Source: Platerodrilus igneus (Eukaryota > Arthropoda > Insecta > Coleoptera > Lycidae). From it: a stretch of DNA of 64,000 bases. The stretch covers positions 5,536,501 through 5,600,500 of the forward strand of contig JARFIW010000108.1 of the NCBI GenBank assembly GCA_036346225.1. The letters are read 5' to 3'. Shown here piece after piece: positions 1-64,000 of this stretch. Every line of letters starts with the position of its first letter. The stretch's first letter is position 1. Position numbers and translations under genes: made by a program. The notes beneath the pieces were generated by a model. It made no database searches. It had not been told where the DNA came from and saw only the letters and a program-made list of their open reading frames with translations.

Positions 1-1723
1 CAAACATATGGTAGCAATGCAGTTACATTACTAAAGGAATGGGCAAACACAACATCAAAATTGGCAAACCTTAAAAATATATGCTTGTTTATGGAAAGAT
101 GCAGAAGAGAAGGAATCATCCCAAACCATATATTGCATCCAACTAATATAATACAAAATTTAATAGGCATAACACATGGAAAACTAAACAAAAAAATCGA
201 AAATCTAAAAACCAAGTTACAAATCCAAATTCTTAATCTAGAATTAGAAGCAACACACACAAATATAAACTTTTTCAGCAATAGATTTAGACATATCGAA
301 AATTCACTTCAAGCAACCCTACCTCTTATCATTATAAATACTTTCAAACGCAGACAAAGGATATTTTATAACAAACACTTTGCACAAGTAAAAAAGGATA
401 ATATCAAAAAATTCGATAACTTAAAACAGAGCGAATTTAATCACAAACAACTCTTCATAGATAACAGTAAATGGATAGTTAATCTTAGTAATAAAGATAT
501 TCCCACAGATATACTTAACATGTTATCACTAGGATCCAAATTCAATTTACATATAACAAACAAAAATATTCATGTTGGTAAACTTTTGGCTTGTATAGAA
601 TCAATTATTAACAATGACACTTTATCAGACCAACAAAAATCTTTACTACGTACAAAAATCACAAACTGCATCACTAATTTCATCAACAATCCAAACAACA
701 ACACATATCCAGACAAAGAAGAAAGAATATTTCAAAAAACCAAAAAATTTCTAAATGACAATCCAAATATTATCGTTACAAGAGCAGACAAAGGTGCAGT
801 GACAGTTCTACACAACAACCAATTTTATATTGAAAAATCTCATGAACTTCTAAACGACACAAACACAAACACCTATACAAAATCAAACAAAGATCCAACA
901 ACCTCTATTCAAAAAATCATAAACGAACATATTAAACTGCTATTTAATAAAAATATGATCACTAAAGAAGAAAAAAACAATCTAATAAAAAATAACTCCA
1001 CTTTGGGCAAATATTATGGACTACCTAAAATACATAAACCGACCCTAGCATTAAGACCAATTATATCATCAATCAATACACCAACTTACAATTTAGCAAA
1101 ATGGATAGGAGATATTCTAAGTAAAGCGTTCCCTATTGAAGATGGTTTCAACGTAAAAGAAACTTTTGAATTTGTTGATAAATTTAGAAACTTTCAAATA
1201 CCAATCAATCACATACTAATCTCACTCGATGCATCCTCTTTATTCACAAATATACCCTTAAATCTAACAAAAGAAATTTTAACTAAAAATTGGAATAAAA
1301 TAGAAAAAGTCTGTAAATTAGATCAAACTATGTTCATAACCACAATAACATTAATTTTTAACAACACCTACTTTTCATTTGAAGACCAATACTACATTCA
1401 AAATTTGGTACTGATGGGATCTCCTATATCCCCAATACTAGCACAAATAGTAATGGACCATCTTATCAAAGAAGTAATTCCAAATCTAACCTTTCAATTC
1501 CCATTCATAACTAAATACGTTGATGACATTCTTTGCTGCTGTCCCGAAAATAAAATTCAAGAAATCCTTAATAAATTTAATCAGTTCCACCCAAAATTGC
1601 AATTTACACACGAAATAGAAGAAAACAAAAGTATCCCTTTTTTAGATTCAAAAGTCATAAGAGATGAAAATAATAAAATAAAATTAGATTGGTACAAGAA
1701 ACCAACCAATTCCGGGAGATATA
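1..1723 (+). pseudogene. Penelope-like element PLE-1, reverse transcriptase part (5' end outside window)
   Basis: The frame is open from base 1, so the gene starts upstream of the window. It encodes the reverse transcriptase of a Penelope-like retroelement. Visible blocks in order are ADKGAVTV (about 787), YYGLPKIHKP (about 1012), LDASSLFTNI (about 1228), MGSPISPILA (about 1414), the catalytic YVDDIL (about 1516) and the thumb-side FLDSKVIRD followed by KKPTNSGRY (to 1722). The short YVDD box and the PLPKIHKP-like block are typical of PLEs rather than LINEs or LTR elements. The frame is cut at codon 'ata' (base 1723) by the 10.9-kb DNA transposon and resumes exactly in frame at 12598 with the GIY-YIG domain. 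The 43 codons after 1723 belong to the inserted transposon and are not PLE sequence. Apart from the insertion the frame is uninterrupted. Confidence 0.92.
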
Positions 1724-1800
1724 CACTCAGAAAAATGAATTTGTTATTGCAACAAAAATCCTTTTGTTGCAGAAAAATTATTTATGGCGACAAAGAAATT
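1724..1800 (+). repeat. Left terminal inverted repeat and subterminal motifs of CMC element
   Basis: The CACTCAGAAAAAT terminus is followed by several TTGTTGC, GCAACAA and TTGTTGAG motifs. The same motif vocabulary recurs at the right end. Confidence 0.75.
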
Positions 1801-2339
1801 GTTGAGTTAACAAATTTTTTTAACATGGTTTGTAATATTAATTATTACAGATTTGTACCCAGTACACAAGTGAATTTGTTATGTTAGGCAAGTAATTTTG
1901 TAGTGATGCTGGTTATTATCTGTTGAAGTAAGTAAGTTCTTTGCTACATCGACATAAACAGACCAATAGCATAACAAATGAATATGATTGGCATGTAAAG
2001 CAAACAGGTTATTCCATTATTTTAACATATTTCTTATTGTACCTGAATTGTTTTTGTTTTTTTGAATTTTTCTAAAACTGCGTGTTAATATTTAAACCTG
2101 TCCATAGTTGTAGAGACATTGATGTAAAAGAATTTATCAAGGGGAGTGTACCTAATTAATTATTATGAGGAAACAATTACGTTTCTCTTTCTGGCACCTA
2201 TCTTTGTGTATGAACAATACAAAACGCATATGCATGCCTGTTCTATATTAATTATACGAAAACATGACTAAAAACATCAATTTAATTTATTTCAATCCTT
2301 TGGATTCTAATATTTACTAAAAAAACCCAATTTATATAG

Positions 2340-2593
2340 AAAAAGTTTTCTCGGCTATGCATTTACAATGATTTCTATCCGCACTGACGTCATGCGCAAA
2401 GGTCTTAAAACGCGTACAGCAGAGCTTATCTATCACGTACCGTTCTAATAGAAATATCAGCGCATGTGCACAGAACAAAAATTTCGTGATGCAGTTGACC
2501 TGCCGGCTACCACATATTATTCTAAAGCAGCCATTACGCAATAGCGTCAAAACCCTGAGTATATTGTTTCCTGTGTTTGTGAATGATTAATCA
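2340..2593 (+). promoter_or_regulatory. Probable promoter of the SAM-domain gene in the CMC element
   Basis: This stretch is richer in G and C than its surroundings. It contains a perfect CRE-type palindrome TGACGTCA (2385-2392), a GCGCA/CGCGTAC cluster and an ATTACGCAAT C/EBP-like site near 2533, all within 210 bp of the ATG at 2594. No clear TATA box was seen. Function is inferred from position and motif content only. Confidence 0.35.
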
Positions 2594-4211
2594 ATGGATA
2601 CTATTAGTGAAATTTTGGATTCTTGGAACATGCCGCAATTAATAATGGCTTTTCAAGGTAAGTAATTGTTTTTATTATATATGATGCAATCAAGAACGTC
2701 TATATTAAACGCGGAATAGTCAATAAATATTATACTTTCATATTAATTATGATTTATGAATTGTGCTTTTCTTGAAACATAAATAATTAATGTGTGCTGT
2801 AAAATTCTAGTATATTGTTTTAAAACTATCGATAATAACATCCAAATAAATCAAAATTACTTTGAATTACGAGATCTAATGTTGCTGGTTCAACAAAATA
2901 TTTTGTTAGGTAGAAATTTCGCTTTGTTAAAAGGAAAAACACATTTTGTTGTTTTGATTATGTTGTTTGTTATTTCAACATACTTGTTTATTTTAGCCAA
3001 TTTAAGTATTTGTGAAATCGACAAAACAGTTTTGTTGAATTTAATGAATTTAATTTTAAAATAACCAAACATTTTTATTAATTGAAGTATTTACATACTT
3101 CATTTTAAGATAGCGCCTAAATAGAAATAATGCACTTAATTTTTTTAACTCAAAAAACTCCTTCGTTGAGTTGACATTTGGTCTTGTTTTAAGTTTAGGA
3201 AGGTGTTATTTGGATAGTTAACATTTCTTTAAATAAAAATGGTTTATGGGTTAAGTAGAAAATGTTTTGTTAATTCAAGAAAGATTTCAAATAAATCTTT
3301 TACTTACTGAAAAAAGTTCTAATATTTGATTCAATTATGAAAATGTTTAATTAAAATATATTTGTCTCAGCATAACAAAATATTATCGACAAAATATATT
3401 TGGTAACCTCAAGTAAATCGTTTTACCGAGATATATATGTATTAATTTTATACATAATCACCACCATTAAAATTAACATACCTTAAATAAATTGTTGATT
3501 TATTTTTTAGTAAAACAATAAGCTGTTCTTATTCTATGCAATCTTGAAATTAGAGATGCAAATCTTACAATAAATTTTTTCACCGTTTCAAGCATTTGTT
3601 GGTTCTTTTGTCGTATGTCAGATCTTTAAAAGCATGTCATATTTTAGTCTGAAAAGAATTTCTAATAATTTTGTTAATTTATTTTTGAGACGCCAACTGA
3701 ATAAGTTCTAAGATGATTTGCATACCTTTATTTAAATGTCTTAAGTGTGAGAAATATTTTAAGTGCATCCAAAATTTAACATATTTGTTGTCTTATTCTG
3801 AAAGTATATTGAACAGATATTTGGAAAAAGTGTGTTTAAACTTCAGTTTCAAGTATCATCACCAACCAATTAGTGTGATAGTTATAATAAACAAAACAGT
3901 GTATCTAAAAACTTTAATATTATATATGAAAAAAATTTTATTCGAGATTTTTGTGATTCCAATGGTGTTACAATGAAACATAATTTAAACAGCTGCTTCA
4001 ACTCGTTTGAATGATAAATTATTGATATACTAAAGCTTATTTAAGTTTATAATTTGTGTCCAAGATTACAATAATTCTTGACACTGAATGCACTATATTG
4101 CATGTAATGCATGTAGAAATTATACTGAGTGTTACAAGAGGATATTCTTAAACGATATAAATTTTTTTGTTAAATTGTCCTGAAGTACTTATAATTGTGA
4201 CAGAGGGACAC

Positions 4212-4600
4212 ATTTGACATTTCTCTCTTACGCTAATTTGAGAGGCCGGGAATATCTTTGGATTTTTAAATGTAATGAAGGAAAATGTTTTTATAAAATT
4301 CGAATCTAGGTAAAAACTAAGTATGTGTACAAAAAATATTGATTTGCTCTGTTTTTAATAGTTTTCAAGTATCCCATTCAAATGATTACGTTCTTTATTG
4401 ATTAATAATTTTTTGTATTTGAACTTCACAAATTATAATTCTGTAACTGAAAGAGCCAATTAGTACTTTTTTTTGCACACACACTTAGTTTTTACCTAGA
4501 TTAAAACCTTTTTATGCAAATTTTAAAAAAAAAACCATCATTCCATTTAAAAATCCAAAAATCACTCCACCCACAAAATAGGGTAGGGGGAAATGTCAAA
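4212..4600. mobile_element. MITE-like foldback element in the first intron of the SAM gene
   Basis: Two imperfect inverted arms of about 130 nt face each other. TTTGACATTT near 4213 pairs with AAATGTCAAA near 4591, TTTGGATTTTTAAATG pairs with its inverse near 4540, and CTAGGTAAAAACTAAG (about 4308) pairs with its inverse near 4490. No coding capacity is present. It is probably a non-autonomous DNA transposon; its exact ends and target duplication could not be fixed. Confidence 0.6.
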
Positions 4601-5629
4601 AATATGTTTAAATATGTCTGCTTAGGAACAGTTAACAAAAATTTTCAAGATATCTGTTTTCAACACTTTGAAAAACTCTTTTGGTAGTTGTAAGATGACG
4701 ATTTCGCTGTTTTTATATATGTGTTCACCATTTCCAAAAGTTTATTTTATTGGGTGGATATAAATGAAATCAAATTACCACTAAGAAGAAATAATCAAAT
4801 AGGGCACTAACAACAGCTATAAAACAACTCCATTGACGGTAATGCAATTTTTGCAGATCTAACAATGATATGAAATGTGAATATTTGATTAAAGCTATTA
4901 TAAGAATTGCTGAATGATCAATGCTAAGTGAAAAAAATCATTAAAGAGCTTACTTCAGTACTAAACATAAATGGCAATTCTATTTAAATTAATTGAGAAG
5001 ATTTCAGTTCCTAGTTTGTACTCATATTGTTTAAACTTTTAAGATACATGGCTAAATACCTACACTTTTTACTTTTAACCAATAAAAATTGATAAATAAC
5101 AAAAATCTTTATATTTGTTCTTTTTTTGCTAATAAAACAATTCATTAAAAGGTTAAAAATATCAAAAAACATACCCATCTAAAAATTTTGATTGTGAAAC
5201 AGCATTAAAATTTTAATGTAATATTGACAGTTTTGTGTAATTGTAATCCAAATTTTGACTACATGCTACAAATAATATTAGTATAATAACCAGAATTTCC
5301 TAAATTAGTTCTAATTGTACAGATTAGATGATAAACAGTTCTTATATTATCGAACTTTCTATTTAAAGTTATTAAAAAAGGGAAGTTTTCCTTTAAATTT
5401 CACGATATTATTTTATAATTACGATCTAAATTTTTGCGATTCAAAATCATTCGACAAATTATTTTCAATTTTTAAATTTTTCATTCCTGCATATGCTAAT
5501 ACGTAATGTTTAAATTATCAGTTATGTAACTTGCAAAATCTTCTGTCAATAAAGTTTTACACTAAAACTTTGAAATTGCAACTATTTCAAGCTTGTGGAT
5601 GCCTAAATCTTGAAACCTTAATTACTAAT

Positions 5630-6310
5630 GGGTCAAATGGGTCACTGGGCCATTCGGAAACTTACATAATTAACCTATGACTCCATAACCCAGGCTAACC
5701 CGGTGCCTCAGACTGACCCAGGGACCCAGACTGGTTCGACGACGCACCCTACCCTTGTTGGCCCAGTAATCCGGTATGCCCCAGTGCACTGCCTTGCTGG
5801 TTTGTTTTAGATAATAATGATTTGAAATAACCAGTGTAAAGTACTTATCAACTTATAGTGATGAGCAAAACCTAACACAAGTATGTGTACATAGTAAATG
5901 CATTCTAATTACAATGGTATGTTTACATTATATTTGATATAAAATGTATTCATTTCTCATCTTGACATCCCTGTATGTTTGTTATTTATTTATGAATGGT
6001 TTCAAAATTGGACTGTTACATTTTCATCGCAATACCACTTGTTTGCATTAAAATTATTTTAAAGGTTTAAAAATAAGCAATTGTACAGTAAGAATCCTTG
6101 AAACTTGAGATCTAAAGTACAAGTACCATACCTGCAATCATTATTTATCCATTGTAATAAATTAAGTGATAAGAATGACACTTGTTTACCTTTTCAACAT
6201 CCTGTTGGTAAGTGGTAGCTGTTATTTTGGATCATTTTGGATCTGACCGGGCCATACTGGGTCAGTGACAAACTAAGTCACTGGGCCCAAAAAATTCGTG
6301 ACCCAGTCCA
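5630..6310. repeat. GC-richer intronic segment with GGGTCACTGGGCC repeats
   Basis: Both edges of this 680-bp stretch contain copies of GGGTCACTGGGCC and TGACCCAG in both orientations (5636-5660, 5690-5730, 6244-6305). The base composition is unlike the surrounding AT-rich intron. It may be another small inserted element, but termini were not resolved. Confidence 0.35.
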
Positions 6311-8488
6311 ACTTGGTACATATTTGACTTTCGAAATTATGAAAATCTGAATTTTTATATGCTGCAGGTTTTGACGTTAGACAAATACAACTTTCTGCAA
6401 TTTTACGAGATAAAAACAAAATAGGTACACTTTGTAAAAATTTATCTGTGCACTTAAGTCGTAACATTCGTAAAATGTTTGTTTTGAAAATTTCTTTTGG
6501 TTTTGATATTTTATGGAATGAACTAAAACAACAATTTCCTTAAATACTTACTTATTACAGGTTTTTATTAAATATAAAAATAAACAAATTTTATTATAGA
6601 AAATGATATAGATATGGAGGCTTTTAATGAATTAACAGATGACGCAATAAAAGAACTAATTCCAAAAATTGGACCGCGGATGTTATTTTTAAAAAAATAT
6701 CGAGAACATAAATGGGCCAAGCTAAGACCACTCGAAGAAGATACATCTACAGATGCAGGTTCTCTTGCTTCGTCAAATTGTGATTCCTTATTATCACCTG
6801 CAAATTCTGATATTGAAGACTTGTCATCTTCTTGTAAGTAACTTTTCTCAAATGGAATACTTTAGTAGTTTTGTTTAGGCAACCCTTGGCCTGGTGCTAT
6901 TTTAGGATTAAATATAGAAGAGGTACAAAATTCACCTGTTGGACGGACTAGAAAGGAAGCTATTGATAAAGCAGAAAAAGAAACCAATTTAAAAAATGAT
7001 TTATCAAAGTTCCAGAAAGGAAAAGCAATCCTATGCTTTTATGAAAAAAATAAAACTCTTACAGACGATATGCGTGATAAATTGACAGAAATTATTATAG
7101 AAAATGAAATTGCAGATGATGTTGATAAAAGGTCCGTAGTACCACAATAAACATAAAAGTATTTAAGTTTTTTCTTTTAGGATTTCTGTTGAAAGGTTTC
7201 ATTTATTAGCAAATGCAGTTGTTTCAATATTTCCTTCTGAGATCAAGGTAACCTTTTAATTTGCTTGATCTTAAATTCAATTGAGTTTTTAGGAACTATA
7301 CTTTTCAGTAGCTTACAAGAAAAAAATTTCTGGGTCTTTTAATAAAGTAGGATGTGGCAAATTATTCAGAAAATATTATAACGTCTGACGAAAAATGCGA
7401 GACAGCGGTTTGTTGGCTCGATAAAACATGAAGTAAACCAAACAAATCCTGATTCTCATGTAAACTGTTCAGAAAGCGAATTAGATAAAGAAAACGTAAA
7501 CTGGCTAAGAAACTCCATTGAACCATGGACGTCAGTTATAGATAGATGGGAAAAACTTATCTACCTAGGAGTCTGTGGAGAAGTAAACCCATCAATGAAT
7601 ATTTTAATGCATTTCCAGCATTAAAATTAAATTTGGGATATACTTTGGTAATATTTAAAACTTGGTTAACAATCTCATTTGGCATCTGTATTGTTTTAGC
7701 TCCAGAAAGATTTCCATATTAAGTTTCCACAGTTAGAAACAAAATTATTTTCGAATTTTACTGAATTTTCTAAAACATATTAAAATATGCAAAATCATTA
7801 AATAATAGTGCTGTTCATGATTATTTGAAAACATTTGAATCTCACTTGGACGAAGGTAAAGCTAAACAACACGATATGTTTTACAATATGTATGTGTGCT
7901 CATTATTGTAGATTCGTATTCCTGTCATGTACTGTTTCTTTTGCCAATGCTAATGAAATCAGTAGTAGTTATAAAACAAAAACAAAGATACAAAGGAAAA
8001 TAAGTTTTGGAAACCTTCAACGATGGAAATAAGTGAAGGATTTATTCTGCATGTTAAAGTACATTTTCAACTGTCATTTTATAAAATTAATGTTTATTTT
8101 TTAGATTGTTGCTGAAATAAAACCTGCATTAGAACGAAAAAGAAATAAATTAGCCAGCTATGGTCTGACGCAACAACCTACGCCAGTTTTTGTTGGACCT
8201 TCTTTAGAAACTATTAAGGCATTTTACGTTTCAATTGACGACGTGCTGTATGAAGTCCCAACACCTCTAAAAGCAGTTGATGTGACATTTGGCCTTTTGC
8301 ATGCCTTAAATGCTGAGTATCCAAAAGAAGCAGAACAAGTATGGCTACTTATTCAAAAATCTCTTTACGGCTTGGAAACTAAGTATGATTCTAAGTATTT
8401 AGCAGTAGAAACTATTATAAATACCATTAGAAAATATTAAATACTATGGCACTCTATTGTTTTAAATGTAAAATAATTTTCCATCTAT

Positions 8489-10934
8489 AACATCTTTGGT
8501 GTTACATTTAAAATTCAACATCGATGTGATAATAATGGTACTTACCGTTGTTCTCAAAGTAACTGTGTTAGAGATTTTTCTACCCTTAAATCATTTAAAC
8601 ACCATTTAAAATATAAGCATATATTAGATCAAACTCACAATCTTATAAACAAAAATTATACTAAATCAAATGTGATGACTAAGTTACATCCTCAAAAAAT
8701 TATTGATACTCCTTTGATATCAGTTGAAGCAGTAGAAGCGTGGAATATGCCATTAACTTCATCAATTGTCGAAACCTTTAATGACATGTTAAATCGTGAA
8801 TGCATGTCCTTTTTATCTAAACTTTACCATTAGTCTTTAGTTCGCATGAAAATATATTCAGGATATAGTAGATTTTGTTTCCGAATTTCTAAATGGTGGT
8901 TTTATAGATATTCTTAAACAATTCGTATTAGACATTTTTATAAAGCATAGAGTTGAAGAAAATATATTTCTGATGTTGATTGTCTGTTTAATAATTTGAT
9001 AAATTCTTTTAATGAATATAAAACAGAGTATCTCCGAACAAAAAAATTTGAAAATGATAAATTATATGTCAAGCCTGTAGAATTTATTATAGGTGAACGA
9101 AAAAAACAATCGATTGACCTAGATGGTGAAACAGTAATGCTTAAGTGTGAAAAGGTTAGAGGTCAATTTATTCCTCTTACTTTAGTTTTCACTGAACTAT
9201 TTAAAATTGATGGTATGTACAGTGATATGTTAGTGCACATTAATAAACTGAAAACGAAGATTTAATGTGCAATGTATATCAGTCTCCTCATTTTCGAGCA
9301 TTATACAAAATTTCGATGTTACCAGTAGCAAATTAGTTCTACCACTATTAATGTATTATGATGAATTTGAGTGTGGCAATCCATTGGGTTCTCATTCTGG
9401 GAAACAAAAATTAGGGGCAGTGTATGTTAGTCTTCCAACAATCCCACCCCAGTATTCGTCACTTCAGGAAAATATTTTTAGCTTTATTGTTTCATAGTAA
9501 TGATAGAAAAGAATTCGGAAATAATGCAGTTTTAGAATTTTGGTAGATGAATTTAAGGCGTTGGAGAAATCAGGAATTAACTTTGTGTTAAAACAATACG
9601 GCTTTATTGAAATTCGTTTTGTTTTAACTCTTATACTGGGGATAATTTAGGATTGCATTCAGTTCTAGGATTTAGTGAAAGTTTTAACTGTCAGTTCAAT
9701 TGTCGTTTTGTAGAATCGATAAACAGGCATCAAAGATTCAAAACAAAGAAGATTTATTATTAATTCGAACTATTGCAAATTATACACAGGATCTTGCTCA
9801 ACACAATGTATCTTTAACAGGAATTAAAGAAAATTGTTTATTTAACACGTTGAATCACTTCCACGCAGTTCAAAATTATTACGTTGACATTATGCATGAC
9901 CTATATGAGGGAGTATGTCATTACGATATGCTACATATTTTAAGACACATTTTGCACGATGCCAAATATCTATCATTGAATACTTTGAATGAAAGAATTC
10001 AGTGTTTTAATTATTCATCCCGGGATTTAAATAGACCCCCTAAACTACGTGCAGATGTTTTTGTGAAAACTAAAATTTCAATGTCTGCTTCTGAAATGCT
10101 CTGTTTTGTAAGAGATTTTGGCCTACTGATTGGAGATCTTGTTCCAAGAGATGATGACGTTTGGGAGTTTTATAAAATATTAAGGCAACTTTTTGACCTT
10201 GTTCACTCTGAATATGTTGATGATACACTTTTGATTAAATTACAATATTACATAATTAGACATAACGATCTTTATCAAAGGTTATTTAAAGATACCTTGA
10301 AACCGAAACATCACCATCTATTACATTATGCCCGTATCATGTCTCATATAGGACCCATAAAGTACTTGTCTTGTATGAGATATGAATCTAAACATAAACA
10401 GCGAAAATGACTGCAAATGTTAGTTGTTCAAGAGTAAATATCACTAAGACTATAGCTATTAAAAACCAGCTTCAGTTATGTTATCGCTTTTTTAACAAGC
10501 TAGGATTTAGCAGTAGGCTTAATATTGGACCAGAAATGTCTAGGGATTCCATAAATTATATTACAGATTACTCAAAGTATATTCCACCACTATTTTTAGG
10601 TAGTTTTATTACTAAGTATATTTCATTTTGTAACATCAAATATAAAACTCAAACTTTAATTCTAATGAATATGGTAGAAAATTCTCTTCCAGTATTTGGA
10701 AAAATAGAATTGATATTAGTAAATCAGCATCGAGAAATTGGATTTCTCTGTCATGTAGTTAAAGTGTCACACTTTGATGACCACATCCATGCCTATGCAG
10801 TGCTAGATATGGCATATCATGAAAAACTCTTCAGTTTTGTTAGTTTTAATGAATTATATGAAAAACACGATGCTACAATACACAGGATGGCCGATGGAAA
10901 GTTATTTGTAAATTCTAAAGCAGCAGTGTACTGA
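8489..10934 (+). pseudogene. Tnp2-like transposase of the CMC element, broken into fragments
   Basis: The gene survives as consecutive plus-strand frames: about 8489-8833, 8996-9265, 9267-9497, 9700-10410 and 10407-10934. The first has a C2H2 finger (CSQSNC, then HHLKYKH) typical of animal CACTA/EnSpm-type transposases. The fourth carries the D-I-M-H-D-L-Y-E-G block near 9890 and the KPKHHHLLHYARIM and MRYESKH blocks near 10300-10390, which match conserved motifs of the Tnp2 family; the Glu in ESKH is a likely catalytic residue. The last two frames overlap by 4 nt (ATGA), so one single-base change separates them. The C-terminal segment (HREIGFLCHVVKV to HAYAVLDM) resembles the usual transposase tail. 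The protein would cut and join the element ends. This copy cannot make an intact enzyme as sequenced. Confidence 0.75.
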
Positions 10935-11604
10935 AAATTAATGATTGTAATCTTCTATTTATTTCTATTTTTGTTTTATAATACTTCAGAATTTACCAGT
11001 AATAGAGCAATACAGTTATGTTTCAATGTTTTTAAATAGAAGTGAATTGTAAAGCTCAATTTACAATTTACAAAATCATGTTCAGGTTATTAGCAGTAAA
11101 TTTATATCACGTTTTATATGAATTACCTTTAGTTATATAATTAATCTGTGCCATAACTTTTATAACCTAAACTCACAGTGCAAACGTTACAGGGGAGTGA
11201 CTTTTACATAAATGTTCTATGATAAATTATGTAATAAACATTTTTTATATCACAGGTTATGCAACATTCAATATTATTGTTACATAAAATTAATGTAAAT
11301 GTGACATAAAACATTTCTTTATCGTAAGTAGTATTGTAAGGATTCTATATAACATTATATGTTGGTTTACTTGGTATACGATTATTTTAATTTTTGTATT
11401 ACAATCGCTTATTGTGTAAAAAATATCTAATTTGTTTTTATGATGTTACCTTACACAAAAATAAATAGTTTTCTTATATAGTGGTGTTTATTTTGGCAAA
11501 TTGTGTAAGATTTCATGTACAGTGAATTCATCAATCTAATGAAAGTAAAATTTAATTACATAAATTGCTAAACGTGTTGTAACTAATTAGATTATATGCA
11601 TTAA

Positions 11605-11878
11605 AAGTACTCACCGAAGAAAGAAATATACAACCTCACCTAAGCAAGTGGTATTATTAAAAATACAATCTATTTCAGCGATTACTCACACACTATACCA
11701 ATGGCTACAGGCAGTTGGAAAACCATTCTTCAATTGAAGAATGCATTCTGAAACTTGCCTGTCTGTAGAAGCCATTTGGTAATAGGGTATTGAGAAATTA
11801 CTGAAGTAGGCTGTATTTTTTTTATAATACTATTTGCTTAGGCGAGGTAGTATATTTCTTTCTTTGGTGAGAACTTTA
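11605..11878. mobile_element. Near-perfect 270-bp palindromic MITE nested in the CMC element
   Basis: The left arm (AGTACTCACCGAAGAAAGAA onward) pairs along its whole length with the right arm (ending TTCTTTCTTTGGTGAGAAC). The centre is CTTCAATTGAAG near 11735. No ORF is present. This is a foldback, non-autonomous transposon. Confidence 0.7.
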
Positions 11879-11899
11879 GTTCATATAACTAATAGAGTT

Positions 11900-12595
11900 G
11901 CTATAATAAAAAAACTGGTAGTTGACTGAACAAAAATTACTTGCTTATGCAACAAATTGTAATACTCACCACAACCATGGCTTTACCATTGCTAACTAAC
12001 ATGTGAGTTCTGACAACAACTAAATTGTTATTGTAATTAATGATAGCACACTATCCAACAAACAATTTGAGTATATCTAGCAAATGTGACAGTAACAGCA
12101 GCAAAAGCAATTGTTGGTGGAACAAGTATAAATCACATTGCAACAAATGATATCATTTAATGTGAAAAAGTTTGTATCCGAGGGAACATAATCTTTATGC
12201 TGTCTCAACAAATTTTGGTTCTCAATGTGACAATAAAAAAGCTGAATTCGAGTAAAAAAGTGTTGCTTGAAATGCAAATATAGTTTGTACATCTAACATA
12301 TGGTGCTGTAAGAACAAGGAAACTGATTGCTGGTGTAACAAAATGAATATGTCTGCTTAAGTAATAATATTGCTTACCATAACCAAAATATTTACATTCT
12401 AACTAAAAAATTTGTTAATTGAACAAAACGCCCATGTGTCCTACCAACTAATTATTTAGTTCATGCAACCAAAAACCATACAACATATACCTATTTGTTG
12501 TTGCAACTAAAAGTTCTGTTGAGGCTATAGCTACTAATATGTTTTTGTTGTGGTAACAATTTTTTTTTTGTGGCAACATATTATTTTTCTGAGTG
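11900..12595 (-). repeat. Right subterminal repeat region and terminal inverted repeat of CMC element
   Basis: The last 13 bp are the inverted copy of the left terminus. The preceding 700 bp contain many short CAACAA, GTTGTGG, ACAATTT and GCAACA motifs in both orientations. These are candidate transposase-binding repeats. No gene was seen here; open frames in this stretch are chance. Confidence 0.65.
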
Positions 12596-12597
12596 TA

Positions 12598-13238
12598 TAA
12601 ACTACTTTTCAAATCACTCATACCAACATAAAATCAATACAATCTTAGCAATAAAATACAGAATAATTAAAATAAGCGACCCCGAATTTCATCACAAAAA
12701 TTTAATTGAACTAAAAAACATCTTCATAAACAATGGTTTCCCTAAAAATCTAATAAACAAAATAATATTTAACAACCAAATTCACCACAAAGAAGAAAGT
12801 ACGGTAACACAAAAACAATACAGATCATTACCATATATTCAAAATTTATCAATTAATTTAAAAAAGATTTTAAAACAACCTAATATAGAAATTACTTTTA
12901 ATTATAGTAAATCAACCAAAGAACTTTTCACAAATTTAAAAGACAAAACAAAAAAACTGAAAATAAGCAATACTATATATAGAATCAAATGTTCATGTGG
13001 AGGACAATATGTAGGTCAATCAAAACAATACCTGGGTAACCGGCTAACACAACATAAAAGCGACGCCAAAATAGGAAAAACAACCTGCGCACTTTCGACA
13101 CATATAAAAAGAAACAATCACACTTTAGATCTACAAAATGTCGAAATACTTGAAATAGAATCTAATTATTACAAACGATTATTTTTAGAATCCTACCACA
13201 TTCAAAAAACAAATAACTGTTTAAATGAAAAAAACTGA
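12598..13238 (+). pseudogene. PLE-1, C-terminal linker and GIY-YIG endonuclease
   Basis: This is the C-terminal half of the Penelope-like protein, separated from its reverse transcriptase by the transposon at 1724-12595. The first residues continue the conserved PLE block in which SGRY is followed by N-Y-x-S-N-H. The GIY-YIG nuclease, which nicks target DNA for PLE retrotransposition, spans about 12970-13200: TIYRIKCSCGGQYVGQS, then an R-x4-H motif (NRLTQH) and an acidic residue in the LFLES region. The Cys pair in the KCSCG segment is also seen in other PLE endonucleases. The stop at 13236-13238 is followed by about 100 bp of A-rich 3' sequence, cut off by an LTR fragment at about 13345. If one TA copy is removed the two halves are in frame. 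Confidence 0.9.
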
Positions 13239-13344
13239 TATTAATAACTTAGAAGCAGTATACTTTGGACTTTATAATTTTAGAAAACAAATATAACATT
13301 CCTAATAACTAGAAAACCAGATCACACATTGTAGCCTTTTTACT

Positions 13345-13790
13345 TCTGATTTAGTTTAACGAGAATTTCCGATAATTAAAAAGGAGCCCACGGCAAGTTA
13401 AGATGGAAGGTGGCTCTATGTTGAGGAAATCTCAAAGGCAAAGCGGCTAGTCGAACTTATATGCTCTGGGTAGAGAATGAGCTGTGGGTCGGGGTGTAAT
13501 TGCAACCACTAATAATAAAAATAAGGCGCCACCGTATTTTTTTATACTGAGAAGACCTAATACAAGTCCCTTGTACAAGGCTAATGCGGAAACCTTTCTC
13601 CTATAACCGCTATATAATTTCAAAGACCACCTAATCTTTAAAGTGTCTTACCTTATGGCTCGACCTTGACCTTAGCAATCCTGCACTGCACCTGTGAACA
13701 GATTAAACAAAGAAAAGCACTGTTTGTGCATTCAAACTCAAAATAATTAAATACAATCCGAATCGACTTTCATTCCTCTTAAATAAAAAT
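13345..13790 (-). mobile_element. LTR-B family fragment (solo, diverged)
   Basis: It contains the LTR-B hallmark pair GGGTAGAG (about 13467) and GGCGCCACC (about 13525), in the same relative orientation as the complete LTR at 43340-44893. It is most similar, in opposite orientation, to 50060-50495; both share TTGTACAAGG, the GGAAACCTTT block and the GCCTTTGAGATTTC block. It truncates the 3' end of PLE-1. No coding sequence was seen. Confidence 0.55.
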
Positions 13791-14604
13791 AGTCTTTAGT
13801 CCGAAAATAAGAATCTATTCAACTGGTATTCAATAATGTAATTTTCTACAAAAAATATGTCTTCCTTTATAAGTTAATTTAAATTAGGAAGAGTTAATTA
13901 GAATGGTACTGAATATATCCGTACCAATTACTATTTAATGAGGTTTATGTAACAAATTGACAAAGCATAAAATTGCTTATTTATAGAAAGCGTTAATTAT
14001 GGTAAATTTACCTTAATTTCACAGTAGATAATTACAGATAACTTGTTCATAAAATATCAAATGTAAAGATTTAATTTCTAAAAATTAAAGTTGTAAGAAT
14101 TTACTTTATTTAATTAGTAGTGACATCTTCTGATGTTTCATTGAGTTAATAAAAAAATTATGTAGAAACAAATTACAGATTCATATCGTATGACTACGTA
14201 AAATATAATTGAGGTCTGTCCTTGACCTGTTCAAAGTTAACACAAGTCGGTTAAAATAAAATTTATCTCGTTACTACGTGGACAGTTCAAACAACATACG
14301 AATATAATTTTTTGTACATACCAGAACTCCATATTGCACCAAAATACTTGCTTGAAAGCTGACATATGTACTGACAACGGAAAATTCCATTCCAAACAAA
14401 CAGCTGCGCTGTATACTGAAAAACACGTCACTTGGCTTCCATTATCTGCGTTTCAATTTACAGATGTTCCATGAGTAATTCTCACCACGAGAAAACTAAT
14501 GTTGTTTGTAATTAACTTGAATAAATTTATCTATGTGATTCCATATTATACAAGGATAGAATTGTTTTCATTTAATTTCGCATGAATACCATTCAGAAAA
14601 GTGC
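13791..14604. other. AT-rich DNA, no feature recognised
   Basis: No repeat, RNA or convincing coding frame was seen. A minus-strand frame at 14237-14431 has no recognisable motif. I could not link it to the candidate exon at 14605-14850. Confidence 0.4.
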
Positions 14605-14702
14605 TTATTTATAATTTACGTTGCAATATATTTTAAAAATAAATTTAATTATTCCCAAAGTTACACTGAAAATTTCAATTAATATTATAATAGAAACAAA
14701 TT

Positions 14703-14850
14703 CACTTACTGTTCCTAATGGTCTTTTAACAAAAACTTCATCGTTCTTCACGACTGGTTTCAACAAACAAATGGACCATCCAAAACAAATTATGAAGATA
14801 GCTTCCACGAGCAATCTTCCACCGTGAATGCTTCCAACAACAAAAATCAA
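14703..14850 (-). CDS. Candidate first exon of a secreted or membrane protein, possibly esterase-like
   Basis: On the minus strand an ATG at 14850-14848 opens a frame with a hydrophobic signal-like stretch (VEAIFIICFGWSICLL). This is followed by NDEVFVKRPLGT, and then a near-consensus splice donor GTAAGTG just below 14710. Insect carboxylesterase-type alpha/beta hydrolases often start with a signal peptide followed by V-x-T-P-L-G-x, and a first intron near that point is common. The resemblance is short, so the assignment is only a suggestion. No second exon with the expected oxyanion or catalytic motifs was found at lower coordinates within the window; the gene could have a long first intron or be a remnant. 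The 5' flank (14851-15000) has no clear TATA box. Confidence 0.3.
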
Positions 14851-15145
14851 TCACGGACATCGCTCCTAAGAACAATTATCGACCTGCTTGAACCACAGCT
14901 ATGTTAGAAGTACCAGCCGAGCTTGTTGCTATTCAGTAACAAATTTACCTTGCAGTTATTGAGTAGAGGGGGCTTTAAGAAGGATACTACACAAAAGCTT
15001 TTATATTGTCACCGTAGAATTTAACTTTTAACATGAACTAAATACTAGTTCTTTATTGGACAATAGATGTTATTAAATTAAGTGGATTGGATAACATTAT
15101 AATGTATTATATTATTTAATATTTAATAAAAGGATTGATTATACA

Positions 15146-15168
15146 GATATATATATATATATATATTA
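15146..15168. repeat. (TA)n microsatellite
   Basis: Uninterrupted AT dinucleotide run of about 22 bp. Confidence 0.9.
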
Positions 15169-15327
15169 GGTAGAAAATAAAATTGCTACAACATACAGTC
15201 TCATAGATTTCTTCACACAAAGTTTATATAAATAATAACATTTTCTCAACTAAGTGTTCTACACTAAACTAAATCAAACTAATAAATTACAGATACAACA
15301 ACCCAAAAAACAAACCAGTTTCCTATT

Positions 15328-15440
15328 ACACACACACACACACACAGACACACACACACACACACACACACATACATACACACACACATAAACACACACA
15401 CACACACACACATCCACACACATATCCACACACATATACA
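15328..15440. repeat. (CA)n microsatellite, interrupted
   Basis: About 110 bp of CA repeats with GACA, CATA and CATC interruptions. Confidence 0.92.
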
Positions 15441-15820
15441 CTTAATGAAGATTTGTTGGTCAGATAAAACAAGAATTTCTAATTAATCATAACATTTTGT
15501 ATTTTATTCAAATTATTTTAACGTAGAAAGCTAGTATTGAAATACATCACTTGTAACAACAACTTTCAATGAGATGACGTTACATGTCAAAACTGGTTTT
15601 CTATAAAAACACATTAAGTAAGTAATTTATAACTTTTATATATATGTAATTTAATGCTATCTATTTGTAGCTTATGATTAAGGAAACAAATTTTCCGAAA
15701 CGTTAAGTGTAATAAATGTTTTAAACCAAACCACTATCTTATTTCGAACGAAATATATCCCAATATTTATACAAAATCAATTAATTTATAACAAATACGT
15801 TCGTTATTGAAAGCAAGATC

Positions 15821-15822
<2 letters not shown>

Positions 15823-15872
<50 letters not shown>
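15823..15872. repeat. (TA)n microsatellite
   Basis: About 50 bp of perfect TA repeats. Confidence 0.92.
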
Positions 15873-15874
<2 letters not shown>

Positions 15875-18559
15875 CAGTGGAAGTGTAAAGATATGAGCCG
15901 CGGTGTTGGGCCGTCATAAAATTTAAAAAAAAATTATTTTTTTTAAATCTTTCAATACGTCTGGAACGCCTCCTTTTTATTTTTATACACCCCGACTAGC
16001 TTTACCATTTGCTTCTTGATAGATACTTACCATCCTAAGTTCACTCTTTCTCACATATACTGTCAAATAAAATTACCACTCAAATAATGCAACGAAACAT
16101 ACGACCTTTTATTTATACAACTTAAGAGTTTTCTTTACCAAAAAAATATTCGTATATACAGCTTCATCAAATATTACAATCTCAAACCTTAAACCTTTTA
16201 AAATTTCATGATTTCAATTTATTTCAACAGTTTTATTTTATACGAGTAGATGGGCCAGTCGTGAAACCCTAAATTGACTTTTATTCTGGTCTATGGTGAG
16301 CTCAGTATAAACCCAGTTACTTTAAATGCCTAAACACATCGCATCTTTGTTTAAAACAACGTTAAAAACTCGTTTACTCCTTACATTAAAAATTTTATCA
16401 TTTATTTACACTTTTAATTTAAAAAAATACAACTTGCCTTTTACATATATCCTTTAAATGAGTTTTTATGGTCATAAAATACACCCCCAATGTGCCAAAT
16501 CACTCAAGCTCAAAATAACAGCGCAAAATCTTCAAGCAAAAGCAATAGAAATTGATTTCGTTACTTGGAGTAAGCTTTTTTCATCATCACCTTAGAAGAT
16601 GTTGTCCAAAAAAACCTCTTCGTGGCTTTCATACACTTCTCTGTTATACGTAGCTCAAACCCATTTTCATTTGCTATCCAAATCTCTGCAGCCTCCTTCA
16701 GTGTTTCTACCCCGATAATTCTCTAGACCAAACTTAATTACCTTCCGTAACTATCCAACCTCAAGCATCCTTGTTCCAAACAATTCTCATCTCGCTTACC
16801 CTAGTAACATCCTTCCGTCAGGTTTGTTGACTGGAGTAACAGCACCGTTTACTAACTAGCACCCACTTGTGCAATTCATACGTTTAATTACTTATCGATG
16901 AACTGTACTAACACCGTTTTATACACTTTTAAACTTGGAAGTTACAATGCAAGCTCAGCGACGTCAAACGGATAAGCGAAGTAAGAGAGCTTTACCTCGT
17001 CTCCTTGTGTATTTATAATCGTCAATCCACACCTCCTGTAATCTATTTCAAACGAAAAACTCCCCTCCCGTAGATAATTCTGAAAATTTTGCACGTAACG
17101 GACTTGTGAAACCGAGAATTCTCATTCCATTGTCGCACTATTCCAAAAACTGCTCAACGGGCGTAATCTTCTTGAAAATTTCCAGCATTCGACCAATCAC
17201 ACACCTTTTCCCCATTCTCAGGTGCAGTCTTTAGCTGTCTTCCCTCGTTTAACCCATGTTTGTTGTCTCTTTTACAATCCCACTCAATCAACAGAAAATC
17301 GATATTGTGGTTGACCTCCAAACCTGTCGCGTACTTTAAACGCGTATTTTATCCAACGTCTGCTATATGCGATCTCTGTCTGTTTTGCGCTATGAACATT
17401 CCGTCGCACTCTGCTTTCAAACCATCTGCTGTTTTAGTAGCTTTTGCATCGACCGTTAAATACAATTCTACAGAATTATATTCCAACGTTCATTTCAGTT
17501 CCTCGAACCGGTTTATTTATTTGTCTGGTTTCCTATGAAGCAACAGTCCGTTTAAACTAGTATTTCCAAGTTTTAGAATTTATTAGGATTTGTATTTAAC
17601 GATTTGTCCAGTCAAATGGAGAATATGCGTTTACCTTATTAATTTTATATACCCAAAAGCTCTGTTTATTATCTGATGCCCTTGATTTACAACTTTTTTA
17701 AAATAGTAAAGCTAATTATGCGTATCCTTGAGTTTCGCATACCTCAAAGCTTCTACGCGTTATGCAAATTTAACATTCCGATTTATAAATACAAAAGTAT
17801 GCTATTATCCGTCCGTTTTCAATGTCACAATTAATTAATTTGGCGCGTAAATAAATTATTCCTATTTCCTATATACACAGTCGTTACAAATTTATTATCT
17901 AGACCTATTTATCCCTCAACCTATAATTTCCACGACAATATATATTATAAATGTTCGAGAACTCTACACAATTGCAGTTCTATACTTTGCACCGGTAGCC
18001 TATCCTCAGCAATTAGACGCTCAGGGAGAGTTCAATCGTAACAGTTTCTGTCGTGCGTATATACAAATTTTCTTTATTTGGTTGTCCTTAAGTACCTTCG
18101 CGGATCCTATATAGTTTTATAATGGTTACTGTTCAAAACGTGAAACATCTGTCCGTTTAAAATACAATTATTTGAATAAATTATGGTTTTAAACAAAATG
18201 TAGAGTACTTATAAATTAGGTTTTACTCTAATGACTGTTTATCCGGGTATTGTGAATTTGAAACCATACACGATTCACCCACGTGTCTTTCTTATCATGT
18301 GCTGCTGCAGGGCTCTTGCATCTTTACCTGTAACTTCAAATAAGTGTTATTGTTTTGTATTGTTATCTCAATTTATAAATAAAAACCTCAATTTTTTATT
18401 ATTATTTATTACATCAAGAAAGTTTCTTAATTTTCTTGTCCAAATCCCGTACCTCGATCACAGTTATTCCAAAATGCAATGGTTCCCTTTACAAGGTGGC
18501 GTAATAATCCAACGCCCTTTTTACCTATCTAACTACGAGTACTAATACTACTGGCAACC
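15873..18559. other. Intergenic DNA without recognised genes
   Basis: About 2.7 kb of mixed-composition DNA, less AT-rich between 16500 and 17500. Short open frames such as 17260-17538 and 18231-18545 show no motif, no codon signature and no neighbours that support them. No repeat family shared with the rest of the window was noticed. Confidence 0.4.
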
Positions 18560-18564
18560 ACTAT

Positions 18565-18714
18565 TGTTAATTATTGTTTGTAGTGTACTCTAATGAAGCC
18601 AGACGTAGACTACCTTTATTCAAAATAAAACATAAGACCATACATACAATAAAGCTAGTGAGGATGTTAGGCAACCCAACTTACAGAAGATACAATTGTG
18701 TTGTCTACCTAACA
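18565..18714 (-). repeat. Gypsy-1 3' LTR
   Basis: 150-bp LTR, TG...CA ended, matching 45655-45802. It is preceded by the ACTAT target duplication at 18560-18564. Confidence 0.92.
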
Positions 18715-18808
18715 TCTCCTCAATTGAATAAATAAAAATTAATTATGGTTTTTAACTAAATAATCTCTTGCTAATAAGTAACATAGTTCTGAAATTTTCG
18801 AAGTAATT

Positions 18809-18939
18809 TTATTTCACGTTTCTGGCGCACTTCACTTTTACAACTTCTTCAGGATACACTGTGACACTGTCGTTATTCACTTCATTCGGACTAATGACAT
18901 AATCTGCTGTATAAGTAGGTGAAAAATGCATATCATGAT
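18809..18939 (-). pseudogene. Gypsy-1 pol, C-terminal tail (detached)
   Basis: This 43-codon tail (DMHFSPTYTADYVISPNEV, ending CARNVK and stop) lies on the far side of the palindromic element from the integrase. It is the natural end of the pol frame: with one CATGAT target copy removed, the integrase frame at 40103 runs straight into it. The longer open frame extending to 19054 reads into the GC-rich repeat of the inserted element and is not part of the gene. Confidence 0.8.
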
Positions 18940-19047
18940 AGTAGGTGGTTTGTGCCGGTTCTGGGCCCTCATCCGCCTCCGCCGCCGCCTCCTCCGTCTC
19001 CGCCTCCTCCGCCGCCGCCGCCGCCGACTCCTCCTCCGCCGCCTTTG
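18940..19047 (+). repeat. Left terminus of the palindromic element with (CCG/CCT)n minisatellite
   Basis: The 29-bp terminus is followed at 18970-19045 by a run of CCG and CCT triplets. This creates long artificial Pro-rich and Glu/Ala-rich open frames on the two strands, which I do not treat as genes. Confidence 0.85.
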
Positions 19048-19640
19048 TTATCAATTAATATTAGATTTTTCTCAGCTACTCGAATTTCTAGGAATTTTTT
19101 AGGTAGCATCAGCCCCCAGGGAGCTACCCTCATTTTAAGATTTTTTTACCGCTAACATTCTGAACCAAATAGTTTTCTTCGACTAACCATTTTTCATCTT
19201 TCGAGATAAACCTATCTTGTTTGGATCAATTAATATTAGAATTTTCACAGCTACCCGAATCTTTAGGAATTTTTCAGATAGCATCACCCCCAAGGGAGCT
19301 ACCCCAATTTTAAGATTTCTTACCTGTAGCGACTTTTGAGCGTTCTTATAAATTTTACGCAGAATTCGAATCTGTAAACAGATTTGAAATCGGACCACGC
19401 CCTGCAAAGTTATACCCCTTTAAAGCTCTCAAACCTCTAAATTTTGCTCTTTGCTTTATAAGCAAAACTAACAAATAGTTTTCTTCGTCTAACCAATGCA
19501 TTTTTTGAGATAAACCTATCTTGTTTGGTATCAATTAATATTAGAATTTTCTCAGCTATCCGAATTTTTAGAAATTTTTTAGATAGCTCCATTCCATAGG
19601 GAGTTACCCGAATTTAAAATTTTTTTTTATCAATGTCGAT
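19048..19640 (+). repeat. Subterminal repeats of the palindromic element, left arm
   Basis: At least three diverged copies of a unit of roughly 140 bp run from 19048 to 19640. Each contains ATCAATTAATATTAGA, CAGCTA(C/T)CCGAAT, GATAGCATCA and GGGAGCTACCC. A fourth copy lies at about 21590-21750. Between copies sits a segment with GGACCACGCCCTGCAAAGTT (about 19395 and 21515). These are candidate transposase-binding repeats. Confidence 0.7.
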
Positions 19641-19867
19641 TTCTAATCAGCTATCCTTTTTAATATCTACAGTCCTTTAACCAAACTTGTACCAGTATTA
19701 ACATAAATAAATTAAGCACGCAAAAATTTAATAATTTATTTTATCCGATTTACAGTTTAATAAACTAATTACAAATTTTACAAAGTATAACATTTATCTT
19801 CTTCGTTTAACCAAATCCAAGCAGGTTAAAGTAACATGTAACAAAAAATAGAAATTAATGTGTTGTT

Positions 19868-20055
19868 TAAGAAATTAGGTTTGGACATTCTTTCAAAACA
19901 GATTGTGTTGATTTAATCATTTTATTTAAAGGAACTTCATTTTTACGTTTTTTGACTATTGGTCTGTAAGGACCCTCAGACAGCAAAGTCTCTACTCTAT
20001 CAACATAGTCTTGTTTATCCAGAATAACCAACCTATTCCCCTTATCAGCCTTTAA
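19868..20055 (-). pseudogene. PLE-2 inverted fragment of the reverse transcriptase N-terminal region
   Basis: Read on the minus strand it encodes ADKGNRLVILDKQDYVDRV and then LLSEGPYRPI. This is the conserved ADKG block and following spacer that lie upstream of the fingers in PLE proteins. Its orientation is opposite to the rest of PLE-2. The junction at about 20055/20056 skips the whole region between ADKG and YVDD. Confidence 0.8.
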
Positions 20056-20491
20056 TATGGTTAAGGTACGTGGATGATATTTTTGCAGTTTTTGACACTT
20101 CTAAATCAAATGTTGATGATTTTCTTAAAGAAATGAATTCAAAATTTCAAAGCATAAAATTTACGTATGAACTAGAGAATAATGGACAATTACCCTTTTT
20201 AGATACATTAGTAATTAGAAATGGTAATAAATTAGAATTTGACATTTATAGAAAAGAAACCAATGTAAATCGCTTTATTTTGTCTTCCTCTAATCATAGC
20301 ATACAACATAAGTTGGCTTCATTTAACTTTTTAATTAATAGATTATTGATTTTCCTTTAAATAAAAACAGATTTAATAAGGAATTTGCTCTTATTAAACA
20401 AATAGCGAATTACAATGGTTTCTCTTCTGATATTATAGATAATATTTTTAGAAAGTGTAAAAATAGGATCAACATCCGTAAATCAACGACT
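20056..20491 (+). pseudogene. PLE-2 reverse transcriptase, catalytic YVDD to thumb
   Basis: The frame starts within the catalytic box (YVDDIFAVFD at about 20066). It continues through FTYELENNGQLPFLD, a typical PLE stretch, and RFILSSSNHSIQHK, where PLEs carry N-x-H-S-x-H. A frameshift near 20345 separates it from the downstream piece, which continues (NRFNKEFALIKQIANYNGFS) to the endonuclease frame. Confidence 0.8.
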
Positions 20492-21001
20492 TTGCAATCA
20501 ACCACCTCTAACGATAATGTTAAATATGTTAAACTTCCGTTTCACAAAACTACAAAGGGTCTTGATAAAATATTCAAACAGTGTAATTTTAAAATTGCTT
20601 TCACTAATACTAATAAAATTAAAGATTTGCTAGGTAATCCAAAAGACAAGGGGGAAAAATTGCAAAAGTCGGGGATTTATGAAATTAGTTGTGCAGGGCC
20701 AGGGTGTTTTCAAAAATATATTGGTCAGACCAAGAGGAATATAACAACAAGATTTAAAGAACACATTGCTCACTTCAAATATGGTAAATATGAAAGGTCT
20801 CAGGTCGCCAAACATATATTTGAAACCAGCCACCCCGTTAAACTAGAAAATGTTAAATTGTTAAAAGCAGTACCAACGTTTTCCTCCTTAAATGCCTATG
20901 AATCAATTAAAATTGTTAAACATAAAGGACCCCTCTTAAACACCGATAAAGGGCCAATAGAGTCATCTGCTTTGCTTTCCCTATTGGTCAACAACCAATG
21001 A
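20492..21001 (+). CDS. PLE-2 GIY-YIG endonuclease domain
   Basis: Intact 169-codon frame with the Penelope-type nuclease. Motifs are GIYEISCAGPGC with FQKYIGQTKR directly after it, R-F-K-E-H (Arg and His of the active site), and E in the NAYESIKI segment near the end. It would make the target-site nick for PLE retrotransposition. The upstream part (LPFHKTTKGLDKIFKQCNF) is the usual linker. The copy as a whole is dead because its reverse transcriptase is incomplete. The opposite-strand frame 20630-20833 is a shadow. Confidence 0.85.
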   Translation: MQSTTSNDNVKYVKLPFHKTTKGLDKIFKQCNFKIAFTNTNKIKDLLGNPKDKGEKLQKSGIYEISCAGPGCFQKYIGQTKRNITTRFKEHIAHFKYGKYERSQVAKHIFETSHPVKLENVKLLKAVPTFSSLNAYESIKIVKHKGPLLNTDKGPIESSALLSLLVNNQ

Positions 21002-21109
21002 GAAAGCAAGATTAAATTGGTTCCGCTTCAGTAGGTTTAGAATTAGTATAAATTAAGTAGATTTAAGTTATAATGTCACAATTCACTTGTTTGTTGTTGA
21101 GAACACCAG

Positions 21110-21162
21110 CCAGGTTTTCTACTGATGATGGCCACATAGTGGTCGAAATACGTATTTAGTAA
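21110..21162 (+). ncRNA. Hammerhead ribozyme-like motif in PLE-2 3' region
   Basis: CTGATGA at 21122-21128 is followed by a 6-bp stem II (GGCCAC, loop ATA, GTGGTC; 21130-21144) and GAAA at 21145-21148. Together these are the invariant hammerhead core. After GAA comes the self-complementary ATACGTAT (21148-21155), which gives a very short stem III that would close best in a dimer. CTA (21119-21121) can pair with TAG (21157-21159) as a minimal stem I. Minimal type-I hammerheads are known in Penelope-like elements. Activity is not shown by sequence alone. Confidence 0.6.
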
Positions 21163-21981
21163 TTTAAATATTTTTTGTGGTTAAGGGTTTTTATTTAATT
21201 TTATTTAAATCGCTCTGAATTACATGTGGAAGCTGTATATAATTTCTTTTTAAAAGTGTATATCTTCTCCAAACAAATACGGTTATTACAGTAGGAAAGT
21301 ACGCTAAATGCGAGTCAATTAATAGCAATTTAATATTGCTTACTGATCTACCTTAATTAGGTTGCTGTACTATTAGGAACCATGTACTTTTTGTTGTCCT
21401 CGCCCGACAAACTGATTTTATTAATTAATTGGGTATAAAGTTGGTGTTTACATGGTTTCGTTTAAGACCTCGTACATATTTTCCGGATTACTAGAAGACG
21501 TTATGATTTAAAATAGGACCACGCCCTGCAAAGTTACATTTTAAAGCTCTCAAACCTCTAAATTTTGCCCTTTGCTCCCACATCTGAACCAAATAGTTTT
21601 TTTCGTCTAACCAATGCATCTTTCGAGATAACCCTATCTTGTTTGGTATCAAGTAATATTAGAATTTTCTCAGCTACCTGAATCTCTATGATATTCTTAG
21701 ATTGCATCATTCCCCAGGGAGCTACCCCAATTTTAAGATTTTCTGCATGCAGCGATTTTATGACCGTCCATATAAATTTTTTAACGATGTGACACATCTT
21801 GTTAGTCTAAAATTTTACGTAGAATCCGAATCTGCAAACAGATTTAAAATCGGATCATCCCTTACAAAGTTACTCCTTTAAAGTCTTAAACCTCTTTAAA
21901 TTGTTTTGCTCATCTATAACATATGCTTTAAACAACCATTTCTCTTGTATACAGAATACTTACTAATAAAGCAATTTAATT

Positions 21982-22188
21982 TTAAATAACTTCTACGCCA
22001 TATTTTTCGAAAATGGCAGGCTTGAATATTTTCTTTGGAAACAATCGAAGATTGCCGAAGACACTCGAAGATTGCACAAACGCGGTCACTAAACCACAAT
22101 TAATAATCGCCTTTATAGGTTTAACATTTTTACCATTACCCAATGACTTTAATTTCTTATTGGAGAGAATCCTTATTCTCCCACGCAC
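21982..22188 (-). CDS. Short ORF conserved in both arms, unrecognised
   Basis: A 68-codon frame (MRGRIRILSNKKLKSLGNGK at its start) is also intact in the right arm at 38036-38242, with two or three residue differences. It is Lys/Arg-rich with no known motif. A reverse-strand frame of 61 codons (22013-22198) is equally conserved, because the DNA is, so conservation does not prove coding. Reported as a weak candidate. Confidence 0.2.
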   Translation of the reverse strand: MRGRIRILSNKKLKSLGNGKNVKPIKAIINCGLVTAFVQSSSVFGNLRLFPKKIFKPAIFEKYGVEVI

Positions 22189-22590
22189 TGCTGCGTAGTT
22201 GCATGCCTACCCCTTTTGGGGGGTATATGCTCGCTGTAGGTTGTAAGATCCTCGGTTTTACTTAACTACACTTTGTGAGACCCCTTTAATCTTTTTAATC
22301 GTGTCCTTCTCGCGTACAATACAGTAGGACTTAGCCTTACTACCAACAAATTATAATACTAGACCCACATTAAAGTTGTCTTTGAATTTCTTTACAATTT
22401 TTTGTTAACATGCGGTGTATTGTGTTTATTATTTGCGGGGTACACCACTTGAAACCTAAAAATAAAAACAAGATAGTTTAATACGTCTATTAATAATTTT
22501 TGCTAATGTTGGCGATACAAATATGTAAAAACAAACTTTATCAAGAAAATATAATGTTTTTAATAGAATACATACATGTATTGATAACAT

Positions 22591-23094
22591 CTATAAACCG
22601 CTGTGGTAACCAGAGTCTGGCGAATCTGGGATAGCCAAATCTCTAAACATTTGCGCAAGCGATTGCCTTGTAGTTGCATCTTTTAAGTACTGGATGGGGA
22701 AACATTTAATAAGTTCCAACACTGTCAAGTAATTTAAATTGCTGCAATCATTAGACAGAGAAATACTGGCACTGCTCTCTCCCTCTAATAACGTTTGAAC
22801 CCTTTCTTCCTCCGTCGTATTTCCACATACTTTTTTTATATCACCAACAAATTTTTCGTAAAATTCTGGAAAGTTTCTACACCTTAACTCAGCCATTTTA
22901 AAACAGATTAATTCTCGCAAATTTAAAAGCTTGATGCACTCGTACGCAGGTAGCACAATAACATTCCGATCTTTCGTAATCTCCATATTATATAAATTCT
23001 CTTTTTCAAAATTGTTCAACAGCCATATACTTCTATTAAAGGCTGTGCTCAGCTGCAATTTTGAAATCTTGATCCAATTGTATGTCAACAACAT
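22591..23094 (-). CDS. Gene A, downstream reading frame (unknown protein), left arm
   Basis: 167-codon frame from 23094 down to 22591, unrecognised. The likely coding part begins where the upstream frame stops (about 23038). It contains FNRSIWLLNNFEKENLYNME, LRELICFKMAELRCRNFPEF, and a C-terminal region with TVLELIKCFPIQYLKDATTR and QSLAQMFRDLAIP. It looks mostly helical and acidic, with a Ser-rich hydrophilic stretch in the middle. It overlaps the upstream frame by 59 nt in the +1 register, so it may be the second half of one protein made by frameshifting or a separate gene. The right-arm copy (37137-37634) has a frameshift near 37365, so this left copy is the better preserved one. Confidence 0.5.
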   Translation of the reverse strand: MLLTYNWIKISKLQLSTAFNRSIWLLNNFEKENLYNMEITKDRNVIVLPAYECIKLLNLRELICFKMAELRCRNFPEFYEKFVGDIKKVCGNTTEEERVQTLLEGESSASISLSNDCSNLNYLTVLELIKCFPIQYLKDATTRQSLAQMFRDLAIPDSPDSGYHSGL

Positions 23095-23419
23095 CGTTTC
23101 CAGTAGTCAAACCATTTAATCTGACTTGTTTTGAGTCTTGAGCAAATTGGCGAATTTGAAATTCCACTTGAAAAGTACACAATTTCTTCCAATCAAAGTA
23201 AGAGAATGTTATCGTAGAATCAGCACACATACCACTACAGCAAATAACTTGGATGGCAGGTTGAAGACCACCATATAAATCAAAACCAACTTCTATTATA
23301 TGGTGGTGATGATTTGGAGGAAATTCGCCTAACCTATAGGTTGTCTTACCAAGTAGTTGGTTGATATTTAATTGTGGTACTCGCACATCACTTGTAACGT
23401 CAACACAAGAAAAATCCAT
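23036..23419 (-). CDS. Gene A, upstream reading frame (unknown protein), left arm
   Basis: 127 codons from an ATG at 23419, downstream of a TATA-like box at 23490-23498, which supports this start. It is unrecognised. Visible features are a polar N-terminus, FPPNHHHHIIEVGFDLYGGL, and a TITFSYFDWKKL segment of alternating hydrophobic residues followed by an amphipathic helix. The layout is vaguely like small single-strand-DNA-binding or PC4-like folds, but that is a guess. It ends AEHSL then TAA, immediately at the point where the +1 frame continues. The right-arm copy (from 36812) has an in-frame TGA near 36847 and a TAA near 37082, so only the left arm keeps this frame open. Confidence 0.55.
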   Translation of the reverse strand: MDFSCVDVTSDVRVPQLNINQLLGKTTYRLGEFPPNHHHHIIEVGFDLYGGLQPAIQVICCSGMCADSTITFSYFDWKKLCTFQVEFQIRQFAQDSKQVRLNGLTTGNDVVDIQLDQDFKIAAEHSL

Positions 23420-23489
23420 CTTTAACTTATAATTTTAATCAAACTCGACGATACTTTGACGACTAATGCACTGGAACATGGCTCTCTCG

Positions 23490-23498
23490 CCTTTTATG
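23490..23498 (-). promoter_or_regulatory. TATA-like box of gene A, left arm
   Basis: CATAAAAGG on the minus strand lies about 70 bp upstream of the gene A ATG. A TTAGTCGTC initiator-like sequence follows about 30 bp downstream. The same arrangement is kept in the right arm (36733-36741). Confidence 0.5.
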
Positions 23499-24105
23499 CC
23501 AATGGTCGAGCGTGCGCAGCTCCTTATTATGTTAGTTGGCGTTATATGCAAGTCTTGACTGGAAAAATGACGCGTATAATTGTTTTATAGTGGGTTTTAC
23601 CTGTATGTATTTAACCACCAACACCATTTTTAGAATTATTAAACAAAATTACTCTTAGCAGTATTTTTAATATACCGTCGTGTAAGATTTCAATTATTAT
23701 TGTGTTTTTCCTCAGGTTCTCAAATCCTTCGGAATTTTTTTCAAATCGAATGACCCCTTACTGATTTGCAAATTAACCTTTTGCAAGCACCGTATAAAAT
23801 TCACCTTTAATCTATTTTTAAACAGTATCGCTCTGTCTTTTGAGATAAACCCATGGTGTAACCTATAAAATTAGTATAGAATATTCCTGGCGAATTGAAA
23901 TTAATTATCACGTCTTTTAAAATTAGTTCCAACAAAGACCTGTATATATTGTATTAATATTCAAAAACCTATCAGCAAAACACCTTTGCATTTTTATTTA
24001 GATTTAGCTCGATAATAGAGTTAAACTCCAAAAATATTTATTAGTAGGTAGAATTGTTAAAATTTTCAATTAGTGAATCCACATACAAATGATTAAACCA
24101 AAAGG

Positions 24106-24109
<4 letters not shown>

Positions 24110-24157
<48 letters not shown>
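24110..24157. repeat. (TA)n microsatellite, left part, split by an LTR
   Basis: TA run between genes A and B. It continues at 26249-26290 on the other side of the inserted LTR. The uninterrupted homologue in the right arm is 36097-36124, and in the third copy 52605-52652. Confidence 0.85.
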
Positions 24158-24159
<2 letters not shown>

Positions 24160-26243
24160 CTGATATTTATACGAGGGTAGAAATTTAAATAATCGCATCA
24201 AATAATTTTAATCACCGTGTAGAAGCTTTGGGAAAAGGTACGCGTTATTAAAAAAAAACCGTGAAGCATAAAAATTCATTCGTTTTATTAAAAATAAGAG
24301 ATTTAAATTATTTATAAGACGCTTTATATAAAAGGAAGCAGTATTAGAAAACTTTACGTGTAATTTAATTATTCCTAGTAAAGAAACAAAGAGAAATTAC
24401 GTGCAAAATTTATATTAATTAACCCTATTTTAAGTAACCGGTATTAAACAAAATGTACTGATAATAATTGAATATTTAATTAGGATTCACTAAAAATTAA
24501 AGGGTATTATTTTAATTGGAGTTAATTGAACCGTTAGTAACAGACAATATCTATAAAAACTTGTAAAAACCCAATAAAATACCATGAAATAAAGCTCTGA
24601 GAATTAATAGTATGTTTGAACACCTGAGAATTTTGGAGAAACCGTAGCTTAATAGGTACGAGAAATGCTAAAGGTGGGTTATTTCACAAGTCCACATGGA
24701 CTGAAATAATCGATAATAAAGAATATCAATTTGCACCAATAAGAACAGGGTAGATAGAGACAGATAATATGCGCAAGACCGAGACACATATAGTAAAAGG
24801 CGTGAGTGGAGCAACGTCATTGGGTTGCGCTTGGGTGAAAATAAAAGGCAAAATTGAGAGGTAAAAATAACATTTCTGTATAAAATTCAATTAGTTATTT
24901 CCAGAAGTTGCAAGCCGTGTCGAAATTTCTGAGATGTAACTGGTGCGAGTGCAAATTTCGTAAAAATCGCATGCCGGGCTGCGGAATGGGAACCTAGCAT
25001 GCGAAATTCTTTAGAATTGTCCGTTTTGGGGAACAGACCGACAGACAGGCTAACCGCTATATATACCGAGGTTAATATGAACAAGCTCTCTTAGATTTTC
25101 GACTTGATTCAATGCGTTAAACAGTGCTTTTTAGTGTTCCGATTTTGATTAAATAATTTAAACAGTTTGCTCGTATATTTTGGTGATTTAAAAACAGTTT
25201 GTTCTTTACGTGCTACAATGAGTGTACTTTAGTGCACTTAGAAAAGAAGATACAAGGTAATAAAGTTTAGTATCACAGTACCAATTAGTCTAATTTGCAA
25301 CGACAAATGAATACACAAAAGTAGGCAGTTTTGGCGTATATTGGTGAAAAGAGCATGAATTTTTTTGCTATTTTTCGGGGGTGTTAATAATTAAATGGTT
25401 CATAAACATGACTGGGTCCACTAAACAAGGTTCAGATATACACAGATGAGTTCCGGAAAAGCCCTGAAACAACTTTAGATGAATGGTGGTGGAGAAATTT
25501 TAAAAGCGTTGATAATCAGAAGCCGTAAATATAACCCAGTTGGAATGGTGTGATTAACAAAGGGCGAGTACATTGAAGCTACGAGTGCAGTAACCTTCAG
25601 GTAAATTATATTATTTTGTTTGAACTTTGATGTTTTCGTGTGTGTTGAATAACTTTATAATTGATTTACTTAAAATGGACAGTAATGAAGTTGTACTAAC
25701 AACAAATTTTTAATTATAAGGTGAGATTTTCTTGTTTAAGTCGAAAGGAGTATTTAGTATTTATGTTCTGGATTATGATGAAAATTTGGGTATGTCTTTG
25801 AGCTCAATTAGACGAACCTGGTTAATTAACGTAAAGGGGTGGTAGATGCTCCCTTTGTACTCAGACTCAGGTCTGCATATATTGTTATATTAATTAGGAG
25901 GCATCCTACAAGGACTTTAATTTTGGATGCACATTAAAATGATAACAAATTTAAATCTTGAAATTTTCTGATACTGAAATTTATGCTGAATTTTTAATTT
26001 TGAAATTTTAATGTATTGTGAATATTGATGTAAATAGAGTTAACGTTGATGTTTGTGGTAGGAATGTGTTTGTTTTTTTTATGAATGAGGATGAAGGTTT
26101 ATCTAGGGGAGCAGCCGAGGCGATGAACAGAAGAAAGTCAATGGACCAACACAGTTAAGGTAATGAATAGCTTTTTGTAGGATTCACAGCATTCTTGACG
26201 CCCAATTCGTGAGGCTCGATTCTAATTAATAGAGGTTTCACAG

Positions 26244-26248
<5 letters not shown>
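24158..26248 (+). mobile_element. Gypsy-3-type LTR remnant (LTR + primer-binding site + LTR tip) inside (TA)n
   Basis: The sequence from 24158 to about 26195 is colinear with the Gypsy-3 5' LTR (59772-61905). It starts with the TTACTGATATTTA-like end and finishes TTCACAGCATTC. It is followed by a degraded primer-binding site (GACGCCCAATTCGTGAGGCT, about 26197-26216). A short second LTR tip follows (AGAGGTTTCACAGCATTC, 26231-26248), and then the TA repeat resumes. The right arm lacks this insertion. No coding sequence is present. Confidence 0.8.

Positions 26249-26290
<42 letters not shown>
26249..26290. repeat. (TA)n microsatellite, right part
   Basis: Second half of the TA run interrupted by the LTR remnant. 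Confidence 0.85.
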
Positions 26291-26294
<4 letters not shown>

Positions 26295-26758
26295 TTCTGC
26301 ACGGTGAGCTAGATAGTGGTTCGGTCTATTTTAAATGTAGTTCAACATAAGACGTATATTCTAAATAAATTTAGTGAAATGTATGATCATTAGCCTTGCA
26401 TTGTCTTGTCGATGACGTCTGACTATTAATTTAATAAAAGCACTTTCAAATTATAGTTAATATCAGGAACACACATTCTATAATTTGATTTAAATAGGGT
26501 TAATGTAAGGAAATTATCTTATACTTTCTCTATGTACATAAATCGGGAAATGATACCAAAAGTTCATTTTAAGTTTATTTTTGTAAAACGTAAAGTCGTT
26601 TATAGTGGTAATTAATAGTAATACAATTTTCCGTCTTTGAAAATTTCGTGTGAGGACTATCGACAAAGAAGAGTAAGTCTTAGTTTGAATTTTGCAAACG
26701 TAGAAGAAATAATATTTACATGTATAATTCAAAACTGTTAATCAATAATTTTTCTAGA

Positions 26759-27589
26759 ATGAACATCTTAAGTATTGCGTGCAGTGTGTGCGAAAATGTT
26801 TTACTGGGATGCCATAAAAAACACAACGAAAAACATCGAGATGGTTTATTTTCAGGAGGAACTAAAATTACAGCCAATGAGTGGGAACAAATTAAGGATT
26901 TGTAAAACCAATCGACCGCAGCGCATAAAGAACGTATAAACGCCGCAATTCAGTTAGAACGAACCAAGTTGCTATTTGAAAAACCATACACCATAACAAA
27001 ATCTTCTTCCAAAATCATAATTGTAGGCCTGAACCCGTTCGACGATTACAAAATAATTTTTAGATTTGTTGACACCATTTCGCAGAGCGTACTTGATGTA
27101 TCCCTCAACGTATTTAGGAAGTTTATATCAAATCTTCCACACATTATACGCACTATGGAAGTTGGCATGCGAAATCAGATATGCAAATTCGACAACTTGC
27201 GTTTTTATTTAAATAAAATTGTTTAGTGAAGATGATGACATTTGATGGGAATTATATGATATTTACCAAAGGAACTTTAGAGCACTTTTGGGGTATCTCA
27301 GATCGTTCTCAACCATGCTAATACTTTAAAAGAACTAACGGAAAAGGGTACTCTAATATAGATCTGTTTCTGTTAGATGTCGCAATGGAAAGATATAATA
27401 GGAATGATGTCTTACAGAATCTCGCACATGATGTAATTAAAAGCAAATACAGTAATAGTGATATTGGAGTCATATTATAAATTTATAAGAACCTACCCAA
27501 GATTGTTTGAAAACAGTATTTGTAAACAAGTTGAGTATATGGAAGAATACAACAGGTTTCCATTCCACGCATTTACGAGCGATGTTTAA
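26759..27589 (+). pseudogene. Gene B (unknown protein), left-arm copy, frameshifted
   Basis: Start ATG at 26759 follows a likely 5'-UTR intron: a GTAAGT donor at about 26671 and a TTTCTAG acceptor at 26751-26757. The frame begins MNILSIACSVCENV, with a CxxC pair, and is then broken near 26810, 26900, 27225, 27290 and 27475 by single-base changes. The body LLFEKPYTITKSSSKIIIVG and VRN-type segments match the better copy on the right arm. No known family was recognised. Its position between gene A and gene C is the same in both arms, with gene A transcribed the other way. Confidence 0.6.
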
Positions 27590-27773
27590 ATTTTAAGCCA
27601 AAGACTGAAAATTTTGTAACACTATTAATTACACTTTTGTTTTCTTATACGTTTCTAAATTGTTGTATTTCAACTACAGATATTAATAGCTGTCAATAAA
27701 ATTATGTTATAGTTTTAAATAAAACGATTCTGATTAATAATTTTGTAAAACGTTTATAACACCCTTTTAAAAA

Positions 27774-27978
27774 ATAATACACATCGTACTGAGCACAGTT
27801 CAGATGGTGCATATATTCACTTTAATGTACATGGGTTGATTGAAAGACTGCAGTTGCTAGTTACTGTTGATTATCACAACCATCGAGATATGCATAACCT
27901 AAATGAAATTATCTCTATAATATCTAAACTTCGACAAAAAGGAATTATAGAATAGAACGACAACAAAGTTAGATGGGA
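27774..27978 (+). other. Possible upstream exon of gene C, left arm
   Basis: An open stretch reads HFNVHGLIERLQLLVTVDYH and then NLNEIISIISKLRQKGIIE before a TAG, followed by a GGTAAAT donor-like site. The right arm (33050-33240, minus) retains the same reading and the same TAG. If it is an exon of gene C, the stop must be avoided by splicing; otherwise this is a separate short frame. Confidence 0.3.
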
Positions 27979-28037
27979 GGTAAATATTTATACATATTTT
28001 TCGAAATTGTAAAATTGGAATAGTCTGCATTTGCATT

Positions 28038-28499
28038 TTGATACGTAAACATCGTAATAAAAATGCGCGGGGAAAGAGAATTATATCTTTAGATGCTATA
28101 AAAATTTTAGAAGAAGTTGTCAAGGAGATGAAAAAAAGTTTATCAAACAATTCAACTAGCCAACATTTGAATGGTATGTCTAATGAATCTCTGGCAAATA
28201 CTAAAATAGTGCAAGATAAACCTACACATGATAATGTTGATGCGAAAGATCAGAACATAGACTCCAAGTCAGACGTTTCTGACAGAAAAAGAAAGAGACA
28301 ACTTAAATCGTATACTAAAGAGGATTTAAATAAAGCCCTTGACGAAATAAACAAAGGATGGATTACTGGTTCAGAAGCATCCGAAATCTACAATGTTCCA
28401 AAAGCTACACTCTATACGAAACTCAGATCAAACGAAAATCGTGTGCAAAATTTGGATATGTATACTACACATTTGACAATTAAAAGGAGGAAAAAGTGA
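28038..28499 (+). CDS. Gene C: pipsqueak-type helix-turn-helix protein, left arm
   Basis: An open frame of 153 codons with no ATG near its 5' end (it opens at TTG and reads IRKHRNKNARGKRIISLDAI). It is probably a 3' exon whose acceptor lies near 28023. The C-terminal third holds a basic run (RKRKRQLKSY) and a HTH_psq domain: YTKEDLNKALDEINKGW followed by TGSEASEIYNVPKATLYTKL. This is the standard spacing of pipsqueak-type DNA-binding helices found in insect BTB-psq factors and some transposases. The middle is Ser/Asn/Asp-rich and probably disordered. It ends in RRKK, a possible nuclear-localisation signal. It probably binds DNA in the nucleus, perhaps the element's own ends. The right-arm copy (32545-33000) is frameshifted. 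Confidence 0.65.
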   Translation: MIRKHRNKNARGKRIISLDAIKILEEVVKEMKKSLSNNSTSQHLNGMSNESLANTKIVQDKPTHDNVDAKDQNIDSKSDVSDRKRKRQLKSYTKEDLNKALDEINKGWITGSEASEIYNVPKATLYTKLRSNENRVQNLDMYTTHLTIKRRKK

Positions 28500-29440
28500 C
28501 TTTTTGTGTGTGTATTAGTTTTAATGAATAAAAATATATTTCTATGTGAAGTGTACCTGTTAAGTATTTGAATTGAAATATAAATATTGTTTCAAACGTT
28601 TTGGTTTTATTTATATATTGGTATTGTTAGGATAAAATTAAAAGCAGTAGCAGAATTTTGGTTTATGTAATATCATAGGTCGAAAAAAAATTTTAAACTG
28701 GTATGTTTCAAACACGCAGTTGTACTCATTTCTATTAAAATTAAATGTAGCGCTTTTTGTTATAATTTTTCAAAGAACTTAGAACCCATTTCAGTTGCGT
28801 GGACATTTGAAAAATTAAACAATATTCGGATATGTACCATTGTACCCGATTTGTGGCACGCACGAGACAACCGGTATGGAATGTATTCTATGAACTTGCC
28901 ACGCGCAATATAGACATGGGTGGATGCCAGGGGTGTGCACAAATTACGAGTTAGAGGTCTTGGTATAAAATTTCCAGTTTTATGTTAAAATTAAAAGTCA
29001 GAACTAAAAATTTTACCAAGCCCCAAAATATTCAAAATCTTAGTTACAAAATGTATTCGCTCTGTTGTTCCAGACACCTCAACTTCATTCACTAATTGTA
29101 TGACATATAATTTCGATACTACATTAATTGCGGTTATGATGACAGGACATATGTTACACCGCCATATCGCGTACATTCTCTTGATTAGGAACAGTTTTGC
29201 TATCGTTTTTATCCGATCTAGGTCATTAAAAGATCTAGGTCGGATTAAAACCGATCTAGGTCATTAAATACCTAGGTCGGAGGAGAACACTCCATATGGG
29301 GAATTTCATTTCTGATGGAGGTAAATTCAAGGAACTTTGCCATTAATACAACAACTAGACCTAGATCCGATTATGCACATAAAGAAATAGTTTAATATTG
29401 AAACGTATTATTTTTTCTTATCCAAAAAGGTCAATTCTTT
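28500..29440. other. Left arm, non-coding inner part
   Basis: This stretch is mirrored at about 31650-32540. It contains AT-rich DNA, a CGCG-rich patch with CACGAGACAACCGG (28860), and a tract of GATCTAGGTC/CCGATC repeats at 29210-29290 whose right-arm counterpart (31750-31830) has diverged in copy number. No gene was recognised; frames such as 28760-28942 are not supported. Confidence 0.5.
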
Positions 29441-29449
29441 CCTAAATTG

Positions 29450-31040
29450 ACAACTATTTTCTTAATACATACATCTGACTTAGGTTGGGGTCAGCAAAAC
29501 AAAGTCTTCCGACGAAAGGGGTTATTTGGGAAGCATGAGCAATGGGGTAAGTCGAAATCTATGGATTACATTAACAAAAACAAACAGGCGCCACCAAGTC
29601 CAAATTGATTTATTTTACAAGCTATTTTTTTAAGGGGGACTTGGAGACCCAAAAAAAGAGATTTCGTTGAACACAAATTGTCTTAACAGAAAAACGCTGT
29701 TCCTGTAAGAAAGAATAATAATTAAGTCCCATAAAAATAACACTATTTGGTCCCTCAAGTATACCTAAAAGTATAGAGAATATTTTTGCATAATGGGATC
29801 ATAAAATTTTAGTTCTTATTGCTTTTTGTTTACCAAGTCTGATCAGACAGATCAGAAAAAAACTTTAAATGAAGAATATTAATTTACTAATAAGAATTTT
29901 CTTGGTTTCAGTAAATAAAGTATCATTGTAATTAAAAAAAATAAAAATTTGAAGACTTAAAACTGGTAGTAAAGGTTATCAACTAATCCTTACCAAATAT
30001 TTTATAATTTATAACTAAAAAATGCTAGAGTTTCTTTATAACCCAATCAGATCTTGTGAGTCATTTACAAATGAATATACGAAATTTTCTTTTAGGTTAA
30101 CAAACTTAAATTTAGTTTGAAGTCAAAATAATCACCAAGATATTTTAATGTTATAATAGTGGTTGTACTAAAATGCTAAAATTGTTAGTTAATTGGACAA
30201 TAGTGAACAAACAAACAGGTGATATAATAGCAGCTGTTAAATTACGTTGAAGCCACGTGTGATCACGTATTTAAACTAAGTGAAAGCAAATTTAATACGG
30301 GGAAAACCAGCTTATTTACAGGTAAACTGAATAAAATTTTGTACGTCTAACAAACAATGAAATAATGTACCAGAAGGAAAGTATAAATCCTTAATTCTAT
30401 TACGAACCCAAGAGCAGCAGTTGTTTGATGTAATGGAAATTACCCCAGCGCAACACAAAATTATACTTGCTTTCCATGCTTTAACACAGGTGTAGGAGCA
30501 AAGCGGGTTCCTTACTTGGATCACGGCAGCATTACTTTGTAACGTAACTTCCGTTGTCTAATTTATTTTAAAATAATTTTTCATTGCGTAGCCAACAAAT
30601 TAAGCTTTCTAAATTGTAACCAAAATTGTTGTCTCAAATTTTACAGTTGCGATTTTCACGGGGGAAATACGTTATCCATGCAGTTTTAATTTCTCGTTGG
30701 GATTTCAAATGTGTTAGTTCAAATGGTCGTTGCGAGTTCAAATGGGTCGTTCGGTTACTCAGGAAGTGTTTAAAACATAGAGCGACTCAGGTCACCGCCA
30801 TTCTCAGAATGCATCTTGACGCTACTTTTAACTATCGACGAGTGCGGTTTTCTTGTATGGTAGGTTCCAAGTTCTCGAACCTCTCACGCGCGCCATGGCT
30901 GTGAAATTACACCGAACTCGGAAACAACCGACTAATAATCCTTGATATTATAAACTATAAAAGTTTGATTGTTACTTAATATTTATTTTAATTAATGGTA
31001 TTTTACATTCATTGTACGTTTAATGAATGGATTCTCCTAG
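29450..31040 (-). mobile_element. LTR-B family copy (diverged) near the palindrome centre, left arm
   Basis: Colinear with the complete LTR-B at 43340-44893. It shares GGGGTAAGTCGAAATCT, GGCGCCACCAAGTCC (about 29588), GACTTGGAGACCC and CTGTTCCTGTAAGAAA, then weaker matches down to the AATAATCC region near 30930. The right arm has nothing at the mirrored point (about 31640), so this is a later insertion. Frames inside (30312-30524, 30626-30904) are not genes. Confidence 0.65.
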
Positions 31041-31224
31041 CAAAAAAAAGTTAAATATTTTAAACAAAAGTTTTTTTTAGTTTTAATGAATAAAATATTT
31101 TTGTGTTATTGTTTCAGTCCAGGTTGGATGTGGGGGGGAAAGGTTTGTCCGGAGTTGGTTTGTGGTTTTATAAAAGAAAAATTGATAGGTTAGGTGTTTT
31201 AGAGTTTTCTTTAAAACCCCAACA

Positions 31225-31440
31225 TAATCGCTTTTAATGAGTCCCACATTTTTTAATGGAAAAACTCAAAAAAGCGATTAGTGTTAATTTTTTAATGAGA
31301 AAACTCAAAAAGAATTAGTGCTAATGGGTTTTTAAAAGAAAACCCATTAAAAAGCAATTAGTGCTATTGGGTTTTAATGAAAAACTCATTAAACAGCGAT
31401 TAGTGCTAATGGGGTTTTAATGAGAAAACTCACAAAACAG
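31225..31440. repeat. Minisatellite at the centre of the palindrome
   Basis: Four to five imperfect units of about 45 bp built from AATGAGAAAACTCA, GCGATTAGTGCTAATGGG and TTTTT. The flanks at 31080-31200 and 31445-31570 are inverted copies of each other (GGTTGGATGTGG, TTGTCCGGAGTT, ATGAATAAA), so the arms turn around here. Confidence 0.75.
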
Positions 31441-32544
31441 CCTAATTCAATTTTTACTTTATCTAACCTAAGTCACAAACCCAGCTAACCTAGTAACTCC
31501 GGACAACACTAGCTAACCTTTGACAGCTCCACATCCAACCTAGGACAGATGCCAATAATAACATAGAAATATATTTTTATTCATTAAACTAATAAAATTG
31601 GTTGTTGGTATAACTTTGTGATATTGCAAAATATTAAACTATTTTTTATGGCATAATCGGATCAGGTCTAGTTGTGGGGTGTATTAATGGCAAAGTTCCT
31701 TGAATTTACCTCCATCAGAATAGTGAAATTGCCCCAAGGGTGAGAGTTTCCCCTAGGTCGAAATCCGACCAGATCGGATTTTAACCGACCCAGATCGGAT
31801 TTTAATCCGACCCGATCGGATAGCAAAACCGATAGCAAAACTGTTCCTAATCAAGAGAATGTACGGATATGGCGGTGTAACATATGTCCTGTCATCATAA
31901 CCGCAATTAATGTAGTATAATATTAGGGTATGTCATGCACATTATTAGTGAATGAAGTTGAGGTGTCCAACAGAGCGAATACATTTTCGTAACTACTTTA
32001 GATTTTGAATATTTTGGGGTTGTTTTTTAGTAGTTCTGACTTTTAATTTTAACATAAAACTGAAATTTTATACCCCTAACTCGTAATGTGTGTGCCACCC
32101 CTGCGCATGCGCACCCATGTCTAGCACCCTTGCGCGTGCGCAAGTTCATAGAATACATTCCATACCGGTTGTTCTCGTGCACACAAATCGGGTACAATCG
32201 GTACATATCCGAAGTATTGTTTAATTTTCAAATGTCCATGCAACTGAAATGGGTATCTAAGTTCTTATGAAAAGAATTATAACAAAGATACATTTAATTT
32301 TAATAGAAATGAGTACAACTGCGTGTTTGAAACATACCTTTAGTTTAAAATTTTTTTGTTCGACTTCTATGATATTACATAAACCAGGATTCTGCTACTG
32401 CTTGAGTAATTTATCCAACAATACCATTATATATAAATAAAACCAAAACGTTTGAAGCAATATTTATATTTCAATTCAAATACTTAACAGGTACACTTCC
32501 ATAGAAATATATTTTTATTCATTAAAACTTAACACACGCAAAAG

Positions 32545-33000
32545 TCATTTTCCTCCTTTTATTTGGCAAATGTGTAGTATACATATTTGCCAAATTTTAC
32601 ACGATTTTCGTTTGATCTGAGTTTCGTATAGAGTGTAGCTTTTGGAACATTGTAGATTTCGGATGCTTTAACCAGTAATCCATCCTTTGTTTATTTCGTC
32701 AATGGCTTTATTTAAATCCTCTTTAGTATATGATTTGTTGTCTTTCTTTTTACCAGAAACGTCTGACTTGGAGTCTATGTTCTGATCTTTCGCATCAACA
32801 TTATCATTGAGGTTTATCTTGCACTATTTTAGTATTTGCCAGAGATTCATTAGACATACCATTCAAATGTTGGCTAGTTGAATTGTTTGATAAACTTTTT
32901 TCATCTCCTTGACAACTTCTTCTAAAATTTTATAGCATCTAAAGATATAATTCTTTCCCGCTCATTTTTATTACGATGTTTACTTATCAAAATGTAAATG
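32545..33000 (-). pseudogene. Gene C (pipsqueak HTH), right-arm copy, broken
   Basis: Inverted counterpart of 28038-28499. The HTH region and Ser/Asn-rich segment are recognisable on the minus strand. Single-base indels near 32660, 32740, 32815 and 32905 break the frame. The probable upstream exon is mirrored at 33050-33240. Confidence 0.6.
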
Positions 33001-33276
33001 CAGACTATTCCAATTTTACAATTTCGAAAAATGTATAAATATTTACCTCCCATCTAACTTTGTTGTCGTTCTATTCTATAACCTTTTGTCGAAGTTTAGA
33101 TATTATAGAGATAATTTTTTAGGTTTATATCTCGATGGTTGTGATAATCAACAGTAAAGCAACTGCAGTCTTTCAATCAACCCATGTACATTAAAGTGAA
33201 TATATGCACCATCTGAACTGTGCTCGTACGATGTTATTATTTTTAAAAGGGTGTTATAAACGTTTTACAAAATTTA

Positions 33277-34625
33277 GATGAGATACTACGGAGTAACTAT
33301 AGTATGAGAATTAACTTAAAGACAAAGATAATGACAAGTGAGTTACAGCCTAGTTCTAAACCAAAATTAAAAATAGGTAATACCGAGTTAGAGGAGGTAG
33401 ATGAATTTTGCTATTTAGGTATATAATTACAAAGGATGGACGTAGCAGAAGGGATATAGTAGAAATAGCTCAAGCTAGAAAAATGTTTTAAAAGAAAACT
33501 TACTAAATAGTATTAGTTTAGATAATAGAAAAGTTTCTTAAAGTCGTACGTATGGAGGTTCTACTATACGGTAGTGAGACTTGGACAATTAAAGAAGTAG
33601 ATAAGAAAAAGAAGCTTTTGAAACTTGGTGTTATAGGAGAATGTTAAAGATTAGTTGGACAGATAGAGTAACAAACGAGGAAGTTTATAAAGGAATGAGG
33701 ATCCCGTATTGGAAACAAAAGGTCAGGAGAGATAGAATGATAGCACCAGTTGACAAGGGACTATTTAGTAAAGTCTTAGATTTAGACTCCAAATAAAAAT
33801 AGAGTAAAGGCCTAGACAAATATATTAGTCAAATTATTAGAGATTTAGGTTGTGAAAAATTTTAGACTAGCTCAGAATAGAAAAAATTTAGAGCTTGTCA
33901 AACCGACTTTAAGTAAGTTCGAAAACAAAACAAAAAAAAAAAAAAATTAGTTAACTAAGGTCACCATGACATAACTCACAATTAGTTAGCGGTCTGGCAT
34001 GTTGGTAGCGTTTCTTTTAAGCCTTACCATAACATATAATTTTAAACGTCACCAGACATAACTCACAATTAGGTAGCGGTCTGGCATGTGGGTAGCGTTT
34101 CGTTGTTAAGCCTTACCATAACATATAATTTAATAAACGTCACCATGACATAACTCACAATTAGGTAGCGGTCTGGCATGTGGGTAGCGTTTCGTTGCTT
34201 AAGCCTTACCATAATATATAATTTAAGAAACGTCACCATGACATAACTCACAATTAGGTAGCGGTCTGGCATGTTGGCAGCGATTCGTTGCTTAAGTCTT
34301 ACCATAACATATTATTTAACACTTTTCATTTTTGAAGCGGATAACCAGGTTATATTTCATTTCCTTATAAATGGTAATCATGGTAAAAATGGTAATCATG
34401 TAAACATGTTAGAGTTCTTTAACAACCATCAGGTTGCTAATATCTATGTAGAGTCAGCTGGATAGGAAAAAGATAGAAGGATTTAGGAAGATCTAGACCA
34501 AACTATATTAGTCAAATTATTAGAAATTTAGGTTGTGAAGGGTATGTAGAGCTTTTTTAGATTAGAAAAGAAGTTAGAGCTGCGTCAAACCGACCTTAAG
34601 TAAGGTCGAAAACAAAATGATGATG
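33277..34625 (+). mobile_element. Non-LTR (LINE) retrotransposon fragment in the right arm
   Basis: The mirrored left-arm site (about 27745) is uninterrupted, and ACAAAATT repeats on both sides. The 5' part (33330-33780) encodes, with frameshifts, the C-terminal region of a LINE reverse transcriptase: LKIGNTELEEVDEFCYLG, then LLYGSETWTIKEVDKK, then MLKISWTDRVTNEEVY. Two copies of the 3' tail (ATATTAGTCAAATTATTAGA to TTCGAAAACAAAA) occur at 33820-33930 and 34500-34620. Between them is a 4-unit tandem repeat. The second tail ends ATGATGATGAC. Confidence 0.75.
33955..34318. repeat. Tandem repeat, four 91-bp units, inside the LINE fragment
   Basis: Units start GTCACC(A)TGACATAACTCAC at about 33960, 34049, 34139 and 34231, and contain GGTAGCGGTCTGGCATGT. 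The repeated open frame on the minus strand is a by-product. Confidence 0.85.
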
Positions 34626-34782
34626 ACAAAATTATTAATCAGAATCGTTTTATTTAAAACTATAACATAATTTTATTGACAGCTATTAAAATCTGTAGTT
34701 GAAATACAACAATTTAGAAACGTATAAGAAAACAAAAGTGTAATTAATAGTGTTACAAAATTTTCAGTCTTTGGCTTAAAAT

Positions 34783-35636
34783 TTAAACATCGCTCGTAAA
34801 TGCGTGGAATGGAAACCTGTTGTATTCTTCCATATACTCAACTTGTTTACAAATACTGTTTTCAAACAATCTTGGGTAGGTTCTTATAAATTCGTATAAT
34901 ATGACTCCAATATCACTATTACTGTATTTGCTTTTAATTACATCATGTGCGAGATTCTGTAAGACATCATTCCTATTATATCTTTCCATTGCGACATCTA
35001 ACAGAAACAGATCTATATTAGGAGTACCCTTTTCCGTTAGTTCTTTTAAAGTATTAGCATGGTTGAGAACGATCTGAGATACCCCTAAAAAGTGCTCTAA
35101 AGTTCCTTTGGTAAATATCATATAATTCCCATCAAATGTCATCATCTTCACTAAACAATTCTTATTTAAATAAAAACGCAAGTTGTCGAATTTGCATATC
35201 TGATTTCGCATGCCAACTTCCATAGTGCGTATAATGTGTGGAAGATTTGATATAAACTTCCTAAATGCGTTGAGGGATACATCAAGTACGCTCTGCGAAA
35301 TGGTGTCAACAAATCTAAAAATTATTTTGTAATCGTCGAATGGGTTCAGGTCTACAATTATGATTTTGGAAGAAGATTTTGTTATGGTGTATGGTTTTTC
35401 AAATAGCAACTTGGTTCGTTCTAACTGAATTGCGGAGTTTATACGTTTTTTATGCGCTGCGGTCGATTGGTTTTACAAATCCTTAATTTGTTCCAACTCA
35501 TTGGCTGTAATTTTTAGTTCCTCCTGGAAATAAACCATCTCGATGTACCTTTCGTTGTGTTTTTGTGGCATCACATCCAGTAAAAACATTTTCGCACACA
35601 CTGCACGCAATACTTAAGATGTTCATTCTAGAAAAA
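34783..35636 (-). CDS. Gene B (unknown protein), right-arm copy, best preserved
   Basis: The 208-codon frame 35409-34783 is intact, and the likely true start is the ATG at 35636-35634 (MNILSIACSVCENV). The two are separated by one or two single-base changes near 35465-35570. The encoded protein has an N-terminal CxxC, a charged linker (ERINAAIQLERTKLLFEKPY), a beta-rich segment (SSSKIIIVDLNPFDDYKIIF) and mixed helices to the end (FHAFTSDV). About 280 residues are expected in total. I do not recognise the family and can see no catalytic signature. The neighbours are gene C upstream and gene A downstream in the same arm, as on the left. A third, truncated copy lies at 51785-52136. Confidence 0.6.
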
Positions 35637-36092
35637 TTATTGATTAACAGTTTTGAATTATACATGTAAATATTATTTTTCTACGTTTGCAAAATTTAAA
35701 CTAAGACTTACTCTTCTTTGTCGATAGTCCTCACACGAAATTTTCAAAAACGGAAAATTCTGTATTACTATTAATTACCACTATAAACGACTTTATGTTT
35801 TACAAAAATAAACTTAAAATGAACTTTTGGTATCATTTCCCCCGTATTTATGTACATAGAGAAAGTATAAGTATAATTTGTCCTTACATTATCCCAATTT
35901 AAATCAAATTATAGAATGTATATTAACTAGAATTGCGGAAAGTGCTTTTATTAAATTAATAGTCAGACGTCATCGACAAAACAATGCAAGGCTATTGATC
36001 ATACATTTCACTAAATTTATTTAGAATATACGTCTTTTGTTGAACTACATTTAAAATAGACTATCGAACCACTTTCTAGCTCACCGTGCAGA

Positions 36093-36096
<4 letters not shown>

Positions 36097-36124
<28 letters not shown>
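36097..36124. repeat. (TA)n microsatellite, right arm
   Basis: TA run at the same position as 24110-24157 / 26249-26290 in the left arm, uninterrupted here. Confidence 0.85.
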
Positions 36125-36128
<4 letters not shown>

Positions 36129-36811
36129 CCTTTTGGGTTAATCATTTGTATGTGGATTCACTAATTGAAAATTTTAACAATTCTACCTACTAATAAATAT
36201 TTTTGGAGTTTAACTCTATTATCGAGCTAAATCTAAATAAAAATGCAAAGGTGTTTTGCTGATAGGTTTTTGAATATTAATACAATATATACAGGTCTTT
36301 GTTGGAACTAATTTTAAAAGACGTGATAATTAATTTCAATTTGCCAGGAATATTCTATACTAATTTTATAGGTTACACCATGGGTTTATCTCAAAAGACA
36401 GAGCAATACTGTTTAAAAATAGATTATAGGTGAATTTTATACGGTGCTTGCAAAAGGTTAATTTGCAAATCAGTAAGGGGTCATTCGATTTGAAAAAAAT
36501 TCCGAAGGATTTGAGAACCTGAGGAAAAACACAATAATAATTGAAATCTTACACGACGGTATATTAAAAATACTGCTAAGAGTAATTTTGTTTAATAATT
36601 CTAAAAATGGTGTTGGTGGTTAAATACATACAGGTAAAACCCACTATAAAACAATTATACGCGTCACTTTTCCAGTCAAGACTTGCATATAACGCCAACT
36701 AATATAAGGAGCTGCGCACGCTCGACCATCGGCATAAAAGGCGAGAGAGCCATATTCCAGTGCATTAGTCGTCAAAGTATCGTCGAGTTTGATTAAAATT
36801 ATAAGTTAAAG

Positions 36812-37634
36812 ATGTTTTTTTTTTGTGTTGACGTTACAAGTGATGTGTGAGTACCACAATTAAATATCAACCAACTACTTGGTAAGACAACCTATAGATT
36901 AGGCGAATTTCCTCCAAATTATCACCACCATATAATAGAAGTTGGTTTTGATTTATATGGTGGTCTTCAACCTGCCATCCAAGTTATTTGCTGTAGTGGT
37001 ATGTGTGCTGATTCTACGATAACATTCTCTTACTTTGATTGGAAGAAATTGTGTACTTTTCAAGTAGAATTTCAAATTCGCTAATTTGCTCAAGACTCAA
37101 AACAAGTCAGATTAAATGGTTTGACTACTGGAAACGATGTTGTTGACATACAATTGGATCAAGATTTCAAAATTGCAGCTGAGCACAGCCTTTAATAGAA
37201 GTATATGGCTGTTGAACAATTTTGAAAAAGAGAATTTATATAATATGGAGATTACGAAAGATCGGAATGTTATTGTGCTACCTGCGTACGAGTGCATCAA
37301 GCTTTTAAATTTGCGAGAATTAATCTGTTTTAAAATGGCTGAGTTAAGGTGTAGAAACTTTCCGAATTTTACGAAAAATTTGTTGGTGATATAAAAAGTA
37401 TGTGGAAATACGACGGAGGAAAAAGGGTTCAAACGTTATTAGAGGGAGAGCAGTGCCAGTATTTCTCTGTCTAATGATTGCAGCAATTTAAATTACTTGA
37501 CAGTGTTGGAACTTATTAAATGTTTCCCCATCCAGTACTTAAAAGATGCAACTACAAGGCAATCGCTTGCGCAAATGTTTAGAGATTTGGCTATCCCAGA
37601 TTCGCCAGACTCTGGTTACCACAGCGGTTTATAG
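36812..37634 (+). pseudogene. Gene A, right-arm copy, broken
   Basis: Inverted counterpart of 22591-23419. The start region has an expanded T run after the ATG at 36812. In-frame stops lie near 36847 and 37082, and frame breaks near 37365 and 37430. It keeps the same stop-then-plus-one junction (CTTTAA at about 37189-37194) as the left copy. A TATA-like box is at 36733-36741. Confidence 0.65.
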
Positions 37635-38035
37635 ATGTTATCAATACATGTATGTATTCTATTAAAAACATTATATTTTCTTGATAAAGTTTGTTTTTAC
37701 ATATTTGTATCGCCAACATTAGCAAAAATTATTAATAGACGTATTAAACTATCTTGTTTTTATTTTTAGGTTTAAAGTGGTGTACCCCGCAAATAATAAA
37801 CACAATATACCGCATGTTAACAAAAAATTGTAGAGAAATTCAAAGACAACTTTAATGTGGGTCTAGTATTATAATTTGTTGGTGGTAAGGCTAAGTCCTA
37901 CTGTATTGTACGCGAGAAGGACACGATTAAAAAGAATAAAGGGGTCTCACAAAGTGTAGTTAAGTAAAACCGAAGATCTTACAACCTATAACGAGCATAT
38001 ACCTCCAAAAGGGGTAGGCATGCAACTACGCAGCA

Positions 38036-38242
38036 GTGCGTGGGAGAATAAGGATTCTCTCCAATAAGAAATTAAAGTCATTGGGTAATGGTAGAAATGT
38101 TAAACCTATAAAGGCGATTATTAATTGTGGTTTAGTGACCGCGTTTGTGCACTCTTCGAGTGTCTTCGGCAATCTTCGACTGTTTCCAAAGAAAATATTC
38201 AAGCCTGCCATTTTCGAAAAATATGGCGTAGAAGTTATTTAA
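38036..38242 (+). CDS. Short conserved ORF, right-arm copy
   Basis: Counterpart of 21982-22188, 68 codons, intact. The coding status is doubtful for the same reason as the left copy. Confidence 0.2.
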   Translation: MRGRIRILSNKKLKSLGNGRNVKPIKAIINCGLVTAFVHSSSVFGNLRLFPKKIFKPAIFEKYGVEVI

Positions 38243-39399
38243 AATTAAATTGCTTTATTAGTAAGTATTCTGTATACAAGAGAAATGGTTGTTTAAAGCA
38301 TGTGTTATAGATGAGCAAAACAATTTAAAGAGGTTTGAGACTTTAAAGGAGTAACTTTGTAAGCGATGGTCCGATTTTAAATCTGTTTGCAGATTCGGAT
38401 TCTACGTAAAATTTTAGACTAGCAAGATGTGTCACATCGTTAAAAAATTTAAATGGACGGTCATAAAATCGCTGCATGCAGAAAATCTTAAAATTGGGGT
38501 AGCTCCCTGGGGGATGATGCAATCTAAGAATATCATAGAGATTCAGGTAGCTGAGAAAATTCTAATATTACTTGATACCAAACAAGATAGGGTTATCTCG
38601 AAAGATGCACTGGTTAGACGAAAAAAGCTATTTGGTTCAGATGTGGGAGCAAAGAGCAAAATTTAGAGGTTTGAGAGCTTTAAAATGTAACTTTGCAGGG
38701 CGTGGTCCAATTTTAAATCATAACGACTTCTAGTAATCCGGAAAATATGTACGAGGTCTTAAACGAAACCATGTAAACACCAACTTTATACCCAATTAAT
38801 TAATAAAATCAGTTTGTCGGGCGAGAACAAAAAAGAGTACATCATTCCTAATAGTACAGCAACCTAATTAAGGTAGTTCAGTAAGCAATATTAAATTGCT
38901 ATTAATTGACTCGCATTTAGCGTACTTTCCTACTGTAATAACCGTATTTGTTTGGAGAAGATATACACTTTTAAAAAGAAATTATATACAGCTTTCACAA
39001 GTAATTCGGAGCGATGATTACGCCAAAGTCAACCTTCCCATTTATATATTAAAAACACATTACATTGGAATGTTTTTACATAATTCTCATATTGTTAGAT
39101 TAACAACAATATGTCTTATTGACCGAAAACACGTCTCCTCTTTTTTACATTAATCTCTTTTTGGTATAGGTCTTTTTTAAACAACACATTAATTTCTATT
39201 TTTTGTTACAGGTTACTTTAACCTGCTTGGATTTGGTTAAACGAAGAAGATAAATGTTATACTTTGTAAAAATTGTAATTAGTTTATTAAACTGTAAATC
39301 GGATAAAATAAATTATTAAAATTTTGCGTGTTTAATTTATTTATGTTAATACTGGTACAAGTTTGGTTAAAGGACTATAGATATTAAAAAGGATAGCTG

Positions 39400-40018
39400 A
39401 TTAGAAATCGACATTGATAAAAAAAAATTTAAAATTCGGGTAGCTACCTAGAGAATGGCGCTATCTAAAAAATTCCTAAAAATTCGGATAGCTGAGAAAA
39501 TTCTTTGATACCAAACAAGATAGGTTTATTTCAAAAGATGCATTGGTTAGACGAAGAAAACTATTTGTTAGTTTTGCTTATAAAGCAGAGCAAAATTTAG
39601 AGGTTTGAGAGTTTTAAAGGGGTATAACTTTGCAGGGCGTGGTCCGATTTCAAATCTGTTTACAGATTCGAATTCTGCGTAAAATTTAATGTATCGCATG
39701 ACTAAAAAAATTTATAAGAACGCTCAAAAGTCGCTACAGGTAAGAAATCTTAAAATTGGGGTAGCTCCCTTGGGGGTGATGCTATCTGAAAAATTTCTAA
39801 AGATTCGAGTAGCTGAGAAAATTCTAATATTAATTGATACCAAACAAGATAGGTTTTCTCGAAAGATGAAAAATGGTTAGTCGAAGAAAACTATTTGGTT
39901 CAGAATGTTAGCGGTAAAAAAATCTTAAAATGAGGGTAGCTCCCTGGGGGGTGATGCTATCTAAAAAATTCCTAGAAATTCGAGTAGCTGAGAAAAATCT
40001 AATATTAATTGATAACAA
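39400..40018 (-). repeat. Subterminal repeats of the palindromic element, right arm
   Basis: Inverted counterparts of the left-arm units at about 39400-39540, 39730-39880 and 39905-40018. A further copy lies at 38470-38640. Confidence 0.7.
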
Positions 40019-40019
40019 A

Positions 40020-40102
40020 GGCGGTGAAGAAGGAGGAGGCGGCGGCGGCGGCGGAGGATGAGGCGGAGGCGGAGGGCCCAGAACCGGCACAAACCACCTA
40101 CT
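40020..40102 (-). repeat. Right terminus of the palindromic element with (CGG/AGG)n minisatellite
   Basis: Inverted counterpart of 18940-19047, slightly different in triplet order. It ends at 40102 against the CATGAT duplication. Confidence 0.85.
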
Positions 40103-41636
40103 CATGATTACCACTGTTTCTGATTTTCATGTAAATTTCATTTCTAACTATGCATTTTCCATCTTCCTTGACAATTTTGAATGTATTATACCGGATTTTC
40201 TCTACAATTTTACCTTTTCGCCATGTACTTTTTGGAAACATTTGAAACCATACCAAATCATTTTTGAAAAATTTTGGTTTGAAACCTACACATCTTTTAT
40301 CATTGTTATTTTTAGCAATGGTTTGTTGAACGTCCAGTTGTTTGTTATAAATTTTTTTGTTTATTGGTTTTGGCGCGAGATTTTTATTTTCAAATATTAG
40401 GTGATCTCTTAGATATCTAGACATTAGAATTTGCGCAGGCGAGAAGCTACTGTTTAAAACAGGAGTATTACGATAGGCAACAAGTGCAAGATATATGTCT
40501 TCATCATTGTCTAAGCATTTTTTAAGTAATTTTTTAACGGTTTGTATAGTTCGTTCTGCGAATCCATTGGATAGTTGATGATGCGGGGAACTATTGATAA
40601 TATTGAAATTCCAAATGTTTGAAAATTCATAAAGTTTTTCACTTCGACATTGAGTTGCACTATCACTCACGATTATTTTGGGAATCCCAGGTCTTGACAA
40701 AACCGATATTAATTTATTAATTATATTCTCTGATGTTAAATCGTTATTTAAATCCATAACTTCAAGATATTTTGAATAATAATCAACTATTATTAAATAA
40801 CTTTTACCATGAGTTTCAAATATATCCATTCCTAATTTTTGCCAAGGTTTCTTTATTATGTTATGTGGAGTCATGAGCAATTTTCTTTTTGAATTTGCGT
40901 ATTTATTGCACATTTCACAATTTTCTATAAGTACCTCTATATCATTATTAATTTTTGGCCAATAAACTGTATTTTTTGCTCTTGCTATACACTTTCGAGC
41001 TCCTAAATGACCTCTGTGTATATCTGATAAAATTTTGTTTTTCCAAGTATTTAGAATAATTAGTCTGTTACCAACATATATCAACCCTTGTGCCGATTGA
41101 GTAATAGTTTCTTTTAATTTATAAAATGGTTTTAGACTACTCGGTACTTGTTTAATTTTTTGTGACCAATTATTTTGTATGTACATTTTAATTTGGCGTA
41201 ACTCTTCATAATTTTGTGTTGCTTTTATTAATTGCTTTAATATTTCATCAGTCACTTCTATATTATTTTGTATTAGACAAACCTGGAATTCTAAATCTAA
41301 ATTATCTTTTAGTTCTTTGCTCATATTTAGTCTTGAAAGGGTATTTGCGACTAGCAGATCCTTTCCACTTTTGTAAATTAGTTTGATATTATATTTTTGA
41401 AGAGATAACCTCATTCGTTGTAGCCTGGGCGGACAAAGATTTAATGACTTTTTAAAAATAGAAATTAGAAGTTTGTGATCTATTTCTACATAGAAATCTC
41501 GACCATAAACGTATTGATAAAATTTGTTAACACCAAAGCAAATTGCTATGAGTTCTTTTTCTATTTGTGCATAGCTCTTTTGGGTGTCTGTTAAAGAACA
41601 TGAAGCATATGCACATGGTTTATTATTTTGTAACAA
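40103..41636 (-). pseudogene. Gypsy-1 pol: RNase H (end) and integrase
   Basis: A continuous frame of about 510 codons on the minus strand. It starts inside RNase H (LLQNNKPCAYASCSLTDTQK, then a YGRDFYVEIDHKLL block). The integrase follows with its HHCC zinc-binding domain (HRGHLGARKC and CEMCNKY). The DDE core has D in GMDIFETHG, D in VSDSATQC and E in FAERTIQTVK. A GPY/F-like C-terminal region follows (DLVWFQMFPKSTWRKGK). The frame is cut at 40103 by the palindromic element; its last codons are at 18809-18939. The protein would insert the retrotransposon cDNA. The block after the second Asp differs from the usual NGPQF. Confidence 0.9.
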
Positions 41637-41639
41637 AAC

Positions 41640-42603
41640 AGCTCCAAATGCGTGATGTGAAGCATCTACTGATATTGTTACGGTTTTTTTTGATTGAAAT
41701 ATTTTAAAATTGGTTCAGAAGTAACCATTTCTTTTAAGGTTTTGAATGCATTAGCTTGATGCTCATTCCATTGAAATATAACCTTTTGTTTTAATAAATC
41801 TCTGAGGGGTTTGGTTATTTGAGATAAGTTATTTATAAATCTACCTAGATATGTAATCATACCTAAAAATCGTTGGAGATCCTTAATATTTTGAGGCTCT
41901 GGCATATATTTTACAGCTTCAATTTTATTTTCGTCTATACTTATACCTTCTTTTGAAAATTTGTATTCTAAATATGACACTTTTTGTAAACCAAATTGAC
42001 ATGTAGATAATCTAAATTTTATATTATTTTGTGATGCAATTTCAAATACTTTGCATAGCCGTTCATCGTGTTCCTTTTTTGTTTTACCATGAATTAAAAT
42101 ATCATCTATATAGATTTCAACACCTTCAGATTGAAATATTTCAGTAAAATATTCCTGAAATACTTCGCTAGCTATTTTTATACCAAATGGCTACGTAAGA
42201 ATTTAAATCGACCAAATGGAGTACCAAATGTGCATAATTTGCTAGATTCTTCATCTAATGGCATGTTCCAAAACCCACTAGTAGCATCTAATCTAGTAAA
42301 AATAGTTGATCCGTTTAGTCTGGATGTAATTTCATCAATGTTTGGTAATTTATATTTACTATCTTGCATAACATCATTTAAATATTTAGGATCTAAGCAA
42401 ATTCTTAGAGAACCATCACTTTTTTGAGTTAAAACATATGAATTGACCCACTCTGTACTTCCTTGTACTCTCTCAATAATTTTTAATGTAACTAATTCAT
42501 CAAGGCAATGTTTGAATTTTTGTGTAATGCAAATGGTATATTTCTGACTGGATTTACTACTGGAGTAACATTTTCCTTTAATTGGATGTGATATGGTTTG
42601 CAA
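41640..42603 (-). pseudogene. Gypsy-1 pol: reverse transcriptase and start of RNase H
   Basis: Fragments in successive frames cover the polymerase: KIIERVQGSTEWVNSYVLTQ, SLRICLDPKYLN, FTRLDATSGFWNMPLD (first catalytic Asp), CTFGTPFGRFKF, then YIDDIL at about 42090-42110 in another frame. The connection then reads LQRFLGMITYLGRFINNLSQ. Single-base frame breaks occur near 42178, 41980 and 41680. RNase H begins with the VDASHHAFGA Asp just upstream of the integrase frame. Confidence 0.85.
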
Positions 42604-42983
42604 ATCTCTCCAATTCCTTTAAAAATTTCACCATACTTATTAATTAATTGGTTATAATCATTGTCAGTAATAGAATTGATTGTTCTAACCTTTACTTCTT
42701 TATGTAATTTAATAATCCCTAAATCTGAACATGTACTTAAACTTAAAATCGGTTCAGATTTACTTTCTATGACATAAAATTCTACATTTTTAATAAATAT
42801 GTCATTGAATTTTAAATCTAAATAACATTTACCAATAATTGGAATATTTTCACCTGTATAGGTTGATAAAGTTTGATGTGTTCTAATAATTTTCTTTTTT
42901 GTATCTAACTCCAGCTCTCTTAAATTAAATAAAGAAATTAAATTGGTACTAGAACCTGAGTCTACTTTGAACCTAGTATGCAC
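42492..42983 (-). pseudogene. Gypsy-1 protease and N-terminal reverse transcriptase
   Basis: A retropepsin-like domain with VDSGSSTNLIS as active site (DSG) and the flap-side ILSLSTCSDLGI stretch. It is followed by the usual bridge to the polymerase (YHIQLKENVTPVVNPVRNIP). It overlaps the polymerase frame in a different register; a frameshift near 42510 separates them. Confidence 0.85.
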
Positions 42984-43009
42984 ATTGGTATTTGAGGTTA
43001 TAGGAATAT

Positions 43010-43275
43010 TAATTGTACAATGTGATGAACATTTGATGAACTGGTACTATCAATTACTAAATCGCTTTCTAAATTAATTTCATTGACATTATATCTATTA
43101 GTTTTATTTCTACAAACATTTGCAAAATGATTTACTTTTTTACAAATGTTGCATTGCTTTCCATATGCATAACATTTATTAATTCTATGAGTACGACCAC
43201 ATTTTGTACAATTGTTGATAATTTTACCTGTATTAATTACATTCGGTACATTTCTTACAGCTGATGGATAGAGAT
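43010..43275 (-). pseudogene. Gypsy-1 gag, C-terminal zinc knuckle part
   Basis: On the minus strand this encodes Cys/His-rich nucleocapsid sequence (CTKCGRTHRINKCYAYGKQC then CKKVNHFANVC). It is the continuation of the gag frame interrupted by the LTR-B remnant at 43280-44893. Confidence 0.8.
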
Positions 43276-43279
43276 TGTT

Positions 43280-44893
43280 TGTAACGGGTTTTTTGTTTCT
43301 CTAATTAGTTAAAAGGCTAGCCTCACGCCTGGGCGCCAGTGTAACGAATTCTTACGACATAATTAGGGGTCTATTCCTTGGGTAGAGCTATGAGAAATGG
43401 GGGGGTAAGTCGAAATCTGTTTGTGGGTCAAACTTAATCTCAGACAAATAGGCGCCACCAAGTCCGGACTTATTCAGGATAATGGCATGGCATATTTCTA
43501 AGGGTGGACGTGGAGACCCAAAGGAAAAAAAATCGCCTTTGATGATCAAAACCTGTCTTAATAAAATAAGACGCTGCTCCTGTAAGAAATTATAATAGTT
43601 AGGTTAATAAAAAAGTGGAACACTATTTTTGTCCCGCAAATATACATAAAGAAGTATTAAAAAGATATTTTCTATATAAAGTTGACATCAAAAATCTACT
43701 CTTAAAGATGTTAGCTTTCTATAGTTAGGTTTGATCATATTTGATCAAAATAAAAAACTTTAATCTTGAACCAATTATTTACTAAAAAGAATCTCTTTTA
43801 AAATAAAATGACTTGCAACATAATTTAATTAATAACTGAATTACTTCGTAGATTTTAATTTCAGGTTTATCTAAATTATTCATAATCAAACATTTTACAA
43901 TAAATTGTAAACTTGTTACACAAAAATCCGACCCGTGCAGATCTGTTCAGGCAGATTACATTAAAAAATGTTACTATTCAAGTTTTCCTTTTTAAGTTAC
44001 ATGTACTAGTTTTAGTTTCTAAAAAAGCAGATCACAAAAATATTCTTGTTTACATAACTTGTGCTAAATCTGTTTGAAGCATTTGCTTTCAAGAACACAT
44101 CTGTCAGCAGTATACTACAGAAAAATAAGTGACGTCAGTAACACCTGTTGTTGTAGCTAACGCTTCATACTGATCCACGCGTGTTGTTTTTTAAAACATC
44201 AAATTAGTGAATTTTAATTTCGACACTGGAAATCCAGCTCAGCAATAGTTGAAACTTTTATAATAATCATGCTTTTACACATAAGAACAAATTAGCGTGT
44301 TTCTAATGTGAAACACCAAACAAAGTACTTAAAGCTAACTACGAACCAAAAGCTGCTTTTCTCGCCTTGATGAGGTACTTGTTATATCATGCGAAGTTTA
44401 TTGCGTGTAGTGTGAACCAAGCTCGTACTAAACAGCCTCTACCAAAGTAGCATCTTCACGTCGTATAACAAAGTGATCTTCTTAATAAAATTGGTTAAAC
44501 TTTCTATCTTCTAAGTTGCATTTGTTTTAGTTGCTTACATTACATCGTACGCGCGCTATTCAAAGATGTGTCCCGACTACTCAAAGTGGATACGCAAATT
44601 GCCGGCCTGAAGTCTTTGGTACATCTTATCTCTTCTTCCACGTATGGCCGACTGATTACCAAACTAGCTCGGGCGACCGGAGCGTCCGAGGGGGGCCCTG
44701 TCAAACCGAAACACGCCTGCGAATAGCTGTAGAAGACACAGATATTCAACCTCAAATAGAATACCAAAGTACGATGCTGCTTTAACGTATTACCTTAGTT
44801 GTTAAATGTATGTTACCATTATGTTAATAAAAGTGTTTTATTATTCTCGCACTTTGATGAAGGGATTTATTAACCAAAAATAAAATTGATACA
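43280..44893 (-). mobile_element. LTR-B remnant in Gypsy-1 gag: LTR tip + primer-binding site + full LTR, TSD
   Basis: Flanked by TGTT on both sides (43276-43279 and 44894-44897). On the minus strand it reads: complete 1,554-bp LTR (44893 to 43340, TG...CA), then a primer-binding site TGGCGCCCAGGCGTGAGG (43338-43321), about 40 bp of leader, and a 9-bp second LTR end (CCCGTTACA). It therefore derives from an element that lost its coding region and nearly all of one LTR. A GC-rich block at 44560-44760 lies in the LTR; the frames there are not genes. Confidence 0.85.
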
Positions 44894-45452
44894 TGTTTGA
44901 CCTTGACCTCATGCGATTAGTTGTATTGCTCGTTCTGTTAGAATGCCCTGCCTGTATGTTGTTTTGTCTAATAGCGTCTATTTCGTGTCCTTGTTCTCTA
45001 TATGAAGTTGATATGCTTTCCTTGTCTTGCATTAGTTGAAGATTTTTTCTAGAACTTTCCGTTATAATACAAAATTCTATTACCTGAGTTAGCTCCTTAT
45101 TTTCATATTGTAGCAGTTTTTCCTTCAAGATGTCATCTTTGATGCCTATAATGACCATTGTCTTTATGAGATCATCCTTTAATTCTTTGTTTCCGAATTC
45201 ACATTGATTTCCTTGATTTTTTAATTCCGTTACAAATTGTTCGATCTTCTGATTTGTATTTTCTCTTGATGTAAAGAATTTATATCGTTCATAAGTTAAG
45301 TTTTTCTTTGGCGCAAAATAATTATTAAATTTTTGTTTTAGTGCTTTAATTTTATACTTTTTTTGCTCGGTAAATAAGAATGTATTGAATATTTGAATTG
45401 ATTCTTCTCCCATGCAGTGTAGTAATTGAGCACATTTTTTCTGGTTTCGCAT
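44894..45452 (-). pseudogene. Gypsy-1 gag, N-terminal part
   Basis: The frame opens at MRNQKKCAQLLHCMGEE (45452). It shows gag capsid character: YKIKALKQKFNNYFAPKKN, then YKFFTSRENTNQKIEQFVTE, then DILKEKLLQYENKELTQ. The sequence from 44893 downward belongs to the inserted LTR. Upstream of 45452 the frame has stops, so the first part of gag is either frameshifted or starts further up (to about 45640). Confidence 0.8.
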
Positions 45453-45633
45453 CTAGTTCTGTTGCAGTTGAATAAATTTCAAAACGCTGTAACTAGTTTT
45501 TAAATTCTCTGCTGAGTTTCCTTTAAAACTGAGGGTAGGTACTAAAATATTTTTTATTTCCATATTAATAATTAATTAATTGTATACCGTTTGTTAGTAT
45601 TTTAATTTGCAGTTCACGAATATATTGAGGTTC

Positions 45634-45654
45634 TTCTACTACTACGCAGCGCCA
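45634..45654 (-). other. Gypsy-1 primer-binding site
   Basis: TGGCGCTGCGTAGTAGTAG directly abuts the 5' LTR on the minus strand. Its position and TGG start fit a tRNA-primed first-strand site. Confidence 0.6.
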
Positions 45655-45802
45655 TGTTAATTATTTGTAGTGTACTCTAATGAAGCCAGACGTAGACTGC
45701 CTTTATTCAAAACAAAACATAAGGCCGTACATACAATAAAGCTAGTGAGGATGTTAGGCAACCCAACTTACAGACGATACAATTGGGGTTGTCTACCTAA
45801 CA
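45655..45802 (-). repeat. Gypsy-1 5' LTR
   Basis: 148 bp, TG...CA, matching 18565-18714. It is followed outside by ACTAT (45803-45807). Confidence 0.92.
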
Positions 45803-45807
45803 ACTAT

Positions 45808-46834
45808 TAAATTGGTTTTACTTTCCTTAAAGCTTTGTGCTGCCGCTAGTACTCTTAGTCTTGTGTGGATGGTCTTTGTTTGTGGGCCTTTTTCTTCTAT
45901 CTTTTCTATGTATCTAAGCTTCGTTTCTCTTGGGTTTTATTTTTTCTTGTGGTTTTTACTCACTGGGAAAATTACTTCTAGTCAAATAAAACTCTATCCT
46001 TCTTGCCAACAAATATATTTTCGGTTAATAATAGACTTTTTGTTTACGATCTCTTATCCGGTTTTCAATATAACATACCCGTAGGTAACATTATTAAAAA
46101 ATATAGTATCAGAACTAAAACCTAAATTCAATTAATTTTTACGAAAATAGTGTCATTTCCATTTATTTTTTTTTAAATCACTCTCTCTCTCACTTAGGTG
46201 TTTCCATGACTACCCTCAGATTACTTGCTTTAATATCATATTTTTACATACATGTCCTTTATATCCTTACACATCTTAATTAAATAGACATAAATAATTA
46301 CTCTGAATCCCAATCTCTTTCTAAAGTCTCTAGTTACTTAAATTCACTCACATTAGACCATAGTTTATATATATAAAATAGGCTCTTAAATTTAAACATC
46401 TACCTAATCAAACAATCACTCCAATTCCGCATCCGATATATCCATACTCGGACCCAGCCAACACACCAAAATATGGCTTAAGCGTTCCTAACACCGATGA
46501 ATGTGCTCTCCATTCAAATACAGTAGGATGTCTTAAAAACAACGACTAACAAGATCTCTCGGGGCGATGTTCATAACCAAGCCGCAACAAAACTACTTAG
46601 CCACCGTATGTTTAAGTCTATTCCAATATCCGACATGCTCAAATTTACAGCAGCAATACAAGAGATAGCACATTGTTGAACACAAGTATTTATGTAAACT
46701 GCTCGTTTAGAGTATCGAAACCGTACGCCTGTATCACTGACGCACCAATATTTGCCGACCCCTAACATCCCTAGCCCCCTGAATGTCCTTATTTATTTGT
46801 TACAATATATACATATGATGCATTTGGATGAATA
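45808..46834. other. Intergenic DNA, nothing recognised
   Basis: AT-rich with pyrimidine-rich stretches (46180-46200). Open frames 45812-46084 and 46571-46768 have no motif and are probably chance. This stretch joined 18559 before Gypsy-1 inserted. Confidence 0.4.
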
Positions 46835-47611
46835 TTACTTGGTATGCCAGTACATGTGTTTCTCTAAATGACATTTCTGTGATGCGGTATAACCGCACAA
46901 ATTGCATACAAATGGCCGTTCCTTAATATGGGGCCGCATATGAAGTTTTAGGGCACTTTTAGTAGATGCACAATAATTACATAAAATGCATACGAATGGA
47001 CGTTCATTTGTATGGAGGCGCATATGAGTTTTCAGAGCACTACTAACAGTTGCAGAATAATTACATAGATTACAGGTGAATGGACGTTCATTAGTATGGG
47101 TCCGCATATGAACTTTCAAGTGACTTCTATAAGATGCACCATAACCACATAAATTGCACGTCCATGGACGCTCGTTTGTATGCGACTGCATATGAATGGT
47201 TAAGATATTTTTACTATATGCAGAATAATTACACAAATTGCAAACAAATGGACGTTCGTTTGTATGCAACCGCATATGAATTATCAAGCCGTATTTTCGA
47301 TGTGCAGAATAATTACATATATTGCACGAGAATGGACGTTCGTTAGTATGAATTCGCATATGCAATTTCAGGGAATATTTAGAAGAAGCAGCATAAATAC
47401 ACAAACTGCATGCGAATGGACGTTCATTTGTATGTATCCGCATATGAATTTTCAATTTACTTCTATAAGATGTAGCAAAATTACATAAATGGCAAGGGAA
47501 TGGGTGTTCCTTTGTATGACATCGCATATGAATTATTAAGTGACTTCTAAAAGGTGCAGAATAACCACATAAATAGCATACAAGTGGGCGTTTGTTAGTA
47601 TGTGAAGACAT
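46835..47611 (-). CDS. C2H2 zinc-finger protein, nine tandem fingers (probable last exon)
   Basis: Frame of 258 codons with nine regular C-x2-C-x12-H-x3-H fingers joined by HTNERPF-type linkers; one linker is HTKEHPF and one HIKERPF. The fingers are alike (CNLCNYSA core, HMRxH end), which suggests recent finger duplication. The stop is at 46835. The ATG at 47611 lies at the end of a further, degenerate finger: 47612-47690 still reads as Cys/His-rich finger-like sequence but out of frame and with a stop. The array is therefore either the 3' exon of a longer gene or has lost its 5' fingers. Such proteins bind DNA in the nucleus; the target cannot be told. No KRAB, ZAD or BTB domain is visible upstream in the window. 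It is the clearest non-transposon gene here. Confidence 0.8.
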   Translation of the reverse strand: MSSHTNKRPLVCYLCGYSAPFRSHLIIHMRCHTKEHPFPCHLCNFATSYRSKLKIHMRIHTNERPFACSLCIYAASSKYSLKLHMRIHTNERPFSCNICNYSAHRKYGLIIHMRLHTNERPFVCNLCNYSAYSKNILTIHMQSHTNERPWTCNLCGYGASYRSHLKVHMRTHTNERPFTCNLCNYSATVSSALKTHMRLHTNERPFVCILCNYCASTKSALKLHMRPHIKERPFVCNLCGYTASQKCHLEKHMYWHTK

Positions 47612-48740
47612 ATCAATGTGTTCTTACAGGATGCAGAATAAGTACATAAATTATATGACACAAATGTTCTTTAGTATATAGCCGGGTAATGTAATTGTAA
47701 ATTTTATCTTGGCACAAAAATCACTCCTCGGACAGCCTTTGAGGGGTGAGACCACATACGAGAAACACAATAATTTCATATATCATTTGTGTATCCAAAA
47801 CGCATATTCCAATTATCTTCGACTATTGCGTCGACTTGGTTGAATGTTCATACACACATTTTATTGTAATTGCACAACTCTGTCAGTAATAAAACAGATT
47901 CTACTTCTACAAGACACTTTTCGCTGCACAAATTAGCTATTGATCGGGTCGCTTACATGCACTTATTATACAAACTAAATACAAACAGATTAGATTAACC
48001 TTAATTTTCCCCTTTGTCTCCAATGACGATTAATCACGTTCGTGATTGTTGTCACTGAACGTAGAGAAGATCATAGGTTAGATAAGTTACTATAGATAAT
48101 CCCTTCCATACTAAGGTTTGTTTCTTTATTGATACGCCATCTGTTGGATTGTGTTACCCACTACCATGTATCTTGACTAAGGTTTGCATCCATGCTAACA
48201 AAATGGTTAAAAACCTTACAAGGAAATATGACATGGATTCATGTAATATTGACTTTTGTAGAAGCTCAAACTAAAGAAAGAAAATCTTTATAATTGCTTG
48301 TATTTTTATATAATGGTATCTATGCTTAAAAAGTTTAGAGTAATTTTTTAACGTGGGTACAACAATATAAAAATAAAAGCAGTTACAAGGATTTCTTTTC
48401 TTCATTTTAAGCTACTTTAAAATTCAATACATATGGCTTAGTACAGTTTACCTCTGTAATGTATACATACTTAACATTAGTGATAAAACAAAATTACCTA
48501 TAGTTGTTTATTGTAAGATGGTAGTGGAGCTATATACAATGGTGTTTTCAAAAAGTTTATTTATTCACAAACAGACAAAAAATTTTAAAATACACATATA
48601 AATCTTGTAACGATTTTATTTCCTATCTAAATGTGTTCATATAATTAATCTATTTATTTAATAATAAACAATATATTGCATAATAATGCTACACAATCCA
48701 TTAAATAAATATTACCTATTGCCCAATAAAGTATTAGCAT
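47612..48740. other. Region upstream of the zinc-finger exon
   Basis: It contains one degenerate finger remnant (47612-47690) and otherwise AT-rich DNA with no recognised exon. A palindromic AATCACGTTCGTGATT near 48030 is the only notable motif. Confidence 0.4.
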
Positions 48741-49100
48741 TCAATTCAAATTAAAATTTAATTTATACGGTGACAAATTAAACTTTCCATTTAGTATCAT
48801 TCCTAGAGCTCCATCTGTTAAGAAATTGTAAGGTAATCTTGTTTCCGGGCGGTAACTCGCTTGACATGAGGACACTTCCAATACAGCTGTGGTGAAAACA
48901 AGTCGAATTGTTCCTTGAACCCGAGGCCAATGGTTTTTGCAGTTTTTTCGTGTTGGAAGCACGTACGATTTAAGTTGTTTTAGGAGAATGTCATCTCCGA
49001 AAAGCACTTTTGTGTTGTCCACTTGTTGGAACAGCTCGTAGATGACGAGAAATTTTTGTTGAAGGGCCGTGGTAACATGCAACTTTGAATTAACATGCAA
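48741..49100 (-). CDS. Unidentified 119-codon ORF
   Basis: The frame starts at 49100 (MHVNSKLHVTTALQQKFLVI) and reads through FGDDILLKQLKSYVLPTRK and FTTAVLEVSSCQASYRPETR to a stop at 48741. It is less AT-rich than its flanks and has a protein-like composition, so it may be an exon or a remnant of a mobile-element gene. No motif, signal peptide or family was recognised. The upstream flank (49100-49250) has direct repeats of TAATTTATACGTAA(A/C)GCAACTTTA, suggesting repeat-derived DNA. Confidence 0.3.
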   Translation of the reverse strand: MHVNSKLHVTTALQQKFLVIYELFQQVDNTKVLFGDDILLKQLKSYVLPTRKNCKNHWPRVQGTIRLVFTTAVLEVSSCQASYRPETRLPYNFLTDGALGMILNGKFNLSPYKLNFNLN

Positions 49101-50059
49101 CGTTTGATAATATTCGTAGTTTAATTTATACGTAAAGCAACTTTACATATAGTATTCAACGTTTGATATAATATTTATTTTGGAAATAATGTTCGTAATT
49201 TTAATTTATACGTAACGCAACTTTAATTAATATGCAGTTTGTTAATGGTGGGAAAATTGGAAATAATGTTTAGCTTGGAAAAAACATACAACCTTTAGTT
49301 AACAGGAGACTGGTTTAACGTAATTTTAATTAATGCACAAGAACAATATATAGGATTTTACGCTTTGTTCGAGTGTGGATCTGTAAGCAGCAAAATTATT
49401 TGTTCCGGACTTGAGATTTCTTTATTTTAATGCTGACGCAAGACGCCTAGCAGGTATTTTTCTGTCAGACGGACATATGGTATGTAGAAATTTGTTTTCG
49501 TATGTTAGCTGAACTATGGACATAGCAGTTAGATAATTTTTTGTTTAATCAAGTTAATTAAACTTCAAAATAGGTCACGGACAGACTATAAATATATTTT
49601 TCAATATTAAACAATAGGAATATGTAAATTTTACATTTCTTAATCTTTTATTAATTCACTGAAACTACGGAAGATGTCATTATGTGATAGAGAAAGTAAA
49701 TTCTTCTATTTAAGAAAAATTAGAAATTAAACTTCTATGTTTACTATTTCATTAATAACTAACTGGAATTATTTATTGTGAGGTTATGGTAGATCTACCC
49801 AAACCAACATTTTTGTTATCAGTAAGTAACAGTTTAGAAAGCAACTTTATGCTTAATCAATTTGTTAATAAAACTTGGCTAGATATTTCTTACAGATATA
49901 TCCACATTTAAATTGAACGGTACTGATTTTATCCAGTGCCTTTGTAAATAATTTTCACAAAGTAATTTAATCAAAAATATATAATAAATGAAAGGATATT
50001 TTGTAAAAAAGCACGTTAATTGAATACAAGAGGAATAGATTTTTATTTTTGAACAAGAC
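49101..50059. other. AT-rich DNA, nothing recognised
   Basis: A short direct repeat (TTTATACGTAA(A/C)GCAACTTTA at 49120 and 49205) is the only structure seen. Confidence 0.4.
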
Positions 50060-50495
50060 TATTCTTTTTAATTAGAATGAATGAAAGTTGATTCGAATTG
50101 AATTTTAACATTTTGAGTATAAATGCACAAACAGTGCTATTCTTTGTTTAATCTGTTCACAGGTGAAGGAGTGAAGGCCAAAGTCGAGCCATAAGGTAAG
50201 AAACTTTAGGGATTATGTTGTCTTTAATAATCTGTATAGCGGTTATAGAATAAAGGTTTCCGCATTCGCCTTGTACAAGGGACTTGAGTAAGCTCTTCTC
50301 TGTATAGAAAAATACGGTGGCGCCTTATTCTTCATATTTTTGGTCGCAATCCAACCCCGACCCACAGCTCATGTTCCACCCAGAGCATATAGTTCGACAA
50401 GCCGCTTTGCCTTTGAGATTTCCACAACTTTGGGCCATTTTCCATCAGAACTTGCCGTGGGCTCTATTCGCTTACTGGAAATTCTCGTAAAATAA
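50060..50495 (+). mobile_element. LTR-B family fragment
   Basis: Inverted relative to 13345-13790 and very similar to it (GTTTAATCTGTTCACAGGTG, TTGTACAAGGGACTTG, GGTGGCGCCTTATT, GCCTTTGAGATTTCC). No coding sequence was seen. Confidence 0.6.
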
Positions 50496-50826
50496 AACCC
50501 CATAATAAGTAGAAAGGCTATAATCTAACGTTTTAAATATCGTGATAGGCATTTGAGATGCCATACCCTAGGATTAACTACAGAATTCTAAATTGTTATT
50601 TAAATTATTTGGCTAAAATGGAAATAATAGAAATCACTGATTTCATATTAAATCATGTAAAATAACTATCAATGGCCACACTGCTTTAGTAAACATTGAA
50701 CCGTTGTATATCCTTAGTAGGATTTGGAAAACGGTGTCTGATGACAGTTCTATTAACACAAATAGTCACGCAACAATGTCATATCCATCACCCATGACGA
50801 AGCTACAAAAACATCAAAATCAATAC

Positions 50827-51350
50827 TGTTGCGATCCACTATTAGGCAACCCGTCAAACATACAAACGCCCGGGGCACAGCGTATTCTTCAGCATTCGAG
50901 AATCCTTCTACAAAGTTCTAGATAATGAGTCATATCTTAATGCAGGGTATATATAAGGCCGCTTATGAATGTAAGAGTCAGTCTATTCTTGAATGTCTAA
51001 TATAAATTATAACGTTGTAAAGTGATAGCAGTTTTGAGCTTTTGAAGTATACATAAATGTGATATGCTGTGTCTAATGTTCATACAGCTTGTAGTATACA
51101 TAAATAAATAGAAGTGTATAAATAAATAGTAGTGTTAGTGTTGTTAATGAACCTATGGTAAAGGAGTTAATTTAAGAAGATATTAGTGCTTGTAAATTCA
51201 TTAGTGTAATAGTGCTTCATTGTTAAGTGGACTGAAAACATCTGTAAACAAGGCATATACTGTTAATTAGACTTGTGAACAGTGAGTAATAAAGACGTTT
51301 GTTATTACTTGTTTTAAATTAAAGAAACGCGGTAGTAGTGGCGCGTTACA
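50827..51350 (+). repeat. Gypsy-2 5' LTR
   Basis: TGTTGCGATCC start, GCGCGTTACA end. A TATATAAGG box at about 50950 is a likely promoter. Confidence 0.93.
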
Positions 51351-51370
51351 CTGGTGTCAGGCATTTGTGG
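51351..51370 (+). other. Gypsy-2 primer-binding site
   Basis: CTGGTGTCAGGCATTTGTGG follows the 5' LTR; TGGTGTCAGGC is the probable tRNA-complementary part. Confidence 0.6.
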
Positions 51371-51425
51371 GGTATATAGTGATTAATTTAAAACACAAGT
51401 CTAAAGACATTTAAGTAGTTTATAT

Positions 51426-51784
51426 ATGCCAGTTACAAGGAGTCAAAATAAGATGGAGGCAGAAAGTTTAATGAATTTCCTTAAGGATTTTAAATCCGAA
51501 ATGCAAGTGACACTTAGTGAAAATGCTGAGAAAATGGAGGAGAGGTCGGCTAAACTGGAAGTGACACTAAACGAAAACTTAGTGAAGTCAGTTGAACTGG
51601 AATCGACCCTTAAAGAATTTAAATACGGCATGGAAATGACACTTAGTGAAAATGCTGAGAAAATAGAGGAAAAGTTAAGTGAAAATACAGCCACGTTAGA
51701 ACGAAGATTAATGGAAAGTTCCATTGCATTGAAAGAAGATTTCACTGAACAGGTAAAACAGTTGAGCAAAAGTTGGACAGTAAA
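51426..51784 (+). pseudogene. Gypsy-2 gag, N-terminal coiled coil
   Basis: The frame starts MPVTRSQNKMEAESLMNF. It is dominated by heptad-like repeats (MTLSENAEKIEEKL, VTLNENLVKSVELE), so it is a long coiled coil that probably multimerises Gag. It runs into the inserted fragment of the palindromic element at about 51785, where it soon stops. Confidence 0.8.
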
Positions 51785-52600
51785 TTGATAGATACATCAA
51801 GTACGCTCTGCGAAATGGTGTCAACAAATCTAAAAATTATTTTGTAATCGTCGAATGGGTTCAGGTCTACAATTATGATTTTGGAAGAAGATTTTGTTAT
51901 GGTGTATGGTTTTCAAATAGCAACTTGGTTCGTTCTAACTGAATTGCGGAGTTTATACGTTTTTATGCGCTGCGGTCGATTGGTTTACAAATCTTAATTT
52001 GTTCCAACTCATTGGCTGTAATTTTTAGTTCCTCCTGAAATAAACCATCTCGATGTACCTTTCGTTGTGTTTTTGTGGCATCACATCCAGTAAAAACATT
52101 TTCGCACACACTGCACGCAATACTTAAGATGTTCATTCTAGAAAAATTATTGATTAACAGTTTTGAATTATACATGTAAATATTATTTTTCTACGTTTGC
52201 AAAATTTAAACTAAGACTTACTCTTCTTTGTCGATAGTCCTCACACGAAATTTTCAAAAACGGAAAATTCTGTATTACTATTAATTACCACTATAAACGA
52301 CTTTATGTTTTACAAAATAAACTTAAAATGAACTTTTGGTATCATTTCCCCGTATTTATGTACATAGAGAAAGTATAAGTATAATTTGTCCTTACATTAT
52401 CCCAATTTAAATCAAATTATAGAATGTATATTAACTAGAATTGCGGAAAGTGCTTTTATTAAATTAATAGTCAGACGTCATCGACAAAACAATGCAAGGC
52501 TATTGATCATACATTTCACTAAATTTATTTAGAATATACGTCTTTTGTTGAACTACATTTAAAATAGACTATCGAACCACTTTCTAGCTCACCGTGCAGA

Positions 52601-52654
<54 letters not shown>

Positions 52655-53073
52655 CCTTTTGGGTTAATCATTTGTATGTGGATTCACTAATTGAAAATTT
52701 TAACAATTCTACTAATAAATATTTTTGGAGTTTAACTCTATTATCGAGCTAAATCTAAATAAAAATGCAAAGGTGTTTTGCTGATAGGTTTTGAATATTA
52801 ATACAATATATACAGGTCTTTGTTGGAACTAATTTTAAAGACGTGATAATTAATTTCAATTTGCCAGGAATATTCTATACTAATTTTATAGGTTACACCA
52901 TGGGTTTATCTCAAAAGACAGAGCAATACTGTTTAAAAATAGATTATAGGTGAATTTTATACGGTGCTTGCAAAGGTTAATTTGCAAAATCAGTAAGGGG
53001 TCATTCGATTTGAAAAATTCCGAAGGATTTGAGAACCTGAGGAAAAACACAATAATAATTGAAATCTTACACG
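51785..53073 (+). other. Third, truncated copy of the palindromic element replacing part of Gypsy-2 gag
   Basis: Colinear with right-arm bases about 35270-36557: the 5' part of gene B (on the minus strand, ATG at 52134-52136), its leader, a (TA)n run (52605-52652) and flanking DNA. It lacks the Gypsy-3-type LTR found in the left arm. It has neither terminus of the element, so it did not arrive by ordinary transposition. Gag sequence between the coiled coil and about 53087 is missing, so the fragment substitutes for it. Either a repair event or an assembly join could explain it. Confidence 0.85.
52605..52652. repeat. (TA)n microsatellite in the third copy of the palindromic element
   Basis: Homologous in position to 36097-36124 and 24110-24157. 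Confidence 0.88.
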
Positions 53074-53086
53074 CTCGCAAAAGACA

Positions 53087-53536
53087 AGTGAAAGCCTGCA
53101 AGAATTCGAAGCTGACATTGCCAGATTAGTTAGATTGGCATACCCAACGGCACCAGACAGCTTCCTCGAACAACTTGCTGTCCAAACATTTGTGGATGGC
53201 GTTAAGGATGGCGAAATACAGCAAGCGCTAAGACTAGCACGGCCAAAAATGTTGGATGACGCACTGGCCCATGCGCTTGAATTTGAAGCAGCTAAGCAGA
53301 CATCACATAGGGTGAGTCACAAAGCTCGGTCTGCCTTAGAGGAACCTGGTCAAGCTCAGAACAGCATAGATGAAATAGTCAATCGTGTGTTTGAAAAGCG
53401 AAAGGCGGAAAGGCTGAAAGACAACGACCGCGGAGATGGCGTCTACGATGCTGGAGCTGCGGTGAAGTTGGCCATATGCAGAGACGCTGTACTCAACCAA
53501 AGAAACAACCGGTTGTGCCAAAGCTGGTCCATGTAA
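53087..53536 (+). pseudogene. Gypsy-2 gag, capsid C-terminal part and zinc knuckle
   Basis: Reads SESLQEFEADIARLVRLAYP then FLEQLAVQTFVDGVKDGE, a typical gypsy capsid C-terminal region. In a shifted frame a CCHC knuckle (CWSCGEVGHMQRRC, about 53449-53490) follows. The register change lies near 53445. Confidence 0.85.
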
Positions 53537-54534
53537 GGGGGCGAACTTCGACTGCACAGCGTAGTGCCCCGGAGATTATCATCCGTGCTGCATCGTCGGT
53601 GGAAAGTCTGGACAGCATTTATATCGATGGTAGAATTAATGGTAGGGTTGTCCGATTACTTGTGGATACAGGAGCAACAAGAACTATTGTGAGACCAGAT
53701 TTGGTTGGTCGTGGAAAAGTGCTACCTGTATCGGTGTGTCTCCGAACGGCAAGTGGTGAGAAGATTGGTACTCACGGAGAGACTGCCGTTATGTTGACAA
53801 TTGGGGACAAATTAATTAATCATCGAGTGTTGGTAGCTGAAATTACAGAAGAAGTGATCTTGGGAATGGATCTCATGAGAAATATGGGTTTCATGTAAAC
53901 ATGAAAGAAAATGTGCTTCGGATGGATGATGATGAGATTCCATTTCAAGGTAGGAGTAACCAGACGATGCAAGTACGAATGATTTGCGATGTGAAAATAC
54001 CCGAGAAGGCGGAAATGATAGTAATGGGACACCCGGATGGTACGCTCCGGGAAGGACAAGTATGCATGATGGAAGCAACTGAATCGGGAATGGGTCAGGA
54101 GGGACTTCTGATTGGAAGAACGCTGGTAAAGTCTCGAAACATGGTACCAGTAAGGGTGCTGAACATTAATCCCCATACAGTGACCCTGAAGAAAGGCATG
54201 CTTGTGGGAAGTTGCATTCCAGTATGTCATATTAAACGTTGTGTGGACGACACGAAAATAAACCAACCAACGGTTGCTCACAGAAATTGCTGGATATGTT
54301 GATACCTCGTGTCAAGGATTAAATGGCGACCAACTGGGCAAGGTAAAAGAACTGGTCGGACGATATCGAGGTGTGTTTGCACTGGATGATAGTGAGAAAG
54401 GAAGGACGAATGTTGTGCAACACAAGATCAATACTGGAGATGCGCAACCGATAAGACAGCACCCAGGCGGCTTCCTTTGGCAAAACGTAAGGAAGCTGAG
54501 CAAATTATCACCGATATGGAAGAACAGGGAGTGA
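53476..54534 (+). pseudogene. Gypsy-2 protease and linker to reverse transcriptase
   Basis: Retropepsin with LLVDTGATRTIV as the active-site loop and VILGMDLMRNMGF as the C-terminal hydrophobic-Gly motif (53476-53898). The linker continues in frames 53901-54302 and 54274-54534, ending in the GDAQPIRQHP region that precedes the polymerase fingers. A stop at about 53896 and a frameshift near 54290 interrupt the chain. Confidence 0.85.
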
Positions 54535-55367
54535 TTGAACCCTCGAATAGTCCATGGGCATCCCCGGTAGTGCTTGTCAAGAAAAGGACGGGTCGACAAG
54601 GTTTTGTGTAGACTACCCGGCTTAATAATGTGACAAAGAAAGACAGCTATCCTTTGCCCAGAATTGATGACACCTTAGATACTCTATCCGGATCTAAATG
54701 GTTTTCGACCTTGGACTTGAAAAGCGGATACTGGCAGGTAGGCTTGGAGCCAAACGATAAAGAAAAGACTGCCTTTACAATTGGAACTGGATTATGGCAG
54801 TTCAAGGTCATGCCATTTGGATTATGCAATGCTCCTGCTACTTTTGAACGATTGATGGAGTCGGTACTGCGTGGACTGTCCTGGAAGACATGTCTGGTGT
54901 ACCTGGACGACGTGATAGTGTTAGGTCGGTCTTTCGAAGAACACCTTAAGAACCTAGAGGAGATATTCCAAAGATTACGGGGGGCAAACCTTACATTGAG
55001 CCCCAAGAAGTGTCACCTGTTTGGAAAAGAGGTGAAATATCTAGGACATGTCGTTTCGGAGACCGGAATAAGAGCTGACCCTGACAAAATAAAAACGGTA
55101 CAAGAATGGCCTATACCAGCAGATTTACACCAACTACGCAGTTTTCTAGGATTGTGCACATATTACCGACGGTTTATACTTGGGTTTGCGAACATTGCCA
55201 AACCGTTAACGAAATTAACCGAAGATGGACAAGAATATGATTGGAATGACGACTGCCACAGTGCATGTGAACAGCTGAAACGGCTGCTAGTTACAGCACC
55301 AATTTTGAGTTATCCACGGATGGAGGGAAATTTGTGTTGGCTACCGATGCCAGTAACACAGCTATAG
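54490..55367 (+). pseudogene. Gypsy-2 reverse transcriptase
   Basis: Motifs in order: SNSPWASPVVLVKKR (about 54545, other frame), YPLPRIDDTLD, FSTLDLKSGYWQVGL (first Asp), FKVMPFGLCNAPATFERLM, VYLDDVIVLG (catalytic YLDD at about 54898), LFGKEVKYLGHVVSETGI and LRSFLGLCTYYRRFI. This is standard gypsy polymerase order. Breaks lie near 54600 (in-frame TAG) and 55340. Confidence 0.92.
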
Positions 55368-55897
55368 GAGGCGTTCTTTCTCAAGTGCAGGACGGACAAG
55401 AAAAAGTTATTGGGTATTTCAGCAAGGTCTTGTCGCGGCCAGAAAGGAACTATTGTGTGACAAGAAGGGAGCTGTTGGCCGTCGTCAAATCCGTAGAGCA
55501 CTTTTATAAGTACTTATACGGCCGTAAATTCCTGTTGAGAACAGACCATGCTGCACTAAAATGGTTATTGCAGTTTCGAAATCCTGAAGGGCAAGTGGCA
55601 AGGTGGATAGAGCGGCTGCAGGAATATGACTTTGATACAGAACATCGTGTAGGAACTAGCCATCGGAATGCAGACGCTCTATCAAGGAGACCTTGTCCGG
55701 TGGACTGCAATCATTGCTCCAAGATGGAAGAGAAAATAAGTGTCATCCATAGAATGACGGTAACCGATGATACTTGGCAACCCGAAAGAATGCGAGAAGA
55801 CCAGGAGAATGACGCCGAATTGGGACGTATTATTGAGTGGAAAATAGAGGACAACGGCCAGCTTGGGAAGAAATTAGTATTTCAAGTAGGAGCCTGA
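55334..55897 (+). pseudogene. Gypsy-2 RNase H
   Basis: LATDASNTAIGGVLSQ (catalytic Asp), RPERNYCVTRRELLAVVKSV (catalytic Glu), LLRTDHAALKWLLQF and HRNADALSRRPC are the conserved RNase H blocks. The frame changes near 55890 before the integrase zinc domain. Confidence 0.9.
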
Positions 55898-55914
55898 AGG
55901 CATACTGGGCACAG

Positions 55915-57055
55915 TGGGACTCCTTGATGATGGAAAATAGAATCTTGAAACGACGCCTGGAATTTGAAGATGGCACTGAGAGACTTCAAGTGATAGTGCC
56001 GAGAAGCAGAGTGCCGGAAGTGTTGCAGCACTTGCACGACGGTATTTCCGGAGGGCACTTTGGCGTGAAAAGAACTCTCGAAAGAGTGAGAGAAAGGTTC
56101 TATTGGGTGAACTGCAAAGAAGATGTGAAGGAGTGGTGCCGGAAATGTGAATTGTGTGCTTCTGCAAATGGCCCGGTCTCAAAACGGAAAGCCCCAATGA
56201 GACAGTATAACGTGGGGAATCCTTTTGAGAGGGTAGCCATTGATATAGCTGGTCCGTTTCCTGAATCAGAGAAGGAAATAAATACATCTTGGTTGCAATG
56301 GATTATTTTACCAAATGGCCGGAGGCATATGCTATACCTAACCAAGAAGCCGAGACGGTTGCAGATGTACTAGTGAAGGAGTTGTTTTGTCGCTTTGGAG
56401 TTCCGTTGGAATTACACTCCGATCAAGGTCGGAACTTCGAATCAGCATTGTTTCAAAATGTCTGCAAGCATCTTGGAATCAGGAAGACTAGAACCACCCA
56501 CTTCATCCCCAATCGGATGGAATGGTTGAAAGAATGAACAGGACGTTAGGAAGTACCTGGCCAAAGTTGTCTCTGAACATCAACGAGACTGGGACCAATA
56601 TCTACATTTGTTCCTACTGGCGTACCGATCTTCGGTACATGACAGCACAGGGCACTCGCCCGCTTGCGTAATGCTAGGACGTGAATTGCGGCTACCATGT
56701 GATCTTCAGTTTGGATTTAAACCTGGAGAAGAGATCGCAGGTGAAGATTACGTTAGTAAGCTTCGTGAAAGATCAAATAGTATTCACGAAAACGTCCGAA
56801 AGAATATACAGGCAGCAAGCGATCGAATGAAATCACAATATGACACGAGAGCACAAGAAGGTGGTTATCAACCTGGAGATTTAGTGTGGTTGTACAATCC
56901 ACAAAGAAAACGTGGATTGTCGCCAAAACTACAAAGACAATGGGAAGGGCCGTACGAAGTGTTAAAAGGATTAATGATGTAGTGTACCGGATCAGAAGAT
57001 CCCTCGTGGTAAACCGAAAGTGGTACACTTTGACCGTTTAACATCCTACGCTGGC
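55915..57055 (+). pseudogene. Gypsy-2 integrase
   Basis: Zinc domain HDGISGGHFGVKRTLERV with CRKCELCAS; core D in VAIDIAGPFPES, D in LHSDQGRNFES and, after a frame break near 56520, E in the VERMNRTL segment. The GPY/F-like C-terminal part reads GDLVWLYNPQRKRGLSPKLQ then WEGPYEVL (to about 56980), and ends VVHFDRLTSY (about 57020-57050). That last piece is directly joined to the macrodomain extension. Confidence 0.9.
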
Positions 57056-57771
57056 AACAACCAGGAAGACTCGAATAATGATAATGGTGTTCGGCAAGTT
57101 ATTAATCATGAGCCAAATGTAGATTTTGAGAGCTTTATGGCGGCGTATGGTGGTTCCGCTAAAGCGAGATTTGGCGTTGTTGTTGAAAACAGCAAGATCT
57201 GTTTAGAGCACCAGAAGAGTATTCCTTGCACATTGCGTAGCTCAAGATTTGGCAATGTCAAGGGAATAGCTGTTGTTTTCAAGAAAAAGTTTGGATGTGT
57301 GGATGAATTAGTACAACAGCAGCCAACTGTAGGAAAATCTTTGGTCCTTCAAGATAAAAATCGTTATGTTTACTATCTGGTCACCAAAAATTCTTCATGG
57401 CAGAGACCTAGTTATGGACATCTATGGAGGCTTTGCTAAATCTTAAGGCGCAGATGATGGAAAATGGAGTAACGAGACTAGCGGTGCCCAAGCTGGGCTG
57501 TGGACTGGATCGCTTAGACTGGAGGATAGTCCGAAATATGCTAGAAGTAGTTTTCCAGGAACCAACGTCCAGGTTCTTGTTTGTTGTTATCAACCGGTTG
57601 CCTACCAAGACCAGGAAAAGAGTGTTGACTGTTACTTCCAACGACGCGGTGGATGCACCAGAGGAGATAGCTGCCGATACCGTCACCAGTCATCGAATTG
57701 GCGTCAAGATGGATTTACAGTTACGAGACGTAACGGTTTTAAAGAGGGGCAGTGTTGCGATCCACTATTAG
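57020..57771 (+). pseudogene. Macrodomain (TARG1/OARD1-like) at the C-terminus of Gypsy-2 pol
   Basis: After the integrase end (VHFDRLTSY) and a linker of about 50 residues, the frame contains KGIAVVFKKKFGCVDEL and YVYYLVTKNSSWQRPSYG. A second frame (57424 on) gives LKAQMMENGVTRLAVPKLGC, then GLDRLDW and a last hydrophobic strand. These are the conserved blocks of the ADP-ribose-binding macrodomain of the TARG1/OARD1 (C6orf130) type. In TARG1 the catalytic residues are a Lys in the FKKKFG region and the Asp of GLDRL; both are present. Frame breaks near 57200, 57270 and 57425 disturb the first strands in this copy. The domain would bind ADP-ribose or remove it from protein. The LTR starts at 57753, inside the last codons. 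Confidence 0.82.
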
Positions 57772-58276
57772 GCAACCCGTCAAACATACAAACGCCCGGG
57801 GCACAGCGTATTCTTCAGCATTCGAGAATCCTTCTACAAAGTTCTAGATAATGAGTCATATCTTAATGCAGGGTATATATAAGGCCGCTTATGAATGTAA
57901 GAGTCAGTCTATTCTTGAATGTCTAATATAAATTATAACGTTGTAAAGTGATAGCAGTTTTGAGCTTTTGAAGTATACATAAATGTGATATGCTGTGTCT
58001 AATGTTCATACAGCTTGTAGTATACATAAATAAATAGAAGTGTATAAATAAATAGTAGTGTTAGTGTTGTTAATGAACCTATGGTAAAGGAGTTAATTTA
58101 AGAAGATATTAGTGCTTGTAAATTCATTAGTGTAATAGTGCTTCATTGTTAAGTGGACTGAAAACATCTATAAATAAGGCATATACTGTTAATTAGACTT
58201 GTGAACAGTAAGTAATAAAGACGTTTGTTATTACTTGTTTTAAATTAAAGAAACGCGGTAGTAGTGGCGCGTTACA
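57753..58276 (+). repeat. Gypsy-2 3' LTR
   Basis: Matches 50827-51350 with about three differences, followed by ATAC. Confidence 0.93.
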
Positions 58277-58280
58277 ATAC

Positions 58281-59190
58281 TATTAAACATATAATTAAAA
58301 ACAAGTTTAAATTATTTAAGGTATAAGTTTAAACCAACAAGCCTTACTAAAAATTTGAAAATCATTTTCACTGCAATTATAGGAATGGAAAAATATATTT
58401 AAATAATTTTAACAAAAAATACATACCTTTTTATACACAAATACAGTTAAAATAATTACGAAAGCGTAAAAACAACAGACCAAATAAAGAAATTTTTAGC
58501 AAATAAATATAAAACATGTATCATAGTTTTAGATACCTGTAGCCTGGCGTGCGTCTAAATTTAGATCTAGGGTATCTAAAATTACTTAGGGACCCTAGAT
58601 TTAAAACAGCGCCATCTGAACGGATTGTGTTATCATTAAAATCGTATTAACAATGCTGTGCTTAAAGTGACTACACCCTGGAGATGATGCTCAATTTCAT
58701 CTAGGGCATAGGGTGGACACACTCTCGGTGCTTTGTAGTTTCGGAATTTGACACTTTTGTAGTATTGCCCCGGCTCGTCAAGGCGCTACAGTAGTTGGCG
58801 CGTTCGTATGTAATTATTGGTTTACAATTATATCAGCGTAATCATTTATGAGTTGTTCGTTCTTTCCATAGTGCGTTGTACTAAAAGTAGCCATTTTGCA
58901 TTCTAAATTATTGTGTTTTTTTAATAATGTTGGTTTTAGTTTTATAAATTTAGCGTGATCTTGTGTGGAGTTAATTGGTTTTATTTGTCATTATATTTTT
59001 TAAGACAATGTTATCCAAGTGTTGTGTTGCTTGTTGTAATAATACCAGTAAGGAGTTTCTTACCTTGTCGTTACTGATTTATTTGGTTAATTAAATAATG
59101 AAAGTAACCCGTGGTTTCTTTAATATTCTCTGACAAAACCAGTGAACTTTAAGGAAGGATTTCCTTAAAATGATGGAACGCAACTATCTT
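58281..59190. other. Mostly unassigned DNA with a possible promoter
   Basis: AT-rich to 58530. Then a mixed-composition block contains a small inverted repeat (TTAGATCTAGGGTATCTAAA near 58560, with CCCTAGATTTAAA near 58600) and CG-rich sequence (58760-58800) upstream of the candidate exon at 59008. Confidence 0.4.
59008..59044 (+). CDS. Possible first exon of a THAP-type zinc-finger protein
   Basis: ATG at 59008 opens MLSKCCVACCNNT, resembling the N-terminus of THAP domains (M-x3-C-x2-4-C), with a GTAAGG donor-like site at about 59045. THAP genes and transposases often have a short first exon like this. The sequence is very short and no second exon was found before the LTR fragment at 59195, so it may be a remnant or chance. 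Confidence 0.25.
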
Positions 59191-59194
59191 CCGA

Positions 59195-59560
59195 CTATGC
59201 TAGGGGTCTATTCCTCGGGTAGAGCTTATGAGGATTGGTCGTGGTTCTTTTACAAAACATTATTTACTTACCGACTCAACTTATATTTTAATAGGGGAAT
59301 GAAGGGGGGGGGGGTGGCGCCAACAAGTCATTAAGTTTTAAACACAGGGTTTTCCTAAAGGAGTCCTTAGAAAGGAATGTTGTATTTACTGCTTAAGCAG
59401 GAGCTGTAAAGAAAATTAGATTAAATTAACAAAGGAGGACACAAGAGGTGTGCTATTGCTACCTCATAAAAGAAAAGCTATAAATATCAATTATGCACAC
59501 ACTTTTATAGACACAAATATTAGACATCAAATTTTGAAAGTGCTATCAGTGCTCCTTCGT
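59195..59560 (-). mobile_element. LTR-B family fragment
   Basis: Contains TAGGGGTCTATTCCTCGGGT followed by AGAGC, and GGTGGCGCCAACAAGTC (about 59318). It has the same orientation as 43340-44893, and similarity fades after about 59460. Confidence 0.6.
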
Positions 59561-59724
59561 CAAATGGAAGCTACAAAAATCATTATATTGAAGATATTTA
59601 TACCTTTTATTCCTTGATCCAATTACCCTATTTTTGAACTCACTTGTTCAAAATAAAACAATTAATTAAATGAATTAAATGATGATGCTTTAATTAAATG
59701 TTGCTTCATGATAAGAAGTTGCAT

Positions 59725-59725
59725 G

Positions 59726-59771
<46 letters not shown>
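59725..59771. repeat. (TA)n microsatellite at the Gypsy-3 5' edge
   Basis: About 47 bp of TA repeats immediately before the Gypsy-3 LTR. Confidence 0.88.
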
Positions 59772-59773
<2 letters not shown>

Positions 59774-61905
59774 CTCATATTTAGACCAGGGTAGAAAATT
59801 AAATAATCACATCAAATAATTTTAATCACCGTGTATAAGGAATTCTATTAAATAATACGCTTTATTAAAACCATGAAGCATAAATAAATTCGGTCGTTTC
59901 AATTAAAATTAAGAAATATAAATTATTTATAAGACGCTTTATATCGAAAGAAACAGTATTAACAAGCTCTACGGGTAATGTAATTATTCCGAGGAAAGTT
60001 AACAAAGAGAAATTACATGCAAAATTTATCTTAATTAACTCTATTTCAAGTAACCGGTAGTAAAACAAAGTGTACACATAATAATTAATATTTAACTTGT
60101 ATTCGCTAAAAATGAAAGGATAGAAGTCAATTTTAATTGAGTTAATTAAACCATTATTAATAATAAGCATAAAAGTCTGTGAAAACCCAAGATTATAATA
60201 CCAGAAAATAAAGCTCTGAGAATTAATATTATTTTGAACACCTGCGTAGTTTAAATATCGCGTACGGCGAAAATTGTGTAGATAACAAATGGTTTCAAAG
60301 AATCTTGAAGAAACCGTGGCTTAATATTCACGAGAAGGTGCGATACGGGGTTATTAAACCTAGATAGTCCACATGGACTAAAATAAAATCGATAATAAAG
60401 AATATCAATTTGCACCAATGCGAACAGGTTAGAAAAGGAAAGAGAAAATGCGTCAAGCAAAGACACATATAGTAAAAGGCGTAATTTAAGCAACGTCACG
60501 AGGGTCACAATTGGTTGAAAATAGGATGCAAATATCAGAGGTAGAAACAACGATTTCTGTACAAAATTAATTAGCTTTTCTCGGACATGTTTGCGTGAAG
60601 TGTGAGAATTTCTGAGATTTTAACTGGGGCGAGTGAAAAATTCGTAAAAACCGACGCGCGAGCGACGGAATGGGAACATAGCATGAAAAATTTCTTAGAA
60701 TTACCCGTTTTGGGGAACAAAGCGACGTGCCGGCTATTCGCTATATATACCGGTGGTAATATGAATTTCGCTCTCTTAGACTTTTGACTATTCGATGCGT
60801 TAAAAGCTCTTACATCCGCGACTTGATTGAAGATGTTAAACAGTGCATTTTAGTTTGATAAAATAATTTAAAGTTTGCTCGTATATTTTAGTGATTCAAA
60901 TTAGTTTGTTATTTACGTGCTAACATGAATGTACTTCAGTGCACTTAGATACAAGGTAATAAAATTTAGTATCACTGTACCAATTAGCAAAATTTACAAC
61001 GACAAATGTATACACAAAAGTAGGCAGTTTTGGCGTATATTGGTGAAAGACGCATGAATTTCTTTGCTATTTTTCGGGGGTGTTAATAATTAAATGGTTC
61101 AAATACGTGTCTGGATCCACGAAACAAGGGTCAGATATACACAGATGAGTTCCGGAAAAGCCCCGAAACAACTTTAAATAAATGGTGATGGAGAAAATTT
61201 TAAAAGCGTTGAGAATTAGAAGCCGTAAATATAATCCTGTTGGAATGGTGTGATTAACTAAAGGGATGATGTACATTAAAGCTACGAGGACAGTAACCTT
61301 CAGGTAAATTATACTATTTTGTTTGACAATTTGGTGTGTATTGAATAACTTTATTATACTATTTTGTTTGACATTTTTGTGTGTGTTGAATTACTTGGTA
61401 ATTGATTTACTTTAAATGGACATTAGTGAAATTGTACTAACCATAAAATTTTAATGTTAAGATGAAATTTGCTTGTTTAAGTAGAAAGGGGTATTTAGTA
61501 TTGATGTTCTGGATTATGATGAAATTTTAGGTATGTCTTTGAGCTCAATTAGACGAACCTGGTTAATTAACGTAAAGGGGTGGTAGATGCTCCCTTTTTA
61601 CTCTGCTTATATTGTTATATTAATTAGTAGGCATCCAACAAGGACTTTAATTCTGGATGCACGTTAAAGTGATAATAAAATTAATCTTGAAATTCTTTTT
61701 AAAACTGAATTTTATGCTGAAATTTAATTTGAAAATTTAATGTATTCTGAATATTGATGTAAATAGAGTTAACGTTGATGTTTGTGGTAGGAATGTATTT
61801 GTTTTTTTTTATAATTGAGGATGAAAGCTATCTAGAGGAGCAGCCGAGGCGATTAACAGAAGAAAATCAACAGACCAGGTAATTCAAGAGGTTTCACAGC
61901 ATTCT
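59772..61905 (+). repeat. Gypsy-3 5' LTR, about 2.13 kb
   Basis: Colinear with 24158-26195. It ends TTTCACAGCATTC just before the primer-binding site. The exact first base is uncertain because it adjoins (TA)n. No gene is inside; a likely TATA box (CTATATATACCGG) is at about 60740. Confidence 0.8.
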
Positions 61906-61928
61906 TGGCGACCCAAAAGTGAGGCTCG
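61906..61928 (+). other. Gypsy-3 primer-binding site
   Basis: TGGCGACCCAAAAGTGAGG adjoins the LTR end. TGGCGACC is a common gypsy-group primer-binding start. Confidence 0.65.
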
Positions 61929-62041
61929 AGTTCCAAATAAAATTTTTGATTTTATTCCAGGAAACTGGCGATCTGAGAGAGAGTTTCTGTGTGTGTATAA
62001 ATTTAAGAGTATTTTAGAGTGTGTGTGAGTGATTAGAACGT

Positions 62042-63283
62042 ATGCAGAGAAAGGAGTGGTTAAGGAGTCAAGGAGTGGAAATTGGAAGTGACGATAGTGC
62101 ATTGTGTGGGAAAAATTCAAAAATGGAAGAAGCTGGAGGCAGTAGAGATCAGTCGAGGACGGAATCAGGGGATCAAGGAAACGAGATGATAATGAGAATG
62201 CTAGAGAGGATGAACGATGAATCTAATAGAGCTAGGGAAGAATCGAACAGGAAGTTAGAAGAGATTAGAGAAATGAGTGAGGAATCGAATCGTAAGTTTG
62301 AGCAAATTAGTCAGAAAATAGATAAGACGAATCAAGAAGTTTCAGAATTTAAAAATAGTCTTACCGTAAAGATGGGGGAAGTTGAAAATAGGGTTGAAAA
62401 AAATGAGCGTGATATTACAGGTCTTCGACAGGAAATGGGACATTTAAGGTCCGAAGTACGCATTTTTTGTGAAGAAGAGATTAATGTAAAAATGACTGAA
62501 GTGACAGACTCATGTAGGGATCAGTTAGGCAGGGTAGAACGCGAAGTTAGTAGTATCAAATACAACATGTCAAATTTAACGGGGGATGGTCCCAGATTTT
62601 CTACAGGTGGAGTATCATTGGACCAACACATGAAGTTTTATGGCGATAACAGGGTAAATCCACAAATTTTTATTAATAGCGTAAGAAATCTAGTGGGAAA
62701 TTTATTTGACGAACAGACTAAACTGAATACGATAAAGACTTTATTAAAGGACAACGCGGAAGCATGGTACAATTTAGTAGGACAGGAAATTGACACCTAC
62801 ACGGACTTTGAAGACAGATTTTTAAAGCACTACTGGAGTGACCACAGACAAGACCAGGTACGAGACGACTTAATCACAGGGAAATTTAAGGGAGAATTTT
62901 CAGGAAGTAGGGAGCAATATGCTATACGCAAGTATAGCATAGCAAAGCAACTGAACCCACCACTGACGGACCGACAAATTATTAAGTATTTATCACGACA
63001 CTTCGAGGTAGACATAAGACAGCACGTAGCACTACAGAACATAGTGGACAGAGAAATGTTTTTAGAATACCTGCAGAGGTACGACGACGTAAGTAGTGGA
63101 CGACCTCGGGATAATAGGGAAAGACAGATCAACACAGTTAGGTTTGACAATAGACGGGACAACTACGCTAGACGGGGGAATAGTTACGGATACCAGCGAC
63201 AGAATTGGGAACAGAGACGACCATACGTTAGGAGTAATAGTTTAGGAAGGGACCTGCACCGAGACCGGGACCTACCAGAATGA
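62042..63283 (+). CDS. Gypsy-3 gag: long coiled coil plus capsid-like domain
   Basis: Intact 413-codon frame from the ATG at 62042; a second ATG at 62123 is also possible. Residues about 60-180 are heptad-rich (SNRKLEEIREMSEESNRKFE and onward), predicting a long coiled coil. Residues about 190-360 resemble a gypsy capsid: FYGDNRVNPQIFINSVRNLV, LLKDNAEAWYNLVG, FEDRFLKHYWSDHRQDQVRD. The C-terminus is Arg/Tyr-rich (RRDNYARRGNSYGYQRQNWE) and probably binds RNA, since no CCHC knuckle is visible. Gag would assemble the virus-like particle. The plus-strand frame immediately after (from 63289) is a continuation in another register. Confidence 0.88.
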   Translation: MQRKEWLRSQGVEIGSDDSALCGKNSKMEEAGGSRDQSRTESGDQGNEMIMRMLERMNDESNRAREESNRKLEEIREMSEESNRKFEQISQKIDKTNQEVSEFKNSLTVKMGEVENRVEKNERDITGLRQEMGHLRSEVRIFCEEEINVKMTEVTDSCRDQLGRVEREVSSIKYNMSNLTGDGPRFSTGGVSLDQHMKFYGDNRVNPQIFINSVRNLVGNLFDEQTKLNTIKTLLKDNAEAWYNLVGQEIDTYTDFEDRFLKHYWSDHRQDQVRDDLITGKFKGEFSGSREQYAIRKYSIAKQLNPPLTDRQIIKYLSRHFEVDIRQHVALQNIVDREMFLEYLQRYDDVSSGRPRDNRERQINTVRFDNRRDNYARRGNSYGYQRQNWEQRRPYVRSNSLGRDLHRDRDLPE

Positions 63284-63528
63284 ATAGTTCACCAGACATG
63301 AGCGGGACTGCTAATACAGACACGGAACGAGTGGAAACGCCTAGGACATACGCTGAGGTGACGGCTAGACCAGGACCGAGTAGGGAAAACAGACCTGGAC
63401 AGGATTTTAGAACGCGACAGACCACTAGATTTCAGTGTAAATGTGTATGAATATCCACGTGAATTTTTCAAAATTGAGGAGGAAGTAGAGCCAGAAACTG
63501 TAGAAAAATTATGTTTGCCAATTATTAA

Positions 63529-64000
63529 TTTAGAAATTTTGAGAATAATGTAGAAGTATTACTTGATACAGGGGCAGAGGCGAGTTTAATATCGGAGGAA
63601 TTCGTCAGCAAAATTAGGGATAAGGTTTGTGATAGAATTATGCCTATAAAGCGTAGCCATTTAGTAGCTCCAAATAAAAAGAAGTTTGCTGTAGTAAATA
63701 GTGTTGTGGTGCTTAGGATAGATATAGGAGATTTAAGCTGTGAACAGGAGTTTGTAATTGTACCTGGACTGAAGTTTCAGAGCATTTTAGGTGTTGACTG
63801 TATGATGAAGTTAGGGGTTTTGATAGATATGGAAAGGAAGGTAATAAGGATTAAGGATAGGGTAGTGCCATGGAAGGGCAGTTATGAAGTCACAGAGGAT
63901 GACACGGGGTTTAGTATTAATGTAGTAGAGGTAGAGGATGATGAAGGTAAACAGATCAACACGATGAGATGTCCAGAGGATAGGAGAGTAGAGGTTCAAG
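63529..64000 (+). CDS. Gypsy-3 protease (start of pol, partial)
   Basis: The frame is open from 63529 to the window end. It carries LLDTGAEASLISEEF as the retropepsin active site and FQSILGVDCMMKLGVLIDM as the C-terminal hydrophobic-Gly motif. An acidic stretch (VEVEDDEGKQ) follows. The gap from gag (63284-63528) contains in-frame pieces in other registers, so a frameshift or single-base error separates gag and pol. The rest of pol lies beyond 64000. Confidence 0.85.

Follow-up and report, generated by a model that had tools for sequence, protein, structure and literature searches.

The 64,000-nucleotide stretch of Platerodrilus igneus DNA analyzed here (the window) contains an element of about 21 kb (18940-40102) that consists of two mirror-image arms, raising the question of what kind of transposon could be built almost entirely of inverted repeat. 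A preliminary description of the window left two answers: a new class of element with its whole gene set inside the repeats, or a palindromic derivative that relies on a Polinton integrase for its movement. We conclude that the element is very probably a non-autonomous palindromic derivative of Polinton/Maverick elements, which would be mobilized in trans, and not a new class.

Structure of the Element

The layout first proposed for the element was borne out. The 31 letters read inward from 18940 are those read inward from 40102, giving the identical ends that had been claimed; these are Polinton-like, with AG...CT termini in terminal inverted repeats (TIRs), and are flanked by the reported CATGAT duplication. 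The arms measure 7.2-7.4 kb by BLAST blocks, as against the 7.3 kb estimated earlier, and meet at the minisatellite expected near 31.3 kb.

18934-18939, no strand: target site duplication CATGAT, left
18940-31249, + strand: left arm, interrupted by three later inserts found on the left only, by BLAST
18973-19626, + strand: subterminal (CCG)n tract, rich in GC, together with direct repeats of ~100 bp; mirror copy at ~40070-39421
19875-21208, no strand: left-only insert, by BLAST arm comparison
24137-26257, no strand: left-only insert inside a (TA)n tract, by BLAST arm comparison
29400-31071, no strand: left-only insert, by BLAST arm comparison
31250-31437, no strand: central minisatellite, ~42-bp unit
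31438-40102, - strand: right arm, by BLAST
33274-34626, no strand: right-only stretch with a 93-bp minisatellite
39016-39172: right-only stretch of 157 bp, by BLAST arm comparison
40103-40108, no strand: target site duplication CATGAT, right

The BLAST blocks total 7186 bp on the left and 7211 bp on the right, plus the 157 bp found in the right arm only. From the ends inward, arm identity is 91% (18940-19874 with 40102-39173), 98% (21209-24137 with 39015-36097), 96% (26257-27746 with 36128-34626), 89% (27739-29399 with 33274-31630) and, nearest the center, 69% (31072-31242 with 31597-31384).

By our own reading, the insert at 19875-21208 may come from a Penelope-like element, given its RT and GIY-YIG-like motifs; two of its frames searched against Pfam gave no supporting match. 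A repeat related to the insert at 24137-26257 lies at 59727-61940 of the window. A palindromic relative, C776, lacks both this insert and the one at 29400-31071 at the corresponding places. C776 carries ~0.7 kb of other sequence where the right-only stretch 33274-34626 sits, so part of that stretch may be replaced native DNA.

Gene Content of the Arms

21360-21507, - strand: PolB internal-deletion junction, mirrored at 38717-38864 (+)
22261-22404, - strand: PolB C-terminal remnant, mirrored at 37821-37964 (+)
22594-23434, - strand: gene A, homologue of an uncharacterized Polinton ORF, mirrored at ~36851-37625 (+)
26780-27690, + strand: gene B of the left arm, interrupted
27764-27952, + strand: C-terminal remnant of the Polinton ATPase ORF
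27984-28496, + strand: ORF with a Psq helix-turn-helix (PF05225, 2.3e-5), mirrored at 32532-32944
34786-35472, - strand: gene B of the right arm, a 229-aa open frame

The element had been said to carry none of the Polinton genes, which is wrong in detail: its arms hold pieces of PolB, the end of the ATPase and the gene A homologue. At the PolB junction an N-terminal side (21507-21451) meets a C-terminal side in another frame (21458-21360), while the remnant at 22261-22404 is 65% identical over 48 aa to the PolB of a Polinton elsewhere in the genome, C1365. Both arms contain PolB remnants, matched at E values from 3e-14 to 2e-6, with 0 matches in reversed sequence. The C-terminal remnants and the deletion junction were all that was found of PolB in the element, and the arms yielded no replication or integration gene in intact form. 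The integrase frame of C1365 (C-terminal half) had no match in the element, and in a search with C1365 frames for capsid, protease and packaging ATPase the sole match was the ATPase C-terminal remnant.

Gene A is open in two overlapping frames (23039-23434 and 22594-23106). Neither gene B nor one piece of gene A had homologues among 5.8 billion clustered proteins, the viral contigs scanned matched neither the genes nor the end pattern, and Rfam gave no match at gathering scores. Structures predicted from single sequences were of low quality (mean pLDDT 35 and 37). Gene B was considered as a paralogue of gene A, which was not supported (hhalign probability 0.1). A likeness of gene A to the ssDNA-binding PC4 is unsupported.

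Relatives in the Same Genome

Long inverted arms were present at seven of 14 loci read in the genome and absent at three; the other four were assigned to neither group. The non-palindromic relatives are C254, C975 and C1365, and at C405 no inverted repeat was present in the 19.8 kb read. Single-arm copies had been raised earlier as a possible normal form; they do occur, and so do palindromic ones. The flanking 6-mers were equal at all loci read to both ends (7/7; four palindromic, three non-palindromic), including three palindromes besides the present one that carry duplications of their own. Across 1595 AGTAG..CTACT pairs lying 3-25 kb apart, eight had equal 6-mers (representing seven elements, with the 18940-40102 element counted twice), compared with ~0.4 expected at 1/4096.

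C1365 is a damaged, non-palindromic Polinton of 14066 bp with the target site duplication CCGGAA, in which Pfam recognizes a double jelly-roll domain (7.5e-48) and a Pox_A32 ATPase (3.8e-5). Its putative PolB, protease and integrase frames carry our own labels, assigned from motifs and from the protein matches of a C975 PolB piece, and the integrase frame appears to us to be a C-terminal half only. The C975 piece matched 7354 of 7994 scored proteins; among the 120 matches listed, named proteins are mostly from insects, and some are DNA-directed DNA polymerases or carry PF03175. Counting against a Polinton derivation, Pfam sees PolB weakly: one C975 piece hit PF03175 below the cut-off (3.6e-4), and two C1365 pieces hit nothing. 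Integrase has at least 150 matches elsewhere in the genome (150 scored among 11661 candidates).

The PolB deletion junction is common to seven of the 14 loci and lies in both arms at three; C1365 has ~2.8 kb between its two sides, and C975 has ~3.0 kb. Relatives have lost the PolB core and kept both ends. Compared with C1365, palindromic C1110 has 27 of 30 end letters in common. Those of the present element have only AGTAG in common with C1365, and ends beyond AGTAG vary between lineages. C776 is colinear with the present element from gene A through the center to gene A, and the center marker (the minisatellite or its right flank) occurs in five of the seven palindromes, including C776, C1110, C1275 and C1441; it was not found in C766 or C731.

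Alternative Explanations

A new class of self-moving giant-TIR transposon, with genes A, B and Psq as its complete gene set, is unlikely. Gene B is abundant, with at least 150 matches (the best 150 scored among 4428 candidates), of which ~105 by our count lack an internal stop, and its pN/pS is 0.25 (10 copies, a sample biased toward the best protein matches); in addition, the gene A and gene B frames matched no Pfam family. However, neither gene shows a transposase or integrase domain, and the PolB and ATPase debris and the Polinton-type ends and duplications tie the element to Polintons. A frame of C975, which bears PolB, moreover has 80% identity to gene A of palindromic C1110. The earlier suggestion that the whole gene set lies in the repeats finds no support, given the non-palindromic relatives and the arms' want of an intact replication or integration gene.

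It is very improbable that a Foldback/Galileo-like cut-and-paste element had its TIRs grow until they filled it. The available parts of a Galileo study describe first known copies made solely of long TIRs, internal repeats and variable TIR length, much like the long, internally repetitive inverted repeats found here, whose length also varies between copies; they also describe a P-element transposase family, 7-bp flanks and TIRs of 18-1250 bp in D. mojavensis (PMC3573991). The duplications here are instead 6 bp, the arms contain PolB remnants, and P-type transposase was absent from the Pfam matches of the frames searched, which were part of all frames.

The element was reported to lie within a Gypsy pol frame, and a short local join of its flanks indeed gives one open Gypsy frame. 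This host is complete, with LTRs at 18565-18714 and 45655-45802 and ACTAT on both sides; misassembly is unlikely, since the element with its ends and CATGAT duplication is nested within it. The window does have homopolymer indels of the kind that noisy long reads produce, but a single, local origin of the palindrome, by inverted duplication or assembly fold-back, is very improbable given that both the element's and the Gypsy's duplications are intact, that no inverted match was found between the element's two flanks (which argues against a fold-back read), that other palindromes have their own duplications, and that the arms near the center differ at 45/171 positions (26%) compared with 6/147 (4%) between the host LTRs (Fisher p 2.5e-8). 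Because central divergence exceeds LTR divergence, the palindrome probably formed before its insertion into the Gypsy.

Origin and Comparison With Known Systems

Polinton replication is presumed to proceed on linear DNA from protein-primed ends; to our knowledge, such replication has never been directly observed in animals. Protein-primed replicons such as adenovirus and yeast killer plasmids yield palindromic defective genomes, in which an end joined to its complement keeps two origins. The origin proposed here works alike, while those genomes are extrachromosomal and do not form integrated families.

Derivation from a Polinton is supported by the AGTAG ends, the 6-bp flanks, the PolB and ATPase remnants and the Polinton relatives, the element having the AGTAG of its ends and gene remnants in common with a Polinton that resides in its own genome; the integrase step of the preliminary description we infer. 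PolB supplied in trans would start replication of the linear element at both ends, and a Polinton integrase, also in trans, would insert it. One way for the palindrome itself to arise would be for a replication intermediate to be copied into its own complement; another would be for two half-molecules to be joined at the center.

In common with Polintons, the element has AGTAG ends and 6-bp duplications, along with remnants of PolB and ATPase and the gene A homologue; it differs in that none of PolB, integrase, capsid and protease was found intact in it. Accessible sections of a vertebrate Maverick survey describe AGT twice at the ends and TIRs of 46-1447 bp in intact elements, compared with arms of 7.2-7.4 kb here (PMC8097293). 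Polinton-like viruses of cryptophytes, as presented in the available portion of their description, have TIRs that run from hundreds to thousands of bp, with duplications of 4-6 bp, and unlike the present element are recognized by morphogenesis genes; the main text does not mention palindromes (PMC12220804). No palindromic Polinton was found in the literature searched.

An integrated palindromic family is the expected residue of errors in protein-primed replication, and its junctions and arm mosaics could act as a fossil record of Polinton replication. This suggests a route by which virus-like transposons shed satellites that spread in a genome. More tentatively, the palindromes may have become established as satellites of Polintons, a lineage that resembles defective interfering genomes and that dropped the replication and packaging gene cores, doubled the ends and retained genes A, B and Psq under selection because their products help it to compete for Polinton polymerase and integrase.

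In four of seven blocks compared (mid, b1, b2 and b3), neither arm of this copy is clearly the closest relative of the other, so whole-arm homogenization is not the rule here, and homogenization of both arms over their whole length was dropped as an explanation. The arms may instead have been partly homogenized within the element and partly swapped with other family members, which would make this copy a mosaic. An arm-like third piece at 51785-53073 was weighed as another copy of the element but discounted as a fragment that was either captured or derived from the assembly.

Architecture and insertion site of the element

The palindromic transposon at window positions 18940-40102 (C108, hereafter the element) has the same first 31 letters at both ends, read inward, and CATGAT abuts it on each side. 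BLAST comparison of its left half with the reverse complement of its right half gave arms of five colinear blocks, totalling 7186 and 7211 bp, with a minisatellite near 31.3 kb at their junction. The Gypsy hosting the element is complete, with LTRs at 18565-18714 and 45655-45802 and ACTAT at both sides, and one open Gypsy frame results when 150 bases of each element flank are joined. When the two flanks were compared, no inverted match was found between them. Given the complete host Gypsy, the open joined frame and the unrelated flanks, it is therefore unlikely that the palindrome is a fold-back or missed-adapter artefact.

Related loci in the genome

In the assembly (2.71 Gb, 1723 contigs), a 201-base query from the element tip had at least 51 matches, counted in the 40 of 946 candidates that were scored. 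We examined 14 loci, a non-random sample in which 13, the window's own included, came from tip-query matches and one, C776, from gene B, an abundant arm gene. Inverted arms longer than 1 kb were present in seven (C108, C766, C1110, C731, C1275, C1441, and C776), and three had both ends without long arms (C1365, C975, and C254). C405, C811, C188, and C1496 were not assigned to a layout class; no inverted repeat was found in the 19.8 kb read of C405. Equal 6-bp flanks occurred in all seven loci with both ends recovered:

CATGAT, ATCCAA, ATTATA, GAGTTG, CCGGAA, TATTCC, AATCAT

Gene A (a homologue of an uncharacterised Polinton ORF), gene B, the Psq block (an ORF with a Psq helix-turn-helix), and the centre are ordered in both arms of C776 as in the element; C776 lacks two of the element's left-arm inserts, and the sequence read stops short of its outer left end. 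Five loci have the centre marker (the central minisatellite, 31250-31437, or its right flank): C108, C776, C1110, C1275, and C1441; in the palindromes C766 and C731 it was not found. C254 consists of one arm plus a 480-bp TIR joined near the centre; this may represent either the ancestral layout or a palindrome minus one arm. A nested Gypsy and an element that is BEL-like by motif reading lie in C254 (pieces L035-L037). Mostly within the C731 palindrome spacer lies a 517-aa open frame (L024:4953-6503), possibly structural, for which a Pfam search gave no match.

Probable Polinton origin

C1365, a damaged non-palindromic relative of 14066 bp, encodes C2H2 fingers and a double jelly-roll domain (PF21738, 7.5e-48), together with an A32-type ATPase (3.8e-5) that lies behind a Psq domain. 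Its PolB is split over several frames, for two of which no Pfam match was found, and motif recognition points to a putative protease and integrase. With 13 C1365 frames as queries, tblastn placed gene A and C-terminal pieces of PolB in both arms of the element, and in its left arm also a remnant of the ATPase C-terminus; the reversed element sequence, searched as a control, gave zero matches. A PolB deletion junction is common to seven of the 14 loci (C108, C766, C1110, C405, C188, C1496, and C1441). In both arms of C1110 and the left arm of C776, a 236-aa frame links the two ends of the ATPase frame, Psq and C-terminal, and lacks the core.

One PolB piece of C975 matched PF03175 at only 3.6e-4, which fails the Pfam cut-off. 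A 392-aa C975 piece matched 7354 of 7994 scored proteins; those named among the 120 listed were mostly from insects, several being "DNA-directed DNA polymerase" or carrying PF03175. Going by these matches, the host is probably an arthropod, such as an insect. Against solved structures the 392-aa piece gave a single chance-level match (E 0.32). The integrase query had at least 150 matches scored in the genome, of 11661 candidates. C975 also contains a phospholipase A2-like domain (L033:2298-2672; PF08398, 6.5e-10).

Age and mosaic structure of the arms

The tip shows 3.5% arm-to-arm substitutions, 21209-24105 shows 1.7%, and 26292-27746 shows 2.0%; the value climbs from 0.9% to 21% across 27747-29399 and reaches 26% (45/171) next to the centre. 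Of 147 sites compared between the two host Gypsy LTRs, 6 (4.1%) are different, a figure that constrains the age of the element's insertion. Divergence exceeds that of the LTRs in the centre (Fisher p 2.5e-8), falls short of significance for the whole 27747-29399 block (137/1589, p 0.059), and does not differ at the tip (p 0.81). The central divergence is thus probably older than the insertion; the alternative is an unusually high mutation rate at the centre.

Seven blocks of both arms were compared with the other loci read. The arms are closest to each other in gene A (1.2% vs. 4.0% to the next), mid2 (152 bp; 1.3% vs. 4.1%), and, narrowly, the tip (3.1% vs. 3.4%). They are not mutual nearest in mid (3.4% apart vs. 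1.8% to another locus) or b3 (10% vs. 8.4-8.6%); in b2 they are 6.0% apart, with the left arm only 0.9% from C1110. In b1 the left arm is 2.3% from C776 vs. 3.7% between arms, and the right arm is equally distant (3.7%) from C1110 and the left arm. Judged by such distances, other palindromes are likewise mixed in their arm relationships. C776 arms are 0.0-0.1% apart in b2 and b3, yet 2.6% in b1, where C776 is 2.3% from the element; C1110 arms are 0.6-0.7% apart in b1 and b2, yet 2.4% in mid, where C1110 is 1.4% from C766. In windows of up to 500 columns, arm differences in the six other palindromes were 0-4.5%, except in C1110 (6.5% in the first window, 5.5% in the last 55 columns), and none showed a rise towards the centre like that in the element, the left arms of C776 and C1441 being covered in inner parts only.

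Gene B

Gene B had at least 150 scored matches of 4428 candidates (88-97% identity, self excluded), about 105 of the 150 lacking an internal stop by manual count. Its pN/pS was 0.25 over ten copies, a value biased downward because these were chosen as the best protein matches. Five same-contig pairs within 40 kb were found among the scored matches; all five are convergent, as predicted for palindromes, and four sit less than 5 kb apart. No relatives outside this genome were found in protein and viral contig searches, and gene B matched none of the 13 C1365 frames.

Proposed mechanism

The element is probably a non-autonomous Polinton derivative. Relatives are observed to have shed the PolB core and retained their ends. 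A replication intermediate would then have copied back on itself, or two halves would have joined, giving an inverted dimer with a single centre. Such palindromes are observed at different sites, four copies having their own 6-bp duplications, and Polintons would supply polymerase and integrase in trans. Searches on palindromic, inverted-duplicated, foldback, or miniature Polintons, and on palindromic derivatives of protein-primed replicons, gave no title or abstract excerpt that describes a palindromic Polinton; an earlier description is possible, with subscription journals and preprints mostly outside this coverage.

Other features in the window

A 1.29-kb piece (51785-53073) inside gag of a second Gypsy is near-identical to right-arm positions 35270-36555, with differences that are mostly homopolymer indels. 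L035 carries a related gag frame in which the matching place is occupied by 147 aa, suggesting that the piece has replaced about 0.4 kb of gag; repair capture or an assembly error is suggested. Pol of this Gypsy (54612-57439) is open and broken into overlapping frames, which could reflect homopolymer errors of long-read assembly. Near Gypsy lies a 262-aa ORF encoding a C2H2 zinc-finger array (46838-47623).
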